Position numbers and translations under genes: made by a program. A DNA stretch of 64,000 nt from Anaerolineae bacterium (GTDB taxonomy: Bacteria > Chloroflexota > Anaerolineae > 4572-78 > J111), in assembly GCA_022071955.1 (NCBI GenBank), contig JAJVIM010000020.1, positions 248,001 to 312,000 on the forward strand. Direction: 5' to 3'. Of this stretch, positions 1-64,000 are shown in pieces. Position 1 is the stretch's first letter. Every line of letters begins with the position of its first letter. Under the pieces are notes generated by a model. That model saw only the letters and a program-made list of their open reading frames with translations. It was not told the DNA's origin and ran no database searches.

Positions 1-454
1 GCAGTTCCGGCGAGACATTTCCTTGCCCATCGGTGCCGCTGCTAAAAACTCCCAGCCACGAATTTTGGTTGGGTTCAACGCTGCCAAACATATTTTTTTT
101 GGAGTTGGCCCGGTACACGCTTGGGAGGGCATACCGGTTAACGGAATCGGGGTGGTTGTACAGGTACGTGGCAAAATCGGCCAGTTGACCGGTGTCGGCC
201 TCTACCCGGGCCAAAACCTCGCTGATGTCACCGGCCAGGCTGGTAACCACCGACGTAAGATGGATTTCCTGTTCCTGGGTTAGCGTTTGGGTACTGTCAG
301 ACATCGCCAGCCCGGCGTTCTGCTGGTTTACATCAATGGCCAACTGGATGATGCTGCGGCTCTGGTAAATGCTCAGTAGCCCGGCGATGAACAACGGAAT
401 TAGCGAGGTCAGGAGCAGAACGATGACAAGTTTGGTGGCGATTCTGATCTTCAT
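1..454 (-). CDS. Membrane sensor protein, N-terminal part (runs off the left edge)
   Basis: The first 151 codons are visible and no stop is reached before the window edge. The ATG at 454 lies 12 bases after the stop of the lipoprotein gene upstream, so the two are probably co-transcribed. The protein begins KIRIATKLVIVLLL and has one hydrophobic segment at about residues 7-30. A polar, helical stretch follows with no enzyme motif. This is the usual start of a transmembrane sensor (histidine kinase, methyl-accepting protein or cyclase) with an extracytoplasmic sensing domain. The output domain lies outside the window, so the class cannot be decided. Confidence 0.75.
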   Translation of the reverse strand, partial: MKIRIATKLVIVLLLTSLIPLFIAGLLSIYQSRSIIQLAIDVNQQNAGLAMSDSTQTLTQEQEIHLTSVVTSLAGDISEVLARVEADTGQLADFATYLYNHPDSVNRYALPSVYRANSKKNMFGSVEPNQNSWLGVFSSGTDGQGNVSPEL

Positions 455-466
455 AGCGGCAAAACC

Positions 467-3184
467 TTAATTCTTGCTCCGCTGAAATGTTAGCAGGTAG
501 TTTACGTGATGGTTGCCCGGCAGCCCTAACCCGCTGATGGCGTCGCTGGGCGCACCATCGACGTATACTTTGTAGGTGCCTTTGTCCATTGGGCCGTACA
601 TCGGCGCGTTGGCGGCGTATTCCGGGTAGGGTTTGTCTTCGGTGATCATTGTGGCTTTGCCATCGCTCCAGGCCATAATCACCGGCTGGCCCAAAATCCG
701 TTTGCCCTGCTCATCGAGCACTTCCACAAATACGTTGTGCATCCCGCTGGACTCGGTGTCGTCCTGATAAATGGCGGAAACCAGCCGGAATACCGCTTGG
801 CCCTGCCCCCGGGTTAGTTTGATGCCCAAATCATCCAGACGCGGGTCCCATTTTGAATTGCTGCTGCCGCTACCGGTGGGTGTGGGCGCGGCCAGTGTTG
901 AGGTTGGTTGCACGGTGGGCACCGGCGTGGCCGGCGAGCCGCTGGTTTCTACGTTGCGTTGAAACGTAAGTTGATAACTAACGTGATGTTTGCCCGGCAA
1001 CCCCAACCCGCTGACCGTGTCGCTGGGTGCACCATCGACGTAAACTTTGTAGGTGCCATCTTCCATTGAGCCATATAACGGACTGTTGGCGGCAAATTCC
1101 GGAGCGGGTTTGTCCTCGGTGGTCATTTTGCTTTTGCCATCGGGCCAGGCCAGCGTGACCGGCTGGCCGAGAATCCGCTGGCCCTGCTCATCGAGCACTT
1201 CCACAAACACGTGGTGCAGTCCGCTCGCTTCCCATTCATTGAGGTATTTGGCCGAAACCAGCCTGAAAACAGGTTGATCCGGCTCTTTGCTGGCGCGGGT
1301 CAGTTTGATGTCCAAATCGCTCAGGCGCGGGTCCCACACCAGGGTAACCGGGGTGGGGGTAGCGGTGGCCGGCGCGGTAGTTGGCCACGGAGTGATGGTC
1401 GCCGTCGGTGAGGCGGCTGGCACGCTGGCCGCCGCCGCAATGACCTGCGGCTGGCTTTTATCGGGCAAAGCGGGCAGGGTTTTGCCCAGCGCGGCCACCT
1501 CGCGGCCGGTGTTGTCAAACAACGAGAGCCCCCACTCGCCGCCTTTTTCCGCCGCCGCCGAAAAACTGCTGCGGAACGGCGATTCGGGGTAAATGGTTAC
1601 CGGCCAGCGTGCCGCTTCTTTTTGATTTTGCCACAGCAGCAGCGTGCCGTTGATGGGTGAAGTGGTGGCCGCCGCCACCTGCACCGAGTTGGGCAGCACG
1701 CCCAAATTGAGCGCGGTATCGCGGTTGGCCACGCTAAAGCCGCCCATATCGCCCACGGCGTACCACTGTTCCTGCCAGGTTACCCACGCGCCCGGCTCCA
1801 GCGAAACTTCATCCCAAAACGTGGGAGCCAGCCCGCCCCACAGCTCAAAATAACCGCTTTTGTCGATGGTCCACAGGGCCGGGTCCAGATCGCCGGGGGC
1901 GAAAATTTTGGCCCCGCGCGCCAGTTGGTGCGGAAAAACGCGGGCCACGCCCAGCCGGGTCTGGTTGTTGTACGCGCCCATAAAATCGGCCTGGGCGGCC
2001 GGGGCGGCAAACACGCCCAAATATTTTTGCCACGCGCCGTAATTGGCCAGGTTGCGGCCATCAAAGGTGGGCCAGCTCATCAATTGATGTTCGGCGGGCA
2101 GGCGGGTATCGCCGGTAGAGTGAACGGTGACCTCGCCGGTGGGCAGGATAAAATGGACGCCGTCGCCCGGCTGTTTGGAGCCGAGATTGAACATGCCGTT
2201 GATCCAGAATTTATAGTCGATGGGCCGGTTGGTGGGGTTGAGCAGGCGCGGCGTCAGCGTAAAGTAGGCGTGGTCGGCATCCAGGGCGATGTTGATTTCT
2301 GAAACGAGGCCGGAATTTTCCTCGGTATCGGTCAGAGTCACGCTGGCGTCGGCGCTGTTTTGGTGCAGGGTGTACTCCCACGGCGAAGCTTCGCTCAGGC
2401 CGTGTTCGTCGGTGGGCAGCGCCCATTCCATACCGCCGGCGGCCAGCCACCAGCCGCGATTACCCCATGTGGTCGGTTTGATAACCGGGTTTTCGTAGAA
2501 CAGATTCTGGCCGCTGGCTTTATCGACCCAGCGGAAAATGCGGCCGCCCAGCTCCGGCAAAATGGTGAGCTGGGTGTAGCGGTTTTCCAAAATGATGGCT
2601 TTGTACGGCTGCGGCGCAACCGGCCCCACGGCATCAAAATTGAGGCGCGGGTAGGGGTAAACCGGGTCATCGGGTTGGGTGGCTACCATTGCCTGTTTGT
2701 AGCCGGCGGTGTTGAGCGTGAGCGTGGTTTCGCGCACGGTCGCCGGGCTGTCGGCCAGCAGAGATTCGTCCGAGGCGGCCAGCATGCTGGTGGTGGCGGT
2801 CGCCGCCGGCGGCGAGGCGGGCAGGGTGGCCAGCGGGCTGCCGGTATTCGGCGAAGGAGTGGGCGTCGGCAGCAGAGTAGATGTTGGCAGCAGCGGCGCG
2901 CCGGTGGCCGTCGGGATCGGGGTGGGGCTGGCGGTGACCGGGATGGGCGTTTGGGTGGGGGTGGCGGTTTCGGTGGGGGTGTTGGTGATGGTTGGCGTGG
3001 GGGTGCGGGTGGGGCTGGGCGTGGATGAGGGCAAAACAAAGGCAATCCGGGTGGGCGTGGGCGGGGCCGGGGTAAAGGTGGGCGTCGGGGTGGTGGGGAA
3101 GGGTTTATCGCTAACCACCACGGCGCAGCCGCTGGTGGCCAGCAGGATGATCAAAAAGATAACGGTGATCGGTTTGTTATTCAT
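467..3184 (-). CDS. PT-rich lipoprotein with DUF5107-like core and two C-terminal repeat domains
   Basis: 905 residues. A lipoprotein signal ends in the lipobox ATSGC (Cys20), so the protein is probably anchored outside the membrane. Residues about 29-115 are a Thr/Pro linker. Residues about 195-620 look like DUF5107, a galactose-mutarotase-like sugar-binding fold, with the segment LTILPELGGRIFRWVDK followed by LFYENPVIKP. Two near-copies of a roughly 128-residue domain follow, at about 616-745 and 778-905. Each begins WDPRL, contains HVFVEVLDEQG and ILGQPV, and ends LTFQR. The same domain ends the partial protein at 63320-64000. The gene lies 10 bases after the double glycosidase gene, which suggests a joint role with extracellular glycans. 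No catalytic residue could be assigned. Confidence 0.85.
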   Translation of the reverse strand: MNNKPITVIFLIILLATSGCAVVVSDKPFPTTPTPTFTPAPPTPTRIAFVLPSSTPSPTRTPTPTITNTPTETATPTQTPIPVTASPTPIPTATGAPLLPTSTLLPTPTPSPNTGSPLATLPASPPAATATTSMLAASDESLLADSPATVRETTLTLNTAGYKQAMVATQPDDPVYPYPRLNFDAVGPVAPQPYKAIILENRYTQLTILPELGGRIFRWVDKASGQNLFYENPVIKPTTWGNRGWWLAAGGMEWALPTDEHGLSEASPWEYTLHQNSADASVTLTDTEENSGLVSEINIALDADHAYFTLTPRLLNPTNRPIDYKFWINGMFNLGSKQPGDGVHFILPTGEVTVHSTGDTRLPAEHQLMSWPTFDGRNLANYGAWQKYLGVFAAPAAQADFMGAYNNQTRLGVARVFPHQLARGAKIFAPGDLDPALWTIDKSGYFELWGGLAPTFWDEVSLEPGAWVTWQEQWYAVGDMGGFSVANRDTALNLGVLPNSVQVAAATTSPINGTLLLWQNQKEAARWPVTIYPESPFRSSFSAAAEKGGEWGLSLFDNTGREVAALGKTLPALPDKSQPQVIAAAASVPAASPTATITPWPTTAPATATPTPVTLVWDPRLSDLDIKLTRASKEPDQPVFRLVSAKYLNEWEASGLHHVFVEVLDEQGQRILGQPVTLAWPDGKSKMTTEDKPAPEFAANSPLYGSMEDGTYKVYVDGAPSDTVSGLGLPGKHHVSYQLTFQRNVETSGSPATPVPTVQPTSTLAAPTPTGSGSSNSKWDPRLDDLGIKLTRGQGQAVFRLVSAIYQDDTESSGMHNVFVEVLDEQGKRILGQPVIMAWSDGKATMITEDKPYPEYAANAPMYGPMDKGTYKVYVDGAPSDAISGLGLPGNHHVNYLLTFQRSKN

Positions 3185-3194
3185 AGTACGTACC

Positions 3195-6065
3195 CTAACT
3201 CTTGCCTGTCAGCGTAAAGGTTGCGTTCAAATCATAGCCGGCCGCGCCGCGAGCACGGACACCCTGGCCGCTGCCGCCGGCAATTTTAATCACGTACATA
3301 TCGGCCGGGCGCTGGATGGGCAGAGTGGCGTTGTAGCCTTTGCCCGGCTCGGTGATGAGCAGCGTCCAGCCGCCGGTCCATTCCACGCGCACCTGCTGGC
3401 CGGCCATCTGGCGACCGTATTCATCCAAAATATTCAGCCGCAGGCGCGGGTACGGCGTGGCCGAACTTTTCCAACTGGCGGCGGTAACCTGCCAGCCAGG
3501 GCCATCGCCCGGCACATCGATGATTTCGGCCTGCAATTTGTCCAGCGGGAAATCGGCGGTTTCGGGGTCAAACTGCCGGGTGATTGGCTCGGCGGGTTGG
3601 TCCGGTTCAACCAGCGATTTGTAGCCCCAGTTGCGTGTAGCCCAGCGGCGGGTGTCGGCTTTGAGGGCATCCACCACGGGCAGGGTGCTGCCATCGACCT
3701 TGTACCAGGCCGCTTCTTCCCAGGCCCCGTCCCAGTGGCCGCCGGCGGCGTTGGCCATGATCCACGGCGCGTAGGCAAAGTAGTAGGCCGGCGCGTCATC
3801 GAGCATGTAGTGGTAGGCGCGCAGGGTCAGCTCTGTCAGGTCGTCCTGGGTGACGGGTGGGTAGCGCGGGTCCTGCGCGTCGCCAACCAGCGGCCCGCCC
3901 TCGGTGGTGATGATGGGGATGTAAAAACCGAACTCGTCAAAGAAGATATTCGCGTAGGCATCAAACTTACGAAAGCCGTTGGAGTCGGCGTCGATGGTGT
4001 CGCCAACGTAGTAGCCGCCGGGCAGTTTGGCGTTGAGCCGGGCGTTGTTGATGGCCTGCACCTGCGCCGGCGACAGGCCGCGCCGGGCAATTTCGGCGTC
4101 GGTCAGGCGCACGTCAAACAGGTTAACCTGATCGGTGGGGTAATCAAAGGGATGGTTGAGAAAATAGTTGTGCAGTGGTAGCCAGGCGTGTTGCAGCAGG
4201 TCGGTGCGGCCGGTGGCGGCCAGTTTGCGCAGAAAATCGCGTAGAAATTGCATATCGTCAACGGTGCCGCCGGTGGCCAGCGTTGGCAGGCCGGGGTAGC
4301 CGCCGGCGTTGTGAATGGCTTCGGCGGCGGGCAGCCACAGTTCCAAAATACGGTCCACGCTGATGGCTTCGCCATCGCGCCAGCCGCCGGGGAAGCCGGC
4401 AATGTTCGGCTCGTTGTACAGCTCAAAATAGTGGACGCCCAGCGGCGCGGCGGCTTCAACCAGCCCGGTCAGATGCTGGTAGGGATCGTTATAGGGCTTG
4501 TAAACGCGGATGATCGGCTCGATGTCGTTGGCGATGAGCTGCTCAACCAGATATTGGTGCTCTATTTTGGGCACGTCGCCCTGCATAATTTTGACCCACT
4601 TGATGTTCATTTCGCGCAATTCATCGATGAAAAAATCGACCATGCCGGCGGGCTGGCCCAAAATGGTGGGCGCGTAATGAGCGCCGCGGCCGTTGTCGTT
4701 AACCGGGCGGGGGTAATCGGCCAGCCGGCCCAGTGCGGAGAGGGCGCTGATGGTTTCGGTTTGGGTGGAGAGCGAGGCGAACGGTTTGCCGGTGGCTGCG
4801 GCGGGCGGCTGCTGGCTGCCGGCCAAATCCCAACGCGCCTGCCCTTTGCGCGGATGGTTTTTGAGGGCGTCAACCACGGGCAGGTGGTTGCCTTTGCGGT
4901 CTTTGTACCAGGTGTTGCTTTCCCACACGGTGCCGCCGCCAAAATCGAGCGCTTTGATGCCGATGAGCCAGGTGCAGTTGGCCAGATACCACTCCGGCGC
5001 TTCGTTGAGCATGTATTCGTAGTAGGCCAGCGTCCATTCCATTTGCAGTTGCTCATCCACGCAGGGGTAGCGTGGGTCCTCGCACGAGCCGACGGTGGCC
5101 CCGCCTTCGGTGCTGATGAGCGGGATTTTAAAGCCAAAAATTTCTTCAAACTGATTTTGGTAGCCAATGAACTGCAAAAAGCCGGTCACGTCCAGCCGGG
5201 GGTCGTTGCCCAAAAAGTAGCCGGAGTCTTCAAACTGCTGTTTGCGGGCCTGGTTGATGGCGTAAACCTGGTGCTCGTTCAGCCCAAATTTGGCAATTTC
5301 CGCCGGGGTGAGCGGCCGGCCGGTCTGGTTGACATCGTCGGTGGGGTAATCCGGCGGGTGGTTGATGGCGTAATTGTGCACCGCGCCCCAACTGGCAAAC
5401 AGAATGTCGGTGTCGCCGTTGGCTTTGATGGCGTGCAGAAAACGCTGAAAAAAGCTGTCGCGCCAGTCCATTGAGCGGGTATTTTTGCCCACCGGAAAAA
5501 TGGACGGCAGCGAGGGAAAGCCGCCGCGGGCAATAACCTCGCGGGCGGCGGGCGCCCACACCGCGGCCAGATGTTCGGGGTTGGGGTCGTCCTTTTTGCA
5601 CCAGCCGCCGTCAATGCCGGGGATGTCCGGCTCGTTGTACAATTCAAAATAAACCAGCCCCATTGGCCGGTAATGCTCAACCATTTTGCCCAGCGCGCCC
5701 AGATCGATGGCGTCGTTGCACTGCATATAAATGCGGGCGATGGGCATAATATCGTTGGCGACAAGCTGCTGCACCAGATAATCGTGCTGGCGGCCGCTGA
5801 CGCCATCGTTCATAAATTTAACCCACTTGATGCCCATCGCCTTGATTTCGTTAACAAAATAGTCGGTCACTTCCGGCTCTTCGCCGTAGGGGGTGGTGCT
5901 CCAGTGGATGCCCATGCCGTTGTCGTTTTTGGGCCGGGGAAAAGCCGAAAGCGGCAGCGGGCCGGTCAATCGCCCCTGCTGAAAGGCGGGGCTGACTTCC
6001 TGCGCTGCGGCGGCGGGCGTGAGGCTGATGATTAAAATGAGAGCGAAGAGTAGTTTTTTGAGCAT
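3195..6065 (-). CDS. Secreted protein with two tandem clan GH-A-like glycosidase domains
   Basis: 956 residues. A classical signal peptide (MLKKLLFALILIISLTPAAA) indicates export. Two (beta/alpha)8-type glycosidase-like domains follow at about 40-410 and 445-800. Each carries the clan GH-A acid/base signature ELYNEP (Glu145 and Glu552) and a strand-7-like STEGG or TTEGG nucleophile signature (Glu320 and Glu722). The two domains resemble each other along their length (NDNG near the start, AHW-like segments, LHNY, PTD), so one arose by duplication. A small beta domain ends the protein (about 850-956). A single related domain occurs at 22052-23272 inside the flagellar operon. The substrate is unknown, and GH5 or GH39-type families are the nearest guess. 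Confidence 0.85.
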   Translation of the reverse strand: MLKKLLFALILIISLTPAAAAQEVSPAFQQGRLTGPLPLSAFPRPKNDNGMGIHWSTTPYGEEPEVTDYFVNEIKAMGIKWVKFMNDGVSGRQHDYLVQQLVANDIMPIARIYMQCNDAIDLGALGKMVEHYRPMGLVYFELYNEPDIPGIDGGWCKKDDPNPEHLAAVWAPAAREVIARGGFPSLPSIFPVGKNTRSMDWRDSFFQRFLHAIKANGDTDILFASWGAVHNYAINHPPDYPTDDVNQTGRPLTPAEIAKFGLNEHQVYAINQARKQQFEDSGYFLGNDPRLDVTGFLQFIGYQNQFEEIFGFKIPLISTEGGATVGSCEDPRYPCVDEQLQMEWTLAYYEYMLNEAPEWYLANCTWLIGIKALDFGGGTVWESNTWYKDRKGNHLPVVDALKNHPRKGQARWDLAGSQQPPAAATGKPFASLSTQTETISALSALGRLADYPRPVNDNGRGAHYAPTILGQPAGMVDFFIDELREMNIKWVKIMQGDVPKIEHQYLVEQLIANDIEPIIRVYKPYNDPYQHLTGLVEAAAPLGVHYFELYNEPNIAGFPGGWRDGEAISVDRILELWLPAAEAIHNAGGYPGLPTLATGGTVDDMQFLRDFLRKLAATGRTDLLQHAWLPLHNYFLNHPFDYPTDQVNLFDVRLTDAEIARRGLSPAQVQAINNARLNAKLPGGYYVGDTIDADSNGFRKFDAYANIFFDEFGFYIPIITTEGGPLVGDAQDPRYPPVTQDDLTELTLRAYHYMLDDAPAYYFAYAPWIMANAAGGHWDGAWEEAAWYKVDGSTLPVVDALKADTRRWATRNWGYKSLVEPDQPAEPITRQFDPETADFPLDKLQAEIIDVPGDGPGWQVTAASWKSSATPYPRLRLNILDEYGRQMAGQQVRVEWTGGWTLLITEPGKGYNATLPIQRPADMYVIKIAGGSGQGVRARGAAGYDLNATFTLTGKS

Positions 6066-6076
6066 TTATTCAAATT

Positions 6077-6133
6077 CGTAATGCGTAATGCGTAAAAATA
6101 TCACAAATTACGCATTACGTATTACGCATTACG
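6077..6133. repeat. Imperfect inverted repeat of CGTAATG units
   Basis: The 71-base gap between the FlhB-like gene and the double glycosidase gene is mostly an inverted repeat. The left arm, 6077-6095, is made of CGTAATG units. The right arm, 6108-6126, pairs with it at 18 of 19 positions, and a further ATTACGCATTACG unit follows to 6133. It could fold as a hairpin between the two genes. Similar ATTACGNATT strings recur near 39195, 57510 and 57662. No T-tract makes it a clear terminator. Confidence 0.7.
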
Positions 6134-6136
6134 TTT

Positions 6137-6433
6137 TCACAAATTTTTCCCTTTTATCCGGTACACAAAGGCCAGCACTTCGGCCACCACGGCGTACAGC
6201 TCGGGCGGGATCATCTGCCCCACATCGAGCTGGGCCAGCAGTTCCACCATATCCGGGTCTTTGCGGATGGGCACGCCGTGCTCTTTGGCCAGTTCGATGA
6301 TCTTCTCGGCGATGGCACCCTGGCCGTTGGCGCTCACTTTGGGCGCGGCCATATTAGCCGAGTCGTAGCTGATAGCGACCGCGCGGTTGCGAGCAGGTTT
6401 GCGCTGGCTGCGAAGGGAGCGATACTGCGCCAT
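6137..6433 (-). CDS. FlhB C-terminal-domain paralogue (FlhX/YlqH type)
   Basis: 98 residues, matching only the cytoplasmic C-terminal domain of FlhB. The segment ending PPELYAVVAEVLAFVYR is nearly the same as the end of the FlhB encoded at 33810-34871 (PTELYQAVAEVLAFVYR). The NPTH autocleavage motif of FlhB is replaced by ISYDSAN, so it should not self-cleave. It has no membrane segment. Similar stand-alone proteins (YlqH in Bacillus, FlhX in other genera) can partly replace the FlhB tail in the type III export switch. It starts 2 bases after the FliK-like gene, as in the ylqG-ylqH pair, and is at the end of the minus-strand flagellar operon. Confidence 0.88.
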   Translation of the reverse strand: MAQYRSLRSQRKPARNRAVAISYDSANMAAPKVSANGQGAIAEKIIELAKEHGVPIRKDPDMVELLAQLDVGQMIPPELYAVVAEVLAFVYRIKGKNL

Positions 6434-6435
6434 TA

Positions 6436-8046
6436 TCAGGCCGTGATGTTGAGCTGCGGCAGCGGCACTTCAACGCTGTCAGCCGGGGCGGCTGCCTCAA
6501 AAATCGATTTGTCGCGGGGCGAGAGCCGGTCGGCGGTCAGCGAGTCAACGTGGTAGCCGAGCTTGCGCAGGCTGCGAAACAGATCGGGCAGGCCGGCTTC
6601 AACCAGCCGGTGAGTTTGGGTGCGGCCGCTGACAATTTTGCCGTTGAGATGGCGTTCAAACACGTTGAGGTTAACGGCAATTTCGCCCAACTCGGGCAGA
6701 TCGAGCAGCAGCGCCAGCCGCAGGTTGCGGGGGTCGATGGCCGGGGTGGAGTTGTTGCGCCGAAACACGCGCAGGTGCGCCGTGCGCGGCCCGTCAACAG
6801 TTTGCAGAGGGATGGGAAACAAAAAATAGGATTCGTTGATGGGGTTGGCCGGACTGCTGAGATTAGATATGTGGATGGCCCCCAAATCTTTGGCCACCGC
6901 CTGTAACTGCTCCGAAAGCTGGCGCAGCGTGTGAGCGGTGGCTTGGTCAAGGTTGGGTGTGGCCAGAGTTTGCTGAATGACGGCGGCCAGCCGCTGAAGC
7001 GGCGCAGCGTTTTCCGGCAGGGCCGGTTGGGCGGCTGCCGGGTGCGGCGTTGGGCCGGCCGGCGAGTCGGTTGGCCGGGCCGGTGCGGTGGCATCCGGCG
7101 CGGGCTGCGGGCCGGTGGCGACATTTTGAGCCGGAACAGGGGAAGCGCCTCTCTCGCTTCCCCCGTTCACAACAAATTGAGTTGCTGGACGGGGTGCAAG
7201 TTGGGATTCTGGTGGTGTACCCAGTTGGGTGATGACTTCTGCCAACCGGGCAGCAATTTGCTCGGACGGCATCTTCTCGGAGATGGACCAGCTAGATAAG
7301 TGCGATAGGGTGGCGGTGATGGTGGTGAGCAGGTTGGCAAGCTGTGGTGAGTTGGCAGCAGGTTGTTGTGATGCGCTGGATGTGGTCAGGGTGTGGGTGA
7401 GGGCGGTTTGAAGAGTTTGCAGGGTCTGTTGCAGGGTGGTTAAGCGTTGGGCGATGGGTAGCGAGTTGTCAAGGAGATGGCGGGCCAAGGCGATGGATTC
7501 GGAGTTGATGGGAAGTTGATGGCTGTGCAAATAAACAACTGCTTCAAGAGTTGCCGCTTTGTCTCCGCTTGCGGCGGGGAGAGAGGTCAAAGCGGGCAAT
7601 TGCTGCCAGATGGTTCGTACCTCGGAAATGGCATTGGGGTTGAGGCTGTGGCTGTGAGCGAAAAGGGCTTTGGCAATGGTCTGGTTGGTGGCGTCGGGTT
7701 CGAGTCCAAATGAGGTGAGCAGGGTTTCCAGGTTGGTGGGAAGCAGAGCGGGTGCGGTTCCGGGTTCGGCGGGAGGTGGAGATTGTTGAACAATTTGCAG
7801 CGAGACTTTTTCTGGACTGGTCTGGGTGACTTGCAGGATGACGCGTTGTTGGGGTTGAAGCGGGACATCGGTTTGAACCATCACGGCTTTGCCGTTAAAG
7901 TTGAGCAAAGCCATTTCATTTTCTACGCGCTGCACAGTGGCGCGCAGCAAATGGCCTTGGGCAAGCTGAACCAGTTCGGTATCGGCGGTTTGGGGGATGT
8001 GTATTAAGTTGGTTGCAAGTAAAGCGCCGGACACCGAGTTGTTCAT
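6436..8046 (-). CDS. FliK-like hook-length/export-switch protein, second copy
   Basis: 536 residues from the ATG at 8046, which has AAGGCAGC before it. A longer in-frame start at 8106 would run through a strong hairpin and is unlikely. The N-terminal 110 residues form a beta-rich region (LLRATVQRVENEMALLNFNG), then comes a long Pro/Ala/Gln-rich linker. The C-terminal 130 residues resemble the FliK hook-length domain (LGEIAVNLNVFERHLNGKIV, then FRSLRKLGYHVDSL). The canonical FliK is at 10275-11729, so this is a divergent second member, comparable to YlqG. It is paired with the FlhB C-domain paralogue, which suggests a dedicated export-switch module. It probably acts in the cytoplasm at the export gate. 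Confidence 0.75.
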   Translation of the reverse strand: MNNSVSGALLATNLIHIPQTADTELVQLAQGHLLRATVQRVENEMALLNFNGKAVMVQTDVPLQPQQRVILQVTQTSPEKVSLQIVQQSPPPAEPGTAPALLPTNLETLLTSFGLEPDATNQTIAKALFAHSHSLNPNAISEVRTIWQQLPALTSLPAASGDKAATLEAVVYLHSHQLPINSESIALARHLLDNSLPIAQRLTTLQQTLQTLQTALTHTLTTSSASQQPAANSPQLANLLTTITATLSHLSSWSISEKMPSEQIAARLAEVITQLGTPPESQLAPRPATQFVVNGGSERGASPVPAQNVATGPQPAPDATAPARPTDSPAGPTPHPAAAQPALPENAAPLQRLAAVIQQTLATPNLDQATAHTLRQLSEQLQAVAKDLGAIHISNLSSPANPINESYFLFPIPLQTVDGPRTAHLRVFRRNNSTPAIDPRNLRLALLLDLPELGEIAVNLNVFERHLNGKIVSGRTQTHRLVEAGLPDLFRSLRKLGYHVDSLTADRLSPRDKSIFEAAAPADSVEVPLPQLNITA

Positions 8047-8064
8047 TGCTGCCTTTTTTAAGAG

Positions 8065-8095
8065 ACACGGGCGCAGTTTATGGCTGCGCCCGTGT
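8065..8095 (-). other. Perfect 12-bp inverted repeat between flgE and the FliK-like gene
   Basis: Arms at 8065-8076 (ACACGGGCGCAG) and 8084-8095 (CTGCGCCCGTGT) are perfect complements with a 7-base loop. It follows the flgE stop and lies just before the FliK-like start. On the transcribed strand it is followed by CTCTTAAAAAA and not by a U-run, so it is a poor Rho-independent terminator. It may act as an mRNA stability or processing element between the hook gene and its downstream neighbours. Confidence 0.75.
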
Positions 8096-8111
8096 GCGCT
8101 TACCAATTAGT

Positions 8112-9347
8112 TTATCGTTTCAGGTTCACCAACTCCTGCAGCATTTCGTCAGAAGTGGTGATCACGCGGCTGTTGGCCTGAAAACCGCGCTGGGCGGTAA
8201 TCATGCTGGTAAACTGCTGGGCCAATTCCACGTTAGACATTTCCAGATAGCCGGCGGCAATTTGGCCGCGGCCTTCGGTGCCGGGCAGGCCTACCTGCGG
8301 CGTGCCAGAGTTGGCCGAAACCACAAACAGGCTTTGCCCTTCTTTTACCAGACCACCGGGGTTGGTAAAGTTGGCCATTGAAATTTGCCCCAGCGTGCGG
8401 TTTAACCCGTTGGAGAACAGGCCGGTCACTTCGCCGGTGCTGCCCACGGTAAAGGTGGTCAGGTTGCCGGGCGGCAGGCCGTCCTGGCTGGCCGAGTTGA
8501 CGTTGCTCAGGCCATCAAGCTGGGTGAGGTTGCTAAAATCGAGCGCAACCGTGCCGGTGTTTGACCCGTTGCCAAAATCAACCGAGAGTGAGGTGGTGGG
8601 ATTGCCGGTGTTGTAGCTGCCATCGGCATTAAAGGTGATGGTGGTGCCGGCGGGGGTAATGCTCACCCCGGATTCGGTGGTGGAGGCAGTCCAGGTCCAC
8701 TGGTTGGCCGTGGCGCCTTTGGTAAAGGTCAGATTGATGCTGTGCAGCACCCCCAGTGAGTCATATACGCCGATGGTTGAGGTAGCGATGTCGCCGGACA
8801 CGGCCTGGGCATTCAGGTTGCCGCTAGTAATCAGGTTGCTGGTGGCGCGGGCCATGCTCTGCCCAAAGGGAATGGTAATTTCCGTGAGCGCCTGACTGGT
8901 ATCAACCACGCCGGTCAGCGGATCGGCCTGCCAGCCCATCACCTTCATCCCGGTGGCCAGGTTTAACAGCGCGCCATCGATGCCCACATCCAGGTTACCG
9001 TCTCGGGTGTAGGCGTAACCGTTTTGGCCGTTATTCAGGATAAAAAAGCCATCGCCCTGAATAGCCAGGTCGGTGAGTTTGCCGGTGTCCTGCAAACTGC
9101 CCTGGGTAAACATTGTGTCAATGCCGCCGAGCGCCATCCCCAGGCCAATTTGCACCGGGTTGAGGCCGCCAATCCCGCCGCGGGGCGCGCTGCTGCCGCG
9201 CAGGGTTTGGCTCAGCAATTCCTGAAACGAAATGCGGCTGGCTTTAAAACCGGTGGTGTTAACGTTTGAAATATTGCTGGAAACCACATCCATATAAACC
9301 TGGTGGTTTCGCAGAGCTGCAATTGCTACAGACATAGATCGCATCAT
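8112..9347 (-). CDS. flgE: Flagellar hook protein FlgE
   Basis: 411 residues. The N-terminal rod/hook signature SSNISNVNTTGFKASRISF and the C-terminal block (NVELAQQFTSMITAQRGFQANS, shown here as AQRGFQANS) form the coiled D0 domain of axial proteins. LAIQGDGFFIL marks the FlgE/F/G core. The length is typical of FlgE, and the gene sits after flgD as expected. It is exported through the flagellar type III apparatus and forms the curved hook. AGGAGGAACC stands before the ATG at 9347. The gene is co-oriented with TIGR02530 and flgD. Confidence 0.96.
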   Translation of the reverse strand: MMRSMSVAIAALRNHQVYMDVVSSNISNVNTTGFKASRISFQELLSQTLRGSSAPRGGIGGLNPVQIGLGMALGGIDTMFTQGSLQDTGKLTDLAIQGDGFFILNNGQNGYAYTRDGNLDVGIDGALLNLATGMKVMGWQADPLTGVVDTSQALTEITIPFGQSMARATSNLITSGNLNAQAVSGDIATSTIGVYDSLGVLHSINLTFTKGATANQWTWTASTTESGVSITPAGTTITFNADGSYNTGNPTTSLSVDFGNGSNTGTVALDFSNLTQLDGLSNVNSASQDGLPPGNLTTFTVGSTGEVTGLFSNGLNRTLGQISMANFTNPGGLVKEGQSLFVVSANSGTPQVGLPGTEGRGQIAAGYLEMSNVELAQQFTSMITAQRGFQANSRVITTSDEMLQELVNLKR

Positions 9348-9440
9348 TTTGGGTTCCTCCTGAGAGAGTCCCGGCTTCCTCAGCGAGGTCCGGCCGGGTG
9401 AAGTTGAAATAGAAATTAGAGATAAATTGTGAATAAAAGG

Positions 9441-9827
9441 TTAGGTGAGAACCACGCTGTCGATATTGGTGAATATGTTATCCTTTCTGCTGTTGGCATC
9501 TACTGCCGTAATCACCACCTTGTTTTTTATGCTGACTACCAGCGCCAGATCGTCCATCAAAATTAATGATTCCCGCGAGCCTTTGTTGGCCGCTTTTTCG
9601 ATGGCCTGTTCCAGCCGGGCCGTTTCGTCCGTGCCAAATTCAATTTGGCGCGAGGCGATTCGCCGTTGGGCGTGGGCCGAGAATTTTACACCGGACTCGT
9701 TGCCCAGTTGCGATTTGAGAATGTCGGCAAAGCCCGGCGATCCGGGTGGAATAACCGGCTGATTGTGCAGGGGAGCGGGCTGGCTAACTGGTTGTAGGGC
9801 TGGTGTTAGATTGAGTTTGTCCACCAT
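9441..9827 (-). CDS. TIGR02530-type flagellar operon protein
   Basis: 128 residues. The central FSAHAQRRIASRQIEF and the end IFTNIDSVVLT match the small conserved protein found between flgD and flgE in many monoderm flagellar operons (TIGR02530). Its role is not established; being in the hook gene group it may help hook assembly. The start at 9827 lies 44 bases inside flgD. AAAGGAGC at a good distance supports that start, so the overlap appears real. A flexible Pro-rich N-terminus precedes PGFADILKSQL. Confidence 0.88.
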   Translation of the reverse strand: MVDKLNLTPALQPVSQPAPLHNQPVIPPGSPGFADILKSQLGNESGVKFSAHAQRRIASRQIEFGTDETARLEQAIEKAANKGSRESLILMDDLALVVSIKNKVVITAVDANSRKDNIFTNIDSVVLT

Positions 9828-10260
9828 TTTGGCTGCTCCTTTCGGTGTCTGTTACTGTGTCTACTTTGTTCAGCGCCATCCGTTGCCCGCTGATATCCAG
9901 CACAACGTTGCCGCCGCTGATTTGTAACCCGGTAACCACCCCGGTGAGCGTTTGGCCATCGCTGCCCAGGCCGCGCACCGTTTTGCCAATCAGAGCCGCG
10001 CCCTGGCCCAGCGCCTGCGCTTTGACCAATTCGTCGATATTTTGAGACATTTTGGTCATTTCGTTCAGCGAGTTGAACTGCGCCAGTTGGGCGATGAAAT
10101 CTGAGTCTTTCATTGGCTCCAGCGGGTCCTGGTTGCGTAACTGGGCCAGCAGTAACTGCATAAAGGCGTCTTGCCCCAGGTCCTGGCTGGCGGTGGCATG
10201 GCTGGCGCCGGAAGTGGTTTTGGTTGTCGAGTTTGCAGCGGAAACTCCGCTCACTGACAT
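9784..10260 (-). CDS. flgD: Flagellar hook-assembly scaffold FlgD
   Basis: 158 residues. The conserved block FMQLLLAQLRNQDPLEPM followed by DSDFIAQLAQFNSLNEM is the FlgD N-terminal signature. After it comes a beta-region (IGKTVRG, VVTGLQISGGNVVLDI) with a short tail, so this is a short FlgD without the large FlgD Ig domain. It caps the growing hook and is exported by the flagellar apparatus. AAGGAGT precedes the ATG at 10260. It lies 14 bases after fliK and overlaps the next gene by 44 bases. Confidence 0.95.
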   Translation of the reverse strand: MSVSGVSAANSTTKTTSGASHATASQDLGQDAFMQLLLAQLRNQDPLEPMKDSDFIAQLAQFNSLNEMTKMSQNIDELVKAQALGQGAALIGKTVRGLGSDGQTLTGVVTGLQISGGNVVLDISGQRMALNKVDTVTDTERSSQNGGQTQSNTSPTTS

Positions 10261-10274
10261 AATTGAAATACTCC

Positions 10275-11729
10275 TTATGCTTGAAAATCAATTGAATACA
10301 GGCTGTTCAATAAACCAGAACGCGACCAGTTTGCCGGCTGCTCGTCGCTGAACTGCTGCCGGGCAGGCTGGTAGCCATTGCCGTTAAACTGGCCGTAACC
10401 GGGTTCGCGGCCGGGCGTATTAAACGCCGAGGCGTTGTGGCCCAGATCGATGTTGAGCGATTGAACTTGCAGCCCCTGAGCGGCAAACGCGGCTTTGAGC
10501 TGCGGCAGGTTTTCCTGAATCAACGATTGGGCGTGGGCGGTGTCGGCCAATAGCCTCACCGATACATCACTGCCGGACATGTGCAGTTGCACCGTTACCT
10601 GCCCCAGCGATTCTGGCCGGAGTTGCAGCCGGACTTCCGTTTCGCCCTGCTGCCGGATCACTTTGACCGATTCGACAATTTGCTGCAGCGCCGGGATTTC
10701 CGGCGGGTGCGGCGCGGCGGCGGGTGCAGCGGCGGTATTGGCTGTTTGCACCGCCGGTGCGGCCGGGTTGGCGGCCGCCGCGGTTTGCACCGCTGGCTGC
10801 TCAACGGCAGGCTGCGGCCGGGCCGATGGCGGGTCAACTGCTTCCGCTGCCGGCTGCGGCTGGGCCACGGCAAATTCTGGCCGGGGTTGCGGCTGCGCGG
10901 CGCTCAAAGGCGGCGCGGCTTGCGGCTGGCTCGTCAAAACCGGTTCGGCGGCCGGGTCGGCGGGCGCAACCGGCACTGCCGGCGCCGGTTGCGCCAGTGG
11001 CGGCTGCGGAACAGCGCTGGCGTGCGGCTGCGGTGCGGGTTGAGATTGCGGCGCGGCCGGGGCCAGTGTTTTGGCTTCCGGTAGGGAGAAACTGGCTGCG
11101 GCTTTGTTGCCGGTTGGTTCTGCCTGCCCTTCAACCGGGAGTGGTCGCGGCGTTGGCGGCAAATCGACAGTGACCGGGTTGGCCGGAATTGCGGTGGTCG
11201 CCGGGATCGTGGTTGAAGTCGAATTCGGTGGAGTGGAGGCCGGGGTTTCCGGGCTGGCCGCCGGCGTTGTTGGCGCAATGAGCTGCGCCAGTTGCACCAG
11301 CGCCGCCACGTTGGCTTCGTCGGCTAATGCGTCCGAATCAGCGGTGATGGCATCTGCCGGGTGCCCGGCGGCCAGGGCCGGCACGGCTGGCTGGCTTTCG
11401 GCATCACTCTGTCCGACCAGCGGTTGGAGGACGGTCATTAACTCTGTCAGCGAAACGGTGGTTTCACCTTCAACAGTGTTTAACGCTTCCCCGGTGGGGT
11501 CCGGCGTCTCAAACAATTGCGGGTCCTGGTCAAACAGTTTCAGCAGAATACCCAGCCAGTTGGGGGCGGCTTCTGTGGCCGGCGCTTGCGGCGGCTGAGC
11601 TTCGGTGCCAGCTACCAACGCCTGCAAAATCCCTTTGAACTCTCCGGCGACGGCCGCATCGAGGGGCAGCGCCGGGGCGGGTTGGTCTGGCAGTGTGCCC
11701 GATGAACTTATGAGTGCGGCGATATTCAC
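10275..11729 (-). CDS. fliK: Flagellar hook-length control protein FliK
   Basis: 484 residues starting at a GTG (11729) with a strong AAAGGAGGT. The middle is a long Pro/Ala/Gln-rich stretch (about residues 140-350), typical of the FliK ruler. The C-terminal domain carries EVRLQLRPESLGQVTVQL and NLPQLKAAFAAQGLQV, the FliK hook-length domain that binds FlhB and switches export specificity. It has its own promoter at 11762-11827 in the gap after flgB. A second FliK-like protein is encoded at 6436-8046. Confidence 0.94.
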   Translation of the reverse strand: MNIAALISSSGTLPDQPAPALPLDAAVAGEFKGILQALVAGTEAQPPQAPATEAAPNWLGILLKLFDQDPQLFETPDPTGEALNTVEGETTVSLTELMTVLQPLVGQSDAESQPAVPALAAGHPADAITADSDALADEANVAALVQLAQLIAPTTPAASPETPASTPPNSTSTTIPATTAIPANPVTVDLPPTPRPLPVEGQAEPTGNKAAASFSLPEAKTLAPAAPQSQPAPQPHASAVPQPPLAQPAPAVPVAPADPAAEPVLTSQPQAAPPLSAAQPQPRPEFAVAQPQPAAEAVDPPSARPQPAVEQPAVQTAAAANPAAPAVQTANTAAAPAAAPHPPEIPALQQIVESVKVIRQQGETEVRLQLRPESLGQVTVQLHMSGSDVSVRLLADTAHAQSLIQENLPQLKAAFAAQGLQVQSLNIDLGHNASAFNTPGREPGYGQFNGNGYQPARQQFSDEQPANWSRSGLLNSLYSIDFQA

Positions 11730-11761
11730 GTGTTTTACCTCCTTTCTATAAAATTTTTACT

Positions 11762-11827
11762 AATGTATCACGTTCGCGGTTTTATTTCAGTAAACCTTGG
11801 GTGAAGGGTGCGTAAAGTTAAAGTAAA
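11762..11827 (-). promoter_or_regulatory. Array promoter C (fliK-flgD-flgE)
   Basis: Four direct repeats lie exactly 11 bp apart on the plus strand: GTAAA 11790, GTGAA 11801, GTAAA 11812, GTAAA 11823. Read toward fliK they are TTTAC-type boxes, the last of which adjoins the -35 hexamer CTGAAA (11785-11790). A 17-base spacer leads to the extended -10 TG-A-TACATT (hexamer 11762-11767). Start of transcription is expected near 11755, some 25 bases before the fliK GTG. Five other promoters in the window have the same layout. Confidence 0.88.
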
Positions 11828-11828
11828 T

Positions 11829-12242
11829 TTATCGTCCACCGCGAACAATGTTTTTTAACAAACCCAATTTGCCGGCGGTGAGTTGCGCCAGCGCCTGATA
11901 ACGCAGCGAGGTTTCGGCCAGGTTGGTCATTTCCAGGTCGATGTCAACATTGTTGCCATCATTGCGCAGGTCGTTGTCGTTTTGGCCTACTTCGATGAAC
12001 TGCGCTCCCGGCGAGGGGCTGAATGGCAGGTGGCCCGGGTTGGTGGTTTTGAGCGGCAGGCCGGGCTGGTCCAGTTCGCTGCGGAGCGCCTGCTGGAGCT
12101 GGTCTTCAAACTTCACAAACTGGGCCTTGTAGCCGGGCGTATCGACATTGGCGATATTGTTGCCGGTTACCCGCTGCCGCAGCGACAGGCCATCGAGCGC
12201 CGTGGACAGAGCGTGAAAGCCGAGATCGTTAAAAATTTTCAT
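11829..12242 (-). CDS. flgB: Flagellar proximal rod protein FlgB
   Basis: 137 residues. GNNIANVDTPGYKAQFVKFE is the rod-protein signature, and NNVDIDLEMTNLAETSLRYQ is the conserved FlgB C-terminal block. The length is standard. It forms part of the proximal rod together with FlgC and FliE. In most genomes flgB lies just before flgC, whereas here it is between the transglycosylase gene and fliK, 9 kb away from flgC. AGGAGGG precedes the ATG at 12242. Confidence 0.95.
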   Translation of the reverse strand: MKIFNDLGFHALSTALDGLSLRQRVTGNNIANVDTPGYKAQFVKFEDQLQQALRSELDQPGLPLKTTNPGHLPFSPSPGAQFIEVGQNDNDLRNDGNNVDIDLEMTNLAETSLRYQALAQLTAGKLGLLKNIVRGGR

Positions 12243-12251
12243 ACGGCCCTC

Positions 12252-12770
12252 CTAACCGGTCCAGCTTTTATACTGGTTGCGTAAATCAAGAATGCGCGGC
12301 ACGTAGGTTTGCGTTTCCTGGTAGGGCGGCACGCCACCCCATTTATCCACCGCGCCGGGGCCGGCGTTGTAGGCGGCCAGAGCTAATACCTCGTTGCCGT
12401 GGTAGCGGTTGAGGAGCTGGCTCAAAAATTTGGCCCCGCCTTCAATGTTTTGCACCGGGTCAAACGCATCGCGCACGCCCAGTCCGGCGGCGGTGGCGTC
12501 CATCAATTGCATCAGTCCTTTAGCGCCGGCGCTGGAAATTGCCGTGGGCGTAAAGTTGCTTTCGGCCTGGACAACCGCCTTTAGCAGCGACTCGTCCAGC
12601 CCGTGTTTTTGGGCGGCGGCGCTGATCAAATTATCAAATTCCGAGGCGCGGGCTTGCAGCATTTTACCGCTGCCGGGCCGCAAATTTTGCCCCCCCAACA
12701 GGGATTCCAGACGGGTGAGCACCGATTCCAAAAGGTTGTGTTGAAGCTGGGATAAAATGGGATCGATCAT
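12252..12770 (-). CDS. Lytic transglycosylase, SLT type (flagellar)
   Basis: 172 residues with a lytic transglycosylase domain over about 55-170. The catalytic glutamate is Glu70 in VVQAESNFTP. The motifs SSAGAKGLMQLM, NIEGGAKFLSQLLNRY and ALAAYNAGPGAV follow in family order. The enzyme cleaves peptidoglycan glycan strands. Placed between fliJ and flgB, it is likely to open the wall for the rod, the job of FlgJ in other bacteria; no FlgJ is present. It has no signal peptide, so export may be through the flagellar apparatus. AAAGGT precedes the ATG. Confidence 0.93.
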   Translation of the reverse strand: MIDPILSQLQHNLLESVLTRLESLLGGQNLRPGSGKMLQARASEFDNLISAAAQKHGLDESLLKAVVQAESNFTPTAISSAGAKGLMQLMDATAAGLGVRDAFDPVQNIEGGAKFLSQLLNRYHGNEVLALAAYNAGPGAVDKWGGVPPYQETQTYVPRILDLRNQYKSWTG

Positions 12771-12773
12771 TAT

Positions 12774-13220
12774 TTACCTTTCTCGCGCGTAACGGGTGGT
12801 AACCAGGTCGTCGATGATGCGGGCTTCGCGCCGGCGTTCATCAAGCTGCTGCGAGGCGATGTGGTTCTCTTTGAGTTTTTCCAGGGTCTTCTGGCTTTTC
12901 ATCGAATCAACCAGTTCGTCGCGTTTCGCATCAACTTTGGTCGCGGCGGCCTTTACCCGTGTTTTTTGCCGGGAAATCTGGGTGTCGAGCACTTGCAAAT
13001 ATTTTTGGCGCAGCAGAATGGCTTCGCAGTCCAGCAGGCCGTGCTGCTGGTGCTGAAGGTTATCCATTTCTTCAATCTTGGCGGCTTCCAGCCGTTCCAG
13101 CACTTCCATTTCGTTTTTGTGGGCCAGCTTGAGCTGGGCAAATTCCAACTCGAGCGTATCAACCATGCTGCTGGTGTAATTTAACACCGGTTCTAACCTG
13201 AAACTTCCTTTGCTTAACAT
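12774..13220 (-). CDS. fliJ: Flagellar export chaperone FliJ
   Basis: 148 residues, almost entirely predicted helix with heptad patterns (LEFAQLKLAHKNEMEVLERL), as expected of the FliJ coiled coil that fits into the FliI hexamer and contacts FlhA. Sequence alone is weak evidence for FliJ. The position directly after fliI, with the start sharing bases with the fliI stop, makes the call firm. The C-terminus is strongly charged. Confidence 0.85.
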   Translation of the reverse strand: MLSKGSFRLEPVLNYTSSMVDTLELEFAQLKLAHKNEMEVLERLEAAKIEEMDNLQHQQHGLLDCEAILLRQKYLQVLDTQISRQKTRVKAAATKVDAKRDELVDSMKSQKTLEKLKENHIASQQLDERRREARIIDDLVTTRYARER

Positions 13221-14566
13221 TACTTACTCTCCTGTTTCTTCTGTGCCTGACCTTTGCTGATATTGCTGAGCTGGGTTAACGTGGTTTCGTACGGGGTGGG
13301 TTCGTGCGCGCCTTGCCGCAAAAAATCAAGAATAGCCGGCATAAGCGCCACGGCCTTGTCAATGGTTGGGTTTGAGCCTTGAACATAAGCGCCAATATTG
13401 ATCAAATCGCTGGCTTTTTCGTAGGAGGCCAGCAGGTCTCGCAAATTACCGGCTGCCTGCCGATGTTCGGCGGCGGTGATGGCCGGCATGACCCGGCTCA
13501 CACTTTCCAGCACATCGATGGCCGGGTAGTGGTTTTGGCCGGCCAGTTCGCGAGACAGCACAATATGTCCATCCAAAATTGAGCGAACGGCGTCGGTAAT
13601 CGGCTCGGTCAAATCATCAGATTCAACCAGCACGGTGTAAAAACCGGTGATGGTACCCCGTTCGCCGGTGCCGGTGCGTTCCAGCAGTTTGGGCAGCATG
13701 GCAAACACCGACGGCGTGTAGCCTTTCATCGCTGGCGGTTCGCCGATAGCCAGCCCAATTTCGCGTTGGGCCATGGCAAAGCGGGTAACCGAGTCCATCA
13801 AAAATGAAACATCCTGCCCTTGGTCTCTGAAATATTCGGCGATGGCGGTAGCCACCCAGGCTCCTTTCAGCCGAACCAGCGCCGGCTGGTCGCTGGTGGA
13901 AACCACCACCACCGACTTGGCCAGCCCGTCCGCTCCCAAATCACGTTCGATAAATTCCTGTACCTCGCGGCCGCGTTCGCCAATCAGGGCGATCACGCTG
14001 ATATCGGCGCGGGCGTGGCGGGCAATCATGCCCAGCGTGGTGCTTTTGCCCACGCCGCTGCCGGCAAAAATGCCCATACGCTGGCCTTTGCCAATCGTCA
14101 AAAATGCGTCGATGGCCCGAACACCGGTTTCCAGCGGCTGGCTGATCATCATCCGGCCCAGCGGCGGCGGCGCATCGCCGGCGGCCGGGTAAGCGGCGTC
14201 GCAGTGAATGGGGCCTTTGCCGTCGATGGGGTTGCCCAGGCCGTCCAGCACCCGGCCCAGCAGCGCGTTGCCAACCGGCACGGTAAACAGCGAGCCGCTG
14301 GTTCGCACCGAACTGCCGGGGCCAATGCCGCGCATTTCGCCCAGCGGCATCAGCAGGGTGCGGTTATCCCTGAAACCCATCACTTCGGCGGGGATTTCTT
14401 TGCCGCCGTCTTTGGCCGAAATAAAACATAGTTCGCCAATTTGAGCCTGCAGCCCCTGGGCCTCAATCGTCAGGCCAATCACCTGCATCACCTGCCCGCG
14501 CCGGACAAAGGTGCTGGTGTTGGCTAAAGCTTTATGATAAGTTGGCCAGTTTACTACGATCGTCAT
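13220..14566 (-). CDS. fliI: Flagellar export ATPase FliI
   Basis: 448 residues from the ATG at 14566, which matches the length and N-terminus of other FliI proteins (VNWPTYHKALAN). A 13-residue longer start at 14605 is possible; neither has a clear ribosome site. The Walker A motif is GSGVGKST, followed by VIALIGERGREVQEF and FLMDSVTRFAMAQREIGLA, all diagnostic of the F1-like type III ATPase. It powers unloading of export substrates at the membrane, with FliH and FliJ. It has its own array promoter (14629-14695), needed because a divergent kinase gene separates it from fliH. Confidence 0.96.
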   Translation of the reverse strand: MTIVVNWPTYHKALANTSTFVRRGQVMQVIGLTIEAQGLQAQIGELCFISAKDGGKEIPAEVMGFRDNRTLLMPLGEMRGIGPGSSVRTSGSLFTVPVGNALLGRVLDGLGNPIDGKGPIHCDAAYPAAGDAPPPLGRMMISQPLETGVRAIDAFLTIGKGQRMGIFAGSGVGKSTTLGMIARHARADISVIALIGERGREVQEFIERDLGADGLAKSVVVVSTSDQPALVRLKGAWVATAIAEYFRDQGQDVSFLMDSVTRFAMAQREIGLAIGEPPAMKGYTPSVFAMLPKLLERTGTGERGTITGFYTVLVESDDLTEPITDAVRSILDGHIVLSRELAGQNHYPAIDVLESVSRVMPAITAAEHRQAAGNLRDLLASYEKASDLINIGAYVQGSNPTIDKAVALMPAILDFLRQGAHEPTPYETTLTQLSNISKGQAQKKQESK

Positions 14567-14628
14567 TTTCTGAATCTGCCAATTATCTGATAAAATATGA
14601 GCCATCTACCGATTTTGGCTCTAGGGTT

Positions 14629-14695
14629 ACTCTATCACGATTGATAAGCTGCTGTCAGTAAAGCTAACGTGAAGCGCGCGTAAAATCAGCGTAAA
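14629..14695 (-). promoter_or_regulatory. Array promoter D (fliI-fliJ-transglycosylase-flgB)
   Basis: Direct repeats on the plus strand are GTAAA 14658, GTGAA 14669, GTAAA 14680 and GTAAA 14691, exactly 11 bp apart. Toward fliI the last TTTAC box runs into the -35 hexamer CTGACA (14653-14658). The extended -10 is TG-A-TAGAGT (hexamer 14629-14634) with an 18-base spacer, one longer than in the five sister promoters. Start of transcription is expected near 14622. Confidence 0.85.
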
Positions 14696-14834
14696 ATAAA
14701 ACTGGGATAGATGTGCCATAGAATGTTAAGGTGAGGTGTGATAAGATTAGTTGGAATTGGCTATGCAGATGCCATAACGGCCGGGGTAAACCGGGGTCGT
14801 GCTCTTTTACAGGCGGATTCAAACGGGCGACTTC

Positions 14835-17800
14835 ATGACTAATCAGGAACAGATAAACCAGCCAGTTATCGGAGTTGTTGGCCGGCAGGCTCGTCTTTTT
14901 GAACACATCAGCGATGGGTTAATGGTCATCAACCACGACCAGACTGTTGCTTATGTCAACAAGTCTGCGGAGCGGCTTTTGGGGATTGGGCGTGCCGAAG
15001 TGGTTGGCCGCCCGCTCTTTAAAGTGTTCCCCGGCGCCAGGGGCACCGATTTTGAGCAAAAGCTTTTACTGGTGCGGCAGCAGGCAGCGCCCGTTAAATT
15101 TGATACCACATTCTATTCCCCTGCCGGCACAAACTGGTACCACTTTACCGTAGTGGCAGAAGATAACGCCTGCTTTGTTTATTTTTACGCCGGGCAAAGG
15201 CCTCAAACTGAAACGAGCCCGGCGGCCACGGGCGTTTCGGCCAACCGGCAGATCGCCAAAGAGTATGAATCCGTGCTGGCCGCCGAACGCGAGCAGCGCC
15301 TGATTGCCGAAACCCTGGCCGAAGTCACTTTGGCGTTAACCTCGCAAACCAGCCTCAAAAATGTGTTGGACGAAATGCTGCGCCAAACTCAGCGGTTGGT
15401 CTCTTACCGCACGGCGCACATTATGCTTTTAAAGGACGATCATCTGCACATTGCCGGCTGGCAGGGCTACCGCGAGCTGGGCAGCGAGGAGCTGGTCTCT
15501 CATCTGGTGCAGCCGCTGGCCGAATTTCCAATGGACGCCGAAGTGGTGCGCTCGCGCCAGCCGCTGGTTATTGTTGATACGCATCAAGAGTCGCGCTGGG
15601 TTATTCAGGAGCAAACAGCCTGGGTGCGGTCTCACCTGGTGGTGCCTATCTGTTTGGGCGAGCGGGTGCTGGGTATTCTCCGGCTGGACGCTAATACCAT
15701 CCACGCTTTTTCAGAAGAGCAGGTGGTCAAGCTTCAACCGTTAACCAACGTGGCCGCCATCGCTCTGGAAAATGCCCGCCTGTTTGAACAGGTGCAGCAG
15801 GAACTGGCCGAACGCAAACAAATAGAAAACGAGATCCGCCGCCGCAACAGCGAATTGGCGCTGCTCAACCAGGTTATTGCAGCTTCGGCCACCAGCCTTG
15901 AGCCAGAGACAATTTTGCAGATTACCTGCCAGGCCGTGGCCCAAACGTTTGAATTGCCCATTGTATCGGCTACTATGCTGAATAACGATAAAACCGCGGC
16001 CAACCTTGTGGCCTGGCATCCCCGCAACTTGCAGCCAACCGAATCACAGCAGCACTTCCCTATTGCCGCCGATCCCATTTTTCAATATCTGCTCCAAACC
16101 AAAACATCGCTGATAATTGCCGATGTGGCGACCGACCCCCGCCTGGCCGGCTCAACCAGCCCCATTTGCGCCGAAAAAGCGCAGTCGCTCCTGGTTTTGC
16201 CGGTGGTGGTTGAAGATCACGTGGTTGGCAGCCTCAATTTGCAGTCTACCCACAGCCATCAATTTACGCATCAGGAAATCAACCTGGCCTGGCGAGTCAT
16301 CGATCAGGTGGCCGGCGTTCTGGCTCGCGCCCAGTTAGATCAGCGCCATCGCCGCTTGAGCGAAGCCATTGAGCAGAGCGCCGAAAGCGTCGTTATTACC
16401 GATACCTCCGGCACTCTGGTTTATGTTAATCCCAGCTTTGAACGAATCACCGGTTACTCCAGCGATGAGGTGCTGGGTAAAAAGCTGAATATGCTCAAAA
16501 GCGGGCGGCAGGATGAGGCTTTTTATGATAACCTGTGGAAGACCATTCGCGGTGGGCAGGTGTGGCACGGCCGATTTATCAACAAACGCAAAGACGGCAC
16601 GCTTTACACCGACGACGCCACCATCAGCCCGGTTCGGAGTGAAAATGGAACAATTGTGGGCTTTGTTGGCGTGCAGCGCGATGTAACCCGCGAGCTTCAG
16701 CTTGAAGAGCAGTACCGGCAGGCTCAAAAAATGGAAGCGGTGGGGCTGTTGGCCGGCGGCATTGCCCACGATTTCAACAATTTGTTGACCGTTATCAACG
16801 GTTTTGCCGAAATGATCCAGTTTGAACTGCCGCCAGATAACCTGCATTTGCAAAAATTGGCCAGCCGGGTGCGTTATTCTGGCACGCGGGCGGCGGCGCT
16901 GGTGCGGCAGTTGCTGGCCTTTAGCCGGCGCGAGTTTGTCGAACCTAAGATTCTCAACCTCAATAAAGTTGTCACCGATATCAGCAAAATGCTGGAACGG
17001 CTGATTGAAGAAAACATTTCGCTGCGCACAGAATTTGCGCCGGATTTGTGGGCCGTTAAAGTTGATGCTCACCAGATTGAACAGATAATTGTCAACCTTA
17101 CCGTTAACGCCCGTGACGCCATGCCCGATGGCGGGTCGTTGAGCATTGAAACTGAAAACAAATTGCTGGATGACGAATTTGCTGCCGCTCATTTGGGCTT
17201 GAGTCCCGGCCGGTACGTGCTGCTCACCGTTATCGACAGCGGTACGGGCATGACGGATGACGTTAAAGAGCATCTGTTTGAACCGTTTTTTACCACCAAA
17301 GAGCAGGGCAAAGGGACCGGTTTGGGGCTGGCAACCGTTTTTGGAATTGTCAAGCAATATCAGGGCGCTATTTTTGTGTACAGCGAACCGGCCAAAGGCA
17401 CGACATTTAAAATTTATCTGCCGGCTTTTGTTGACAGTAGCGATGAAGAGGGAACGCCCGAACAGGCGGGGGGTATTCCGCGCGGCACCGAGGTGGTGCT
17501 GGTTGTTGAAGACGAGGCCGCCGTGCGCGATCTGGCGGCTTACATGCTGCGGCGACAGGGCTACACTGTGATCGAAGCGGGAAACGGCGAAGACGCGCTG
17601 CGGATTGCCGAAAAGCGAACCGGCAAAATAGACCTGCTGCTCACCGATACGGTCATGCCCAAAATGAGCGGCCACGTACTGGCCAATGAATTTAAGGTTT
17701 TGTACCCGGACACCAAAATTCTGTTTACTTCTGGCTACACCGATAAAAATGTAATGCGCCAGGGTATGACCGAGTCCGGCATTGATTTTATCCCCAAGCC

Positions 17801-17852
17801 ATTTTCGGCGGCCGAACTGGCCCGTAAAGTGCGGGCGGTGCTGGATAGCTGA
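14835..17852 (+). CDS. Hybrid sensor histidine kinase (PAS-GAF-GAF-PAS-HisKA-HATPase-REC)
   Basis: 1005 residues from the ATG at 14835; an in-frame GTG at 14799 would add 12. There is no membrane segment, so it is cytoplasmic. Domains in order: PAS (LFEHISDGLMVINHDQTVAY), GAF around residues 165-325, a second GAF around 340-505, PAS (AESVVITDTSGTLVYVNPSF), HisKA with the H-box GGIAHDFNNLL (His near 645), HATPase (NLTVNARDAM, then GTGLGLATVFG), and a C-terminal receiver with Asp in LLLTDTVMP. It should phosphorylate its own receiver or a partner. It is inserted on the opposite strand between fliH and fliI, which suggests a link with flagellar control, though none is proven. Confidence 0.93.
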   Translation: MTNQEQINQPVIGVVGRQARLFEHISDGLMVINHDQTVAYVNKSAERLLGIGRAEVVGRPLFKVFPGARGTDFEQKLLLVRQQAAPVKFDTTFYSPAGTNWYHFTVVAEDNACFVYFYAGQRPQTETSPAATGVSANRQIAKEYESVLAAEREQRLIAETLAEVTLALTSQTSLKNVLDEMLRQTQRLVSYRTAHIMLLKDDHLHIAGWQGYRELGSEELVSHLVQPLAEFPMDAEVVRSRQPLVIVDTHQESRWVIQEQTAWVRSHLVVPICLGERVLGILRLDANTIHAFSEEQVVKLQPLTNVAAIALENARLFEQVQQELAERKQIENEIRRRNSELALLNQVIAASATSLEPETILQITCQAVAQTFELPIVSATMLNNDKTAANLVAWHPRNLQPTESQQHFPIAADPIFQYLLQTKTSLIIADVATDPRLAGSTSPICAEKAQSLLVLPVVVEDHVVGSLNLQSTHSHQFTHQEINLAWRVIDQVAGVLARAQLDQRHRRLSEAIEQSAESVVITDTSGTLVYVNPSFERITGYSSDEVLGKKLNMLKSGRQDEAFYDNLWKTIRGGQVWHGRFINKRKDGTLYTDDATISPVRSENGTIVGFVGVQRDVTRELQLEEQYRQAQKMEAVGLLAGGIAHDFNNLLTVINGFAEMIQFELPPDNLHLQKLASRVRYSGTRAAALVRQLLAFSRREFVEPKILNLNKVVTDISKMLERLIEENISLRTEFAPDLWAVKVDAHQIEQIIVNLTVNARDAMPDGGSLSIETENKLLDDEFAAAHLGLSPGRYVLLTVIDSGTGMTDDVKEHLFEPFFTTKEQGKGTGLGLATVFGIVKQYQGAIFVYSEPAKGTTFKIYLPAFVDSSDEEGTPEQAGGIPRGTEVVLVVEDEAAVRDLAAYMLRRQGYTVIEAGNGEDALRIAEKRTGKIDLLLTDTVMPKMSGHVLANEFKVLYPDTKILFTSGYTDKNVMRQGMTESGIDFIPKPFSAAELARKVRAVLDS

Positions 17853-17860
17853 AGCGTATT

Positions 17861-18577
17861 TTAGGTATTGAGTTTATCTAACGCCAGCCCAACCTGCTCA
17901 AGTTGCGATTCAATCTGAGCATCCAGCATCCCGCCATCGGCTTCAATAATACAGCCACCGCGAGTTACCTTTTTATCGGCCAGCAGTTCCCACTTGCGAT
18001 CACTGGGTTGCAACGAGGGGATGGTTTCCCAGGCCGGGCTGAGCAGCTCAAAATCTGCCGGGTTTACCCTGATCCGGCACGCCCCGGTGATATTTGCCTC
18101 TTTAATGGCCTGGGCCACAATTTCTGTGACAATTTTGGGGTTAACGCTTAATTCCCGCCCGATAATTTTTTTGGCAATGGCTACGGCCAGCCGGCCCACC
18201 TCGTTTTGACTCTGGCGCAAAAACTGATTGTGCGCCTCTACCGCAGAATCAACCATTTGCCTGAGCGAAACCACCTGCCCGCGCAGTTCCTGTTCCACGG
18301 TTTGGGTCGCTTCGCTGTAGCCGGCGGCAAAGCCGGCCTTGCGGGCTTCTTCTCTAATAGAGACAACCTGAGTGCGGGCCTGGTTGAGCATAGCCTCAAC
18401 GTGGGCCTGGGCCTGAGCCAGCAGCATTTCCGGGGTGCGTTGGGCCGCATCATCGGCCGGCGCGCCATCTGCCCCCGCCGCCGGCGAACCTTCCTCGGCG
18501 GGCGAGCCGCTATATTTTTTTACAGCGACCGCGACCGTGTTTTCCCGTTCAAATTTTACGGATTTCAGAATAGCCAT
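17861..18577 (-). CDS. fliH: Flagellar export regulator FliH
   Basis: 238 residues. The long central helix with AGFAAGYSEATQTVEQELRG is typical of FliH, and the C-terminal half (VAIAKKIIGRELSVNP, CRIRVNPADFELL, GGCIIEADGGMLDAQIESQL) is the FliH/V-ATPase-E-like domain that binds FliI. It ties the export ATPase to the C-ring. It follows fliG by 12 bases. It is the last gene of the GH-flgC-fliEFGH unit because a convergent kinase gene ends 9 bases away. Confidence 0.93.
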   Translation of the reverse strand: MAILKSVKFERENTVAVAVKKYSGSPAEEGSPAAGADGAPADDAAQRTPEMLLAQAQAHVEAMLNQARTQVVSIREEARKAGFAAGYSEATQTVEQELRGQVVSLRQMVDSAVEAHNQFLRQSQNEVGRLAVAIAKKIIGRELSVNPKIVTEIVAQAIKEANITGACRIRVNPADFELLSPAWETIPSLQPSDRKWELLADKKVTRGGCIIEADGGMLDAQIESQLEQVGLALDKLNT

Positions 18578-18589
18578 AAGCGGGCCGGG

Positions 18590-19600
18590 TTACATAATAA
18601 CGTCATCTTCACCACCGTGCGAAATAACAATTTCTTCGGCGGCTTCCAGGCGGCGGATAACATTGACAATGCTTTGCTGCGCCGCTTCCACATTGCGCAG
18701 CCGCACCGGGCCGGTAATGGCCAAATCCTCTTTGAGCAGATCGGCGGCCCGTTTTGACAGGTTGCGGAAGATGAGCTGCTGCACTTCGTCGCTGGCGCCT
18801 TTGAGGGCCAAAATCAAATCCTTGTTGTCCACATCGCGCAAAATCCGCTGAATTGCCCGGTCGTCCAGCGTGATGATGTTTTCAAACACAAACATCTTCT
18901 GCCGAACTTCTTCGGCCAGTTGCGGCTGGGCTTCATCGAGCGTGTCCATAATCAGCTTCTCCGTGCCGCGGTCAACCTGGTGCAAAATACTCACCAGCGA
19001 CTGGACACCACCGGCAGTGGAGTAATCCTGGGTGAGCAGGGTTGAAAGTTTGCCCTTCATCCCGGCTTCCACTTCTTTGATCACATCCGGCGAAACGCGG
19101 TCCATAATGGCAATGCGGGTGGCTACATCACCCTGCACGTGTTCATCCAGGTTGCCAATGACCGCCGCGGCCTTGCCGGCGTTAAGGTGCGATAAAATCA
19201 GGGCGATGGTTTGCGGGTGTTCGTGTTTGAGCGAGTTGGCCAGTTGAGCCGGGTCGGCGTCGTCCAAAAAATCAAACGACGACCCTTCGGTGCGCATTTT
19301 GATGCGCTCGATAAATTCGCGGGCTTTTTGCGTGCCCAGCGCCCGTGAGAGCATATCCTTGGCGTATTCCACGCCGCCGGAGTCGATGCCTTCTGTAACA
19401 AAAGACATGTGGTAACATTCTTCGATGACTTTTTCTTTAACGCCGCTGGGGACGCGCCCCATTTGGGCAATTTCGTAGGTAAGCTGTTCAATTTCGCCAT
19501 CTTCAAAGTGACGCAAAATTTGAGAAGCGGCCTCTGGTCCCAAAGTGATGAGCAGAGCCGCGGCTTTTTGCGGGCCGGTCAAATCCAGGTCTCTGTTCAC
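18590..19600 (-). CDS. fliG: Flagellar motor switch protein FliG
   Basis: 336 residues, the family length. TGPQKAAALLITLGPEAAS opens the N-terminal domain, EHPQTIALILSHL marks the middle domain, and the C-terminal torque domain has MFVFENIITLDDRAIQRILR and charged helices. FliG joins FliF to FliM and contacts MotA to generate torque. The GTG start at 19600 overlaps the fliF stop by 4 bases, so translation is coupled. Confidence 0.97.
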   Translation of the reverse strand: MNRDLDLTGPQKAAALLITLGPEAASQILRHFEDGEIEQLTYEIAQMGRVPSGVKEKVIEECYHMSFVTEGIDSGGVEYAKDMLSRALGTQKAREFIERIKMRTEGSSFDFLDDADPAQLANSLKHEHPQTIALILSHLNAGKAAAVIGNLDEHVQGDVATRIAIMDRVSPDVIKEVEAGMKGKLSTLLTQDYSTAGGVQSLVSILHQVDRGTEKLIMDTLDEAQPQLAEEVRQKMFVFENIITLDDRAIQRILRDVDNKDLILALKGASDEVQQLIFRNLSKRAADLLKEDLAITGPVRLRNVEAAQQSIVNVIRRLEAAEEIVISHGGEDDVIM

Positions 19601-21249
19601 GCGCGTTTTCCTTCTTCCTCACCCAGCCAAAACTGGATAATCTGCGCCAGGGTTTCGGAACGATTTTTGGACATAAGCTGCAATTGTCGCACCATTTGGG
19701 CTTTTTCTGCGGCGGCTTTTTGCCCGTCGGTAAAGGAAGGCGGCCCTATCTGGCCCAGGCCGCTGTTGCCGGCGGCCCGTACCTGATCGAGCAGAGCCGT
19801 GCGCGGGTCCAGCGGTGAAGCCAGTTCCGGCAGGCCGTCGTTTTCTTCTACGGTGATGGTTGGCTTATGCCGGAGGGTGCGCTGCAAACTGCGAACCACA
19901 AAGAACAGCGCGATCAATGCAATGGCTACCACGGCCCACTGCGCAACCTGAAGATAGAGTTCACGCTGCTGGGTTTGCGCCATTGCCTGCGCCTGCTCCT
20001 GCTCAAAACTGCGGTCAAACTCAATGCTGCTCACGGTGAGCACATCGCCACGGCCCTGGTCGATGCCGGCGGCGGCGATAGTGGCCTGCTCAATGGCGCT
20101 GAGGGTTACGGTATCGGTGATGCTGTCTACCATTACCGACACGGATAGTTTTTCAAGCTTGCCGGTAGCCGGCACAATTTTTGAAACGGATTTGGAAACC
20201 TCAAAATTGTGGGTGATATCGGTGCGGTTGTAGCCGCTGCCGGTGGTGCCGGTAATTTCGGTTTGGAACGAGGGCGCGGCGTCGGGGACGTTGCTGGCCG
20301 TGCCGGGAACCCCGCCGGCGCTGGTAGCATCGGTGCCGGTGAATTCGGTGATTTCACGCGAGCTGCGCAGCACGCTGCCTTCTGCGGCGGGGGTGTAGGT
20401 TTCGTTTTCGGTTTCAATTTTATCCCAGTTCATCACCGAGTTGACTCTGACAACGGCTTTGTTGGGGCCTAGCACGTTGCGCAGCATGGTTTCAATGCGC
20501 AGTTCCATGTCGCGTTCAAAATTGCGCTGGGCGTCGAGCTGGGTGGTGCTGGCGGCCACCGCCGAGTTGCTGTCGGCGGCCGCGCCATCGGCCAATACGT
20601 GGCCGTTCATGTCGACAATGGTCAGGTTGTCTGGCGTCAAGCCTTCTACGGCGCTTGAAACCAGGTGACTGATGGCCTGTACCTGTTCTTTGTTGATAGT
20701 TTGGCCGGATTCAAGTTCCACCACTACCGAGGCGGTGGTGGGCTGTTGATCTTCGCTGAACAGGCTGGGCTGGGGAATAACAATGTGTACTCTGGCCGAG
20801 CGCACATTGTTGAGGCTGCTGATGGTGCGGGCAAGTTCGCCTTCAAGAGCGCGCTGGTAATTGACCTGCTGTACAAAATCGGTCATGCCCAGATTGGTGG
20901 TGTCAAACAGCTCCATGCCCACCGTGGCTTTGCCGGGCAATCCCTTGCCGGCCAGCGCCAGCCGGATTTCGTGAACCTGATCGGCGGGTACGCTGATGGT
21001 GCCGCCGCCGGAAACTTGATAGGCGATGTTGTTTTCTTTTAAATAGGAAACTACAGCGGCTGCATCCTGGTCTTCAAGGTCGGTAAAAGCGACGGCGTAA
21101 TCCGGGGTTTGGGCCCAGGTAAAAAAGAAAACCAGCCCGGTAATGGCCGCCGCTGCCAGCGCCATCAGGCCAATTTTTCTGGTTTGGCTGAGCTGCTGCC
21201 ACACCTCTTTGATTTCAGTTTGATTTACGGGAACAAGCGCTTGGCTCAC
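19597..21249 (-). CDS. fliF: Flagellar MS-ring protein FliF
   Basis: 550 residues starting at GTG 21249 with GAAGGG before it. Two membrane segments sit near residues 27-46 and 440-460. The first periplasmic-type domain contains AGKGLPGKATVGMELF and DFVQQVNYQRALEGELARTI, both FliF signatures; VRSARVHIVIPQPSLF is the second. The C-terminal tail (LDQVRAAGNSGLGQI onward) is the FliG-binding part. It builds the ring on which the export gate and the switch assemble. Confidence 0.97.
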   Translation of the reverse strand: MSQALVPVNQTEIKEVWQQLSQTRKIGLMALAAAAITGLVFFFTWAQTPDYAVAFTDLEDQDAAAVVSYLKENNIAYQVSGGGTISVPADQVHEIRLALAGKGLPGKATVGMELFDTTNLGMTDFVQQVNYQRALEGELARTISSLNNVRSARVHIVIPQPSLFSEDQQPTTASVVVELESGQTINKEQVQAISHLVSSAVEGLTPDNLTIVDMNGHVLADGAAADSNSAVAASTTQLDAQRNFERDMELRIETMLRNVLGPNKAVVRVNSVMNWDKIETENETYTPAAEGSVLRSSREITEFTGTDATSAGGVPGTASNVPDAAPSFQTEITGTTGSGYNRTDITHNFEVSKSVSKIVPATGKLEKLSVSVMVDSITDTVTLSAIEQATIAAAGIDQGRGDVLTVSSIEFDRSFEQEQAQAMAQTQQRELYLQVAQWAVVAIALIALFFVVRSLQRTLRHKPTITVEENDGLPELASPLDPRTALLDQVRAAGNSGLGQIGPPSFTDGQKAAAEKAQMVRQLQLMSKNRSETLAQIIQFWLGEEEGKRA

Positions 21250-21287
21250 TGTAATTTACCCTTCACATTGAAAACCCGGCGGTTAGC

Positions 21288-21599
21288 CTACATCTGCATC
21301 CGCATAATATCCTGGTAGGCGTCAACAATTTTGTTGCGAACTTCCAGCGCCAGTTGAAACGAAATGTCGGCTTCTTGCATGGCAATCATAACCTGATGCA
21401 GCTCAATGTCTTCGCCGGCGGCCAGGCTGGCAACAGCCTGATTGGCCGTGTTTTCTTTTTGGCTGAGGGTGTTGATGGCGTTGTTTAAAATGCTGCCAAA
21501 ATCGTCAAAAGCGGCGCCAACCTGCCCGGCGTTTTTAGCGCCTTCGGGTTGGGTGAGCCGGGAGATGCTGCTGATTGAAGAGACAGGATCAACGGGCAT
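21288..21599 (-). CDS. fliE: Flagellar hook-basal body protein FliE
   Basis: 103 residues. The conserved C-terminal half MIAMQEADISFQLALEVRNK followed by VDAYQDIMRMQM is diagnostic of FliE. It links the MS-ring and export gate to the rod. AAGGAGT precedes the ATG at 21599. It lies between flgC and fliF as in the canonical operon. Confidence 0.96.
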   Translation of the reverse strand: MPVDPVSSISSISRLTQPEGAKNAGQVGAAFDDFGSILNNAINTLSQKENTANQAVASLAAGEDIELHQVMIAMQEADISFQLALEVRNKIVDAYQDIMRMQM

Positions 21600-21614
21600 G
21601 GGTTACTCCTTTTA

Positions 21615-22055
21615 CTAGCTGCGCCCAATTTCAAGGGCTTTGGAAACCATTCCTTTGAGGGCGTTGAACACGGTAACGTTGGCTTCATAAGAGCGGGTCG
21701 CCGATAGCATATCGGTCATTTCTGTGGCGATGTTGACGTTGGGGTAGGTGACAAAGCCGTCTTCGTCGGCATCGGGGTGTGTGGGGTCGTAGGCGCGATG
21801 GCCGGGGGTGTCGTCAACCAGAATTTCATCCACCCGCACGCCTTCGGCGGCGCGCGAGGGGCTGGCCGCGGCCGGCGCCGGGCCGGGGTCAACCTGACCG
21901 GCGGCAAAAACCACTTGTTGGCGCTGGTAAGGGCCGCCAGCTTCGGTGCGGGTGGTTTCGGCGTTGGCCACGTTGTTAGAAATCACGTCCATGCGCAAGC
22001 GCTGCGCGGTTAAAGCTGATGCCGTAATTTTGAACGCTGAAAAAATTCCGCTCAT
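21615..22055 (-). CDS. flgC: Flagellar proximal rod protein FlgC
   Basis: 146 residues. ISNNVANAETTRTEAGGPYQ is the FlgC version of the rod signature, and VNIATEMTDMLSATRSYEAN is the C-terminal block. It is a proximal rod subunit exported by the type III gate. The ATG overlaps the stop of the GH-like gene by 4 bases and has AGGAGT. The expected upstream partner flgB is missing from this place; the GH-like gene occupies it. Confidence 0.95.
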   Translation of the reverse strand: MSGIFSAFKITASALTAQRLRMDVISNNVANAETTRTEAGGPYQRQQVVFAAGQVDPGPAPAAASPSRAAEGVRVDEILVDDTPGHRAYDPTHPDADEDGFVTYPNVNIATEMTDMLSATRSYEANVTVFNALKGMVSKALEIGRS

Positions 22056-23272
22056 GATTTTACTCCTGCGGCCATATTTTTGAGCGCCTGGGCCAGCCCG
22101 GTGGGGCCGTTATCGGTAAAGAGTGCGTGTTCATCCCAGGCCGAATCGTGGCCATTGGCAATAATCCAGTAGGTGTAGGCAAAGTTGTACGGTTCGCGCT
22201 GGCGTTCCATATAATTGTAGGCGTTGGTGACCATATCTATCTGTTGTGATTCATTAACATATTCAGAAATATGGGTGCCGCCTTCGGTGCCAATTACAGG
22301 AATCTGCCGGCCTAAAATTTGCTGCACAATGTTGTTGTACTGCTTAAAACGCATAAAACCGTCGGGGTCGTTGAGTGGGCGTGGGCCGGTGTAGTTGTGC
22401 ATGGCCAGCCAGCCCTGGTTGAGCAGGTAGCCGGCTCCCCGCTGGATCAGCCCGGTTAGCGATTGTCGCAAAAAGTCGCGGTCGTCCATTTCACCCTGGG
22501 GGCTGAGCGCGCCAAAACCGGGCAGACCGCCGCCTTCGATGACCTGTTTGGCTGCCGGTACCCACACATCCAAATAGTGATTGGCGTCGGGGTACTGGCC
22601 GCCGGTTTCTACCATTAAATTCGGTTCGTTATAGAGTTGAAAGTAACGTACCCCCAGCCCGGTGAAATGCTGAACCATCTTTTTAATATCGCCATTGATG
22701 GGGGCGAGACCGGGGGTGTAAATGCGCATTACTGGCTCAATGCCGGCCGCGGCAAGCTGTTTAACCAGGTAGTCGTTGTCGCCAATGTTGGCGCCATCGT
22801 TCAAAAAGACTACCCATTTCATCCCCATCGATACCGCTTCGGAGACAAATTTATCAACAACGTCTGGCGTTTGCTTCACGGTGGGGATCCAGTGAATGCC
22901 TTTGCCGTTGTCGCCCAGCGGCCGGGGATAATCGTCCAGCGACATGGTTGGCCCGGAAGGTTTGGGTTCAACCGGAGCCAGTACCTCTTTAACCGCATTT
23001 AGCCCGGCCGCAAAGGTGCGGTCTATGGTGCGATCAAAGTTTGGCTGGAGCCAGGGCCAGTTGATGCGCGGCAGCGAAGGTGTGGCCAAAAAGTTAAGGC
23101 TGTGCCAGCGGCTAACCGCCGGTTTGGCCGTCGTCCGCGATACGCTCGCGCCGGCCAGCACCGACGAAAAATCAACCTCTCCGTTGCCTTTTTTGGCCGG
23201 TGGAGTTGCTGCCGATCCTGCTGTTAAAGTTCTGCCGGAACTGGATGTTGGTGGAACTTTATCTGAACTCAT
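22052..23272 (-). CDS. Clan GH-A-like glycosidase at the head of the flgC-fliE operon
   Basis: 406 residues from the ATG at 23272; a TTG at 23290 would add 6. The N-terminus has no signal peptide. It is a Ser/Thr/Pro-rich flexible region with VDFSSVLAGAS, like the starts of flagellar exported proteins such as FliK, FlgD and the TIGR02530 protein here. From residue about 110 it resembles the two domains at 3195-6065: DNGKGIHW, QLYNEPNL with acid/base candidate Glu216, and VIGTEGG with nucleophile candidate Glu330. The stop overlaps flgC and the gene has array promoter A. I infer a glycan-cleaving enzyme or rod accessory exported by the flagellar gate. A structural, non-catalytic role is possible. 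Confidence 0.82.
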   Translation of the reverse strand: MSSDKVPPTSSSGRTLTAGSAATPPAKKGNGEVDFSSVLAGASVSRTTAKPAVSRWHSLNFLATPSLPRINWPWLQPNFDRTIDRTFAAGLNAVKEVLAPVEPKPSGPTMSLDDYPRPLGDNGKGIHWIPTVKQTPDVVDKFVSEAVSMGMKWVVFLNDGANIGDNDYLVKQLAAAGIEPVMRIYTPGLAPINGDIKKMVQHFTGLGVRYFQLYNEPNLMVETGGQYPDANHYLDVWVPAAKQVIEGGGLPGFGALSPQGEMDDRDFLRQSLTGLIQRGAGYLLNQGWLAMHNYTGPRPLNDPDGFMRFKQYNNIVQQILGRQIPVIGTEGGTHISEYVNESQQIDMVTNAYNYMERQREPYNFAYTYWIIANGHDSAWDEHALFTDNGPTGLAQALKNMAAGVKS

Positions 23273-23306
23273 AAGCTGTGAAGTATCCAAGCAATTAACT
23301 GCCCAA

Positions 23307-23372
23307 ACTATAGCATGCCCCTCTTCAACTTTCAGTAAACTTGGCGTGAAACAAACGTATAGGTTGCGTAAA
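23307..23372 (-). promoter_or_regulatory. Array promoter A (GH-flgC-fliEFGH operon)
   Basis: Plus-strand repeats GTAAA 23335, GTGAA 23346, GTATA 23357 and GTAAA 23368 are 11 bp apart. Toward the GH gene the last box adjoins CTGAAA as -35. A 17-base spacer gives the extended -10 TG-C-TATAGT (hexamer 23307-23312). Transcription should start near 23300, which leaves a 28-base leader to the ATG at 23272. It stands back to back with promoter B. Confidence 0.88.
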
Positions 23373-23381
23373 GGCCCATGC

Positions 23382-23447
23382 TTTACGCAAAGTTTATGGC
23401 CTCTTTATGTGCCGTTTACTGACACCCCACAGCCAAAATGATATATT
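23382..23447 (+). promoter_or_regulatory. Array promoter B (flbD-motAB-fliLMNOPQ operon)
   Basis: Boxes TTTAC 23382, TTTAT 23393, TTTAT 23404 and TTTAC 23415 are 11 bp apart. The last runs into the -35 hexamer CTGACA (23419-23424). The spacer is 17 bases and the extended -10 is TG-A-TATATT (hexamer 23442-23447). Start near 23454 leaves a leader of about 88 bases before flbD. The box clusters of A and B are only 9 bases apart and point away from each other. Confidence 0.88.
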
Positions 23448-23541
23448 GACTGGTGTACAGGGTAAATGCCCGCCTGTGCATTTTAGCGTTTGTTGCAAAA
23501 ATTACTGTCAAAGTGGGCTTGTGGGTGATAGGCAGGGCGTT

Positions 23542-23766
23542 GTGATAAAAGTTTCGCGCTTAAACAAATCTGAGTTGTGGATAAACGCCGAACTGATTGA
23601 ATTTATTGAAGAAACCCCGGATACAGTGATTTCATTGATCAGCGGCAAAAAAATAATTGCCCGTGAACCGGCGGGTGTGCTGATTGATGAAATCATCGCC
23701 TATCGCCGGCGTGTTGGCTATCAGCGGCCGCTGGTAATTCCTGAAACGGATGAAAAGGAAGAATAG
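23542..23766 (+). CDS. flbD: Flagellar protein FlbD
   Basis: 74 residues from the GTG at 23542. VIKVSRLNKSELWINAELIE opens the protein, then EETPDTVISLISGKKIIARE; both fit the small FlbD family found before motA in many operons. Family length is about 60-75, which supports this start over longer in-frame options that run into the promoter. The role is not well known; it is tied to motility. The stop is 3 bases before motA. Confidence 0.9.
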   Translation: MIKVSRLNKSELWINAELIEFIEETPDTVISLISGKKIIAREPAGVLIDEIIAYRRRVGYQRPLVIPETDEKEE

Positions 23767-23769
23767 GTT

Positions 23770-24552
23770 ATGGACCTGGCAACGATTATTGGCGTGGTAG
23801 TGGCCTTTGGCGCAATGTTCTTTTCAATTGCGGTTGATGGCGGTGACCCAATGGCGCTCATCAATATCCCGTCGGTGATTATGGTTGTTGGCGGTACCCT
23901 GGGCGCTACCATGATGGCCTATCCCCTTAAAACTTTCATGCAACTCCCAACCCTGGTGATGCAGGCCCTCAAAGTTGAAAAGGCCGACCCCAAAGAAAAA
24001 ATCGATCTGTTTGTAACCCTGGCCGACCGCGCCCGGCGCGAAGGTCTCCTGTCGTTGGAAGAGGAAGTATCTAAAATTGACGATGATTTTGTTAAAAAAG
24101 GAATTATGCTCATCGTCGATGGTATGGACCCGGCGCTGGTGCGGCAGGTACTGGAAATTGATAACGATATGGCCGCGCAGCGCCACAGCGTTGGGTCGGC
24201 TATGATGGGCACGCTGGCCGGCCTGTCGCCGGCAATGGGCATGGTTGGAACCGTGGTTGGGCTGGTGGGGGTACTCCGCAACCTGTCGGACCCGTCCTCG
24301 CTGGGGCCGTCGATTGCGGTGGCGTTTTTGACCACGCTGTACGGCTCGCTGCTGGCCAACCTGTTGTTTTCTCCGCTGGGCAACAAGCTCAAACAAAAAG
24401 ATAAACAAGAAATGCTGGCCCGCGAGGTGATTGTCGAAGGGGTGCTAGCGGTGCAGGCCGGCGAAAACCCGCGTATTATCCGCGAAAAACTGGAATCGTT
24501 TTTGCTGCCCAAACTGCGCGGTGTGGCTGCGCCGGAAACGGTTGAAGCGTAA
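23770..24552 (+). CDS. motA: Flagellar stator protein MotA
   Basis: 260 residues. Four membrane segments are visible, with DLATIIGVVVAFGAMFFSIA first. SPAMGMVGTVVGLVGVLRNL carries the conserved prolines around the proton path. The cytoplasmic loop between segments 2 and 3 is charged (DRARREGLLSLEEEV) for contact with FliG. It forms the proton or sodium channel of the stator with MotB, which starts 2 bases later. Confidence 0.97.
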   Translation: MDLATIIGVVVAFGAMFFSIAVDGGDPMALINIPSVIMVVGGTLGATMMAYPLKTFMQLPTLVMQALKVEKADPKEKIDLFVTLADRARREGLLSLEEEVSKIDDDFVKKGIMLIVDGMDPALVRQVLEIDNDMAAQRHSVGSAMMGTLAGLSPAMGMVGTVVGLVGVLRNLSDPSSLGPSIAVAFLTTLYGSLLANLLFSPLGNKLKQKDKQEMLAREVIVEGVLAVQAGENPRIIREKLESFLLPKLRGVAAPETVEA

Positions 24553-24554
24553 CT

Positions 24555-25331
24555 ATGGCTCGCAAGCAGCGCGAAGAACAGGAATCCAATCCATTGGAAT
24601 GGTTGGTAACCTACGGCGATATGATCACGCTGATGATGGTGTTTTTTGTGGTGCTGTACGCTATGGCCAATACCGACCTGCAAAATTTTCAAAAGATCGC
24701 GTTGTCGCTGCGGATTGCTTTTAACGGCCAATCGCAATTCCCCTCCAGCGAGGTACTGCAAACCCAACCGGAAACATCACAGGCCAGCGTTACCGATACC
24801 AACGCCGCGCCGTTATTTTTTGATAACCTGCCGCCCAAGCGCCGCGATTTTGTGCGCATCAGCACCGAACTCAACTCTTACGCCCAGGAATTGGGCGTAG
24901 CCGGCGACATCAGTGTGAATATGTCGATGGAAGGGGTCATCATCAGCCTGTCTGAGAAACTCACCTTTGAACCGGGTGAAGTTGGGCTGCGTCCAGACGT
25001 GGTAAAAGTGTTGGACAGAGTGGTTGAATTGCTGGCGCCCATCGATAACAAGGTACGGGTGGAGGGCCACACCGATAGTATCCCCACCAACAACCCCCTG
25101 TACCCCACCAACTGGGAACTATCCGTGCTGCGGTCTGTGTCGGTGGTGCGCTACCTGATAGAAGAGGGCCACATTGCGCCGGAGCGAATCCAGGCCGCCG
25201 GCAACGCCGAATTTAAACCGGTAGCCGCCAACGATACCCGCGCCAACCGCGCCCTCAACCGCAGAATAGACATTATCATCATCTATCCGGGCGAATCGCG
25301 CCGGCTGTCACTCACGCTGCCGCCCTCGTAA
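24555..25331 (+). CDS. motB: Flagellar stator protein MotB
   Basis: 258 residues. One N-terminal membrane helix carries the ion-binding Asp22 in TYGDMITLMMVFFVVLYAMA. The C-terminal OmpA-like peptidoglycan-binding domain shows VRVEGHTDSIPT, NWELSVLRSVSVVRYL and NRALNRRIDI. It anchors the stator to peptidoglycan, so this organism should have a peptidoglycan layer. It directly follows motA. Confidence 0.97.
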   Translation: MARKQREEQESNPLEWLVTYGDMITLMMVFFVVLYAMANTDLQNFQKIALSLRIAFNGQSQFPSSEVLQTQPETSQASVTDTNAAPLFFDNLPPKRRDFVRISTELNSYAQELGVAGDISVNMSMEGVIISLSEKLTFEPGEVGLRPDVVKVLDRVVELLAPIDNKVRVEGHTDSIPTNNPLYPTNWELSVLRSVSVVRYLIEEGHIAPERIQAAGNAEFKPVAANDTRANRALNRRIDIIIIYPGESRRLSLTLPPS

Positions 25332-25355
25332 GATGATTGTGGAAAGGACTGATTG

Positions 25356-25949
25356 ATGAAAAAATTCCTGAGTCCCAAAATTATTATTCCTGTTGTGGTA
25401 TTTTTGCTGCTGGTTAGCGCCGTGGGCTACATTTTACTGGCCCCATCAACCTGGTGGAAACCGTTTTATGTAAAAATGGAATTAGACGGCGCTTCGGCTG
25501 TGCCCGAGGCGCAGGCAGCCACCATGCCGCAAAGCCCGGTGCCGGCCCAACCAGCGGCGGGTTCGCTGCCCGGATCAGGCATCCAGCAGCAGCCCGGCAT
25601 TATGTATGAACTGGATAACAAAGTTGTCAACCTGGCCGAACCGGGCGGGCTGCGTTATTTGCAGGCAGCCATTGTGCTGGAATTGGTGCCGGTTGACCCC
25701 ATGTATTACTCGCTGCAACCCGGCGAAGAGCGCGACAAAATTGAAGAGGATTTTATCGGCCAGATTGATGCCCGCCGGCCGATTATCGACGACATTATTA
25801 CCACCAAATTATCCAGCAGATCGTTTAACGAAGTAGCGACCGTTGAAGGCAAGCAGGCGCTCAAAGACGAATTGATGACCGCCATTAACGATGCTTTGGG
25901 ATATCAGAGCGTTACCAACGTTTACTTTACCAATTTTGTAGTCCAATAA
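25356..25949 (+). CDS. fliL: Flagellar basal body-associated protein FliL
   Basis: 197 residues from the ATG at 25356 with GGAAAGGA in front. One membrane helix (IIIPVVVFLLLVSAVGYILL) is followed by a Pro/Ala-rich linker and a conserved domain with YLQAAIVLEL, RPIIDDIITTKLSSRS and VTNVYFTNFVVQ. FliL surrounds or supports the stator. The linker makes this protein somewhat longer than the roughly 150-residue usual size. Confidence 0.94.
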   Translation: MKKFLSPKIIIPVVVFLLLVSAVGYILLAPSTWWKPFYVKMELDGASAVPEAQAATMPQSPVPAQPAAGSLPGSGIQQQPGIMYELDNKVVNLAEPGGLRYLQAAIVLELVPVDPMYYSLQPGEERDKIEEDFIGQIDARRPIIDDIITTKLSSRSFNEVATVEGKQALKDELMTAINDALGYQSVTNVYFTNFVVQ

Positions 25950-25958
25950 AAGCCGGTT

Positions 25959-26948
25959 ATGGAAAAAGAGAAAACTCTTTCCCAAAAAGAGATCGATGCC
26001 CTCTTATCAATATTGCCCTCTGGCGACGACCCCATGCCCCACATTGGCGGCGGTGGCAGCAACCGTTACATTGGCTCGGTGCGCACCTACGATTTCCGCT
26101 CGCCGGACAAGTTCTCCAAAGAGCAGATTCGCACCCTGCAAATGATCCACGAAAACTTTGCCCGGCGCGTTGGGTCGGCGCTGGCGGCCTATTTGCGGGC
26201 CACGGTGCAGTTGGCCTGCGTGCATATTGAACAGGGCAGTTTTGCCGATTTTCTGCAAAACATCCCGGTCTCATCGCTGGCGGCGGTACTCAAAGCCGAC
26301 CCGCTGCCCGGCCGGATTCTGCTCACGCTCGATGCCGCCACCACCACCATTGCCATCGACCGGCTGCTGGGCGGTTTTGGCGCGCCGCTGGATGAGCACG
26401 CCGTCACCGATATTGAGCAATCACTGATCAGAAGCGTGATCAAATATTTTGCCAACGGCCTGCAGGAAGCCTGGCACAACGTGGTGGCGCTCGATGTTAC
26501 CCTGGAAGAAATCACCCTCAACCCCGAATTTGTGCAGGTGGCGCTACCGTCTGATGCCGCCATCTTTTTGGGGTTTGAGATAAAAATACGTGATAACAAT
26601 GGCATGATGAGCATTTGTATTCCCTACTCGGTGCTCAAGCCGATTGTTTCAGAACTTAGCCCCCACGCCTGGGTGGCTGGTGAAACCAGTGAGTCAACCA
26701 AAGACCGGCAGGGACTGGTTGACCATTTGCGGCAAACGCGGGTTGGGTTATCGGTGCTGCTGGGTGAAGCCACCGTCAATTTTGAAGAACTCCTGAATTT
26801 GCAAAACGGTGATGTGCTGGTGCTGAATACGCTGGTAAACCGTCCCATTCCGGTTTTGGTCGGCGATAAAAAGCGATATTTGGGCCAGCCCGGATTGTCC
26901 GGTAGCCACATGGCCGTGCAAATTACCAATGTATTGGAGGAAATTTAA
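25959..26948 (+). CDS. fliM: Flagellar motor switch protein FliM
   Basis: 329 residues. LSQKEIDALL at the N-terminus is the CheY-P binding peptide, so the motor should respond to a CheY even though no che gene lies in the window. TYDFRSPDKFSKEQIRTLQM starts the middle domain, and the C-terminal SpoA-like domain has VLLGEATVNFEELLNLQNGD. It forms the C-ring with FliG and FliN. FliN starts 3 bases after its stop. Confidence 0.96.
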   Translation: MEKEKTLSQKEIDALLSILPSGDDPMPHIGGGGSNRYIGSVRTYDFRSPDKFSKEQIRTLQMIHENFARRVGSALAAYLRATVQLACVHIEQGSFADFLQNIPVSSLAAVLKADPLPGRILLTLDAATTTIAIDRLLGGFGAPLDEHAVTDIEQSLIRSVIKYFANGLQEAWHNVVALDVTLEEITLNPEFVQVALPSDAAIFLGFEIKIRDNNGMMSICIPYSVLKPIVSELSPHAWVAGETSESTKDRQGLVDHLRQTRVGLSVLLGEATVNFEELLNLQNGDVLVLNTLVNRPIPVLVGDKKRYLGQPGLSGSHMAVQITNVLEEI

Positions 26949-26951
26949 CTC

Positions 26952-27485
26952 ATGGACGATCTTGCAATTAGCCCCGAAGAACTGGCGCAAGTGACCGGCG
27001 CTTCAAGCGCCGACGTATTTACCTCACCCTCAAAACCGGCCATCGGCCTGGGCGATTTGCCGGGGTTGGGCGTTATGGCCGATGCCGATTTTCCGGTTCC
27101 ACCGTTGGCCGACACCCCCCGCAAGTCGTCGGCTACCGTGTCGCCACCCGCCGGCCATCGCAGCGATATTACCGCCAACCCGGTTCAATTTGCTCCGCTG
27201 GATAAAGCCGGCAATGGCGCTGGCGGCACCAACCTGGATTTGCTGCTGGGGGTAACGCTGCAAGTTACCGTTGAGTTGGGGCGCACCAAAATGAACATCG
27301 AAGAGATTCTGCACCTGGGGCCGGGTTCGGTGGTGGAACTGGACAAACTGGCCGGTGAGCCGGTCGATGTGCTGGTGAACGATAAAATGATCGCCCGCGG
27401 CGAGGTGGTGGTGCTCGATGACCGCTTTGGGGTGCGTATCACCGATGTATTGCCGCCGGTGCAGCGGATCAACTCGCTCAGGTAG
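26952..27485 (+). CDS. fliN: Flagellar motor switch protein FliN
   Basis: 177 residues. The C-terminal 85 residues are a SpoA domain (VTLQVTVELGRTKMNIEEIL, VLDDRFGVRITDVLPPVQRI). The N-terminal 90 residues are a Pro/Ala/Asp-rich region with no CheC phosphatase domain, so it is FliN and not FliY. It forms the base of the C-ring and docks FliH. Confidence 0.95.
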   Translation: MDDLAISPEELAQVTGASSADVFTSPSKPAIGLGDLPGLGVMADADFPVPPLADTPRKSSATVSPPAGHRSDITANPVQFAPLDKAGNGAGGTNLDLLLGVTLQVTVELGRTKMNIEEILHLGPGSVVELDKLAGEPVDVLVNDKMIARGEVVVLDDRFGVRITDVLPPVQRINSLR

Positions 27486-27495
27486 GCGCTTACGT

Positions 27496-28179
27496 ATGTT
27501 CAATGCCAGCTTGTTGAAAAAGAAAAACCTCAATTCTACCGGGTGGATGGTGATTGCCGTAGCCGGCGCGCTGGCGGTGCTGCTCATCAAACAATTATCG
27601 CCGGCAGTTACGCCGCCGCAACCCGCCCCCGCCGCAACCGAAACTGCTCCCGCCGCAACCGCCTATCTGGCTGAATACGACACCGCCGAAACGCCTTTGG
27701 CGGGCGCGGACCAGCCCGCGGATGATCGCTCTGGCTGGGAGATGAGCCTGGATGTGGTGTTGAAACTGGTGGTTGTGCTGGGGCTGGTTTACCTGGCGAT
27801 GCACGGGCTGCGCTGGCTGCAGCGCCACAAAGTTAATGGCGCGCCGGGTGGAACAACCATCAACGTGCTGGAAACAACCGGCCTCGCGCCGGGGCGGTCG
27901 CTGCATTTGGTGGTGGTTGGTGAAAAAACACTGCTGTTGGGCGCTACGGACCACCAAATTTCGGTGCTGGCCGAACTGGCTGACGCCACCATTCCGGTTT
28001 TGGAAGAAGAGACCAGCTTTGAGCAAACCCTCTCGCAGCAGGCTGGGCCGGCCGAGACACCGCTCGCGCCGCCGCTGCCCATTGACGATGACGCCGCCGA
28101 ATACACCCCCGATTGGCAATCTACCCTCAACCATCTGCGTTCCGGCATCCGGCAAATTCGGCAGGTTGTAGGAGACTGA
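27496..28179 (+). CDS. fliO: Flagellar biosynthesis protein FliO
   Basis: 227 residues from the ATG at 27496, 10 bases after the fliN stop. Two hydrophobic stretches are seen: WMVIAVAGALAVLLI near the start and VVLKLVVVLGLVYLAMHGLR around residue 95. The cytoplasmic domain has VLETTGLAPGRSLHLVVVG and LLGATDHQI, the FliO/FliZ core. FliO assists assembly of the FliP ring. The stop is followed by fliP after one base. Confidence 0.9.
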   Translation: MFNASLLKKKNLNSTGWMVIAVAGALAVLLIKQLSPAVTPPQPAPAATETAPAATAYLAEYDTAETPLAGADQPADDRSGWEMSLDVVLKLVVVLGLVYLAMHGLRWLQRHKVNGAPGGTTINVLETTGLAPGRSLHLVVVGEKTLLLGATDHQISVLAELADATIPVLEEETSFEQTLSQQAGPAETPLAPPLPIDDDAAEYTPDWQSTLNHLRSGIRQIRQVVGD

Positions 28180-28180
28180 A

Positions 28181-28951
28181 ATGAACAGAAACTTGCGCTT
28201 GCCCGGCGTAATTCTGCTGTTGGGCCTGGGGCTGCTGCTATCGGGCTGCGCCGGGCAGGTAACCAGCAATCCCAACTCGATGCAGTTGGGCGTTGAGTTT
28301 GGCCAGGGCGGCGAGCCGCAGGTAGTGAGCAGCAGCCTGCAAATTATGCTGCTGGTCACGGCCCTCAGTCTGGCCCCGGCCATTTTAACAATGATCACGG
28401 CCTTTACCCGGATTGTGATTGTGCTCTCTTTTGTGCGGACGGCGCTGGCCACGCCGCAGCTTCCACCCAATCAGGTGCTGATTGGCCTCTCGCTGTTTTT
28501 GACGATTTTTGTGATGGCTCCCACCTGGACCAAAATTAATCAGGAAGCGCTCCAACCTTATCTGGCAGAAGAAATCACCCAGCAGGAAGCTCTGGATACC
28601 AGCCTGGGTTACGTGCGCCAATTTCTGTTTAAACAAACCCGCGAGCGCGATATTGCCCTGTTTGTGCATCTGGCCGATCTGCCCCGTCCCCAATCGCCGG
28701 ACGATGTGCCGACCTATGTACTGATTCCGGCCTTCACCATCAGCGAGCTAAAAACCGCGTTCCAGATGGGGTTGATTATTTTTGTGCCGTTTCTGGTGAT
28801 TGACATGGTGGTTTCCAGCGCGCTTATGTCGATGGGGATGATGATGCTGCCGCCTTCGTTGATTTCACTGCCGTTCAAGCTGCTGCTGTTTGTAATGGTT
28901 GATGGCTGGCACTTGATTGTGCGCTCGCTGATTACCAGTTTTGGCAGCTAA
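28181..28951 (+). CDS. fliP: Flagellar export gate protein FliP
   Basis: 256 residues. The core is highly conserved: ITAFTRIVIVLSFVRTALAT, QLPPNQVLIGLSLFLTIFVM and MGMMMLPPSLISLPFKLLLF. The N-terminal signal sequence is present as in other FliP proteins, but here it ends in a perfect lipobox, LLLSGC (Cys23), which is unusual for FliP. FliP with FliQ and FliR forms the export pore. It is followed by fliQ after 14 bases. Confidence 0.96.
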   Translation: MNRNLRLPGVILLLGLGLLLSGCAGQVTSNPNSMQLGVEFGQGGEPQVVSSSLQIMLLVTALSLAPAILTMITAFTRIVIVLSFVRTALATPQLPPNQVLIGLSLFLTIFVMAPTWTKINQEALQPYLAEEITQQEALDTSLGYVRQFLFKQTRERDIALFVHLADLPRPQSPDDVPTYVLIPAFTISELKTAFQMGLIIFVPFLVIDMVVSSALMSMGMMMLPPSLISLPFKLLLFVMVDGWHLIVRSLITSFGS

Positions 28952-28965
28952 CAGGAGATAGAGCA

Positions 28966-29235
28966 ATGACCGAAGCTTTTGTGATGACTCTGGCCAAAGA
29001 CGCCATGATGGTGGCTTTATTGATTGCCCTGCCCATGTTGGGCGTGAGTTTGGTGGTGGGGTTGGCCATTGCCCTGTTTCAGGCCATGACCCAGGTTAAC
29101 GAAATGACGCTCACCTTTGTGCCCAAATTTATTGCTTTTGGTTTGGTGTTGATGTTTTTTGGCCCGTGGATGTTGCAGGAGATTGTTCGGTTTACGGTGC
29201 AGTTGTTTGAGATGCTGCCCTATATGGTGCAGTAG
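28966..29235 (+). CDS. fliQ: Flagellar export gate protein FliQ
   Basis: 89 residues with two membrane hairpin helices. AKDAMMVALLIALPMLGVSL and ALFQAMTQVNEMTLTFVPKF are family signatures. It belongs to the FliPQR pore. Normally fliR follows; here a convergent cyclase gene ends 26 bases later and fliR lies 3.8 kb downstream behind its own promoter. It is thus the last gene of the flbD-motAB operon. Confidence 0.96.
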   Translation: MTEAFVMTLAKDAMMVALLIALPMLGVSLVVGLAIALFQAMTQVNEMTLTFVPKFIAFGLVLMFFGPWMLQEIVRFTVQLFEMLPYMVQ

Positions 29236-29260
29236 CTGGCCGGAACGGGGCGGGCGTCGC

Positions 29261-31657
29261 CTAATCCAGATCGTACATCAGCCGGATTTCAGCCTGAATT
29301 TGGGCTGCCAGCGCCGGGTTATCGCCGGCAATATTTTGCGCGTACTGGTAGCTGGTGCTGGCCGCATCGAGATTGCCCTGATAAAAATTGAGCCGGCCGG
29401 TGCGGTAGTACAGTTCGGCCAGTTGTTCCGGGTTGTTTTTGGCAATTTCCCACACCATTTTGTAACAGGCCGCAGCCTGGCCAAAATCGCCGGCAAAGGT
29501 GTTGGCGTCACCCAGCGCGTTGACCACCTGCAAAATAGTGGTGGTGTCCGGGGTGGGCACCGTTTTTAGCGCACTCAGCGCAATCCCCAAATGATGGACC
29601 GCGTCGGTAAACTCAAAGTTTTCCAGAGCACGCTGGCCAACCATCCAGTTGTAAATAACCACTTTTTCTTCCTGCCCGCCGGCCATGTAGTGGCGCGCCA
29701 GCGACTCGATGCTTTCGGTGTCAATATTGGTGCTGGGCCGGGCTTTTTCGGTAAGTGACACAATCTTCTCGTGGAGTTCGCGGCGGCTTTTGCGCAGCAT
29801 GCTTTTGTAAGCCACCTCTCGCACCACCATCTGCGAAAAAGCCAGCATTCTGTCGGAATCACTGGCCTCGGCCGGTTCGATAATCAGGCCGCGTTGAATT
29901 AGATTTTCAAGGGCGCGGTCAAATTCTTTTAGCGGGGTGATGGCCTGCAACAGTTCGTAGCTAAAGCTGGTGCCAATAACAGAGGCGTGTTGCAGCACCA
30001 TCCGGCTGGCGTCATCGAGCATATCCAGATGGGCCATCACCTGCCCTTCAATGCTATGCGGAATGTAAATTTCTTCAATGGAGCGGGTTAGCCGCCATTT
30101 GCCATCCTGCCGGATCAGTTGCTCAGATTGCACCAGGCCGCGGGCTGCTTCTTCCAGATAGAACGGGTTGCCGCCGGACTCGTTGATGAGCCGGTCAACC
30201 AGCACAACGGGCAGTTCGCCGCCGGGGAGCAGGCTGTTGATAAGATCGCGCCGGGCGTGGACACTGAGCGGCGCAAGTTTAACAATGGCGTTGGGTTGAA
30301 ACAGCTCCAATGGAATTTCCAGATGCGGCCGGGTAGCCGCTAAAACAAACAGCTCTTGCGCGTTTTGGTTGTGCGCCGGGATTGATTTGACAGCGCCCAA
30401 TAATTTGAGCCACTCCAGCGAGTTGGCATCGGCCCACTGCAAATTGTCAACAAGGATTACCAGCGGCCGGCGCGTGGCCTGCTTTAAAAACAGGCTCACC
30501 GCCAGGCTAATGGCCGATTTGCGAACCTGATCCAGTGTTTGTTCAATGCCGGCCAGCCGTTCGTCCTCTTGATACCAGCCCAAAAAATAACCCATCAGCG
30601 GCACAAAATCGCGTTCTGAAAACCCCAATATCTGGGCCCGGTCTTCTATTTTGCGGTGCTGCATCAGCCGGGTATCATCGGCTTTTATGTCAAACAGTTG
30701 CAGCAGCAGGTCTTTGAGCGGCGAGTAATCGTTGCCGGAACTGGCCACGCCGTAAACCTGCAAAACCATTGGGGTTTTGTTGAAATTGTAATTTTCAACG
30801 TCGCGGATAAAATCGGCCAGCAACCGGCTTTTGCCCATACCGGCCTCGCCGGTGAGCAGCAGAAACTGGCTTTTACCGGCCATCGCCAGCGACAGGTGGG
30901 CGTGCAGAGTTTGCAACTCCATATCACGTTCAATCAGCGGCGATCTGTGGTCGAGCCGCTGTTTTTTGTGGTTAAAACCCTGGCGCACGCGCAAAGGCTG
31001 GTAAATGGGCACGGCATTCTTTTTGCCCTTTACCTTGATGGGGTCCAGCACCTTGTATTCAAAATAGCGGCGGGTGAGGGCGTACACCGGATCAGACACC
31101 AGAATCTGGCCGTTGGAGGCGTGGCTTTCCAGCCGGCTGGCCAGGTTTACATCATCGCCGATAACGGTGGCGGCCATGCGCCCCGCCGGCCCCATTTTTC
31201 CCCACACCACAATGCCGGTGTTAATGCCAATATTCAATTTAAAGGCGTGGCCCACTTTTTCTTTCATCAGCGGGGCCAGCTCTTCCATTGCCTGTTGCAT
31301 GCCCAGCGCCGCCCGCACGGCCCGCACCGGGTCGTCTTCGTGGGCGCGGGGCGCGCCAAACAGCACCATCAACTGATCGCCCACGGTTTTGTCCAGATAA
31401 CCGCCTTCGCGATCGTATTCTACCGCCAGCCGGGTAAAAACCTGGTTGAGCATATCGATCACGTCTTCGGGGTCGGCATTTTCACTGGTAGCCGTAAACG
31501 AAGCCAGGTCGGCAAATAAAATGGTTACCAGCCGCCGGTCGCCCATCCACAGTGAGCCGGTGGCCGAGGTTTGTGGCTGGCCGCAGTGGGGGCAGTAGGT
31601 TACCGCAAAAGGCAACGGTTGGACGCAATGGCTGCAAGTAAACGGAACGGCGCTCAT
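29261..31657 (-). CDS. Class III nucleotide cyclase with AAA ATPase and TPR region
   Basis: 798 residues. The N-terminus is a double CxxC zinc ribbon (CSHC and CPHC, residues about 9-26). A class III cyclase domain follows (about 38-215), with the metal site segment LFADLASFTAT and VGDQLMVLFGAPRAHEDD. Then comes an AAA/NACHT-like ATPase (Walker A GEAGMGKSRLL near 275) and a helical TPR-like C-terminus. This build is common in Chloroflexota and Actinomycetota; product (cAMP or cGMP) is not certain. The ATG overlaps the HD-GYP stop by 4 bases, so the two form one operon. It is inserted against the fliQ-fliR direction. Confidence 0.9.
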   Translation of the reverse strand: MSAVPFTCSHCVQPLPFAVTYCPHCGQPQTSATGSLWMGDRRLVTILFADLASFTATSENADPEDVIDMLNQVFTRLAVEYDREGGYLDKTVGDQLMVLFGAPRAHEDDPVRAVRAALGMQQAMEELAPLMKEKVGHAFKLNIGINTGIVVWGKMGPAGRMAATVIGDDVNLASRLESHASNGQILVSDPVYALTRRYFEYKVLDPIKVKGKKNAVPIYQPLRVRQGFNHKKQRLDHRSPLIERDMELQTLHAHLSLAMAGKSQFLLLTGEAGMGKSRLLADFIRDVENYNFNKTPMVLQVYGVASSGNDYSPLKDLLLQLFDIKADDTRLMQHRKIEDRAQILGFSERDFVPLMGYFLGWYQEDERLAGIEQTLDQVRKSAISLAVSLFLKQATRRPLVILVDNLQWADANSLEWLKLLGAVKSIPAHNQNAQELFVLAATRPHLEIPLELFQPNAIVKLAPLSVHARRDLINSLLPGGELPVVLVDRLINESGGNPFYLEEAARGLVQSEQLIRQDGKWRLTRSIEEIYIPHSIEGQVMAHLDMLDDASRMVLQHASVIGTSFSYELLQAITPLKEFDRALENLIQRGLIIEPAEASDSDRMLAFSQMVVREVAYKSMLRKSRRELHEKIVSLTEKARPSTNIDTESIESLARHYMAGGQEEKVVIYNWMVGQRALENFEFTDAVHHLGIALSALKTVPTPDTTTILQVVNALGDANTFAGDFGQAAACYKMVWEIAKNNPEQLAELYYRTGRLNFYQGNLDAASTSYQYAQNIAGDNPALAAQIQAEIRLMYDLD

Positions 31658-32808
31658 AATGTCGCCTCAATCAGCATATCCTGTTTGACAGCCAGGTTCA
31701 GGTCGATGGGGCTGATCCGCCCGCCATTGGGGTTAAACAGCAGCCGGACAACCGGCCGGTCGGGCTGTTTGCCTGTTTCAAGAACCACCCCTTTGTAATT
31801 GGCAAACCGGCCGGTTCGCAACACCACGTTCAGACCAACCGGAAAGACTGGCAACATCGACAGAAAAATATCAACAACTTCCCGATTTAAAAATGTGCCG
31901 GCCAGTTGGCGCATAGTGTTTGCCACCTGCATGGGGGCCAGCGGCGGGTGATGAGCCGTGCCATTGCTCAAAATGTCAAACACATCGGCCACGCCGGCAA
32001 TTTCGGCGATCAGCAGAATGTTGTCGCGGCCAAAGCGGGTGCGTTCCAGCCCGTTGGTGCCGCGCAAGCCGCGGGGATAGCCCTGTCCGTCCTGCCGTTC
32101 GTGGTGTTCCAGGGCCACGTGATTGATCATCACGTTATCCGGATTGCGCTGGCGCAGCAGTTCGTAGCCCAGGCGGGGATGCTCGCGCAACTTGAGCCGG
32201 TTGGGCATGTGGCCGTTCAATTTAAACAGATGGGGGTCAAAAAACACCTTGCCGATGTCGTGGAGCATGCAGCCGGTGCCCAGCCGTACCAGGTCGTCCA
32301 GCGCCAGGTGCAAATTAATGCCGATGAGCATGGCGGCCACCGCTACATTTACCGCGTGGCTAAATTGGGTGTGACTCTGGTTTCTGATCTGGCTGAGGCC
32401 GGCCAGAGTTTTCTTTTCAAACAGCTCGGGCAGCAGCGAGGCCGCGGTTTGCTCCAGTTGGACAAAATCCGGGCTGGATTGCACAGCCTGGGCCAGTTCG
32501 GCCTCGGCGGCGGCTTCTGCCGGCGGCTCATCGATGGTTGCCAGCAATTGCCGGACAAACTCAAATACCCGCCCGACGGTTTGCTGGGCTTGCTGCCGGG
32601 CGTCGTCGGGGATGGCTGAGTCGATGTGAATGGCGTCGGCATCTTCAACCGTTACAAAAACCAGCGACAGACCTCGCTGCTTGAGAACGGCGATATACTC
32701 GTCGGTTAGCGCCACCCCCTGTCTCAGCAAGGTGCGTCCCTTGTCGTCGGTAATGGGTTTGGCCAAAACCATGCCGGGCTGCACGATGTCGGTGGGTAGT
32801 TTCAGCAT
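31654..32808 (-). CDS. HD-GYP domain protein, probable c-di-GMP phosphodiesterase
   Basis: 384 residues from the ATG at 32808. A longer start at 32865 would lie inside the sigma-28 promoter and is rejected. N-terminal about 60 residues contain LAKPITDDKGRTLLRQG, often seen before HD-GYP domains. The HD-GYP core shows LHDIGKVFFDP, HMPNRLKLREHP and HHERQDGQGYP. It should hydrolyse cyclic di-GMP, the usual signal for stopping motility. The sigma-28 promoter at 32866-32892 ties it to late flagellar expression. Confidence 0.93.
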   Translation of the reverse strand: MLKLPTDIVQPGMVLAKPITDDKGRTLLRQGVALTDEYIAVLKQRGLSLVFVTVEDADAIHIDSAIPDDARQQAQQTVGRVFEFVRQLLATIDEPPAEAAAEAELAQAVQSSPDFVQLEQTAASLLPELFEKKTLAGLSQIRNQSHTQFSHAVNVAVAAMLIGINLHLALDDLVRLGTGCMLHDIGKVFFDPHLFKLNGHMPNRLKLREHPRLGYELLRQRNPDNVMINHVALEHHERQDGQGYPRGLRGTNGLERTRFGRDNILLIAEIAGVADVFDILSNGTAHHPPLAPMQVANTMRQLAGTFLNREVVDIFLSMLPVFPVGLNVVLRTGRFANYKGVVLETGKQPDRPVVRLLFNPNGGRISPIDLNLAVKQDMLIEATL

Positions 32809-32865
32809 ACATATCCCAATGGAATAGAGTAGTAAAAAGTGTGACCAGTGGTGTGCTCTGTTCAA

Positions 32866-32892
32866 TTTTCGGCAGGTACAGGGCCGGCTTTA
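32866..32892 (-). promoter_or_regulatory. Sigma-28 promoter of the HD-GYP-cyclase operon
   Basis: Read on the minus strand, TAAAGCCG (32885-32892) and GCCGAAAA (32866-32873) are separated by exactly 11 bases, matching the FliA consensus TAAAGTTT-N11-GCCGATAA with few changes. Transcription would begin near 32858, about 50 bases before the HD-GYP ATG. It lies directly beside the first box of array promoter E, which serves the opposite strand. Confidence 0.8.
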
Positions 32893-32897
32893 GGCTC

Positions 32898-32963
32898 TTT
32901 ACGCTAATTTTATGAACCGTTGACACGAACTTTACAGACACAGTGGGTGCCATGTGATATAAA
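32898..32963 (+). promoter_or_regulatory. Array promoter E (fliR-flhB-flhA operon)
   Basis: Boxes TTTAC 32898, TTTAT 32909, TTGAC 32920 and TTTAC 32931 are 11 bp apart. The last adjoins the -35 hexamer CAGACA (32935-32940). After a 17-base spacer comes the extended -10 TG-A-TATAAA (hexamer 32958-32963). Start near 32970 leaves about 59 bases to the fliR ATG. Confidence 0.88.
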
Positions 32964-33028
32964 GAGACTGTGCTCTGTATTGGAAGAAAAGTGCGACCAG
33001 TGGCCGCTCGGTGAGCGGCAGAAACCAT

Positions 33029-33802
33029 ATGCCAACACCACTGCAATTCCTCAATTTATTCCTGATTTTTGTTCGGGTGCTAGCTGTCTTGATGACGGCG
33101 CCCCTTTTCAGTAATCGGGTGATCCCCACGCTGGTGAAAATCGGCTTTGCTGCGATTTTTTCATTGATTATGCTGCCGCTGCCGGTAACTGCCTCTGCCC
33201 AGCATCTGGCCGCCATTGCCAACAGCCTCACTATGTTTACGCTGGCGGTGGCCCAGGAAGTGCTGCTGGGGGTGCTAATGGGTTTTGTGGCCAACCTGGT
33301 TTTTATTGCCGTAGAAATTGCGGCCAGCATGATGGGGTTGCAGGCCGGTTTCAAGGCCGGTGAAATTTTTAACCCGTTCACCAACTCTTCTTCCTCGGCG
33401 CTGGACCAGTTTTATACGTTGGTGGCTATTGCCCTGTTTTTGGCCGTTAACGGCCATCACATGCTGATTACGGCAATGGTTCGCACCTTTGAGCTGACCC
33501 CGCCCGGCACCTTTGCCCTTGAACAGATTTCGCTGGACCGGCTACTGGCTATTTTTAACCAGTCGTTTGGCACAGGTGTGCTGCTGGCGCTGCCGGTCGT
33601 CGGCACGCTGCTGCTCACTGATGTGGGGCTGGGGTTGGTGGCCCGGGTGGTGCCGCAAATTCAGGTGTTTTTTGTGGGCCTGCCGCTCAAGGTTGGGCTG
33701 GGTTTTTTAACCCTGGCTCTGACTATGTCGATCACCCTGCCGGTGATCAGAGATTTATTCAGCAACATTTCTCGCAACATTCTTTGGATAAGCGTCCCGT
33801 AG
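33029..33802 (+). CDS. fliR: Flagellar export gate protein FliR
   Basis: 257 residues from the ATG at 33029; a GTG at 33011 would add 6 residues. Membrane segments run throughout. MGLQAGFKAGEIFNPFT and the surrounding region are FliR signatures, and the C-terminus LTLALTMSITLPVIRDLF is as expected. It completes the FliPQR pore. It stands first in a new operon with flhB and flhA, separated from fliPQ by the two minus-strand signalling genes. Confidence 0.94.
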   Translation: MPTPLQFLNLFLIFVRVLAVLMTAPLFSNRVIPTLVKIGFAAIFSLIMLPLPVTASAQHLAAIANSLTMFTLAVAQEVLLGVLMGFVANLVFIAVEIAASMMGLQAGFKAGEIFNPFTNSSSSALDQFYTLVAIALFLAVNGHHMLITAMVRTFELTPPGTFALEQISLDRLLAIFNQSFGTGVLLALPVVGTLLLTDVGLGLVARVVPQIQVFFVGLPLKVGLGFLTLALTMSITLPVIRDLFSNISRNILWISVP

Positions 33803-33809
33803 AGTAGCT

Positions 33810-34871
33810 ATGAGTGGAGAACGCACCGAACAAGCAACCCCTCGCCGGCGAGACGAAGCCCGCCAGAAGGGGCAAATTGCCAAGAGCGTCGAAATCAACT
33901 CGGCAGCGGTGATGCTGGCCGCGTTTTGGCTGCTCCGGCTGATGGGTTCCCATTTTTATGATGGGCTGGCCACCGTGATGCGCCGTTCGTTTGCCCATTT
34001 GCCCGGCATCGATATGACCATCGAGGAATTGCAGGGCGGGGCGCTGGCGACCGGGCTGGCCATGATCTGGACCATCGCCCCGTTTGTGCTGCCGCTGCTG
34101 CTGGTGGGGGTGGTGGCTAACGTGGCTCAGGTAGGCTGGCTGTTTAGCGGCAAAACGCTCCAGCCGGATTTTAATAAAATCAACCCGGCCAACGGGTTTA
34201 AGCGACTCTTTTCGCTGCGCGGGCTGGTTGATCTGCTGAAATCGCTGCTGAAAGTGGTCATTGTCGGTTTTATCATCTACATCACTCTGCGCGATAACTA
34301 CCCGACCATCATTTCTACCAGCCGCATGCAGCTTGCCAGCGGCGTGAGCATGCTGGCTCAACTGGCCATTGAAATTGGTTTCAGGGTGGCCATGGTGATG
34401 GTGGTGATTGCGGCCATCGATTATGCCTACCAGCGCTACGAGCATGAAAAAAGCCTGCGAATGACCAAGCAGGAAGTTAAAGAAGAAATGAAACAGCAGG
34501 AAAATCCGCAGCTCAAAAGCCGAATTCGCGCCCGGCAGCGGCAACTGGCTATGAGCCGGATGATGGCCGCCATCCCTCAAGCCGATGTGGTGATCACCAA
34601 CCCCACCCATTTTGCGGTGGTGCTGCGCTACCAGCAGGGCAAAATGGCCGCGCCGCAGGTGGTGGCCAAAGGGCAGCGGTTGGTGGCCCAGCGCATTAAA
34701 GAAAAAGCCCGCGAACACAACATCCCGCTGGTAGAAAACAAACCGCTGGCCCGGACTCTGTTCAAAATGGTTGAAGTAGGGCAGGCTGTGCCCACCGAAT
34801 TGTACCAGGCAGTGGCCGAAGTGCTGGCCTTTGTTTATCGGCTTAAATCACTAAAATCCGGCAGCCGCTAA
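33810..34871 (+). CDS. flhB: Flagellar export gate protein FlhB
   Basis: 353 residues. GERTEQATPRRRDEARQKGQ is the family N-terminus. Four membrane segments follow, then the cytoplasmic domain with the self-cleavage motif NPTH (Asn264 in VVITNPTHFAVVLRY). The processed C-terminus binds FliK and changes export from hook to filament substrates. A cytoplasmic C-domain paralogue without NPTH is encoded at 6137-6433. It starts 7 bases after fliR. Confidence 0.97.
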   Translation: MSGERTEQATPRRRDEARQKGQIAKSVEINSAAVMLAAFWLLRLMGSHFYDGLATVMRRSFAHLPGIDMTIEELQGGALATGLAMIWTIAPFVLPLLLVGVVANVAQVGWLFSGKTLQPDFNKINPANGFKRLFSLRGLVDLLKSLLKVVIVGFIIYITLRDNYPTIISTSRMQLASGVSMLAQLAIEIGFRVAMVMVVIAAIDYAYQRYEHEKSLRMTKQEVKEEMKQQENPQLKSRIRARQRQLAMSRMMAAIPQADVVITNPTHFAVVLRYQQGKMAAPQVVAKGQRLVAQRIKEKAREHNIPLVENKPLARTLFKMVEVGQAVPTELYQAVAEVLAFVYRLKSLKSGSR

Positions 34872-34886
34872 TTTTTGGAGAATTTG

Positions 34887-37007
34887 ATGAGCGTTTCAAG
34901 CCCGGCTCAAAACACAGGTTTGCGCCGCCTACTCGGTAACAGTGATATTTTGCTGGCCGTCGCCGTAATAGCGATTGTGGCCATGATGATCATTCCGTTG
35001 CCCACGGCCGTGCTGGATATTATGCTGTCGTTCAATATTGCTTTGGCCGTAACCATTGTGCTGGTATCGCTGTACATTGAAAAACCGCTCGACTTTTCAG
35101 TATTCCCCTCGCTGCTGCTCATTTTAACCCTGTTCCGGCTGGCGCTGAACATTTCCAGCACCCGCCTGATTTTGCTCACGGCCAACCCGGGCAACGTGAT
35201 TGTGGCCTTTGGTAACTTTGTGGTTGGCGGCAACTACGTGGTTGGGGTGGTGGTTTTTCTCATCCTCACCGTCATTCAGTTTATTGTGATCACCAACGGC
35301 GCGGGCCGCGTGGCCGAAGTTGGCGCTCGTTTTACTTTGGACGCCATGCCCGGCAAACAAATGAGCATCGACGCCGACCTGAACGCCGGCCTCATCACCG
35401 AAGACGACGCCCGCGCCCGCCGCAAAGAAATTGAACACGAAGCCGATTTTTACGGCGCAATGGACGGCGCCAGCAAGTTTGTTAAAGGCGATGCCATTGC
35501 CGGTGTGGTAATTGTGCTGGTCAACATTATCGGCGGCTTCATCATCGGCATGATCCAATTGAATATGTCTTTTTTGGATGCGCTGCAAACCTACACCCTG
35601 CTCACCGTTGGCGACGGGTTGGTTTCGCAAATTCCGGCGCTGCTCATCAGCACAGCCACCGGTATTATTGTTACCCGTACCGCCGCCGAAGAGAGCATGG
35701 GCGGCGACGTGATGAAGCAGCTTACCAGCAAGCCGCGGGCGCTGATGATTGTCTCGGCGATGCTGCTGGGTTTTGTGCTGGTGCCCGGCCTGCCCAAAGT
35801 TCCGTTTTTGATTATGGGGCTGGTGGTTGGCGTTGGCGCGTATTTTATCCGGCGCGATCAGCAGGCCGAGGCTGCGGCCAAAAAAGAAGTGGCCGTTAAA
35901 AAAGCCGCCCACCCCATGCCCACCGAGTCAGAATCGGTGACGACGCTGCTGCAAGTGGACACGCTTGAAGTTGAAATTGGCTACGGTTTGATCCCGCTGG
36001 TTGACAGCGGTTCCAGCTCCAGCCTGCTGGACCGGATTACCATGATCCGGCGGCAGGTGGCGATGGAAATGGGTTTTGTGCTGCCCAAAATCCGCATTCG
36101 GGATAACCTGCAACTGCCACCCAATGTTTACCTGATCAAACTGCGCGGCGCCGAAGTGGCTCGCGGCTCAATTATGCCGGCCCAGTATCTGGCCATGGCC
36201 GCCGGCCCGGTCGCCGAGCATGTGCCCGGCGTCTCCACCACCGAGCCGGCTTTTGGCCTGCCGGCCGTTTGGATTGACTCCACCCACAAAGAACGGGCCG
36301 AAACCCTGGGCTACACCGTCGTCGATCCGGCGTCGGTGGTGGCCACCCATCTCACCGAAGTGATCAAAGCCCACGCCCCGGATATTCTCACCCGGCAGGA
36401 TGTGCGCGATCTGCTGGACAATTTGAAACAGGCCTACCCGGCTCTGGTCGATGACCTGGTGCCCAACACCCTCCACCTGAGTGATGTCCACGAGGTGCTC
36501 AAAAATCTGCTCCGCGAGCGGGTCTCCATTCGGGATTTGGTCACCATTTTGGAAACGGTCAGCGGCTTGGCTCCCGGCGTAAAAGACCCCGATCTGCTGG
36601 CCGAAGCCACCCGTCAAAAACTGGCCCGCTCCATCTCAAACCAAAACCGCGCCCACGATGGCACGCTGCACGTGATCACCCTCAGCCCGCGCATTGAACG
36701 GCTGCTCAGCCAGGCGATGGGCGACATTCACCAGGGTATCAGCCTGAATCTGGAACCGGCCCTGGCCCAACAAATTTTAGAGATGACGGCCCAGCAGATG
36801 GAACAGGTGGCCAGCCACGGTTACACGCCCATTATCCTGTGTTCGGCGGCGGTGCGGCTGGCCTTTAAACGGCTTTCGGAACGGGCGCTGCCCAACCTGA
36901 TTGTGCTGTCGTACAGCGAAATCGCTGCCGGCGTTGATGTGCAGGCGGAGGGCATGGTTGAGTTGCCGCTCAAACAACAGGCCCAGGCCGAACCGGCCGC
37001 GGTTTGA
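34887..37007 (+). CDS. flhA: Flagellar export gate protein FlhA
   Basis: 706 residues from the ATG at 34887, preceded by TTTGGAG; a TTG at 34875 is an alternative. Eight membrane segments lie in the first half. The FHIPEP block VGARFTLDAMPGKQMSIDAD is present. The cytoplasmic half includes LLQVDTLEVEIGYGLIPLVD and TRQDVRDLLDNLKQAYPALV. FlhA receives chaperone-substrate complexes and the FliI complex. Length and order are normal. Confidence 0.97.
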   Translation: MSVSSPAQNTGLRRLLGNSDILLAVAVIAIVAMMIIPLPTAVLDIMLSFNIALAVTIVLVSLYIEKPLDFSVFPSLLLILTLFRLALNISSTRLILLTANPGNVIVAFGNFVVGGNYVVGVVVFLILTVIQFIVITNGAGRVAEVGARFTLDAMPGKQMSIDADLNAGLITEDDARARRKEIEHEADFYGAMDGASKFVKGDAIAGVVIVLVNIIGGFIIGMIQLNMSFLDALQTYTLLTVGDGLVSQIPALLISTATGIIVTRTAAEESMGGDVMKQLTSKPRALMIVSAMLLGFVLVPGLPKVPFLIMGLVVGVGAYFIRRDQQAEAAAKKEVAVKKAAHPMPTESESVTTLLQVDTLEVEIGYGLIPLVDSGSSSSLLDRITMIRRQVAMEMGFVLPKIRIRDNLQLPPNVYLIKLRGAEVARGSIMPAQYLAMAAGPVAEHVPGVSTTEPAFGLPAVWIDSTHKERAETLGYTVVDPASVVATHLTEVIKAHAPDILTRQDVRDLLDNLKQAYPALVDDLVPNTLHLSDVHEVLKNLLRERVSIRDLVTILETVSGLAPGVKDPDLLAEATRQKLARSISNQNRAHDGTLHVITLSPRIERLLSQAMGDIHQGISLNLEPALAQQILEMTAQQMEQVASHGYTPIILCSAAVRLAFKRLSERALPNLIVLSYSEIAAGVDVQAEGMVELPLKQQAQAEPAAV

Positions 37008-37041
37008 TCGGCTTCAAATTTTTGGTAAGTGAGCTGACGCA

Positions 37042-38223
37042 ATGCGAGTAAAAAAGTACATCGCTAACAATATGCCAGAGGCAATGGACCTGATCCGGCT
37101 CGATTTGGGGCCAAACGCGGTTATCCTGCATTCTGAAAAAGTGAAGCAGGGCGGGATTCTGGGTCTGTTTGGCAAAACCAAACTGGAAGTGATGGCCGCG
37201 GTAGATACCGACCTGCTGGATTTTCCGCAGAAACCGGCCAGAAACGGCGATCACGCCATCCAGGCCATGCGCGACGAACTGGAAAGCCTCAAAGTGGCCA
37301 TTACCCAGGCCACCCAAAGCCGTCCGGCGTTGCCCGCCGCCGCCCCCCGCGTGGCCAGCCTGGAAGACTGGTATCAACGCCTCATCGATCAGGGCGTCAG
37401 CCAAACGCTGGCCCACGATATTATCCAGCGCGTGGCCAACGAACTCAGCCGCTGGACGCTCGATAACCAGGGTGTGCTCAACGAGCATCTGCACTGGTAT
37501 CTGGGCCGGCAGTTGCCCGCGCCCAGCCCGCTCACACTGACGCCCGGCCAGCCGCACGTTTTCTTTATTGTGGGGCCAACCGGCGTGGGCAAAACCACCA
37601 CCATCGCCAAACTGGCCGCCAAATTTGCCCACGCACCCTACCACAAAGCCCGGGTGCTGATGATTACCACCGATACGTTTCGGGTGGCGGCCATCCCCCA
37701 AATATCGGCCTTTGGCGAGATTTTGGGCATTCCGGTTGAGGTGGCTTACACGCCGCAGCAGCTCAACGAGTTGATTGCCCGCCACAGCCATCGGGATTTG
37801 ATTTTGGTGGACACGCCCGGCCGCAGCCAGCGCGCCGCCAGTGAGGTGGCCGCCCTGACAGATTATCTGGCCGCCGTACCCAACAAAACCGTCCACCTGG
37901 CCCTCACCGCCGGTTCCAAACAGGAAGACATGCGCCACACTATCAACGCCTTCAGCAGCATGCCGCTGAACGGCCTCATTTTTACCAAAATCGACGAAAC
38001 GGCGTCGCTGGGGGCGGCCTACTCAATGGCTTGCGAATGCGGCCTGCCCCTGAGCTATTTAACCAACGGCCAGCGCGTGCCGGAAGACATTGAAGTAGCC
38101 ACCGCTGAACACGTGGTTGACCTGCTGGTCGGTTCGGTGCCCGATGAAATTCGCAGTACCCGAAATGGCGCGTCGCCAAACAGCGTTTCGGTGTTGAACA
38201 GGAGATATTCCTATGGCGCTTAA
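37042..38223 (+). CDS. flhF: Flagellar SRP-like GTPase FlhF
   Basis: 393 residues. An N-terminal region begins MRVKKYIANNMPEAMDLIR, as in FlhF. The SRP-type GTPase domain has the P-loop VGPTGVGKTTTIAKLAA, TDTFRVAA, a DTPGR box where DTAGR is usual, and TKIDETASLGAAYSMACE. It places the flagellum at the cell pole or in a set number, working with FlhG. The last 11 bases overlap flhG. Confidence 0.95.
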   Translation: MRVKKYIANNMPEAMDLIRLDLGPNAVILHSEKVKQGGILGLFGKTKLEVMAAVDTDLLDFPQKPARNGDHAIQAMRDELESLKVAITQATQSRPALPAAAPRVASLEDWYQRLIDQGVSQTLAHDIIQRVANELSRWTLDNQGVLNEHLHWYLGRQLPAPSPLTLTPGQPHVFFIVGPTGVGKTTTIAKLAAKFAHAPYHKARVLMITTDTFRVAAIPQISAFGEILGIPVEVAYTPQQLNELIARHSHRDLILVDTPGRSQRAASEVAALTDYLAAVPNKTVHLALTAGSKQEDMRHTINAFSSMPLNGLIFTKIDETASLGAAYSMACECGLPLSYLTNGQRVPEDIEVATAEHVVDLLVGSVPDEIRSTRNGASPNSVSVLNRRYSYGA

Positions 38224-39094
38224 TTATCAGGTTATGTCTGATTTAAACTATCTCACCTATCCCCACTACCACAGCCGGGTCATCGCTGTGGCCAGCGGCA
38301 AAGGCGGGGTGGGCAAAACCAACCTGGCCGTTAATCTGGGGCTGGCGCTGGCTCGCCGCCGGCTGCGAGTGGCCCTGCTCGATGCCGATTTGGGTACGGC
38401 CAACGCCGATATTGTGCTGGGGCTGCACCCGCGTTATCACCTGCACCACCTGGTAACCGGCCAAAAACAACTATCGGAGATCATTGTTGAAGCGCCTTTT
38501 GGTTTAAAAGTGATCCCCGGCGCGTCCGGCCTGCCGGAACTGGCCGACCTGCCGGAACGCCAGCGCGAACAACTACTGCACAGCCTGCAAATGCTGGACG
38601 GCCTGGTTGACCTGCTGCTGATTGATACCGGCGCCGGCGTTGACCGCAAAGTTATCCAGTTTATCCAGGCTGCCGGCGAGGTGCTGATTGTGACCACCCC
38701 GGAACCCACCGCCATCACCGACGCCTACGCCATGATCAAAATTCTCAATAGCTATCACGTGCCGGTTGATATTCGGGTGGTGGTTAACAACGCCCGCCAC
38801 CGGGAAGAAGGCGAAATTACGGGCCGCAAACTGACCACCGTGGCCCACCAGTTTTTGGGCCGCCAAATTGACGTGCTGGGCGTGGTGCCCTACGACGACA
38901 TGGTCCCGCGCGCGGTTCGTGCCCAATCGCCGCTGCTGCAAAGCTACCCGCGCTCGCCGGCGGCGCAGGCCATCACCCGCCTGAGCGAACAGTTGTGGAC
39001 GGGCCAACTGCCCGCCGCCCCCCAGGCTGAGTTGGGCGGCGTGGCCGGCTTCTTAAAACGAATTTTGTCGTTCAAATCCGAGCCGGCTGAGTAA
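38213..39094 (+). CDS. flhG: MinD-like ATPase FlhG (YlxH)
   Basis: 293 residues. The deviant Walker A is ASGKGGVGKTNLAVNLG, followed by LLDADLGTANADIVLGL and LLLIDTGAGVDRKV. This is the FlhG/FleN member of the MinD family, which limits flagellar number with FlhF. AGGAGA within the flhF end precedes the ATG. The gene is followed by a 213-base repeat-rich gap. Confidence 0.94.
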   Translation: MALNYQVMSDLNYLTYPHYHSRVIAVASGKGGVGKTNLAVNLGLALARRRLRVALLDADLGTANADIVLGLHPRYHLHHLVTGQKQLSEIIVEAPFGLKVIPGASGLPELADLPERQREQLLHSLQMLDGLVDLLLIDTGAGVDRKVIQFIQAAGEVLIVTTPEPTAITDAYAMIKILNSYHVPVDIRVVVNNARHREEGEITGRKLTTVAHQFLGRQIDVLGVVPYDDMVPRAVRAQSPLLQSYPRSPAAQAITRLSEQLWTGQLPAAPQAELGGVAGFLKRILSFKSEPAE

Positions 39095-39132
39095 AAACGA
39101 TGCGAGTGGCGAATAGCGAACGACCAATTACA

Positions 39133-39181
39133 AATGACCAATGACCAATGACCAATGACCAATGACCAATGAACAATGACG
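39133..39181. repeat. Tandem 7-bp repeat AATGACC
   Basis: Five perfect AATGACC units (39133-39167) are followed by AATGAAC and AATGACG, making seven units in all. It lies in the gap between flhG and the small membrane protein gene. There is no coding sense. Such heptamer arrays arise by slippage. Confidence 0.95.
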
Positions 39182-39229
39182 GTTTACGCAACACGCATTA
39201 CGAATTGCGACTACATATCTGAATATTTT

Positions 39230-39285
39230 CCTAATTCCTAATTCCTAATTCCTAATTCCTAATTCCTAATTCCTGACTCCTGAAT
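39230..39285. repeat. Tandem 7-bp repeat CCTAATT
   Basis: Six perfect CCTAATT units (39230-39271) are followed by CCTGACT and CCTGAAT. It is the second heptamer array in the same gap, 48 bases after the first, and ends just before the ribosome site CGGAGGA of the next gene. The two arrays have unrelated units but the same length. Confidence 0.95.
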
Positions 39286-39307
39286 CCTATTTTCGGAGGA
39301 AGACATT

Positions 39308-39595
39308 ATGGCAGATCATCATTCGGACTGGATTTTCAATATCGGCTTAAAAATTGCTGTGTCAATCTGTTTGGCAACGCTGGCGGTGGCCATCTTTACC
39401 GGCGCCGGCCCGCTGACCGCCGTATTCAGAAGCGGTGCGGCTTTTACCGTATTTGTGGCGCTGGGTTGGGCCGTGGCTGTGGTGTGGCAGGCTCCGCAGC
39501 CCACCCTCACCGAAACAGACCCCGACCAGCCCGAAGCCTCGCCCCCGGATTCGGCAACGACGTTTGAGCCGCAGGCGGACGCATCGGCTCAATAA
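39308..39595 (+). CDS. Small membrane protein of unknown function
   Basis: 95 residues with two hydrophobic segments, about 15-35 (ISICLATLAVAIFTG-like) and 42-62 (AFTVFVALGWAVAVVW), then a Pro/Asp/Glu-rich cytoplasmic-type tail. CGGAGGA precedes the ATG at 39308. I do not recognise the family. It lies between flhG and fliA on the same strand, where various small accessory genes occur in other flagellar operons. A membrane role is the only thing that can be said. Confidence 0.7.
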   Translation: MADHHSDWIFNIGLKIAVSICLATLAVAIFTGAGPLTAVFRSGAAFTVFVALGWAVAVVWQAPQPTLTETDPDQPEASPPDSATTFEPQADASAQ

Positions 39596-39633
39596 GCCCG
39601 GCAGGTTAACTGCCAATTAGTAAGGAAGATAGT

Positions 39634-40449
39634 ATGATGGACAACGCGGTAGAACTCTGGCAACGCTACAGACAACAAAATGATCGTCAGGCCCGGGAGG
39701 AGTTGATTATTCACTACAACCGGCTGGTGAAATATGTGGTTGGCCGGCTAACCCTGGGCCTCCCCCCCAGCCTGCAATACGAGGATTTGGTGGGCTACGG
39801 GATTTTGGGCCTCATCGAAGCGATTGACCGCTTTAACCCGGAACAGGGCGTAAAGTTTGCCACGTATGCCGTTACCCGGATTCGCGGCCAAATCATCGAC
39901 TCGCTGCGGGCGATGGACCTGCTGCCGCGCTCGGTGTACCGGCACAACCGCGAAGTTGAAAGCGCGCTCGCCGCGCTGAGCCAGGAATTTGGCCGCGCCC
40001 CGGAAGACCACGAAGTAGCCCAGCATCTCAATATCAGTCTGGAACAATACTACGGCTGGTTGGGCGACATCAACTTTTCAATTGTATCGCTGGACCAAAC
40101 GTTGGTTTATGACAACGGCGAAGAAGGAAACCTGTACGGATCGTTGGAGGATACGCACATGCCCTCACCCTCACAAGAAATTGACGACACTGAAATGAAA
40201 GCCGAACTGATTGCCGCCATTCGCAAACTGCCCCAACGCGAACAGCTCATGATTTCGCTTTACTACAACGATGGCCTGACCATGAAAGAAATTGGCCAGG
40301 TGCTCGATGTTTCGGAATCACGTGTGAGCCAGATTCACGCCCGGGCGGTACTTACCCTGCGCGGCATGATTAAAAGCCGAACCGAACCCAACCCCGTAAT
40401 GTATAACAGGAGAGGAGCCCATGCTTCAGTATTCGCTGCTGCTGGTTGA
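39634..40449 (+). CDS. fliA: RNA polymerase sigma-28 factor FliA
   Basis: 271 residues. Region 2 is seen in LVKYVVGRLTLGLPP and YGILGLIEAIDRFNPEQGVK; region 4 ends with TMKEIGQVLDVSESRVSQIH. The order of conserved blocks and TRIRGQIIDSLRAMD are typical of FliA/WhiG. It directs late flagellar genes. Matching promoters are seen before flgM and the HD-GYP gene. GTAAGGAAG precedes the start. The last 29 bases overlap the next gene. Confidence 0.97.
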   Translation: MMDNAVELWQRYRQQNDRQAREELIIHYNRLVKYVVGRLTLGLPPSLQYEDLVGYGILGLIEAIDRFNPEQGVKFATYAVTRIRGQIIDSLRAMDLLPRSVYRHNREVESALAALSQEFGRAPEDHEVAQHLNISLEQYYGWLGDINFSIVSLDQTLVYDNGEEGNLYGSLEDTHMPSPSQEIDDTEMKAELIAAIRKLPQREQLMISLYYNDGLTMKEIGQVLDVSESRVSQIHARAVLTLRGMIKSRTEPNPVMYNRRGAHASVFAAAG

Positions 40450-41353
40450 GTTTTTGCTGCTGGGCGCTACCGCCTACCTTTATTGGACTACCCGCCGCCT
40501 GGTTGAAAATAGCGGCGCGCCCGCGCCGCTGCCCCAGCCCGGCTGGGTGCAAAATCAGGCTTCAGTTACCCAGATGGCTCAGGATGTGGCAACCCTGGTG
40601 GCCGAACTGCAAATCGTGGCCGGTGATACCCGCACCGATCTGCTCAAACAACGGGCCGAATTGCAGGTGATGCTCCAACACGCCGAAGCCGTAACCGCCG
40701 AACTCCGGCAGTTGGTGAGCCAGGCCGAAGCCGCGCCCGCCGCCGCGCCGGAAACCGAAGCCGACACGGAACTGGTTTGGCCGGGCGGCCCAACTGCTGC
40801 GCCGGCCGCCGAACCGGCCGAGCCGCCTTTGGTGCCGCTGGAACTGCTTTACTCGCCGGCCCGTTTTGGCAATTTTTTGCGAACCAGCGGCTGCGGCCCG
40901 GAAGTGGTCACTCTGGCTTCGCAGCACGCTCAGGAATTTATGATCTGGTTCACCGGCCAGTTTAAAGATGACGAACCCGCGCCGCATCGGATTGCCCCGC
41001 ACTACCTTGACCAATACGCCGCCGATTTGGCCGCCCAGCGGGTTGACGCCGATACCATCGGCCGCCGGGTTATCGCCCTGAAAGCCTACCTCAACTGGAT
41101 TAATAATTTGGTGCCGGCTGACGCCATCGAACCTGCCCCCGCCGCCACCGGCGACGACAGCGCCCACACCGAACGCGAGGCGCTGCTCGGCCCGGCTGAC
41201 GCCGAGCAGCCCAAAGCCGACCGTTACCGCACCGTATTTTCACTGGCGGAAGAGGGGCTGGATCAATTGGCCATCGCCGCCAAAACCGGGCTGGAGCAAG
41301 AGGCCGTCCGTATGTTGCTGCTGATGGGCCAAAAAGCGTATGCCGGTTCGTAA
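40421..41353 (+). CDS. Membrane-anchored protein with core-binding-like middle and helix-turn-helix-like end
   Basis: 310 residues. A membrane helix (LLLVEFLLLGATAYLYW) is followed by a coiled-coil stretch and an Ala/Pro/Glu linker. Residues about 144-226 look like the SAM-like core-binding domain of tyrosine recombinases (FGNFLRTSG, LDQYAADLAAQRVDADTIG, then RRVIALKAYLNWI), with no catalytic domain. The C-terminal 43 residues (FSLAEEGLDQLAIAAKTGL) form a short helix-turn-helix-like segment as in DUF6115-type proteins near fliA in Gram-positives. It overlaps fliA by 29 bases and has GGAGAGGAG. Function unknown. Confidence 0.7.
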   Translation: MLQYSLLLVEFLLLGATAYLYWTTRRLVENSGAPAPLPQPGWVQNQASVTQMAQDVATLVAELQIVAGDTRTDLLKQRAELQVMLQHAEAVTAELRQLVSQAEAAPAAAPETEADTELVWPGGPTAAPAAEPAEPPLVPLELLYSPARFGNFLRTSGCGPEVVTLASQHAQEFMIWFTGQFKDDEPAPHRIAPHYLDQYAADLAAQRVDADTIGRRVIALKAYLNWINNLVPADAIEPAPAATGDDSAHTEREALLGPADAEQPKADRYRTVFSLAEEGLDQLAIAAKTGLEQEAVRMLLLMGQKAYAGS

Positions 41354-41355
41354 CA

Positions 41356-41384
41356 TTTATTTTTTTAACTGGATGTGATATAGT
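41356..41384 (+). promoter_or_regulatory. Promoter candidate of the LPVTG protein gene
   Basis: The 59-base gap after the preceding gene holds an extended -10, TG-A-TATAGT (hexamer 41379-41384), with a weak -35 candidate TTTATT (41356-41361) 17 bases upstream. No box array is present. The ribosome site AGGAGGA follows at 41402. Confidence 0.5.
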
Positions 41385-41412
41385 GCCCCCAATCACATTT
41401 CAGGAGGAACCG

Positions 41413-42045
41413 ATGAAATCTTTAAAATGGGCGCTAATTTTGGCAGTGATGTTACTGGGAACCGCCGGCATATGGTCGGCGGCTTTGGCCAATGGCGCGC
41501 CGGTTAAAATATTTCTCAACTATCTGCCAGAACTTTCTAACTACGGCTCCACCACCGCCAGCGGCGTGGCCCAGGTGAGCGTGGGCGAGGCCTGGGTAGA
41601 AATCAAGGCCGAGGGGCTACCCCAACTGGAAGGCATTCAATATGAAGCATGGCTGGTTACCGCCGACAATAACCAGATGATCAGCCTGGGCAAATTTACC
41701 AGCGACGCCGACGGCAACGTGGATTACTACGCCGAATTCGACGACATTCCGCTGCTGGAGTATCGCTATTTTGTGGTCAGCGTTGAGCCGGATCCCGACC
41801 CCAACCCCGCCGTCGCCGACTCGCGCCGCACCATTGCCGGCGTCTTTCCCAACACCCGGCTCGAAGTTGTGAGCGGCACGCCTACCCCCACGCTGGGGCC
41901 GGGCATTACCGCCACGCCGGGCGCGCCCGCCGGGCTGCCGGTAACGGGCAATGTCGATTTTACGGCACTGGCCGCGATTATCTGGTTGGCCCTGGGGCTG
42001 GGGTTGTTCGGTCTGGGGCTGGCTATCAAACGCCGCTCGATGTGA
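41413..42045 (+). CDS. Secreted LPxTG-type surface protein with RskA-like domain
   Basis: 210 residues from the ATG at 41413, with AGGAGGA. A signal peptide (KWALILAVMLLGTAGIWSAA) leads to a beta domain of about 110 residues resembling the extracytoplasmic domain of RskA-type anti-sigma factors (LEGIQYEAWLVTADNN, then ISLGKFTSDADGNVDYY). A Thr/Pro linker ends in LPVTG (Leu175), then a hydrophobic segment and the basic tail KRRSM. This is the layout of a sortase-anchored wall protein. It lies between flagellar genes, before flgF. No sortase gene is in the window. Confidence 0.8.
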   Translation: MKSLKWALILAVMLLGTAGIWSAALANGAPVKIFLNYLPELSNYGSTTASGVAQVSVGEAWVEIKAEGLPQLEGIQYEAWLVTADNNQMISLGKFTSDADGNVDYYAEFDDIPLLEYRYFVVSVEPDPDPNPAVADSRRTIAGVFPNTRLEVVSGTPTPTLGPGITATPGAPAGLPVTGNVDFTALAAIIWLALGLGLFGLGLAIKRRSM

Positions 42046-42058
42046 TTTTTTTTGCGCG

Positions 42059-42102
42059 TCCCAAATTTTGGGAAAACGCCGGGGGTGCGGGGGTGTCCCC
42101 CG
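42059..42102. repeat. Two small palindromes before flgF
   Basis: TCCCAAATTTTGGGA (42059-42073) has 7-base arms, and CGGGGG-TGT-CCCCCG (42088-42102) has 6-base arms. They lie in the 124-base gap between the LPVTG gene and flgF. A T-run stands before the first and not after the second, so a terminator for the upstream gene is uncertain. No promoter with a box array or sigma-28 sequence was found here. Confidence 0.6.
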
Positions 42103-42169
42103 AATCTTCTCCGGTGTGCCCCAATTCCCCGAAAGCTGGGATGCACGCTGACTTTTCTGGAGGTTTATT

Positions 42170-42922
42170 ATGATCAGAGGCCTGTACACCGCCGCCGCCG
42201 GCATGCTATCCAGCCTGCTGCGGCACGAAGGCATCATCCAAAACCTGTCAAACGTGCGCACCATTGGCTACAAAGCCGACCGCGCCACCGTGACCGATTT
42301 CCCGTCGATGTTGCTGACCCAGGTTTACAAAGATAAACCCGGCGTTGAAATTGGCCGGGCCGGCACCGGTGTATCGCTCTCTGATGTGGTGACCAATTTT
42401 GAAACCGGCCCGCTAAAATTAACCGATCATCCAATGGATTTTGCCGTGGCCAACGAAGGCTTTTTTCAGGTGCAAACTGAAGAAGGCGTGCGCTACACCC
42501 GCGATGGTCGCTTTCACCGCGACAGCGACGGCCGGCTGGTCAACGCCGATGGCTATCTGGTGTTGGGCCGCAGCGGCACGCTAACCCTGCCCGATGGCCT
42601 GCTGACTGTTTCGCCCACCGGCCAGGTATTTGTGGATGAAGCGCTCGTTGGCGAACTGGCGCTGGTCAATTTTGAAAATACAGATGACATCATCAAAGTG
42701 AACGATACTATGTTTACCGGGCGCAACGGCGTTGAGCCGCAAGTTATGGCCGCCGCCGACACCAAAATCTATCAGGGTTACCTGGAAGACTCCAATGTTG
42801 ACACCTCGCAGGCCATCACCGAAATGATGAGCGTGCTCCGCGCCTACGAGGCCAGCCAGCGGCTGCTCCGCTACCAGGACCAGATCAACGAAAAAACCGT
42901 TAGCGATATAGGGAGAGTTTAA
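42170..42922 (+). CDS. flgF: Flagellar rod protein FlgF (FlhO-like)
   Basis: 250 residues. MIRGLYTAAAGMLSSLLRHE and IIQNLSNVRTIGYKADRATV form the N-terminal rod region, with LSNV in place of the common ANNLAN. DFAVANEGFFQVQTEEGVRY and the C-terminal SNVDTSQAITEMMSVLRAYE are the FlgF/FlgG core and end. It is a distal rod component. The stop overlaps the flgG ATG (TAATG), so the two are coupled. CTGGAGG precedes the start. FlgF and FlgG could be swapped in name. Confidence 0.9.
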   Translation: MIRGLYTAAAGMLSSLLRHEGIIQNLSNVRTIGYKADRATVTDFPSMLLTQVYKDKPGVEIGRAGTGVSLSDVVTNFETGPLKLTDHPMDFAVANEGFFQVQTEEGVRYTRDGRFHRDSDGRLVNADGYLVLGRSGTLTLPDGLLTVSPTGQVFVDEALVGELALVNFENTDDIIKVNDTMFTGRNGVEPQVMAAADTKIYQGYLEDSNVDTSQAITEMMSVLRAYEASQRLLRYQDQINEKTVSDIGRV

Positions 42923-43704
42923 TGCCAGCAATTTCACTTTCGGCGCTGCTGCACGTTTCCCGCGCCGGTCTGCTAACCCAACAGGCCGGCCTGGATGTAA
43001 CCGCCAATAATATTGCCAATGTCAGCACCACCGGCTTCAAACGCAGCCGGGCCGAGTTTCAGGAGCTGCTCAATGACCGGCTGGAAGAGCCGCCAGAAGG
43101 CAACAATCGCGCCGCCGGAGAAGCCGCCGGGGCCAGGTTGGTAGATACCCAGCATATTTTCAGCCAGGGCGTCATCGAAGCCACCGATTTTCAGTGGGAT
43201 TTGGCCATAGAAGGCGAGGGCTTTTTTCAGGTGCTGCGTAATGACGGCACACTGGCCTACACCCGCGATGGCACCTTTCGGCTGGATGGCGAGGGCCGCG
43301 TCGTTAACGCCGATGGCCATCTGCTGCAGCCGGAAGTGATTATTCCCCCCGACGCCGAAGAAACAATGATCACCGGCGAGGGCAAAGTGATGGTCCGCCG
43401 CACCGGTGAACTGGAACCGCAGGTAATTGCGACCATCAACCTGGCCCGCTTCACCAATCCGGCCGGGCTGGAAACCGCCGGCCAAAACCTGTTTCTGCCT
43501 ACCGACGCTTCCGGTGCGGCCCAGTTGGCCCAGGCCGGCAGCCAGGGGTACGGTACGGTGATCAGCTACGCGCTGGAGCAATCCAACATTGATTTGAGCA
43601 ACGAAGTTGTGGATATGATCAGCGCCCAGCGGGCCTACTCGATGATGGCCCGGGCGCTTCGCACCACCGATGAAATGATGGGGCTGGCCACCCAAATCCG
43701 GTAG
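42922..43704 (+). CDS. flgG: Flagellar distal rod protein FlgG (FlhP-like)
   Basis: 260 residues. TANNIANVSTTGFKRSRAEF, WDLAIEGEGFFQVLRNDGT and the C-terminal EQSNIDLSNEVVDMISAQRA are FlgG signatures; the length is the standard one. It forms the distal rod beneath the hook. In this organism no L/P ring genes accompany it. A hairpin at 43729-43755 follows. Confidence 0.92.
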   Translation: MPAISLSALLHVSRAGLLTQQAGLDVTANNIANVSTTGFKRSRAEFQELLNDRLEEPPEGNNRAAGEAAGARLVDTQHIFSQGVIEATDFQWDLAIEGEGFFQVLRNDGTLAYTRDGTFRLDGEGRVVNADGHLLQPEVIIPPDAEETMITGEGKVMVRRTGELEPQVIATINLARFTNPAGLETAGQNLFLPTDASGAAQLAQAGSQGYGTVISYALEQSNIDLSNEVVDMISAQRAYSMMARALRTTDEMMGLATQIR

Positions 43705-43728
43705 AACCTTCTTCCCCTTATCCCCCTA

Positions 43729-43755
43729 CCCCCTTCTCCCTCAGGGAGAAGGGGG
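43729..43755 (+). terminator. Probable terminator after flgFG
   Basis: CCCCCTTCTCC and GGAGAAGGGGG pair around a small CTCAG loop, with 11-base arms (outer limits 43729-43755). ATTTGATTCTT follows, which gives only a weak T-rich tail. It separates the flgFG operon from the sigma-28-driven flgM operon. Confidence 0.75.
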
Positions 43756-43805
43756 ATTTGATTCTTGGGGCCAGCCAAATTCCCCAATCCAAATCTTAAA
43801 AAATC

Positions 43806-43832
43806 TAAAGTTGCCCCACCCTGTGCCGATAC
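43806..43832 (+). promoter_or_regulatory. Sigma-28 promoter of flgM-flgN-flgK-flgL
   Basis: TAAAGTTG (43806-43813), an 11-base spacer, and GCCGATAC (43825-43832) match the FliA consensus almost perfectly. Transcription would begin near 43840, about 50 bases before flgM. It places the anti-sigma factor and the hook-filament junction proteins in the late class, as in other bacteria. Confidence 0.9.
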
Positions 43833-43891
43833 TTTTACCAGTAGCAGGTTTTCTGCCAATTAGAATTTCGGCAAAAGCGTGAGAGGTAAAA

Positions 43892-44182
43892 ATGATCGAT
43901 AAAGTTCAACACAGCTTGCCCTCCGGGTACACCAACAGTGTCAACAACATTGATGGCAAGCTGGGGGCAGTGCAAAACGGAAAAGTGCAGCAGGTTTCCA
44001 ACTCCACCGAAGTGAGTCTGTCGGGCGATGCGCTGGCTTTGCAACGAATTATGCAAGCCGCCAAAGATGCGCCGGACGTCCGCACAGACCTGGTCCAAAA
44101 AATCAAAGGCCAGATTCAGGCCGGGACCTATCAGGTGAACACGGAAAACGTCGCTGCCAAACTGCTCCCCTTTATGCAATAA
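43892..44182 (+). CDS. flgM: Anti-sigma-28 factor FlgM
   Basis: 96 residues. STEVSLSGDALALQRIM and VRTDLVQKIKGQIQAGTYQV, ending in NVAAKLLPFM, are FlgM signatures. It holds FliA inactive until it is secreted through the completed hook. GAGAGGT precedes the ATG. The sigma-28 promoter in front creates the usual feedback loop. Confidence 0.95.
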   Translation: MIDKVQHSLPSGYTNSVNNIDGKLGAVQNGKVQQVSNSTEVSLSGDALALQRIMQAAKDAPDVRTDLVQKIKGQIQAGTYQVNTENVAAKLLPFMQ

Positions 44183-44194
44183 GGACGGGTGGCA

Positions 44195-44707
44195 ATGGCT
44201 CAAGATAGACACTTCTTTATTGAAGAACTCCAGTCTATCCTCACCCACGAAGCCGGCGGTTATCGCCAACTGGTAGCCCTGGCCCAGCGCGAACATGAGG
44301 CGCTGCGGCAGGAAAACCTGGTCCAACTCTCGGCGGCGGTGCAGGATAAAGAATCGCTCCTCCCTCAATTGAAAAAATGGGAAGCAGCCAGAGAGCAACT
44401 GGTGACCCGGTTGGCCGGTGAATTTCACCTGCCGGCCAGCGCCACCCTGTCCGATTTAATTGACCGCCTGGATGAAGCGATGGCTCGCAAGCTCAGCGCA
44501 CTGCGGCAGGAATTTGTGACCTTGCTGGAACAACTGCTGCGCCTCAACCAAACCAACCAGATGATGCTGCAAGCCGGGTTGGTTAGAGTTGACGCTACGT
44601 TTGGTTATTTGGCCTCATTGGCCGCGCCCAGCAACGGCCACTACACCCCGCGCGGGGCCAGCCAGAGCCAGTCTTCAGCCGGCCAAATGTTAAATTGGGA
44701 AGCCTGA
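44195..44707 (+). CDS. flgN: Flagellar chaperone FlgN
   Basis: 170 residues from the ATG at 44195 with AAGGACG; a GTG at 44189 is possible. All helical, with LVALAQREHEALRQENLVQL and LLEQLLRLNQTNQMMLQAGL as FlgN-like segments. It should be the chaperone of FlgK and FlgL, which follow at once. Sequence similarity alone is moderate; context is decisive. Confidence 0.88.
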   Translation: MAQDRHFFIEELQSILTHEAGGYRQLVALAQREHEALRQENLVQLSAAVQDKESLLPQLKKWEAAREQLVTRLAGEFHLPASATLSDLIDRLDEAMARKLSALRQEFVTLLEQLLRLNQTNQMMLQAGLVRVDATFGYLASLAAPSNGHYTPRGASQSQSSAGQMLNWEA

Positions 44708-44708
44708 T

Positions 44709-46169
44709 ATGTACACAACCTTTGGCAGCTTAAACACCGCCCTCCAAACGCTGCATTCCATGCAGCAATCCATTCAAACCAGTTCGCACAACGTGGCCAA
44801 CGCCAACACGCCCGGCTATTCGCGCCAGTCAACCGTGCTGGTGGCCGGCCACCCCTACTCGGTGCCGGCCATGAACCGCTACGCTCCGTTTGGCCAGGTG
44901 GGCACCGGCGTGGTGGTAGACCGGATGAAGCGCTTCCGCGACAGCTATCTTGACACCCAGATTCGGCAGGAAACGCTGGCCCGTGATGGCTGGGAAGTTC
45001 GCCGCGATGTGCTCCAGCAAGCCGAGGTGGTTTGGAACGAACCTTCCGAAACTGCCATCAACAGCCAGATGAGTCAATTTTGGACAAGCTGGCAAAATAT
45101 GGCCACCACTCCTGCCGAAACCGGCACACGCACCAATTTATTGGCCGATGCCGATGCGCTGGCCACCACCATTACCGATACCTACCGCCAGCTCAAAGAC
45201 CTGCGGACCGAACTCGATGCTCAGGTAGGCCGCCACGTGGGCAGCATCAACACCCTGGCCAGCCAGATTGCCAGCATCAACGAGCGCATCCGCGATGTGG
45301 AAGGTGTGGGCCAGCAGGCCAACGACCTGCGCGACCAGCGTGACCAGCTCCTCACCGAGCTTTCGGGCTACATTAATGTTGACATACACGAAGGCGAAAG
45401 CGGTACGGTAATGGTCAGCCTGGGCGGCAAATTGCTGGTGATGGACCACGTGGCCACCCAACTCCGGGTAGAAGCCGACCCGGCCAATGGCACGCTCAAT
45501 CGCGTGGTATGGGCCGACACCGGCCAGATTGCCCAGGTAGGCGGCGTGCAACTGGCCGGCGGCCTGTCGGCAGTAGCGCCGGATCGGCTGGGCGGCAAGT
45601 TGGGCGGTACCCTCATTGCCCGCGATATGATTGTGCCCGGCCAGATGAACCGGCTGGACCAGATTGCCAATACCCTGCGCACGCAGGTGAACACCCTCCA
45701 TTCCGCCGGTTTTGGGCTTGATGGTTCAACCGGACTGAATTTTTTTACCGGCACCGGCGCGCAGGATTTTGCCGTTAACAGCGTGGTACTGGCCGATACC
45801 AACAAAGTGGCCGCCGCGGCCGATGCGGCCAGTCTGCCCGGCGACGGCTCAAACGCGCTGGCGATTGCCCGGCTGGCCACCGCCAAATTAATGAACGGTG
45901 GTACGGCCACCATCGATCAGTATTACCGTTCGGGCATCGCCGAGTTGGGCCAGCAGGCCCGGCAAGCCGTTTTAATGACCGAAAATCAGGATTTGCTGGT
46001 GCAGCACCTGGAAGAGCGGCAGGAACAGATTGCCGGCGTGTCGCTGGATGAGGAAACTACCCGGATGCTGCAATACCAGCACACCTACCAGGCCGCAGCC
46101 CGGGTAATGACTACCGTCGATGGCATGATCGACACGATTATCAACAAAATGGGCCTGGTTGGCCGATAA
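44709..46169 (+). CDS. flgK: Flagellar hook-associated protein FlgK (HAP1)
   Basis: 486 residues. SSHNVANANTPGYSRQSTVL is the N-terminal signature, and the C-terminus has VSLDEETTRMLQYQHTYQAA as in FlgK. EPSETAINSQMSQFWTSWQN is the family's next conserved block. It joins hook and filament. The length is on the short side because the central variable domain is small. It starts one base after flgN ends. Confidence 0.96.
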   Translation: MYTTFGSLNTALQTLHSMQQSIQTSSHNVANANTPGYSRQSTVLVAGHPYSVPAMNRYAPFGQVGTGVVVDRMKRFRDSYLDTQIRQETLARDGWEVRRDVLQQAEVVWNEPSETAINSQMSQFWTSWQNMATTPAETGTRTNLLADADALATTITDTYRQLKDLRTELDAQVGRHVGSINTLASQIASINERIRDVEGVGQQANDLRDQRDQLLTELSGYINVDIHEGESGTVMVSLGGKLLVMDHVATQLRVEADPANGTLNRVVWADTGQIAQVGGVQLAGGLSAVAPDRLGGKLGGTLIARDMIVPGQMNRLDQIANTLRTQVNTLHSAGFGLDGSTGLNFFTGTGAQDFAVNSVVLADTNKVAAAADAASLPGDGSNALAIARLATAKLMNGGTATIDQYYRSGIAELGQQARQAVLMTENQDLLVQHLEERQEQIAGVSLDEETTRMLQYQHTYQAAARVMTTVDGMIDTIINKMGLVGR

Positions 46170-46184
46170 GACAGGAGGTGACTG

Positions 46185-47087
46185 ATGCGTATCACGCAAA
46201 AAATGCTCGCCACATCGGCGTTGAATGGCATGCAAACCAACCTGCGCCGCCTGTCGGAATTGCAGCGGCAGGCTGTTACCACCAGGCGCGTCAACAAACC
46301 AGAAGACGATCCGTTTGCCGTGGAGCAGAGTTTGGGCTTTCGCTCAAAAATCAAGGCCAGCGAAACCACGCGCGGCAATATCGGCCTGAGCCGCGATTGG
46401 CTGTCGGCCACTGATCAAGCCCTGGATCACGTAGGCAGCCTGCTCAACCGGGCGCAATCGTTGGCACTGCAGGGCGCCAGCGACACCCTCGGTGACGAGG
46501 GACGGCAGGCGGTGTCCGTCGAAGTGAATGAAATTCTGGAAGAAATGATGGCCGTAGCCAATACTCGCCACGGCGACGATTACCTGTTTTCCGGTTTTAA
46601 GTTGAGCACGCCGGCCTACGCTGAAACCCGCGATGTTCAGGGGCAGATCAGCTCCATTGCGGCCAACGGCGTGATCAGCGGCCAGATTGTGCGCGAAGTT
46701 GAACCCGGCGTCAATATGGTCGTCAACGTTTCCGGCGACAGCGTTTTCCCCGGCATCTTTAACATGCTCATCAATTTGCGCGACGCGCTGGTGCAAACTC
46801 CGTATGATCCGGCGGCGCTTGAAACCGCCATCACCGATATTAAAGCGGGGCTGAATACCACTCTGGATGTTCGGGCGGCGGTGGGCACCAAAATGCGGCG
46901 GCTGGAATCGGCCACCGCGCGCATGGAAGATGCCGAACTGGGGATGCAGGAGCTGCTTTCCAAGGCAGAAGACGCCGATATGACCAAAGTGATTACCGAT
47001 CTGAACCAGCAAAAATTTGTGTACGAAACAGCCCTGGCCGTAAATAGCCGCGTTTTGAATACATCATTGTTAGATTATCTGCGGTAG
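46185..47087 (+). CDS. flgL: Flagellar hook-associated protein FlgL (HAP3)
   Basis: 300 residues. MRITQKMLATSALNGMQTNL with RRVNKPEDDPFAVEQSL-like sequence is flagellin-family; the C-terminus has DADMTKVITDLNQQKFVYE, then LAVNSRVLNTSLLDYLR. The position after flgK and the flagellin-like but shorter build identify FlgL. It is not flagellin itself; no fliC is in the window. ACAGGAGGTG precedes the start. Confidence 0.95.
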   Translation: MRITQKMLATSALNGMQTNLRRLSELQRQAVTTRRVNKPEDDPFAVEQSLGFRSKIKASETTRGNIGLSRDWLSATDQALDHVGSLLNRAQSLALQGASDTLGDEGRQAVSVEVNEILEEMMAVANTRHGDDYLFSGFKLSTPAYAETRDVQGQISSIAANGVISGQIVREVEPGVNMVVNVSGDSVFPGIFNMLINLRDALVQTPYDPAALETAITDIKAGLNTTLDVRAAVGTKMRRLESATARMEDAELGMQELLSKAEDADMTKVITDLNQQKFVYETALAVNSRVLNTSLLDYLR

Positions 47088-47129
47088 GATACGGCGCGGC
47101 ATCGATTAATCTGGATAATACGGCCGGTG

Positions 47130-47177
47130 AGATAAATGAGAGGCAAAGGGCTGGCCCCATTGTCTCTTTTTTATCTC
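47130..47177 (+). terminator. Probable Rho-independent terminator after flgL
   Basis: GAGATAAATGAGAGGCAAAGG pairs imperfectly with the stretch ending in TTTTTTATCTC across a short GGCTGGCC-type loop. Both ends, GAGATAAA and TTTATCTC, match. The T-run lies in the second arm. It separates flgMNKL from the fliW promoter. Confidence 0.7.
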
Positions 47178-47188
47178 AGGTAATAGCC

Positions 47189-47254
47189 TTTACGTTACAT
47201 TTACCCGGCCTTAACTCTAAGTTTATGCAAAAAGAAAATGACCTGTGCTAAATT
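47189..47254 (+). promoter_or_regulatory. Array promoter F (fliW-csrA and following surface genes)
   Basis: Boxes TTTAC 47189, TTTAC 47200, TTAAC 47211 and TTTAT 47222 are 11 bp apart. The last meets the -35 position (TGCAAA, 47226-47231, the weakest of the set). A 17-base spacer leads to the extended -10 TG-C-TAAATT (hexamer 47249-47254). The layout is the same as in the five other arrays. No terminator is seen downstream before the adhesin ends. Confidence 0.82.
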
Positions 47255-47308
47255 AGACTCAGGTTCAATAGAAGTCTAATGAAGTTTATAGTAAAGAAGG
47301 TAACGCAT

Positions 47309-47791
47309 ATGAGTGAACACGAAGAGACGGCGTCGCTGCTGGGCGATGACGTAACCCCGATAGAATTTTCAAAGGGATTGATTGGCCTTGAGGAATGGCA
47401 TCGGTTTGTGATGATTTCACACCCGGCCGGTGGCCCGCTGCGGCTGCTCAAATCGCTGCAAGATGCCCGTATGTCGTTGATTGTGGCCAACCCGTATCAA
47501 GTAATGCCCAACTACAAACTCACCCTTTCCGAGGCCGACATTCAGACACTGGGCTACGCCGGCCCGCCGGGTGTGATTGAGCCCAACCACCAAACGCTGG
47601 ATATCAGTTGCATCATCTCGGTGCAGGAAGAGCCGTTTGGGGTTACCGCCAATCTGCTGGGGCCGCTGGTTGTCAATAAAGAAACGGGGCTGGGGGTGCA
47701 GGTCATCCTGGCCGAGTCGGCGTACAGCGCCCGCCATCCGGTGGTCAACCCCGCCTCTGCCAAAACCAAATCGCCGGTAGAGGAGGTGTAG
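47309..47791 (+). CDS. fliW: Flagellar assembly factor FliW
   Basis: 160 residues from the ATG at 47309 with AGAAGG; an in-frame ATG at 47279 is only 18 bases from the predicted transcript start and lacks a ribosome site. FSKGLIGLEEWHRFVMI and CIISVQEEPFGVTANLLGPL match FliW. It binds CsrA and flagellin, freeing flagellin translation when flagellin is being exported. csrA follows after one base, as in many Gram-positives. Confidence 0.95.
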   Translation: MSEHEETASLLGDDVTPIEFSKGLIGLEEWHRFVMISHPAGGPLRLLKSLQDARMSLIVANPYQVMPNYKLTLSEADIQTLGYAGPPGVIEPNHQTLDISCIISVQEEPFGVTANLLGPLVVNKETGLGVQVILAESAYSARHPVVNPASAKTKSPVEEV

Positions 47792-47792
47792 C

Positions 47793-48038
47793 ATGCTGGT
47801 TTTAGGCCGCAAACCCAATGAAAGCCTGCTGATTGGCGACGATATTGTCATCACTGTTCTGAGCGTTGAAGGCGACCGGGTAAAAATTGGTATCAGCGCG
47901 CCCGGTAATGTGCGTATTTTGCGCCAGGAACTGTACGACGCCATCAAAGAAGAAAACCTGCGCGCCACCAAGCTGGCCGCGCCCGCCAATGAAGCCCTGC
48001 TGACATCGCTGCAGGATTTGTTTCAAGCCAACGAGTAA
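47793..48038 (+). CDS. csrA: Carbon storage/flagellin translation regulator CsrA
   Basis: 81 residues. MLVLGRKPNESLLIGDDIVI, then VKIGISAPGNVRILRQELYD, covers the entire conserved RNA-binding fold; the last 15 residues are an extra tail. It binds GGA sites in leader RNA and represses translation, chiefly of flagellin in FliW systems. It starts with AGGAGGTG in the fliW end. The next gene begins 2 bases after its stop. Confidence 0.97.
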   Translation: MLVLGRKPNESLLIGDDIVITVLSVEGDRVKIGISAPGNVRILRQELYDAIKEENLRATKLAAPANEALLTSLQDLFQANE

Positions 48039-48040
48039 CA

Positions 48041-49015
48041 ATGAATTTTATGCCGGAGCATCGAATCAAAACAGCGGTTATTTTACTGCTCATGATTGTG
48101 ATTTTGGTTGCAACCAGCGGTTGCGCGCTGGTCATTCGGCGGCGCAGCGATCTGGTTGAAGCGCCGCCAACGGCTGCACAAATTGCGGCCACGCCGATTC
48201 CGGTTGAGCTGCCTTCTCCCGCACCCGTGCCCCCGGAGCAGATAACACCGGTGCCGGTCGCGGCCATTTATTCACTGGGTGCACCCTATGTGCCCACTCC
48301 CACGCCGGCAGCCCGGGCAGATACCGGCCCTATTGTCTACGTGGTTCAACCCGGCGACTGGCTCAGTCTGATCGCCGATCGCTTTGGCATTGAAAACCAT
48401 TTGCTCATTGCTCAGTATAACAACCTGCCTGATCCCAATAAGCTTGAGGTTGGGCAGGTGCTGCTGATTCCCCGAGAATTAGCGTCTATTAACGCCGTGG
48501 GGGGAGCGGTACCGGCCGGTGCAATCCAAACGCCCTACTATACCTACCCCACCTACACGCCCAATCCTACGTACACCGTTCAGCCAACTTACACGCCCAT
48601 CGGTTCACCCACTGCTACCCGGCCGCCAACCAATACTCCGGCTCCAACTGCTACTACTCGCCCAACCAGCACCACCTACCCAACCAGCACGCCTTATCCC
48701 ACCTACACGCCCGATCCATCCAAGGTTACGCCGACACCCTACCCAACCGACACACCCTACCCAACCAGCACGCCCTATCCGCAGCCTACCTACACGCCCA
48801 ATCCCACCTACACCAGCCAGCCTACGTACACGGTTACACCACCGACGCCGACGCCATCCAACACGCCGACCGTTACCGCTACCCCCACCGGCACATCAAC
48901 CCAAACGCCCACCGTAACCCCCACGTCGACGCCGACTCAAACGCCAACCGCGACAACCGACCCGTCTCGGACGCCAACGCCAACCAGTACGCCGACGCCC
49001 ATTCCGCCTAAATAG
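48041..49015 (+). CDS. LysM lipoprotein with long Pro/Thr-rich tail
   Basis: 324 residues. The lipoprotein signal ends in ATSGC (Cys28). A LysM domain covers about 103-148 (VVQPGDWLSLIADRFGIENH, ending VLLIPRE), which binds peptidoglycan or similar N-acetylglucosamine polymers. The last 150 residues are a Pro/Thr/Tyr/Ser repeat of the PTYTPNPTYT kind. It follows csrA by 2 bases and precedes the adhesin by 11, so it probably shares a transcript with both. It may hold surface structures close to the cell wall. It is not a known flagellar protein. Confidence 0.9.
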   Translation: MNFMPEHRIKTAVILLLMIVILVATSGCALVIRRRSDLVEAPPTAAQIAATPIPVELPSPAPVPPEQITPVPVAAIYSLGAPYVPTPTPAARADTGPIVYVVQPGDWLSLIADRFGIENHLLIAQYNNLPDPNKLEVGQVLLIPRELASINAVGGAVPAGAIQTPYYTYPTYTPNPTYTVQPTYTPIGSPTATRPPTNTPAPTATTRPTSTTYPTSTPYPTYTPDPSKVTPTPYPTDTPYPTSTPYPQPTYTPNPTYTSQPTYTVTPPTPTPSNTPTVTATPTGTSTQTPTVTPTSTPTQTPTATTDPSRTPTPTSTPTPIPPK

Positions 49016-49026
49016 GGTTTGCCAGT

Positions 49027-52000
49027 ATGACCAGCATTCATCGTACCCGCTCCCATTCCAACCAACTGCTGCTCAAATTGACGCGCCTGATTTTGCCCAT
49101 TTTTGCGGCCATTCTGTTTTTGTCGCCGCTGGCGTTCATTGGCAGCACCCCAACCCGGGCCGCCGGCTTTGGCGAGATCACCAAACAGGTGTCAAAAAGC
49201 TCGGTGCAGGCCGGCGAAGAGTTTCAGTACACCATTGTCATCACCAACCTGACCGGGGCCAATGTCGTTGCTACCATCACCGATACCGTCCCCACCGGGA
49301 TTGTCGTCCAACAGGTACTGGATGGCGGCACGCTGTCAAACGGCGTTATCACCTGGAATGCTACCGTCAATAATGGCCAAAAAACGCAGGTTCGCTTTAC
49401 GGCGCTGGCCCAACAAAGCGGCACGCTGTACAACAGTGATTACGGCGTAACGTCCGGGCAATACAGCAGCGTCGGCAGCCCGGTGCCCATCACCGTTAGC
49501 CCCGGCAATCCCCACCACCTCACGGTCAATGTCAACCCCACCTCGCTGACGGTTGGCCCAGCCTCTACAGCCAGCCTGAATGTGACGGTAGAAGACGTGT
49601 ACGGCAATCCGCTCGGCGATAATACCGTGGTATCGCTCAGCTACAATCTGGGGTCGATTGATGGCCAGCCGGCCGGCAGCACCATTACCGCCACCACGAC
49701 AGCCGGCCAGGTTAACAAAACTTTCAGCGCGATGACTGTCGCTGGCACCGCCCGGATTACGGTAACCGCCGGCGCTTTGTCTCCGGTAGTCAAAACGATT
49801 TCTCTGTTGCCCGGCCCGCCAAATCTGCTGTCTGCCTCCGCAGCGCCTACAACTATTTCGGTGGTTGGCGGCCAGCAGTCGGTTATTACCGGCCAGGTGC
49901 AGGACCAATACGCCAACCCCATCGATGGCCAGCCGATTACGTTTACTACCAATTTAGGCCAGTTAAACGGCGTGGGTACGACGGTGGTAGCCGCGACCAG
50001 CGGCGGCAAAGCAACAGCCACGCTGGCCGGCACCACCGCCGGCACCGCCACCATCACCGTCCAATCCGGCGCGCTGGCACCGGCCAATACCCAGGTTTAC
50101 CTGTCGCCGGGGCCGCCCACTCAAATCCGTTTCAATCCGCCCTCAAATGTGCCTATTTCAATTGAAGCCGATGGCCAAAGTTCGGTTAACCTGGAATTGC
50201 AGGTGCTGGATATGCACGGCAATCTGGTTACTCAGCCCACCCCGGTAACCATCACCACCAGTTTGGGCAAATTGACCGGCGGCGGTACCACCTACACCAA
50301 AACCACCACCGATGGCCTGGTGCCGTTTACGCTCACGTCCATCACCCAAACGGGCACGGCGAATTTGTCTGCCGTGGCCGGCTCGCTGAACACAGATCGG
50401 TCGGTAAACTTTTTGGCCGGCAATCCGGCCTCGGTTGAGCTGTCAATTACTCCGCCGGCCATTGTGGCCAACGGCGCCAGCACCGCCGCAATTGTGGCCA
50501 CCGCCTACGATAAATTCCATAATATTGTCAAAGACAAAACCATTACCTTTACCTTTGCTGCGGCTCGCGGCACCCTCAACGGCGCTGCCACCGAGTCGAC
50601 CACCAGTGGCAGCATCAATCGCACCCTCACCAGCGACACCACGCTGGGCACGGTACCAATCACAGTCACAGTAACCGGGCTGATCACCCCCGGCCTGGGC
50701 AGTGTTCAATTTATTGTTGGCCCGCCGGCGCAGGTTAATGTGACGGCCGCCACTCTGTCTACCGAAGTGGGCCAAACTGTGCCCCTCACTTTTACCCTGT
50801 ACGATAGTGTTGGCCACGTGATTCCTGCTGTGCCGATTACGGTTGCCAGCACCATTGGCAACGTTAACCCGGCCACGGCCAACACCGACGCCGGCGGGCA
50901 GGCATTTTTGTCGCTGTTTTCTACCCGGGCCGGCGCGGCCACGCTGGCGGTAACCAGCACTGCCGGCGCAGTTTCGGTAACCGGCAACCCAACCATCACC
51001 TTTAATCCCGGCCCGCCGCAACTGGCCAGCCTGCAAGCCAGCCCCACCAGCATTGTGGCCGATGGCCTGACCACCGCGGTGATTACTGCCACTGTCACCG
51101 ATATTTATGCCAACCCGGTGCAGGGCGTTACGCCGGCCTTTTCCACCACGCTCGGCACGCTGGCCGGCGCGGGCGCTACCAACGCCGGCGGCGTCACTAC
51201 CCGCACCCTGCGCTCGTCAACCACGCTGGGTACCGCCCAGGTGAGCGTGAGCGGTTTAACGGCCAGCCCGGTCAATGTGAATTTTGTGGTTGGCCCGCCG
51301 GCCAGCGCCATTTTGCAGGCTACGCCGACCACGGCGTATGTCCTTGGGCTGGGCACGCCGGATGCGGTAACCGTGGTCATTACCGTTACCGATCAGGTGG
51401 GGCACGCCATTGCCAACGCCAGCCCGGTGGTTACCAGCACTTTTGGCACCCTGTCTGGCTGCACCGGCACTAACAGCCAGGGCATGCTCACTTGCACATT
51501 AAAATCGACCAAATCCGGCACACCGACCATTTACGTGGGCGGCATTGCGGCCACCGGCGATACCATCACCTTTATCCCCGGCCCTACGGCGGCCTCAATT
51601 GAGGTAACGCCGAGCGGCACGCTGGCCAGCCCCGTGCACGTGACCTCGGGGCAGTCGTTCCCGTTTTCGGCGGTGGCCAAGGATGTGTACAAAAACCCAA
51701 TTCCATCGGCTATTTTTAACTGGGGTATCCGGCCCAACCCGCCCGGCGACGGCACCGGTACCATCGATACCGGCGGCGTTGTGATTGGCCAAAAAGCCGG
51801 CCGGATGATTGTTTCGGTTTCAAGTAACAAGGGCGGATATGTTGAGTCGCATCTGGTGGTTGATCCCGGCCCGGCGGCCAAGGGCCAGCTCACAGCCTCG
51901 CCAACATCGCTGCCGATTGGCACGTTTTCTGATATTTCGCTGCTGGTTACCGACAGTTACGGCAACGCCATCAACACCAGCTACTGCCCAACCTTAAACA

Positions 52001-55000
52001 GCAGCATTGGTATCCCCACCATCAACTGCGTTAACCCTTCAACCGGAATTGCCATTGGCACCGTCACCTCCATCACCCAAACCGGGGTGGCCAATTTAAC
52101 CGTGCCGGGGCTTTCGCCGGTAACGGGTAACACCAGCCTCACCTTTACGCCCGGCCCGCCGGTAAAAGTCACCGTCAAAGCCGGGACAACGACGCTGCAT
52201 GCCAACGGCGTTTCGTCCACGCCGATCACCGTCACTTTAAAAGATAACTACAGCAACCCGGTGCTGGCCGGTTATACCATCCACAGCATTTCCAGCACAG
52301 CCGGCGTTTTGAGCTGCGGCAGTTTTACCACCAACTCGGCCGGGCAACTGCTGTGTACCCTCACGGCCGGCACCATTGAAGGCGTGGCCGTTTTCACGGT
52401 TCGCTATACCGCCGGCCAAACGTTAATTCACGAAAACTCCGATACCGTCAACATCGTCATTACTGAACCGGTGTCGATGATTATTGACCCGTCCGGGCCA
52501 CTCACCGTTACTGCCGGTATCACCACGCCGTTTCAGGTGACGGTGTACGATGTGGGCAACGCGATAGTGCCGCCCAGCCGGCTCAATTACAGTTGGTTTG
52601 CCGAGTCGCAGGGGGGGCAGGGTGATTTTTCGCCGGTGCCCGCCGACAGCCGCCAGACCTCATTTATCGGCAAAATTGCCGGTACAGTCCGGGTTCGGGT
52701 TTCGGTGTGGGATGCCAACTTCAATTATGTTTCGCCGGGGTTGACGTATGTGACCATTTTGCCCGCGCCGCCGATCAACGGTACGCTGGCCGTTAGCCCC
52801 GGTGCGGTGCCCGCCGACGGCGCCAGCCCGGTCAACCTGACGCTCTCGGCGATGAACGATGTTTACGGCAACGTGCCCCGCGACGGCGACACGGTGACCT
52901 TTTACATCAACACGCCGCAGCCGCAGGTGGTTACCGGCACCGTGGCCGGCAATCTGGTTTCGGCCAGCTTTACCTCAACTACTGTGGCCGGCACCTTCCC
53001 TATTACTGTGGCCAATTCTTACAATCAGCAGATCAGCCTGTCCGGCCAAACGGCGGTCACCTTTACCGCCGGCGCGCCACTCCGGGCGACGATTGCCACG
53101 GCCACGCCGCCACAAATCATCGCCAACGGGGTGAACACCAGCACGGTGGTGCTGCAAATCACCGACCAGTACAGCAACCCCGTGTCGGCCGGTTGGCCGC
53201 TGAGTCTGGCTTCATCGCTGGGAACCTTCCCGGCCAGCGGCACCACCGCCGCCAACGGGTTGGTGACCGGTACATTGCAGGCCGGTCTGATTTTGGGCGA
53301 TGCCCGGATTACCGTAACTCACGGCGTTAACCCGTTTTTGGCCGGCGGCGCAGTGCCGTTGGTGGCTGGCCCGGCCGTTTCGGCCACGTTAGCGGCCAGT
53401 ACAACCACGCTGGCTGCCGGCGATCCCGGCACGCAGCTCACCTTCACCGTGGCAGATGCCTGGGGTCACCCGGTTTCCGGTCAGGTGCTCACCCCCACCA
53501 TTTCGCCGGCGCTGGCTTCGTTCAGCGGCAGCCAACTGGTACAAAACGGGCAGTTGGTGCGCCAGCTTGTGCCGCTCACCCAAACCGGGGTGGCCACAGT
53601 TGGCTTGCAGGGGGTGACGGTTACCGGCAGCACCGCCTTTACCGTTGTGCCCAACGTGGCCGCCATCGCCAGAGTGACCGCCGCGCCCAAATCGCTGACG
53701 GTTGGGCAGGATAGTTCGCTGCTCATCACCATCACCGACGCCTACGGCAACCTGGTGCCGGCTACCGCCATCACCGTAACTTCAACCCTGACCGGCACGT
53801 TCGATGGGTTGACCTCGCCGGTGACCAAAACCACCGTGGGCAGCAGCGGCCAGATCAGCACCGTGCTGCGCTCGACCAACGCCGGCCTCGACCCGCTGGC
53901 TTTTGCTGGCCCGGCCGGGCCGCTGAGCCGGCACCCCGGCTCGGACGCCGTTGAGTTCAAGCCCGATTCATTGATCATTGTCACGCTGGATGTAACCGGC
54001 CCAATTACGTGGATGGCCGGCACCCCGCTGACCATCACGGCCAGCAGCCGCGACCGATTTTACAACATCATCGATCCGTGGCAGCCGGTGGATTATATTT
54101 GGAGTCAGAACGCCGCGGTGAACGGCCCCGGCTACGGCACCGTTACCGGCATCGATGCTCGCAACCGGTCGGTGGAATTTTTGCCGATGAAAACGGGCGT
54201 CAACGCTTTGCAGGCCATTAACGCGCCTTTCAGAAGCAATCCGCTAACGGTAACGGTGGTGGCCGCGCCGCCCACCCAGGGGTTGGTGCCGGTAACGCCG
54301 GCCAGCGTGCAGGCCAACAACGCCAGCACCACCACCATCCGGCTCACCAATTTAACCGATGTTTACGGCAACGACGTGGCCGACGGCCACACCATCACGG
54401 TTACGGTGGATACGCGCTCGGCGACGGGCGTGGTGAGCGCCGGCGAGGCTCGCGTGGTGCTTACGGCCACCACCAAAGCCGGCACGCACGCCATTACCGC
54501 CCGTAGCGCCGCCGGCCCAATGGCTCTGACCGGCTTCCCCAGCGTGACATTTACACCCGGCCCGCCGGCCAAAGCGGTGGTCACCGCCACCCAAAAAATT
54601 GTGCCGGTTGACCAGCCGGCCACGCTCAATATTCTGGTGTATGACCAATTTAACAACCTTGTCTCTGACGGCACGCTGATCACCGTGACGGTGAGCAAAG
54701 CCAACGTGGCCGGCAACAGCTCGCCGACGCTCGGCGGCGGCACGAGCCGCACCGTCAACCCCTTTGCCCTGGGCGATGGCCTTATCTCGATTGCCGGCGC
54801 CAGCGGCACGCTGTTTTTGCAGGGTGATACCAAGCTGACCTTTATCCCCGGCAGCGCGGTCTTTGCCGAAGTGACCGCCTCGAAAACAAAGGTGCTGGGC
54901 GATGGCGTCAGTACCTCCGCCCTCGACATTGTGATTAAAGACGGGCTACACTTCCCGGTGACCGGCTCCGGCACCGCGGTGATGACCGTGACCCGCGGCG

Positions 55001-57471
55001 TGGTGCTGCCCACCAGCACGCTGGTCACCGATGGCCGCTTTGCTGTGGCCTACACCGCCAACCGCTCGGTGGGGCCGGTGGCCATGCAGATCAGCTACAA
55101 CGGCCAGCCGATGACGGTGCAGGGCGACTCGCTGGAGTTGATTGCCGGCCCGCCCTACGCGGCGGTACTTACCGCCACGCCCACGGTTATTCGCGTTGAC
55201 AGCAGCGACCAATCGACGCTGCGCTTTAGCCTGTTTGACCAGTGGAACAACCCGGTCCCGGCTGGGACGGTGGTCACTACCACCGCCTCGATGGGACTGG
55301 TTGCGCCGCTTAGCGGCACGACCACCGGCAACGTTATCACCTTTACCCTCACCCCGGAAACCGCGGCCGGGCCGGTGGTCTTTACCGTTACCGCAGCCTC
55401 GGCGGTCAACCCGCTTGTTCTTTCCGGCGACGCGGTGACGATTACACCGGGCGATATTCATCACATTGCCGTACAGCCCGATGTGCCGGTTTGGGTAACG
55501 GCCGGCGGCAGTACCAGCTTCAGCGCCATTGGCTACGACAAATACAATAACCAGACCAGCACCGGGCCGTTTAACTGGCGCAAAGTGTACGGCAGTGGCG
55601 ATGGCCTGTTGAGCGGCGGGGTTTTTACCGGCACGCTGGCCGGCACGCTGGGGATTCAGGCCTACACCGGCACCATTTACAGCCCCGAAAAATCGGTGAC
55701 AATTCTGCCCGGTTCGCTCTTTACCACCGTGGTCAAAGCCACGCCGATCACCGTATCAATTGGCGGCGTGCCCAGTCAACTGGCCATTACCGCCCGCGAC
55801 GCCTACGGCAATCTGGTGGCCGATGGCACAGCCGCCTCGGTTACTACGGATTTGGGCACATTGACCGGCACCGGCGTAACCAAAAACGGCGTGCTGACCC
55901 GCACCCTGTTGTCGAGCAATTTTTCCGGGCGGGCGCACATTTTTGTCAACGGTAAGGCAGCCAGCGGCGATACCGTCTTCTTTTCGCCGCGGGCCTGGAT
56001 GACCGCCATCCCCGGTACGCTGGTGGCCGATGGAACCAGCCAGGCCGAAGTGCGCGTTAGAATTCTGGATGGCGATGGCCTGCCCACCGGCCAACTGCCC
56101 AAAACGGTCACGTCAACGCTGGGGATTTTAAATTACAATCAGTGTACCACTTCCGCCGACACATTTGTCTGTACGCTGACCGCGCCAACCACGGTGGGGC
56201 AGGCGGCCATTTATGTGGATGGTTTCCCGGCGCAGGGTGTGGTCACCTTTACTACCGGCACGCCGTCGCGGGCAACCATCAGCGCCTCGCCCAAATTTGT
56301 GACGGTGAACGGCTGGAGCACCAGCACCCTGACCATCTCCGTGCAGGACGATTTTGGCCACGTGATTACCAATTACACCGGCCCGCTCACGGTCACAACC
56401 TCGCTGGGCAGCATTGGCGGCGTCCAATCGACGGTTAACGGGGTCACGCGCCGAACGTTGACCGGCGGGGCCTTGCCCGGCGTGGCGACCATTTCCGTGG
56501 CCGGCTTATCGGCCTACGGCGATTACAAAATTCCGGTGCGGGGCGTGGCGGCCAGAATCAGCGCCTCGCCCAAGTATCTGATTGCCAACGGCAAAGACTC
56601 GGCGGTGCTGACCATCGCGCTGGAAGATGATACCGGCCAGCCGCTGACCGGCGTTAATTTGCCCATTACCGTGACTACCTCGCTGGGAACCCTCAGTGGG
56701 GTTAAGCCCACGGTCAATGGGGTCACAAATCGAACCCTGACCGCGGCCAGCAGTAGCGGTATGGCGGCCATTTCGGTGGCGGGCATGTCCGCCACGGGCG
56801 ATACCAAAGTGCAGTTTGTGGGTAATTCGTTTGTTGATGGCGATTTTGAGAGCGGGTTGGCCAACTGGATTGTGGGTAACAGCTACGCGCCGCTCACGTC
56901 TACGCAGGTATATTCCGGGCAGGCCGTGGGCAACGATACGGTGGGCAGCACGATGGTGACCCCGCACGGTCTCGGCTCAAAAATGGTGCGGCTGGGGGCA
57001 ACCTCATCGGACAACCGGAGTCACGCCGTGGGCGACACCTGGCTCCGCCAGTCGGTGTATGTAACGCCGACGGGCGTGACGCAGGTTTCCTACTGGTACC
57101 GGCTGCTGAGCTACGATGTGTCGGTGGGTTCGGCGGACCGGGGTTATCTGGAGTGGGACCCGTTTAAAGTGTATCTCAACGGCCAGCAAAAATGGCAGGA
57201 CAAAGACGCTATCCCCGAACGGGTTTGGTCGTGGGAGTGGCAAAATTGGCGCGATGGGCCGCCCAGCCCGCCGCCGTCGCCGCTGGATACCGGCTGGCGG
57301 CAGGGTGTGCTGGATTTAACGCCCTACGCCGGGCAGGTGGTTAGTTTGGAATTCCGGGTGTCGAACAATGTGAAACCGGAGGATAATACCTGGGTTTACA
57401 TTGATGATGTGGGTGTAACCTACCGGGAGAGCCAAATCCACAACGTATATCTGCCAATAGTGATCAAATAA
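49027..57471 (+). CDS. Giant adhesin with about 25 Ig-like (Big_1-type) repeats
   Basis: 2814 residues. A signal peptide (ILPIFAAILFLSPLAFIG) leads to a DUF11-type domain at about 45-155 (QYTIVITNLTGANVVATITD). About 25 tandem Ig-like repeats of 90-115 residues follow, most with a GPP linker, ADG or VNG turn, and a DxYGNxV strand, as in invasin/intimin. Variants at positions 11, 16 and 21 and at 12 and 17 recur every five repeats. A final domain (about 2600-2800; GDFESGLANWIVGN, VYIDDVGVTY) resembles carbohydrate-binding modules, and the last residues are VYLPIVIK. There is no LPxTG and no membrane anchor. It is probably a secreted cell-surface fibre. It starts 11 bases after the LysM gene. 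Confidence 0.92.
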   Translation: MTSIHRTRSHSNQLLLKLTRLILPIFAAILFLSPLAFIGSTPTRAAGFGEITKQVSKSSVQAGEEFQYTIVITNLTGANVVATITDTVPTGIVVQQVLDGGTLSNGVITWNATVNNGQKTQVRFTALAQQSGTLYNSDYGVTSGQYSSVGSPVPITVSPGNPHHLTVNVNPTSLTVGPASTASLNVTVEDVYGNPLGDNTVVSLSYNLGSIDGQPAGSTITATTTAGQVNKTFSAMTVAGTARITVTAGALSPVVKTISLLPGPPNLLSASAAPTTISVVGGQQSVITGQVQDQYANPIDGQPITFTTNLGQLNGVGTTVVAATSGGKATATLAGTTAGTATITVQSGALAPANTQVYLSPGPPTQIRFNPPSNVPISIEADGQSSVNLELQVLDMHGNLVTQPTPVTITTSLGKLTGGGTTYTKTTTDGLVPFTLTSITQTGTANLSAVAGSLNTDRSVNFLAGNPASVELSITPPAIVANGASTAAIVATAYDKFHNIVKDKTITFTFAAARGTLNGAATESTTSGSINRTLTSDTTLGTVPITVTVTGLITPGLGSVQFIVGPPAQVNVTAATLSTEVGQTVPLTFTLYDSVGHVIPAVPITVASTIGNVNPATANTDAGGQAFLSLFSTRAGAATLAVTSTAGAVSVTGNPTITFNPGPPQLASLQASPTSIVADGLTTAVITATVTDIYANPVQGVTPAFSTTLGTLAGAGATNAGGVTTRTLRSSTTLGTAQVSVSGLTASPVNVNFVVGPPASAILQATPTTAYVLGLGTPDAVTVVITVTDQVGHAIANASPVVTSTFGTLSGCTGTNSQGMLTCTLKSTKSGTPTIYVGGIAATGDTITFIPGPTAASIEVTPSGTLASPVHVTSGQSFPFSAVAKDVYKNPIPSAIFNWGIRPNPPGDGTGTIDTGGVVIGQKAGRMIVSVSSNKGGYVESHLVVDPGPAAKGQLTASPTSLPIGTFSDISLLVTDSYGNAINTSYCPTLNSSIGIPTINCVNPSTGIAIGTVTSITQTGVANLTVPGLSPVTGNTSLTFTPGPPVKVTVKAGTTTLHANGVSSTPITVTLKDNYSNPVLAGYTIHSISSTAGVLSCGSFTTNSAGQLLCTLTAGTIEGVAVFTVRYTAGQTLIHENSDTVNIVITEPVSMIIDPSGPLTVTAGITTPFQVTVYDVGNAIVPPSRLNYSWFAESQGGQGDFSPVPADSRQTSFIGKIAGTVRVRVSVWDANFNYVSPGLTYVTILPAPPINGTLAVSPGAVPADGASPVNLTLSAMNDVYGNVPRDGDTVTFYINTPQPQVVTGTVAGNLVSASFTSTTVAGTFPITVANSYNQQISLSGQTAVTFTAGAPLRATIATATPPQIIANGVNTSTVVLQITDQYSNPVSAGWPLSLASSLGTFPASGTTAANGLVTGTLQAGLILGDARITVTHGVNPFLAGGAVPLVAGPAVSATLAASTTTLAAGDPGTQLTFTVADAWGHPVSGQVLTPTISPALASFSGSQLVQNGQLVRQLVPLTQTGVATVGLQGVTVTGSTAFTVVPNVAAIARVTAAPKSLTVGQDSSLLITITDAYGNLVPATAITVTSTLTGTFDGLTSPVTKTTVGSSGQISTVLRSTNAGLDPLAFAGPAGPLSRHPGSDAVEFKPDSLIIVTLDVTGPITWMAGTPLTITASSRDRFYNIIDPWQPVDYIWSQNAAVNGPGYGTVTGIDARNRSVEFLPMKTGVNALQAINAPFRSNPLTVTVVAAPPTQGLVPVTPASVQANNASTTTIRLTNLTDVYGNDVADGHTITVTVDTRSATGVVSAGEARVVLTATTKAGTHAITARSAAGPMALTGFPSVTFTPGPPAKAVVTATQKIVPVDQPATLNILVYDQFNNLVSDGTLITVTVSKANVAGNSSPTLGGGTSRTVNPFALGDGLISIAGASGTLFLQGDTKLTFIPGSAVFAEVTASKTKVLGDGVSTSALDIVIKDGLHFPVTGSGTAVMTVTRGVVLPTSTLVTDGRFAVAYTANRSVGPVAMQISYNGQPMTVQGDSLELIAGPPYAAVLTATPTVIRVDSSDQSTLRFSLFDQWNNPVPAGTVVTTTASMGLVAPLSGTTTGNVITFTLTPETAAGPVVFTVTAASAVNPLVLSGDAVTITPGDIHHIAVQPDVPVWVTAGGSTSFSAIGYDKYNNQTSTGPFNWRKVYGSGDGLLSGGVFTGTLAGTLGIQAYTGTIYSPEKSVTILPGSLFTTVVKATPITVSIGGVPSQLAITARDAYGNLVADGTAASVTTDLGTLTGTGVTKNGVLTRTLLSSNFSGRAHIFVNGKAASGDTVFFSPRAWMTAIPGTLVADGTSQAEVRVRILDGDGLPTGQLPKTVTSTLGILNYNQCTTSADTFVCTLTAPTTVGQAAIYVDGFPAQGVVTFTTGTPSRATISASPKFVTVNGWSTSTLTISVQDDFGHVITNYTGPLTVTTSLGSIGGVQSTVNGVTRRTLTGGALPGVATISVAGLSAYGDYKIPVRGVAARISASPKYLIANGKDSAVLTIALEDDTGQPLTGVNLPITVTTSLGTLSGVKPTVNGVTNRTLTAASSSGMAAISVAGMSATGDTKVQFVGNSFVDGDFESGLANWIVGNSYAPLTSTQVYSGQAVGNDTVGSTMVTPHGLGSKMVRLGATSSDNRSHAVGDTWLRQSVYVTPTGVTQVSYWYRLLSYDVSVGSADRGYLEWDPFKVYLNGQQKWQDKDAIPERVWSWEWQNWRDGPPSPPPSPLDTGWRQGVLDLTPYAGQVVSLEFRVSNNVKPEDNTWVYIDDVGVTYRESQIHNVYLPIVIK

Positions 57472-57566
57472 GCGGAGCGAATTGTAAATAGCGCGTGGCG
57501 GGTGGCGAATTACGAATTAGTTAGCGTCTTTAGTTTTTCGCCACTTAAAAAGGCGGCGAGTTGCAA

Positions 57567-57615
57567 GTAGCGGGTGGCGGGTAAAAACGCGCCACTTGCC
57601 ACCCGCCACCGCTAC
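57567..57615. terminator. Inverted repeat in the convergent gap, possible two-way terminator
   Basis: GTAGCGGGTGGCGGGT (57567-57582) pairs with ACCCGCCACCGCTAC (57601-57615) with one bulged G and an 18-base loop. It is in the 242-base gap between the adhesin and the convergent hybrid kinase. The rest of the gap consists of short related strings (GGCGGGTGGCGAATTACGAATTAG and the like) and no gene was seen in it. Confidence 0.6.
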
Positions 57616-57713
57616 CGACTACGACCAGGTGCATTGTGGCGAACATTCTGTGACACTAACCGAATTACGAATTGTGTGACTCTGCGACTCGTCTTATCCT
57701 TCACCCATCCCCC

Positions 57714-60700
57714 TCACGCACTGCCTTCAATGGGCAGCGTCACCGTTACCACCGCGCCGGGCGCATTAAGGTTGTTGTCTATTTCAATTTTCCCCTGGTG
57801 AGTCTCCACAATTGCGCCGCAGGTAAACAGGCCCAGCCCCAAATTTTTGCCGCTGCTTTTGGTGGTAAAAAACGGATGAAACAGCCGGTCGCGGTGCTGC
57901 ACCGGGATGCCGATGCCGTTGTCAATCAGCCTGATTTGCACATCGTAATTATTTGCCTGCCCGGCGATGATCTCGATAGCCCCGCCCCGCGCCTCAGTTG
58001 CGTCGATGGCGTCGCGGGCGTTGAGCAGCAGGTTCATCCACAGCAGTTTCAGGTGGCTGGCGCTGGCAATGATTGTCGGCATTGGGTCAATCTGTTTGGT
58101 GACAGAAATATCGCTTTTGCGCAGCGAATGGCTCACCAGCGTCAGCGCATCATCAATGGTTTCTTCCAGATCGGTCTCAAACCAGTCGTAGCTGTCCTGC
58201 GTAGAGAAATCGAGTAGATTCTGTACAATTTTGCGGATATGCGTGCCGGCTTCTTCAATGTGCTTGATCATGCCAAAGTCCGGCGAGTCCTCAGACATTT
58301 CCATGCCCATAATTTGTGAATTGGCAATAATAATGGTCAGTGGGTTGTTGATCTGGTGGGCCACGCTGGAGGCCAGTTGCCCAACCGCGGCCATATTGGC
58401 CGAGCGGAACAGCGACGCCTGCAAACGCAACTGCTCAGACATATCCTGCGCCAAAATAATCACCTGATTTACCGCGCCGGAGGATGAAAAAATGGGGTAA
58501 GTGTGTACATTCCGGTCGGCAAACAGGTTGCGGTTATCGATATCGGCTTTGGTTTCCCAAATACCTTCTTTGCCGGTGGCAAATGTATCCTGCACAATCC
58601 GGGTGAGCGCCGGCGCGGCCTCGCCCCACAGCGCCTCGTTGCACGGCCGGCCTGTCAGGGTTTCCGGGGTGGTGCCCAACCGCTGCGCCTCGGCCTGGTT
58701 AATGGTTACAATGTTCAGATTGGGGTCGATGATGTACAGACCGTCGGTAATCCCGTTAAACAGGGCCTTGAGCGTGCTGTGGCTGCGTAAAATCTCTTCC
58801 TGTTTGGTTGACAGATCAGTATAGGCTGATGACAGATCGCGGAAGAGGTTGGCATTTTGAATGGCGATGGAGGCGTGGCTGGCAAAGGTGTTGAGCAGTG
58901 TTTCGTCGCTGGGGTGAAACGCGTCGGGGCGCGGGCTTTTCACCGAAATCGCGCCAATCACCGCCTCACCCACGCGCAGCGGCGCTACCAGCAGCGACCA
59001 CGTGCCATGCTCGCGGGTTTGGTGAGTCATGCGGACGGTGTCTTTTGTTCGCATAGCCAGTTGAACTACATGCTGCTGAATTGGCTCAAGCTCGACGGGC
59101 AGGGGGTGTCCCGGTGCCGACGCCCGGCTTTCGAGCGCGTCCGACTGGCTGTTGGGGTTGAGCAGGTACAGCTCGCTGTGAGTGGCCACGGTGATGGTTT
59201 TGGCCGCAGATTGCACCACCAGTTCCAGCACCCGGTCCAGGTGCAGGGTTGTGCTGATGCTCTGGCTGATGGTGTTGAGCGCTTCGGTTTGCTGGAGCTG
59301 GTGCTGAACTTCCTCGTACAGCCGGGCTTTTTCAATGGCCGCCGCCGCATGTGAACTGACAATCTGCATCAGGCGCACATCGTTGGCCGAAAAGGTGTTG
59401 GGGTGTTCGCTGCCCAGTTGCAGCACGCCCATTACGGTGCTGCCGCTGGGCAAAGGGATAGCCAGCCACGATTTTATTGTTTGCGGCGGAGCGCCGTTTT
59501 GTGGGGGCTGCGGCTCAATAATCAGGCCGGCTTGCTGGCTGGCAGCGACATTTTGAGCGATAGCTGCCGCCCGGCGGCGGTCGGCGTCGGTCAATTCCAC
59601 GGCGTCGCTCAGCGTCACCACCGAGTCGATGCGTTGGTTTTCGCCGGCGTACAGGTAAACGTTGCTGACCGAGGCGCCGGTGAGGCTGCGCGAAACCGCC
59701 ATTGTGGTGGTCAGCGTTTCTTGCAAATTGAGGGTGCGGTCAATGGCCCGGCCGGCTTCGTAGAGCGCCTCAATTTCGTCTACCCGCTGCGCTTCGGCGT
59801 ACAGCAGCGCGTTTTGCAGAGCGATGGCTGCCTGATTGGCCAGCATGGTTAAAATCTGGTGCAGGTCTTCGTTGAAGGCGTTGGCTTTTTGGCCGATGAG
59901 CGCCAGCGCGCCCATGGGTACCGCACTCACTGCCAGCGGCTCAATCATCAGCGACCGGACCGGTTGGTCGGCTTGCGGCTGCCAGGCGGGTTGGTAAATT
60001 GGGAGCCGGTCAACCAGCGCCTGGGCAATGAGGCCCTGGTCGATGGGTGACGTGGTGAGTCGCTCATTTTTGGCGGTGAGCGTTACCACTTCCAGATCGT
60101 TTTCAACGTTGGTTCTAAAATAGAGCGCGGCCAATTCTACGTGGGGAATCACGCGCAGGGTCGCTTCCAGCACGGTGTTGACCACCTCGGTGCGGTCAAG
60201 CATAGTGGCGATGCGCTGGCCGGCGCTCACCAGCGTGTTGCGCGCCCGCAACTGGTTGATTTGCTGCGAAAACAGGCGCGAATTCTCCAGCGCGCCCACA
60301 ATCTGGTTGGCAAATATTTCCAGCCGCAGAATTGTTTCGATTGAGACGGGCAGCTCCAGATCGATGATCCACAAAATGCCGGCCAGTTTGCCGCCGCGGG
60401 TATCCAGCGGAATGGCCAGCAGCGGCGTGAGCGAGTCTGGCGGGTCTGGCAGGGTGTCAAACGGAAAAGGAAAAGGCTGTTTCAGGGGGTCAAACAAAAA
60501 CGATTGGCTGATCCGTTTGCCGGCGGCTAACAGGCTTCGTAGGATTGCTTCTGTGAGTTGGTGGTGGACCAACTGCTGGCCCCACCAATGCTCAACAAAC
60601 GAGTCGGGGGCAACGGTTTCCAGTTCGGTGTCGCTGGGCATAAAGGCGCTGATGGCCACTTTTAAATTAAGCTGGCGGTGGGCAATTTCAGGAATTTCAT

Positions 60701-61205
60701 TGAGCACCAGGTGGGGCAGCGGGCTGAGGTGGGCCAGCCGGTTGCTGGCTTCGAGCATTTTGGTGAGATTTTTGTTGCTTTCCTGAAGGGTGACGATCAG
60801 TTTTTGGTGTTCGGCCCGGCTGCGCTGGTAGTCAAGGGCGCGGTGAACGCTGTGCGCCAACTCGGCGTTGTTGATGGGCTTGGTCAGGTAATCGTGCGCG
60901 CCCAACCGCAGCGCCTCCACCGCCGATTCGATGGTGCCGTAGCCGGTTACCAGAATAAATTCAATCTCCGGGAAGTTGGATTTGGCCCAGGTGAGCAAAT
61001 CCAGCCCGGAAAATTCTGGCATCACCAGGTCAGACACCACCAGATCGATGGGCTGTTGTTGTAACAGGGTTTGGGCTTCTTCCCCGCTGGTGGCTGTAAC
61101 AACGTGATAGCCTTCGGCATCCAGAATTCGTTTCAAAACGCGGCAAACGCTTGCTTCGTCATCGACAACCAGAATGTGATTTTGTAGGTCCATGTTGAAA
61201 CTCAT
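57714..61205 (-). CDS. Hybrid histidine kinase (REC-GAFs-PAS-HisKA-HATPase)
   Basis: 1163 residues; an internal ATG at 61193 is an alternative start. An N-terminal receiver (LVVDDEASVCRVLKRILDAE, Asp in LVVSDLVMPEF) is followed by three or four GAF-type domains (for example VNTVLEATLRVIPHVELAAL), a PAS domain (GITDGLYIIDPNLNIVTINQ), HisKA with H-box SSVAHQINNPLT (His near 947), and HATPase (MNLLLNARDAIDA, GKNLGLGLFTCG). It has no membrane segment. It stands downstream of the OmpR-type regulator in the same direction, behind a strong hairpin, so they may form a signalling set. The sensed signal is unknown. Confidence 0.93.
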   Translation of the reverse strand: MSFNMDLQNHILVVDDEASVCRVLKRILDAEGYHVVTATSGEEAQTLLQQQPIDLVVSDLVMPEFSGLDLLTWAKSNFPEIEFILVTGYGTIESAVEALRLGAHDYLTKPINNAELAHSVHRALDYQRSRAEHQKLIVTLQESNKNLTKMLEASNRLAHLSPLPHLVLNEIPEIAHRQLNLKVAISAFMPSDTELETVAPDSFVEHWWGQQLVHHQLTEAILRSLLAAGKRISQSFLFDPLKQPFPFPFDTLPDPPDSLTPLLAIPLDTRGGKLAGILWIIDLELPVSIETILRLEIFANQIVGALENSRLFSQQINQLRARNTLVSAGQRIATMLDRTEVVNTVLEATLRVIPHVELAALYFRTNVENDLEVVTLTAKNERLTTSPIDQGLIAQALVDRLPIYQPAWQPQADQPVRSLMIEPLAVSAVPMGALALIGQKANAFNEDLHQILTMLANQAAIALQNALLYAEAQRVDEIEALYEAGRAIDRTLNLQETLTTTMAVSRSLTGASVSNVYLYAGENQRIDSVVTLSDAVELTDADRRRAAAIAQNVAASQQAGLIIEPQPPQNGAPPQTIKSWLAIPLPSGSTVMGVLQLGSEHPNTFSANDVRLMQIVSSHAAAAIEKARLYEEVQHQLQQTEALNTISQSISTTLHLDRVLELVVQSAAKTITVATHSELYLLNPNSQSDALESRASAPGHPLPVELEPIQQHVVQLAMRTKDTVRMTHQTREHGTWSLLVAPLRVGEAVIGAISVKSPRPDAFHPSDETLLNTFASHASIAIQNANLFRDLSSAYTDLSTKQEEILRSHSTLKALFNGITDGLYIIDPNLNIVTINQAEAQRLGTTPETLTGRPCNEALWGEAAPALTRIVQDTFATGKEGIWETKADIDNRNLFADRNVHTYPIFSSSGAVNQVIILAQDMSEQLRLQASLFRSANMAAVGQLASSVAHQINNPLTIIIANSQIMGMEMSEDSPDFGMIKHIEEAGTHIRKIVQNLLDFSTQDSYDWFETDLEETIDDALTLVSHSLRKSDISVTKQIDPMPTIIASASHLKLLWMNLLLNARDAIDATEARGGAIEIIAGQANNYDVQIRLIDNGIGIPVQHRDRLFHPFFTTKSSGKNLGLGLFTCGAIVETHQGKIEIDNNLNAPGAVVTVTLPIEGSA

Positions 61206-61211
61206 TTGAAA

Positions 61212-61242
61212 AGGCCTGACAGGGTGTTGACCTGTCAGGCCT
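61212..61242 (-). terminator. Perfect 12-bp hairpin between the regulator and hybrid kinase genes
   Basis: AGGCCTGACAGG (61212-61223) and CCTGTCAGGCCT (61231-61242) are perfect arms with a 7-base loop. On the minus strand CCTTTTC follows, a short U-run, so it can act as a terminator or attenuator between the OmpR-type gene (stop 61263) and the kinase start (61205). It has the same arm and loop lengths as the hairpin at 8065-8095. Confidence 0.75.
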
Positions 61243-61262
61243 GAGGATACGGGTTGATTGGG

Positions 61263-61961
61263 TCAATCAGTGGCAATGGTGTAACCGTGCCTGGGTACGG
61301 TGAGCAGAAAACGCGGGTTGCGGCTGTCGGGTTCAATTTTTAACCGGAGGTTGCGCACGTGCATTCGCACCAAATCCGGGCTGCCGGTATCGCTGGGATA
61401 ATCCCACAGTTCACGGAGCAGCCGTTCGCCGCTAAAAACCTGCCCGGGATGGCTCATCAGGTGGTACATCAGATCAAACTCTACGGGGGTGAGGAGGATG
61501 GTTTTTTCGCCGGTGGTGAGCTGGTAATTTTGGCAATTGAGCTTGAGTTGCCCGATGGTAATGGTATCGGCGGGCGGTTTTTCGTCTTGCCGGTCAGTGA
61601 CGCGGCTCAAAATAGCTTTAACCCGGAGCAGGAGTTCGCGCACGTCAAAGGGTTTGGTCAGGTAATCATCGGCGCCGGCTTCAAAGCCCTCTATCCGGTC
61701 TTCAACCCGGCCGCGAGCCGTTAGAAACAGAATGGGGACCGGCTTTAAAATGGGGTCGGAACGAATTTCCCGGCAAACCTGCAAACCGTCCATACCGGGC
61801 ATCATAATATCCAGAATAATCAAATTGGGGTTGACTCGGCGAGCAATTTTGAGGGCGTCTGTACCGTTATAGGCCACCCGGACCTGGTAGTAGGGCTGCA
61901 AACTCCGTTCTATACTGAGTGCAACTCGTTCTTCATCATCAACAACTAGGATGCTGGCCAT
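61263..61961 (-). CDS. OmpR/PhoB-type response regulator
   Basis: 232 residues from the ATG at 61961, with AGAGGAGA; longer starts are not supported. The receiver has Asp8, Asp9, the phosphorylation site Asp51 (NLIILDIMMPGMDG) and DDYLTKPFD. The C-terminal winged helix has LLTPVEFDLMYHLMSHPGQV and MHVRNLRLKIEP, ending in TVPRHGYTI. Members bind paired direct repeats spaced 10-11 bp. The six 11-bp arrays here make it a candidate regulator of the flagellar operons, by inference only. Confidence 0.95.
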   Translation of the reverse strand: MASILVVDDEERVALSIERSLQPYYQVRVAYNGTDALKIARRVNPNLIILDIMMPGMDGLQVCREIRSDPILKPVPILFLTARGRVEDRIEGFEAGADDYLTKPFDVRELLLRVKAILSRVTDRQDEKPPADTITIGQLKLNCQNYQLTTGEKTILLTPVEFDLMYHLMSHPGQVFSGERLLRELWDYPSDTGSPDLVRMHVRNLRLKIEPDSRNPRFLLTVPRHGYTIATD

Positions 61962-62082
61962 AGCGTCTCCTCTAAAATGTATTTGATTTTCTTCCCCTGG
62001 TCGGAAAAATACGGGTTGACTCTCTGCTCCAAATAGAGGTGGCTTGGGGCAGGGAGTTTGGGGCCTCATGCCGTTTTAAGTG

Positions 62083-62111
62083 AATCTATCATTAGCCCGC
62101 TAAAAAAGCAA
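62083..62111 (-). promoter_or_regulatory. Promoter candidate of the OmpR-type regulator
   Basis: On the minus strand TTGCTT (62106-62111) and the extended -10 TG-A-TAGATT (hexamer 62083-62088) are 17 bases apart. Start near 62076 leaves a 115-base leader. It uses the same extended -10 type as the flagellar arrays but has no boxes, so it should be constitutive or differently controlled. Confidence 0.6.
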
Positions 62112-62164
62112 GGATAGGCGGACTAATGTCCTGTTGGCGGGGATGAGCTGAGGTTGCCGGCCGG

Positions 62165-63250
62165 CTACGAGGTGATGATGGCGCTGAGTTTTTTGAGAGC
62201 CAGCTCGTTGGCCCACATCAGCTCGTTAGATTGGCTTTGCATGTACGGCACCCGGGCAATGGGCGAGCGAGCCAAAACAATGTTGTTGCCCACCGGTCCG
62301 TAAAGCTGGTTCACCACGGGTAGCAGCCGGGCCAGATCAAACCCCAGTTTGCGGGCCAAAATGAGAAAGTTGTCAAGCGCTTCGTTTGCCGAAGGCTGGC
62401 CGGAAGTGAGTACAAACACTTTGTCGCAGCGTTGCACGGCGGCCAGGCTCAATTCGGTGAGCGCCGAACCGAGGTCGAAAATGGAGATGAAGCCGGCTTC
62501 GGTGAGTACTTCCAGCAACCGGGCCAGATTGTCTGCGGTGGGGCGAATTTCTGCGGCCGGGTCCGTGGCCGGGGCCGGAATAACCTGATAGCCGCTGTCA
62601 GAAATCTGCATAAAGCGATTGACCGTTTGCGTGGTGATCTGCGCCGTGGGCAGCGACAGCAGTTTGGCCGTGTGTTCGGCTGGGTTAAGTTGCAGCAGCG
62701 GCGCGACATCGCCAATGGGCAGGGCCAGGTCAACCAAAACTACCGGATATTTTTTTCGCTTGAAAACGGCCTCGCTGAGCCTGAGGGCCAGGGTGGTGGT
62801 GCCCATTTTTCGCTGCGGGCTAAACACGCCAATCACCTGTCCGGGAGTCAGTGTGGGTTCCGGGGTAACATCGGCATTAACTTTGGCCAGAAACTCTTCA
62901 ATCCTGCTGTTGAGTTCGTGCAGGTTAATCGGTTTGGTCAGGTAATCATCGGCGCCGGCTTTAAAGGCAAACTTTTTGTCGCCCAGGCCCGCCCGCGCGG
63001 TTAAAACAATGATGGTGGTTTCGGCAATTTGGGGAGTGGCTCTGATGCGTTTGATCACTTCAAACCCGTTTTCGCCGGGCATCATAATATCCAGCAACAC
63101 CAGATCAGGTTTTTCTGCCGAAATAAGCTGCAAGGCGGTTGTGCCGTCTTCGGCCTCAACCACATCGTATCCCTGTTGTTTGAGATTGAATGACAGCATC
63201 CGGCGCGTTGTGTGCTCGTCTTCAGCCACCAAAATTTTTTTGCGGGTCAT
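62165..63250 (-). CDS. Receiver domain fused to a CpaE/TadZ-like MinD-family domain
   Basis: 361 residues from the ATG at 63250 (TAGAGACG in front). The receiver has the phosphorylation site Asp54 (LVLLDIMMPGENGFEV) and DDYLTKPINL. The second half is a MinD/ParA-fold domain with a changed P-loop: SPQRKMGTTTLALRL takes the place of KGGVGKT, followed by VVLVDLALPIGDVAPLLQL. This is the build of CpaE/TadZ, which place pili or other polar structures. No tad pilus gene lies in the window. ATP binding may be lost, since the P-loop lysine before TT is missing. Confidence 0.88.
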   Translation of the reverse strand: MTRKKILVAEDEHTTRRMLSFNLKQQGYDVVEAEDGTTALQLISAEKPDLVLLDIMMPGENGFEVIKRIRATPQIAETTIIVLTARAGLGDKKFAFKAGADDYLTKPINLHELNSRIEEFLAKVNADVTPEPTLTPGQVIGVFSPQRKMGTTTLALRLSEAVFKRKKYPVVLVDLALPIGDVAPLLQLNPAEHTAKLLSLPTAQITTQTVNRFMQISDSGYQVIPAPATDPAAEIRPTADNLARLLEVLTEAGFISIFDLGSALTELSLAAVQRCDKVFVLTSGQPSANEALDNFLILARKLGFDLARLLPVVNQLYGPVGNNIVLARSPIARVPYMQSQSNELMWANELALKKLSAIITS

Positions 63251-63319
63251 GGGCGTCTCTACCGATGAATTGATAACTGACCTCAATTTTAACCCTATTT
63301 TGGCTTTAATTCAACCTGA

Positions 63320-64000
63320 TCATTCATACTGTCGCTGAAAGGTGAGCCGGTAATTTACGGGCTGGCCGGCCGGTAGCCCAAGGCCGTTGACCACATCGCT
63401 GCGGGCGCCGGTAACGTAAATAGTGTAATTGTCCGGGCCTTGCGCGCCGTACATAGGAAAATTGAGAGCGTATTCTGGCCAGGGTTTGTTTTCGGTGTGG
63501 CCGACCGCCTGCCCGGTGTTCCAGGCCTGGATGACCGGCTGGCCCAAAATGCGCTGGCCGTTTTCATCGAGCACTTCAACATAAATGTGGTGCAGCCCGT
63601 TTGATTGAGCCTCGTCCTCGTACTCAATCCTGATCAACCGGAAAATGGGCTGGCCGCTGGCCGACTGGCCCCGGTTAACCCACACTCCCAACCCGTCCAG
63701 GCGAGAGTCCCAATCCAGGGGCGGTTCCGCTGCTGGCTCGGGCGTGGGCGGGCGCGGCGGCGGAGGAGGTGGTGCTGGCAGCGTGGCATAGGGCAGCGTG
63801 TATTCAACGCCGTCAACCAAAACCAGGGCTGTTTCAGTATCGTTGTATTTGATAATAGATACGTTTTTGGCCCCGGTGATGGGCGGCGGCGGGGGCGGCG
63901 CGGGGACTGCGGCCGGAACCACCGTATAATCTGTGGCGGGCGGCGCGGTGGGCATCGGCGTGGGGGTGGGTTCCGGGGTGGGGGTTGGCCACGGTGTGGG
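63320..64000 (-). CDS. PT-rich protein with WDxRL repeat domain (5' end beyond the right edge)
   Basis: The reading frame is open to the window edge, with a Pro/Thr/Glu linker at the visible start (PTPTPEPTPTP), so the N-terminus is missing. 226 codons are seen. A second Pro-rich stretch is followed by the roughly 128-residue domain that begins WDSRLDGLGVWVNRG, contains HHIYVEVLDENGQRILGQPV and ends RLTFQR. This is the same domain that appears twice in the lipoprotein at 467-3184. Like that protein it is probably a surface lipoprotein. It is separated by 69 bases from the CpaE-like gene downstream. Confidence 0.85.
   Translation of the reverse strand, partial: PTPWPTPTPEPTPTPMPTAPPATDYTVVPAAVPAPPPPPPITGAKNVSIIKYNDTETALVLVDGVEYTLPYATLPAPPPPPPRPPTPEPAAEPPLDWDSRLDGLGVWVNRGQSASGQPIFRLIRIEYEDEAQSNGLHHIYVEVLDENGQRILGQPVIQAWNTGQAVGHTENKPWPEYALNFPMYGAQGPDNYTIYVTGARSDVVNGLGLPAGQPVNYRLTFQRQYE

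Follow-up and report, generated by a model that had tools for sequence, protein, structure and literature searches.

The window, a stretch of 64,000 nucleotides from an Anaerolineae genome, contains six copies of a promoter module in which four TTTAC-type boxes lead into a -35 hexamer and an extended -10 element. All six were re-found in the sequence at the coordinates and on the strands reported in an earlier note, and 6/6 lie upstream of flagellar operons and read in the gene direction. The minus-strand copy at 11762..11827 precedes fliK-flgD-flgE (fliK start 11729); its boxes, TTTAC/TTTAC/TTCAC/TTTAC at 11-bp spacing, are followed by the -35 CTGAAA, a 17-bp spacer and TGATACATT. Also on the minus strand, a copy at 14629..14695 precedes fliI-fliJ-lytic transglycosylase-flgB (-35 CTGACA, 18-bp spacer, TGATAGAGT), and another at 23307..23372 (-35 CTGAAA, 17-bp spacer, TGCTATAGT) precedes a 412-aa gene, without a match in a Pfam search, that is followed by flgC-fliE-fliF-fliG-fliH. 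Back to back with the latter, a plus-strand copy at 23382..23447 (-35 CTGACA, 17-bp spacer, TGATATATT) precedes flbD-motA and the genes that follow, flbD likely starting at the GTG at 23542. The remaining plus-strand copies lie at 32898..32963, before fliR-flhB-flhA and on to fliA (-35 CAGACA, 17-bp spacer, TGATATAAA), and at 47189..47254, before fliW (47279), where the last box is TTTAT, the -35 is TGCAAA and TGCTAAATT follows. The spacer of 17 bp, or 18 bp at the fliI site, was as previously described, while other details required adjustment. The C of the fourth box begins the -35 at five of the six sites but not at the fliW site, with its TTTAT box and would-be TGCAAA hexamer; the -10 pattern TGNTANANT is inexact at the fliR site, which ends TATAAA; and the boxes are of the TTTAC type but degenerate (TTTAC, TTTAT, TTCAC, TATAC, TTGAC, TTAAC).

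Downstream of the fliR module lies fliA, encoding sigma-28, which would form the second cascade tier (39634..40449, plus strand), and farther along the same strand are flgM, for anti-sigma-28 (43892..44182), flgN, flgK and flgL. At 61263..61961 on the minus strand is a gene for an OmpR-family response regulator, the predicted binder of the boxes, with a receiver and a winged helix (PF00072, 2e-29; Trans_reg_C, PF00486, 1e-19). Its reading frame opens at 62069, and the ATG at 61961 is favoured by homology and a ribosome-binding-like site. The nearest PDB sequence matches across both domains are RpaA, MtrA and RegX3 (9dvt, E 2e-50; 2gwr; 2oqr). The predicted partner, a hybrid histidine kinase with receiver, GAF, PAS, HisKA and HATPase domains, is encoded at 57714..61205 on the minus strand. 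No four-box module was seen in the window upstream of the regulator's own gene.

The regular spacing of the boxes is unusual within the window. Pairs of TTTA[CT]/TTCAC boxes occur at distances of 11 bp (n=13), 22 bp (n=12) and 33 bp (n=6), with 0-4 at other distances, and masking the six sites reduces the three classes to 1, 3 and 0. Equally spaced triples (n=6) and quadruples (n=3) were found at period 11 only when periods 6-16 were tried. The pattern TTTAN7TTTAN7TTNACN6TTTA, written after the six sites had been viewed, has 11 window matches with up to three mismatches, against 0.11 expected from shuffles (largest 1), and only the six sites match with 0-1 mismatch. On the scale of the genome, three boxes alone, with two or fewer mismatches allowed, are hardly enriched (39 vs 30 in a reversed control); telling the module from background therefore takes the fourth box and the promoter as well. 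The modules contain head-to-tail repeats at intervals of about 11 bp, as in OmpR/PhoB-type operators (period 11 only), and the earlier reading of tandem repeats ending at -35 as such a layout beside a sigma-70-type promoter is supported.

The late flagellar genes appear to be arranged differently. Late promoters for sigma-28 have the consensus TAAA-N15-GCCGATAA, and a site of this kind with one mismatch, TAAA-N15-GACGATAA, begins 251 bp upstream of flagellin (L010:3727). No module was seen there, and flagellin-fliS-fliD appear not to be under its control; a chemotaxis pair, cheW-cheR, has no more than a weak version of two boxes. In the window, scanning for sigma-28 sites turned up a single further match, on the minus strand at 11857 just upstream of the fliK module; its spacer is 17 bp. 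A search of the genome, which is 90% complete, for the sigma-54 DNA-binding domain PF04552 gave no match at E<=0.01; sigma-54 flagellar control was rejected on this result, in line with the earlier note.

We scanned related genomes with a model trained solely on the six window sites. In its own genome it gave held-out matches at C11:219461 (E 1e-8), with hexapeptide, methyltransferase and TPR-glycosyltransferase genes next to cheX, at C36:29943 (3e-4) and at C11:312204 (2.8e-3). Matches at E<=0.01 were found in 19 genomes, its own included, when 80 relatives were scanned. In seven other flagellates, 30 of the 43 matches retrieved (of 48 listed, 5 being left out) fall at starts of flagellar-cluster genes: 29 at the same six operon starts (flbD 6, fliR 6, fliW 5, an unknown gene before flgC 5, fliK 4, fliI 3) and the other at HP956, a gene close to flgE. 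Recurrence before the same operons in relatives, which the earlier note had put forward as a check, is thus seen. Across the phylum, 3 of 400 genomes were positive, again counting its own, and all are marked as the same class, while in five flagellates the module was absent at E<=0.05. The idea that the module is a general feature of bacterial flagellar genes was rejected after zero matches at E<=10 in 80 loci centred on FlhA; these were taken from named genomes, most of them in other phyla, and many are broken off at contig ends.

The candidate regulator is itself associated with flagellar genes and with modules. It lies 8-24 kb from flhA on one contig in 7 of the 14 flagellates having it at E<=1e-60. 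It adjoins flbD in G046 and G080, with box arrays in between, and is separated from flbD by a kinase in three more genomes; a kinase homologue adjoins the regulator in ten genomes, and in one of these, G168, a module is located between the two. A single-clade origin of the flagella-linked regulators was unsupported (7 changes). The regulator is present in 23 of 28 module genomes vs 47 of 270 genomes without modules and, outside its own order, in 11 of 15 vs 46 of 262, in tests that ignore shared ancestry; 47 of the 70 regulator-bearing genomes have no module at E<=1e-3. The claim of control by the OmpR/PhoB family is strengthened by finding a regulator of that family tied to flagellar genes across the class.

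We consider a flagellar control system of OmpR type, with activator-dependent four-box promoters and the 61263-61961 product as its most likely regulator, to be well supported, at a probability of about three in four. The reading builds on the module, its conservation, its operons and the regulator linkage, all of which are features of the DNA itself. The six modules would be activator-dependent promoters used by the housekeeping sigma factor. Two head-to-tail dimers of the phosphorylated regulator would occupy the four TTTACG-type half-sites, which follow one another at intervals of one helical turn. The imperfect -35 (CTGACA) is overlapped by the last of them, an arrangement that would place the regulator against sigma region 4 and let it recruit RNA polymerase to the extended -10 (TGNTATANT). 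Operons for the hook/basal body, export, motor and fliA would be turned on jointly, and FliA would afterwards drive flagellin. Phosphate would most likely come from the hybrid kinase encoded next door. Further targets of the regulator may be some signalling genes and glycan genes, the latter perhaps serving flagellin, and relatives without FlhA may use it for other programmes.

The identity of the binding protein and the breadth of its regulon allow other readings. It is unlikely, in our judgement, that an OmpR-family paralogue binds the modules in place of the linked regulator. Searching its own genome with the regulator gave 14 matches at E<=1e-40, the regulator among them, and one of the 13 others has 52% identity; in addition, no close homologue was found in the module-bearing flagellates G015, G109 and G017 (completeness 80-87%), the best homologue in G017 having 45% identity and an internal stop. 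Against a paralogue, homologues of the regulator adjoin flagellar genes in distant families, and the seven genomes with orthologues of 65-87% all have strong modules, linkage having been compared for this regulator alone. A somewhat stronger contender, though short of an even chance and compatible with the main explanation, is a broad lifestyle or stress regulon of surface change, PrkA and glycans in which flagella form one branch. An FlhA match is absent from 17 of 28 module genomes, many of the assemblies being incomplete, and a module limited to flagellates was accordingly rejected; modules also precede prkA (in two genomes), a Flp-pilin-like gene (in one of these) and cytidylyltransferase-NeuB genes (in another). 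The regulator-flbD linkage speaks for a flagellar core instead, as do the seven strongest sites of its own genome, six at flagellar operons and one adjoining chemotaxis and glycosylation genes, in a ranking by a model trained on all seven sites and relatives. The 'flagellar master control' of the earlier note is best kept as an interpretation, and the regulon would also take in glycan, PrkA and signalling genes. Whether uncultured Chloroflexota share, throughout the class, a two-component switch of this kind, an ancestral cascade top coupled to glycosylation and PrkA signalling and kept without flagella for other surface programmes, we regard as evenly poised.

The arrays might alternatively act as repressor sites, since a protein bound to the last box, which overlaps the -35, could block it; yet the boxes all lie upstream of or at an imperfect -35 at a fixed distance, an arrangement that fits activation, and we judge repression slightly less probable still than a paralogue. 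T-rich boxes with helical period upstream of a promoter also recall phased DNA that works through its curvature, or as a UP element, with no dedicated protein. Among 48 aligned sites, model-picked in a way that favours column agreement, the columns T1 T2 A4, A15, T23 T24 A26, T34-T36 A37 and G60 T62 A63 are identical in 48/48. The invariant fourth-place A of each box, C5 (47/48) and G6 (41/48) of box 1, the absence of A-tracts and the association with one regulator group make this very improbable.

The OmpR-type system set out above, a defined operator with a candidate regulator and kinase, would be testable by binding and in vitro transcription without culturing, and the module offers a signature for tracing flagellar and surface regulation in metagenomes. 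Our literature searches found no paper on flagellar promoter control in Chloroflexota, and a system in this form appears not to have been described. Flagellar structural and 'regulatory' genes of Dehalococcoidia have been mapped, with promoters and response regulators absent from the main text of that study, which gives Tepidiforma alone as direct evidence of flagella in the phylum (PMC10284905).

Among known systems, RpaA, MtrA and RegX3 resemble the regulator by sequence only, and we know of none that is a flagellar regulator. In PhoB/PhoP-type systems, direct repeats of 11 bp abut a sigma-70 promoter, and their box sequence differs from that of the modules. No phosphate genes were noticed among the annotated genes downstream of the modules, where several first genes are unidentified, and a literature search on Pho boxes gave no match. 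CtrA belongs to the OmpR family. In Caulobacter and other Alphaproteobacteria, according to PMC4287350, it is a DNA-binding response regulator with flagellar genes in its regulon, and its TTAA-N7-TTAA half-sites have the same 11-bp period and lie near -35. The modules differ from CtrA-regulon sites in having four TTTACG-type boxes rather than one or two TTAA half-sites, and CtrA is a cell-cycle regulator of another phylum. Rem of rhizobia, reported to have no obvious partner kinase (PMC4018554), and FtcR of Brucella (PMC9456535) are flagellar activators of the same OmpR type as our candidate, again from another phylum, and are likened to it by regulator type, not operator layout. Flagellar control of this type is hence not unprecedented, as CtrA, Rem and FtcR precede it in Alphaproteobacteria; if our reading is true, the scheme would extend beyond them.

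Six promoter modules in the window (minus strand: S1, 11762-11827; S2, 14629-14695; S3, 23307-23372; plus strand: S4, 23382-23447; S5, 32898-32963; S6, 47189-47254) were read directly and aligned in gene direction, and showed the single layout described in an earlier note, with four 5-base TTTAC-type boxes at an exact 11-bp period. The alignment also confirmed an extended -10 after 17 bp, or 18 bp at the fliI site. The proposal that the C of box 4 starts the -35 held for five of the six sites, where a -35-like hexamer overlaps the end of that box, and failed for one. TTTA[CT]/TTCAC pairs were frequent in the window only at distances of 11, 22 and 33 bp, and masking S1-S6 dropped these pairs to background. 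A four-box pattern, composed after the six sites had been inspected, gave 11 window matches at up to 3 mismatches versus 0.11 expected; at 0-1 mismatch it matched S1-S6 and nothing else in the window. Three boxes alone were not distinctive, because the bare three-box pattern with 2 mismatches gave 39 matches genome-wide against 30 for the reversed control.

Gene families assigned with Pfam and NCBIfam bore out the claim that all six modules stand before flagellar operons. S1 precedes fliK-flgD-flgE, S2 precedes fliI-fliJ-lytic transglycosylase-flgB, and S3 precedes a 412-aa gene of no assigned identity followed by flgC-fliE-fliF-fliG-fliH. S4 lies before flbD-motA and subsequent genes, S5 before fliR and on through flhA (PF00771) and fliA, with flgM, flgN, flgK and flgL further down, and S6 before fliW. 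From gene order, other genes in the window are presumably motB, fliL, fliM, fliN, flhB and flhF. The flbD ORF as listed opens at 23407, overlapping the promoter; homology places its start at a GTG at 23542. Immediately upstream of S1, the minus strand carries a sigma-28-like sequence whose spacer is 17 bp (11829-11857). Divergent from fliR is a pair encoding a class III cyclase/AAA protein and an HD-domain protein (29261-32865), which also adjoins fliR in relatives G001, G004, G013, G015 and G017. Downstream of fliW is a gene for a 2814-aa protein (49027-57471), whose relatives in G001, G004, G017 and G168 are encoded close to fliW, close to the regulator or under a module. In G023, G004 and G013 (L182, L205, L211), a csrA-like gene, named by eye, lies 3' of fliW.

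A sequence-only covariance model built from the six sites (R1; E-values of such models are rough) was used to scan the whole 7.87-Mb genome. The matches outside the training set were C11:219461 (E 1e-8), C36:29943 (3e-4) and C11:312204 (2.8e-3), followed by five weaker ones. The top new match lies directly after cheX, between it and hexapeptide-transferase, methyltransferase and TPR-glycosyltransferase genes that plausibly serve flagellin glycosylation; flagellin, fliS and fliD (L010), upstream of the window on the same contig, have no module, and cheW-cheR on C8 is preceded by a weak two-box site (E 0.06). Among 80 relatives, 19 genomes, our own counted, had an R1 match at E<=0.01. In seven other flagellates (G001, G004, G013, G015, G017, G023, G057), R1 gave 48 matches, 43 of which were extracted. 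Thirty of the 43 start within 200 bp of a flagellar-cluster gene homologue (flbD 6, fliR 6, fliW 5, the gene before flgC 5, fliK 4, fliI 3, HP956 1); the remaining 13 precede glycan-type genes, signalling genes or genes without assigned identity, and in G001 just 2 of 7 matches are at flagellar-cluster genes. Eighty control FlhA-centred loci from named genomes, many cut by contig ends, contained no R1 match at E<=10.

A second model (R2) was trained on 48 sites, among them own-order sites and those of G057, G028 and G030. It found modules at E<=1e-3 in 28/298 genomes of the class; FlhA was present in 22/298, two of these being weak matches, and 11 of the 20 genomes with a good FlhA match had a module. 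Outside training, G168 carries modules before flbD, fliR and the flgC operon and between regulator and kinase, G109 before fliA and at the flgC operon, and G082 before fliA. Re-searching 12 flagellates outside training with laxer filters gave matches at E<=0.05 in seven, of which G216 and G246 had theirs inspected in part, and none in the other five. Matches in G046, G080, G082 and G109 are located at flbD, fliA or the flgC operon; the sole match in G035 is on a contig other than the flagellar one, and a degenerate array was seen by eye ahead of its flbD. In a phylum sample, 3/400 genomes matched at E<=1e-4, our own counted, all in the same class. A module also accompanies a gene for a small protein carrying two CxxC-type pairs, with a histidine kinase gene next in line, both here and in G001 (L011:204-576, L201:3-461); the one here, just right of the window, is weak (E 2.8e-3 with R1, 0.08 with R2).

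The candidate regulator is an OmpR-family response regulator at 61263-62069 (minus strand, likely start 61961), adjoining a hybrid histidine kinase (57714-61205, minus strand). In G046 and G080 a homologue (49-51% identity) is the neighbour of flbD, and the DNA separating the two genes contains three boxes and a TGNTA-type -10; a kinase intervenes in G057, G035 and G216, and a more divergent homologue (38%) abuts flbD in G172. Seven of the 14 flagellates having the regulator at E<=1e-60 carry it 8-24 kb from flhA on the same contig (p ~2e-10 by a rough binomial expectation of ~1.3% each). In statistics that ignore ancestry, it is present in 23/28 module genomes versus 47/270 others, and outside our own order, a set (n = 277) inferred from listing order, in 11/15 versus 46/262. 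Recognition-helix residues are LVRMH in the module-rich own-order genomes giving full sequence and in G168, G082 and G048, LVRVH in G057, G216, G200 and G028, and LVRAH in eight f37 sequences, G025 and G063, all from genomes without modules. Exceptions are G026 (LVRAH, one weak R1 match) and G010, G019 and G031 (LVRMH, no module). This correlation is weak evidence because the eight f37 sequences form one clade. Against the assignment, no module was found in 47 of the 70 genomes that carry the regulator, flagella-linked regulators do not group as one clade, and no four-box array was seen upstream of the regulator's own gene. Among incomplete assemblies with modules, no close homologue was found in G015 and G109, and the best in G017 reached just 45%. 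An alternative candidate for the system's kinase is another hybrid histidine kinase (14799-17852), divergent from fliI, which has a homologue close to flagellar genes in each of G004, G017 and G023.

The arrangement fits a two-tier cascade in which the regulator would stand above FliA: fliA and flgM are positioned downstream of S5, and TAAA-N15-GACGATAA, one base off the sigma-28 consensus, begins 251 bp ahead of flagellin. The regulator probably has a wider role than flagella, since modules also precede prkA (AAA_PrkA kinase) in two different families (G016 and G168, L165:3345-5610 and L296:4301-6950; at a distance of 478 bp in G168), a gene in G016 that resembles Flp pilin (under the Pfam cut-off), a cytidylyltransferase-NeuB pair in G004 and, at 300-520 bp, a carbamoyltransferase-TPR cluster in G016 and G018 (Pfam run on the G016 genes). 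They also precede fliA in two genomes that gave no FlhA match, G007 and G048.

The module repeats are similar to PhoB/PhoP repeats. A literature search on flagellar promoter control in Chloroflexota found no paper. One paper (PMC10284905) reports flagella in Tepidiforma and describes a group of 'regulatory genes'; the terms 'promoter' and 'response regulator' are both absent from its main text. Alphaproteobacteria provide known cases of OmpR-type control of flagella: CtrA (PMC4287350), Rem (PMC4018554) and FtcR (PMC9456535).
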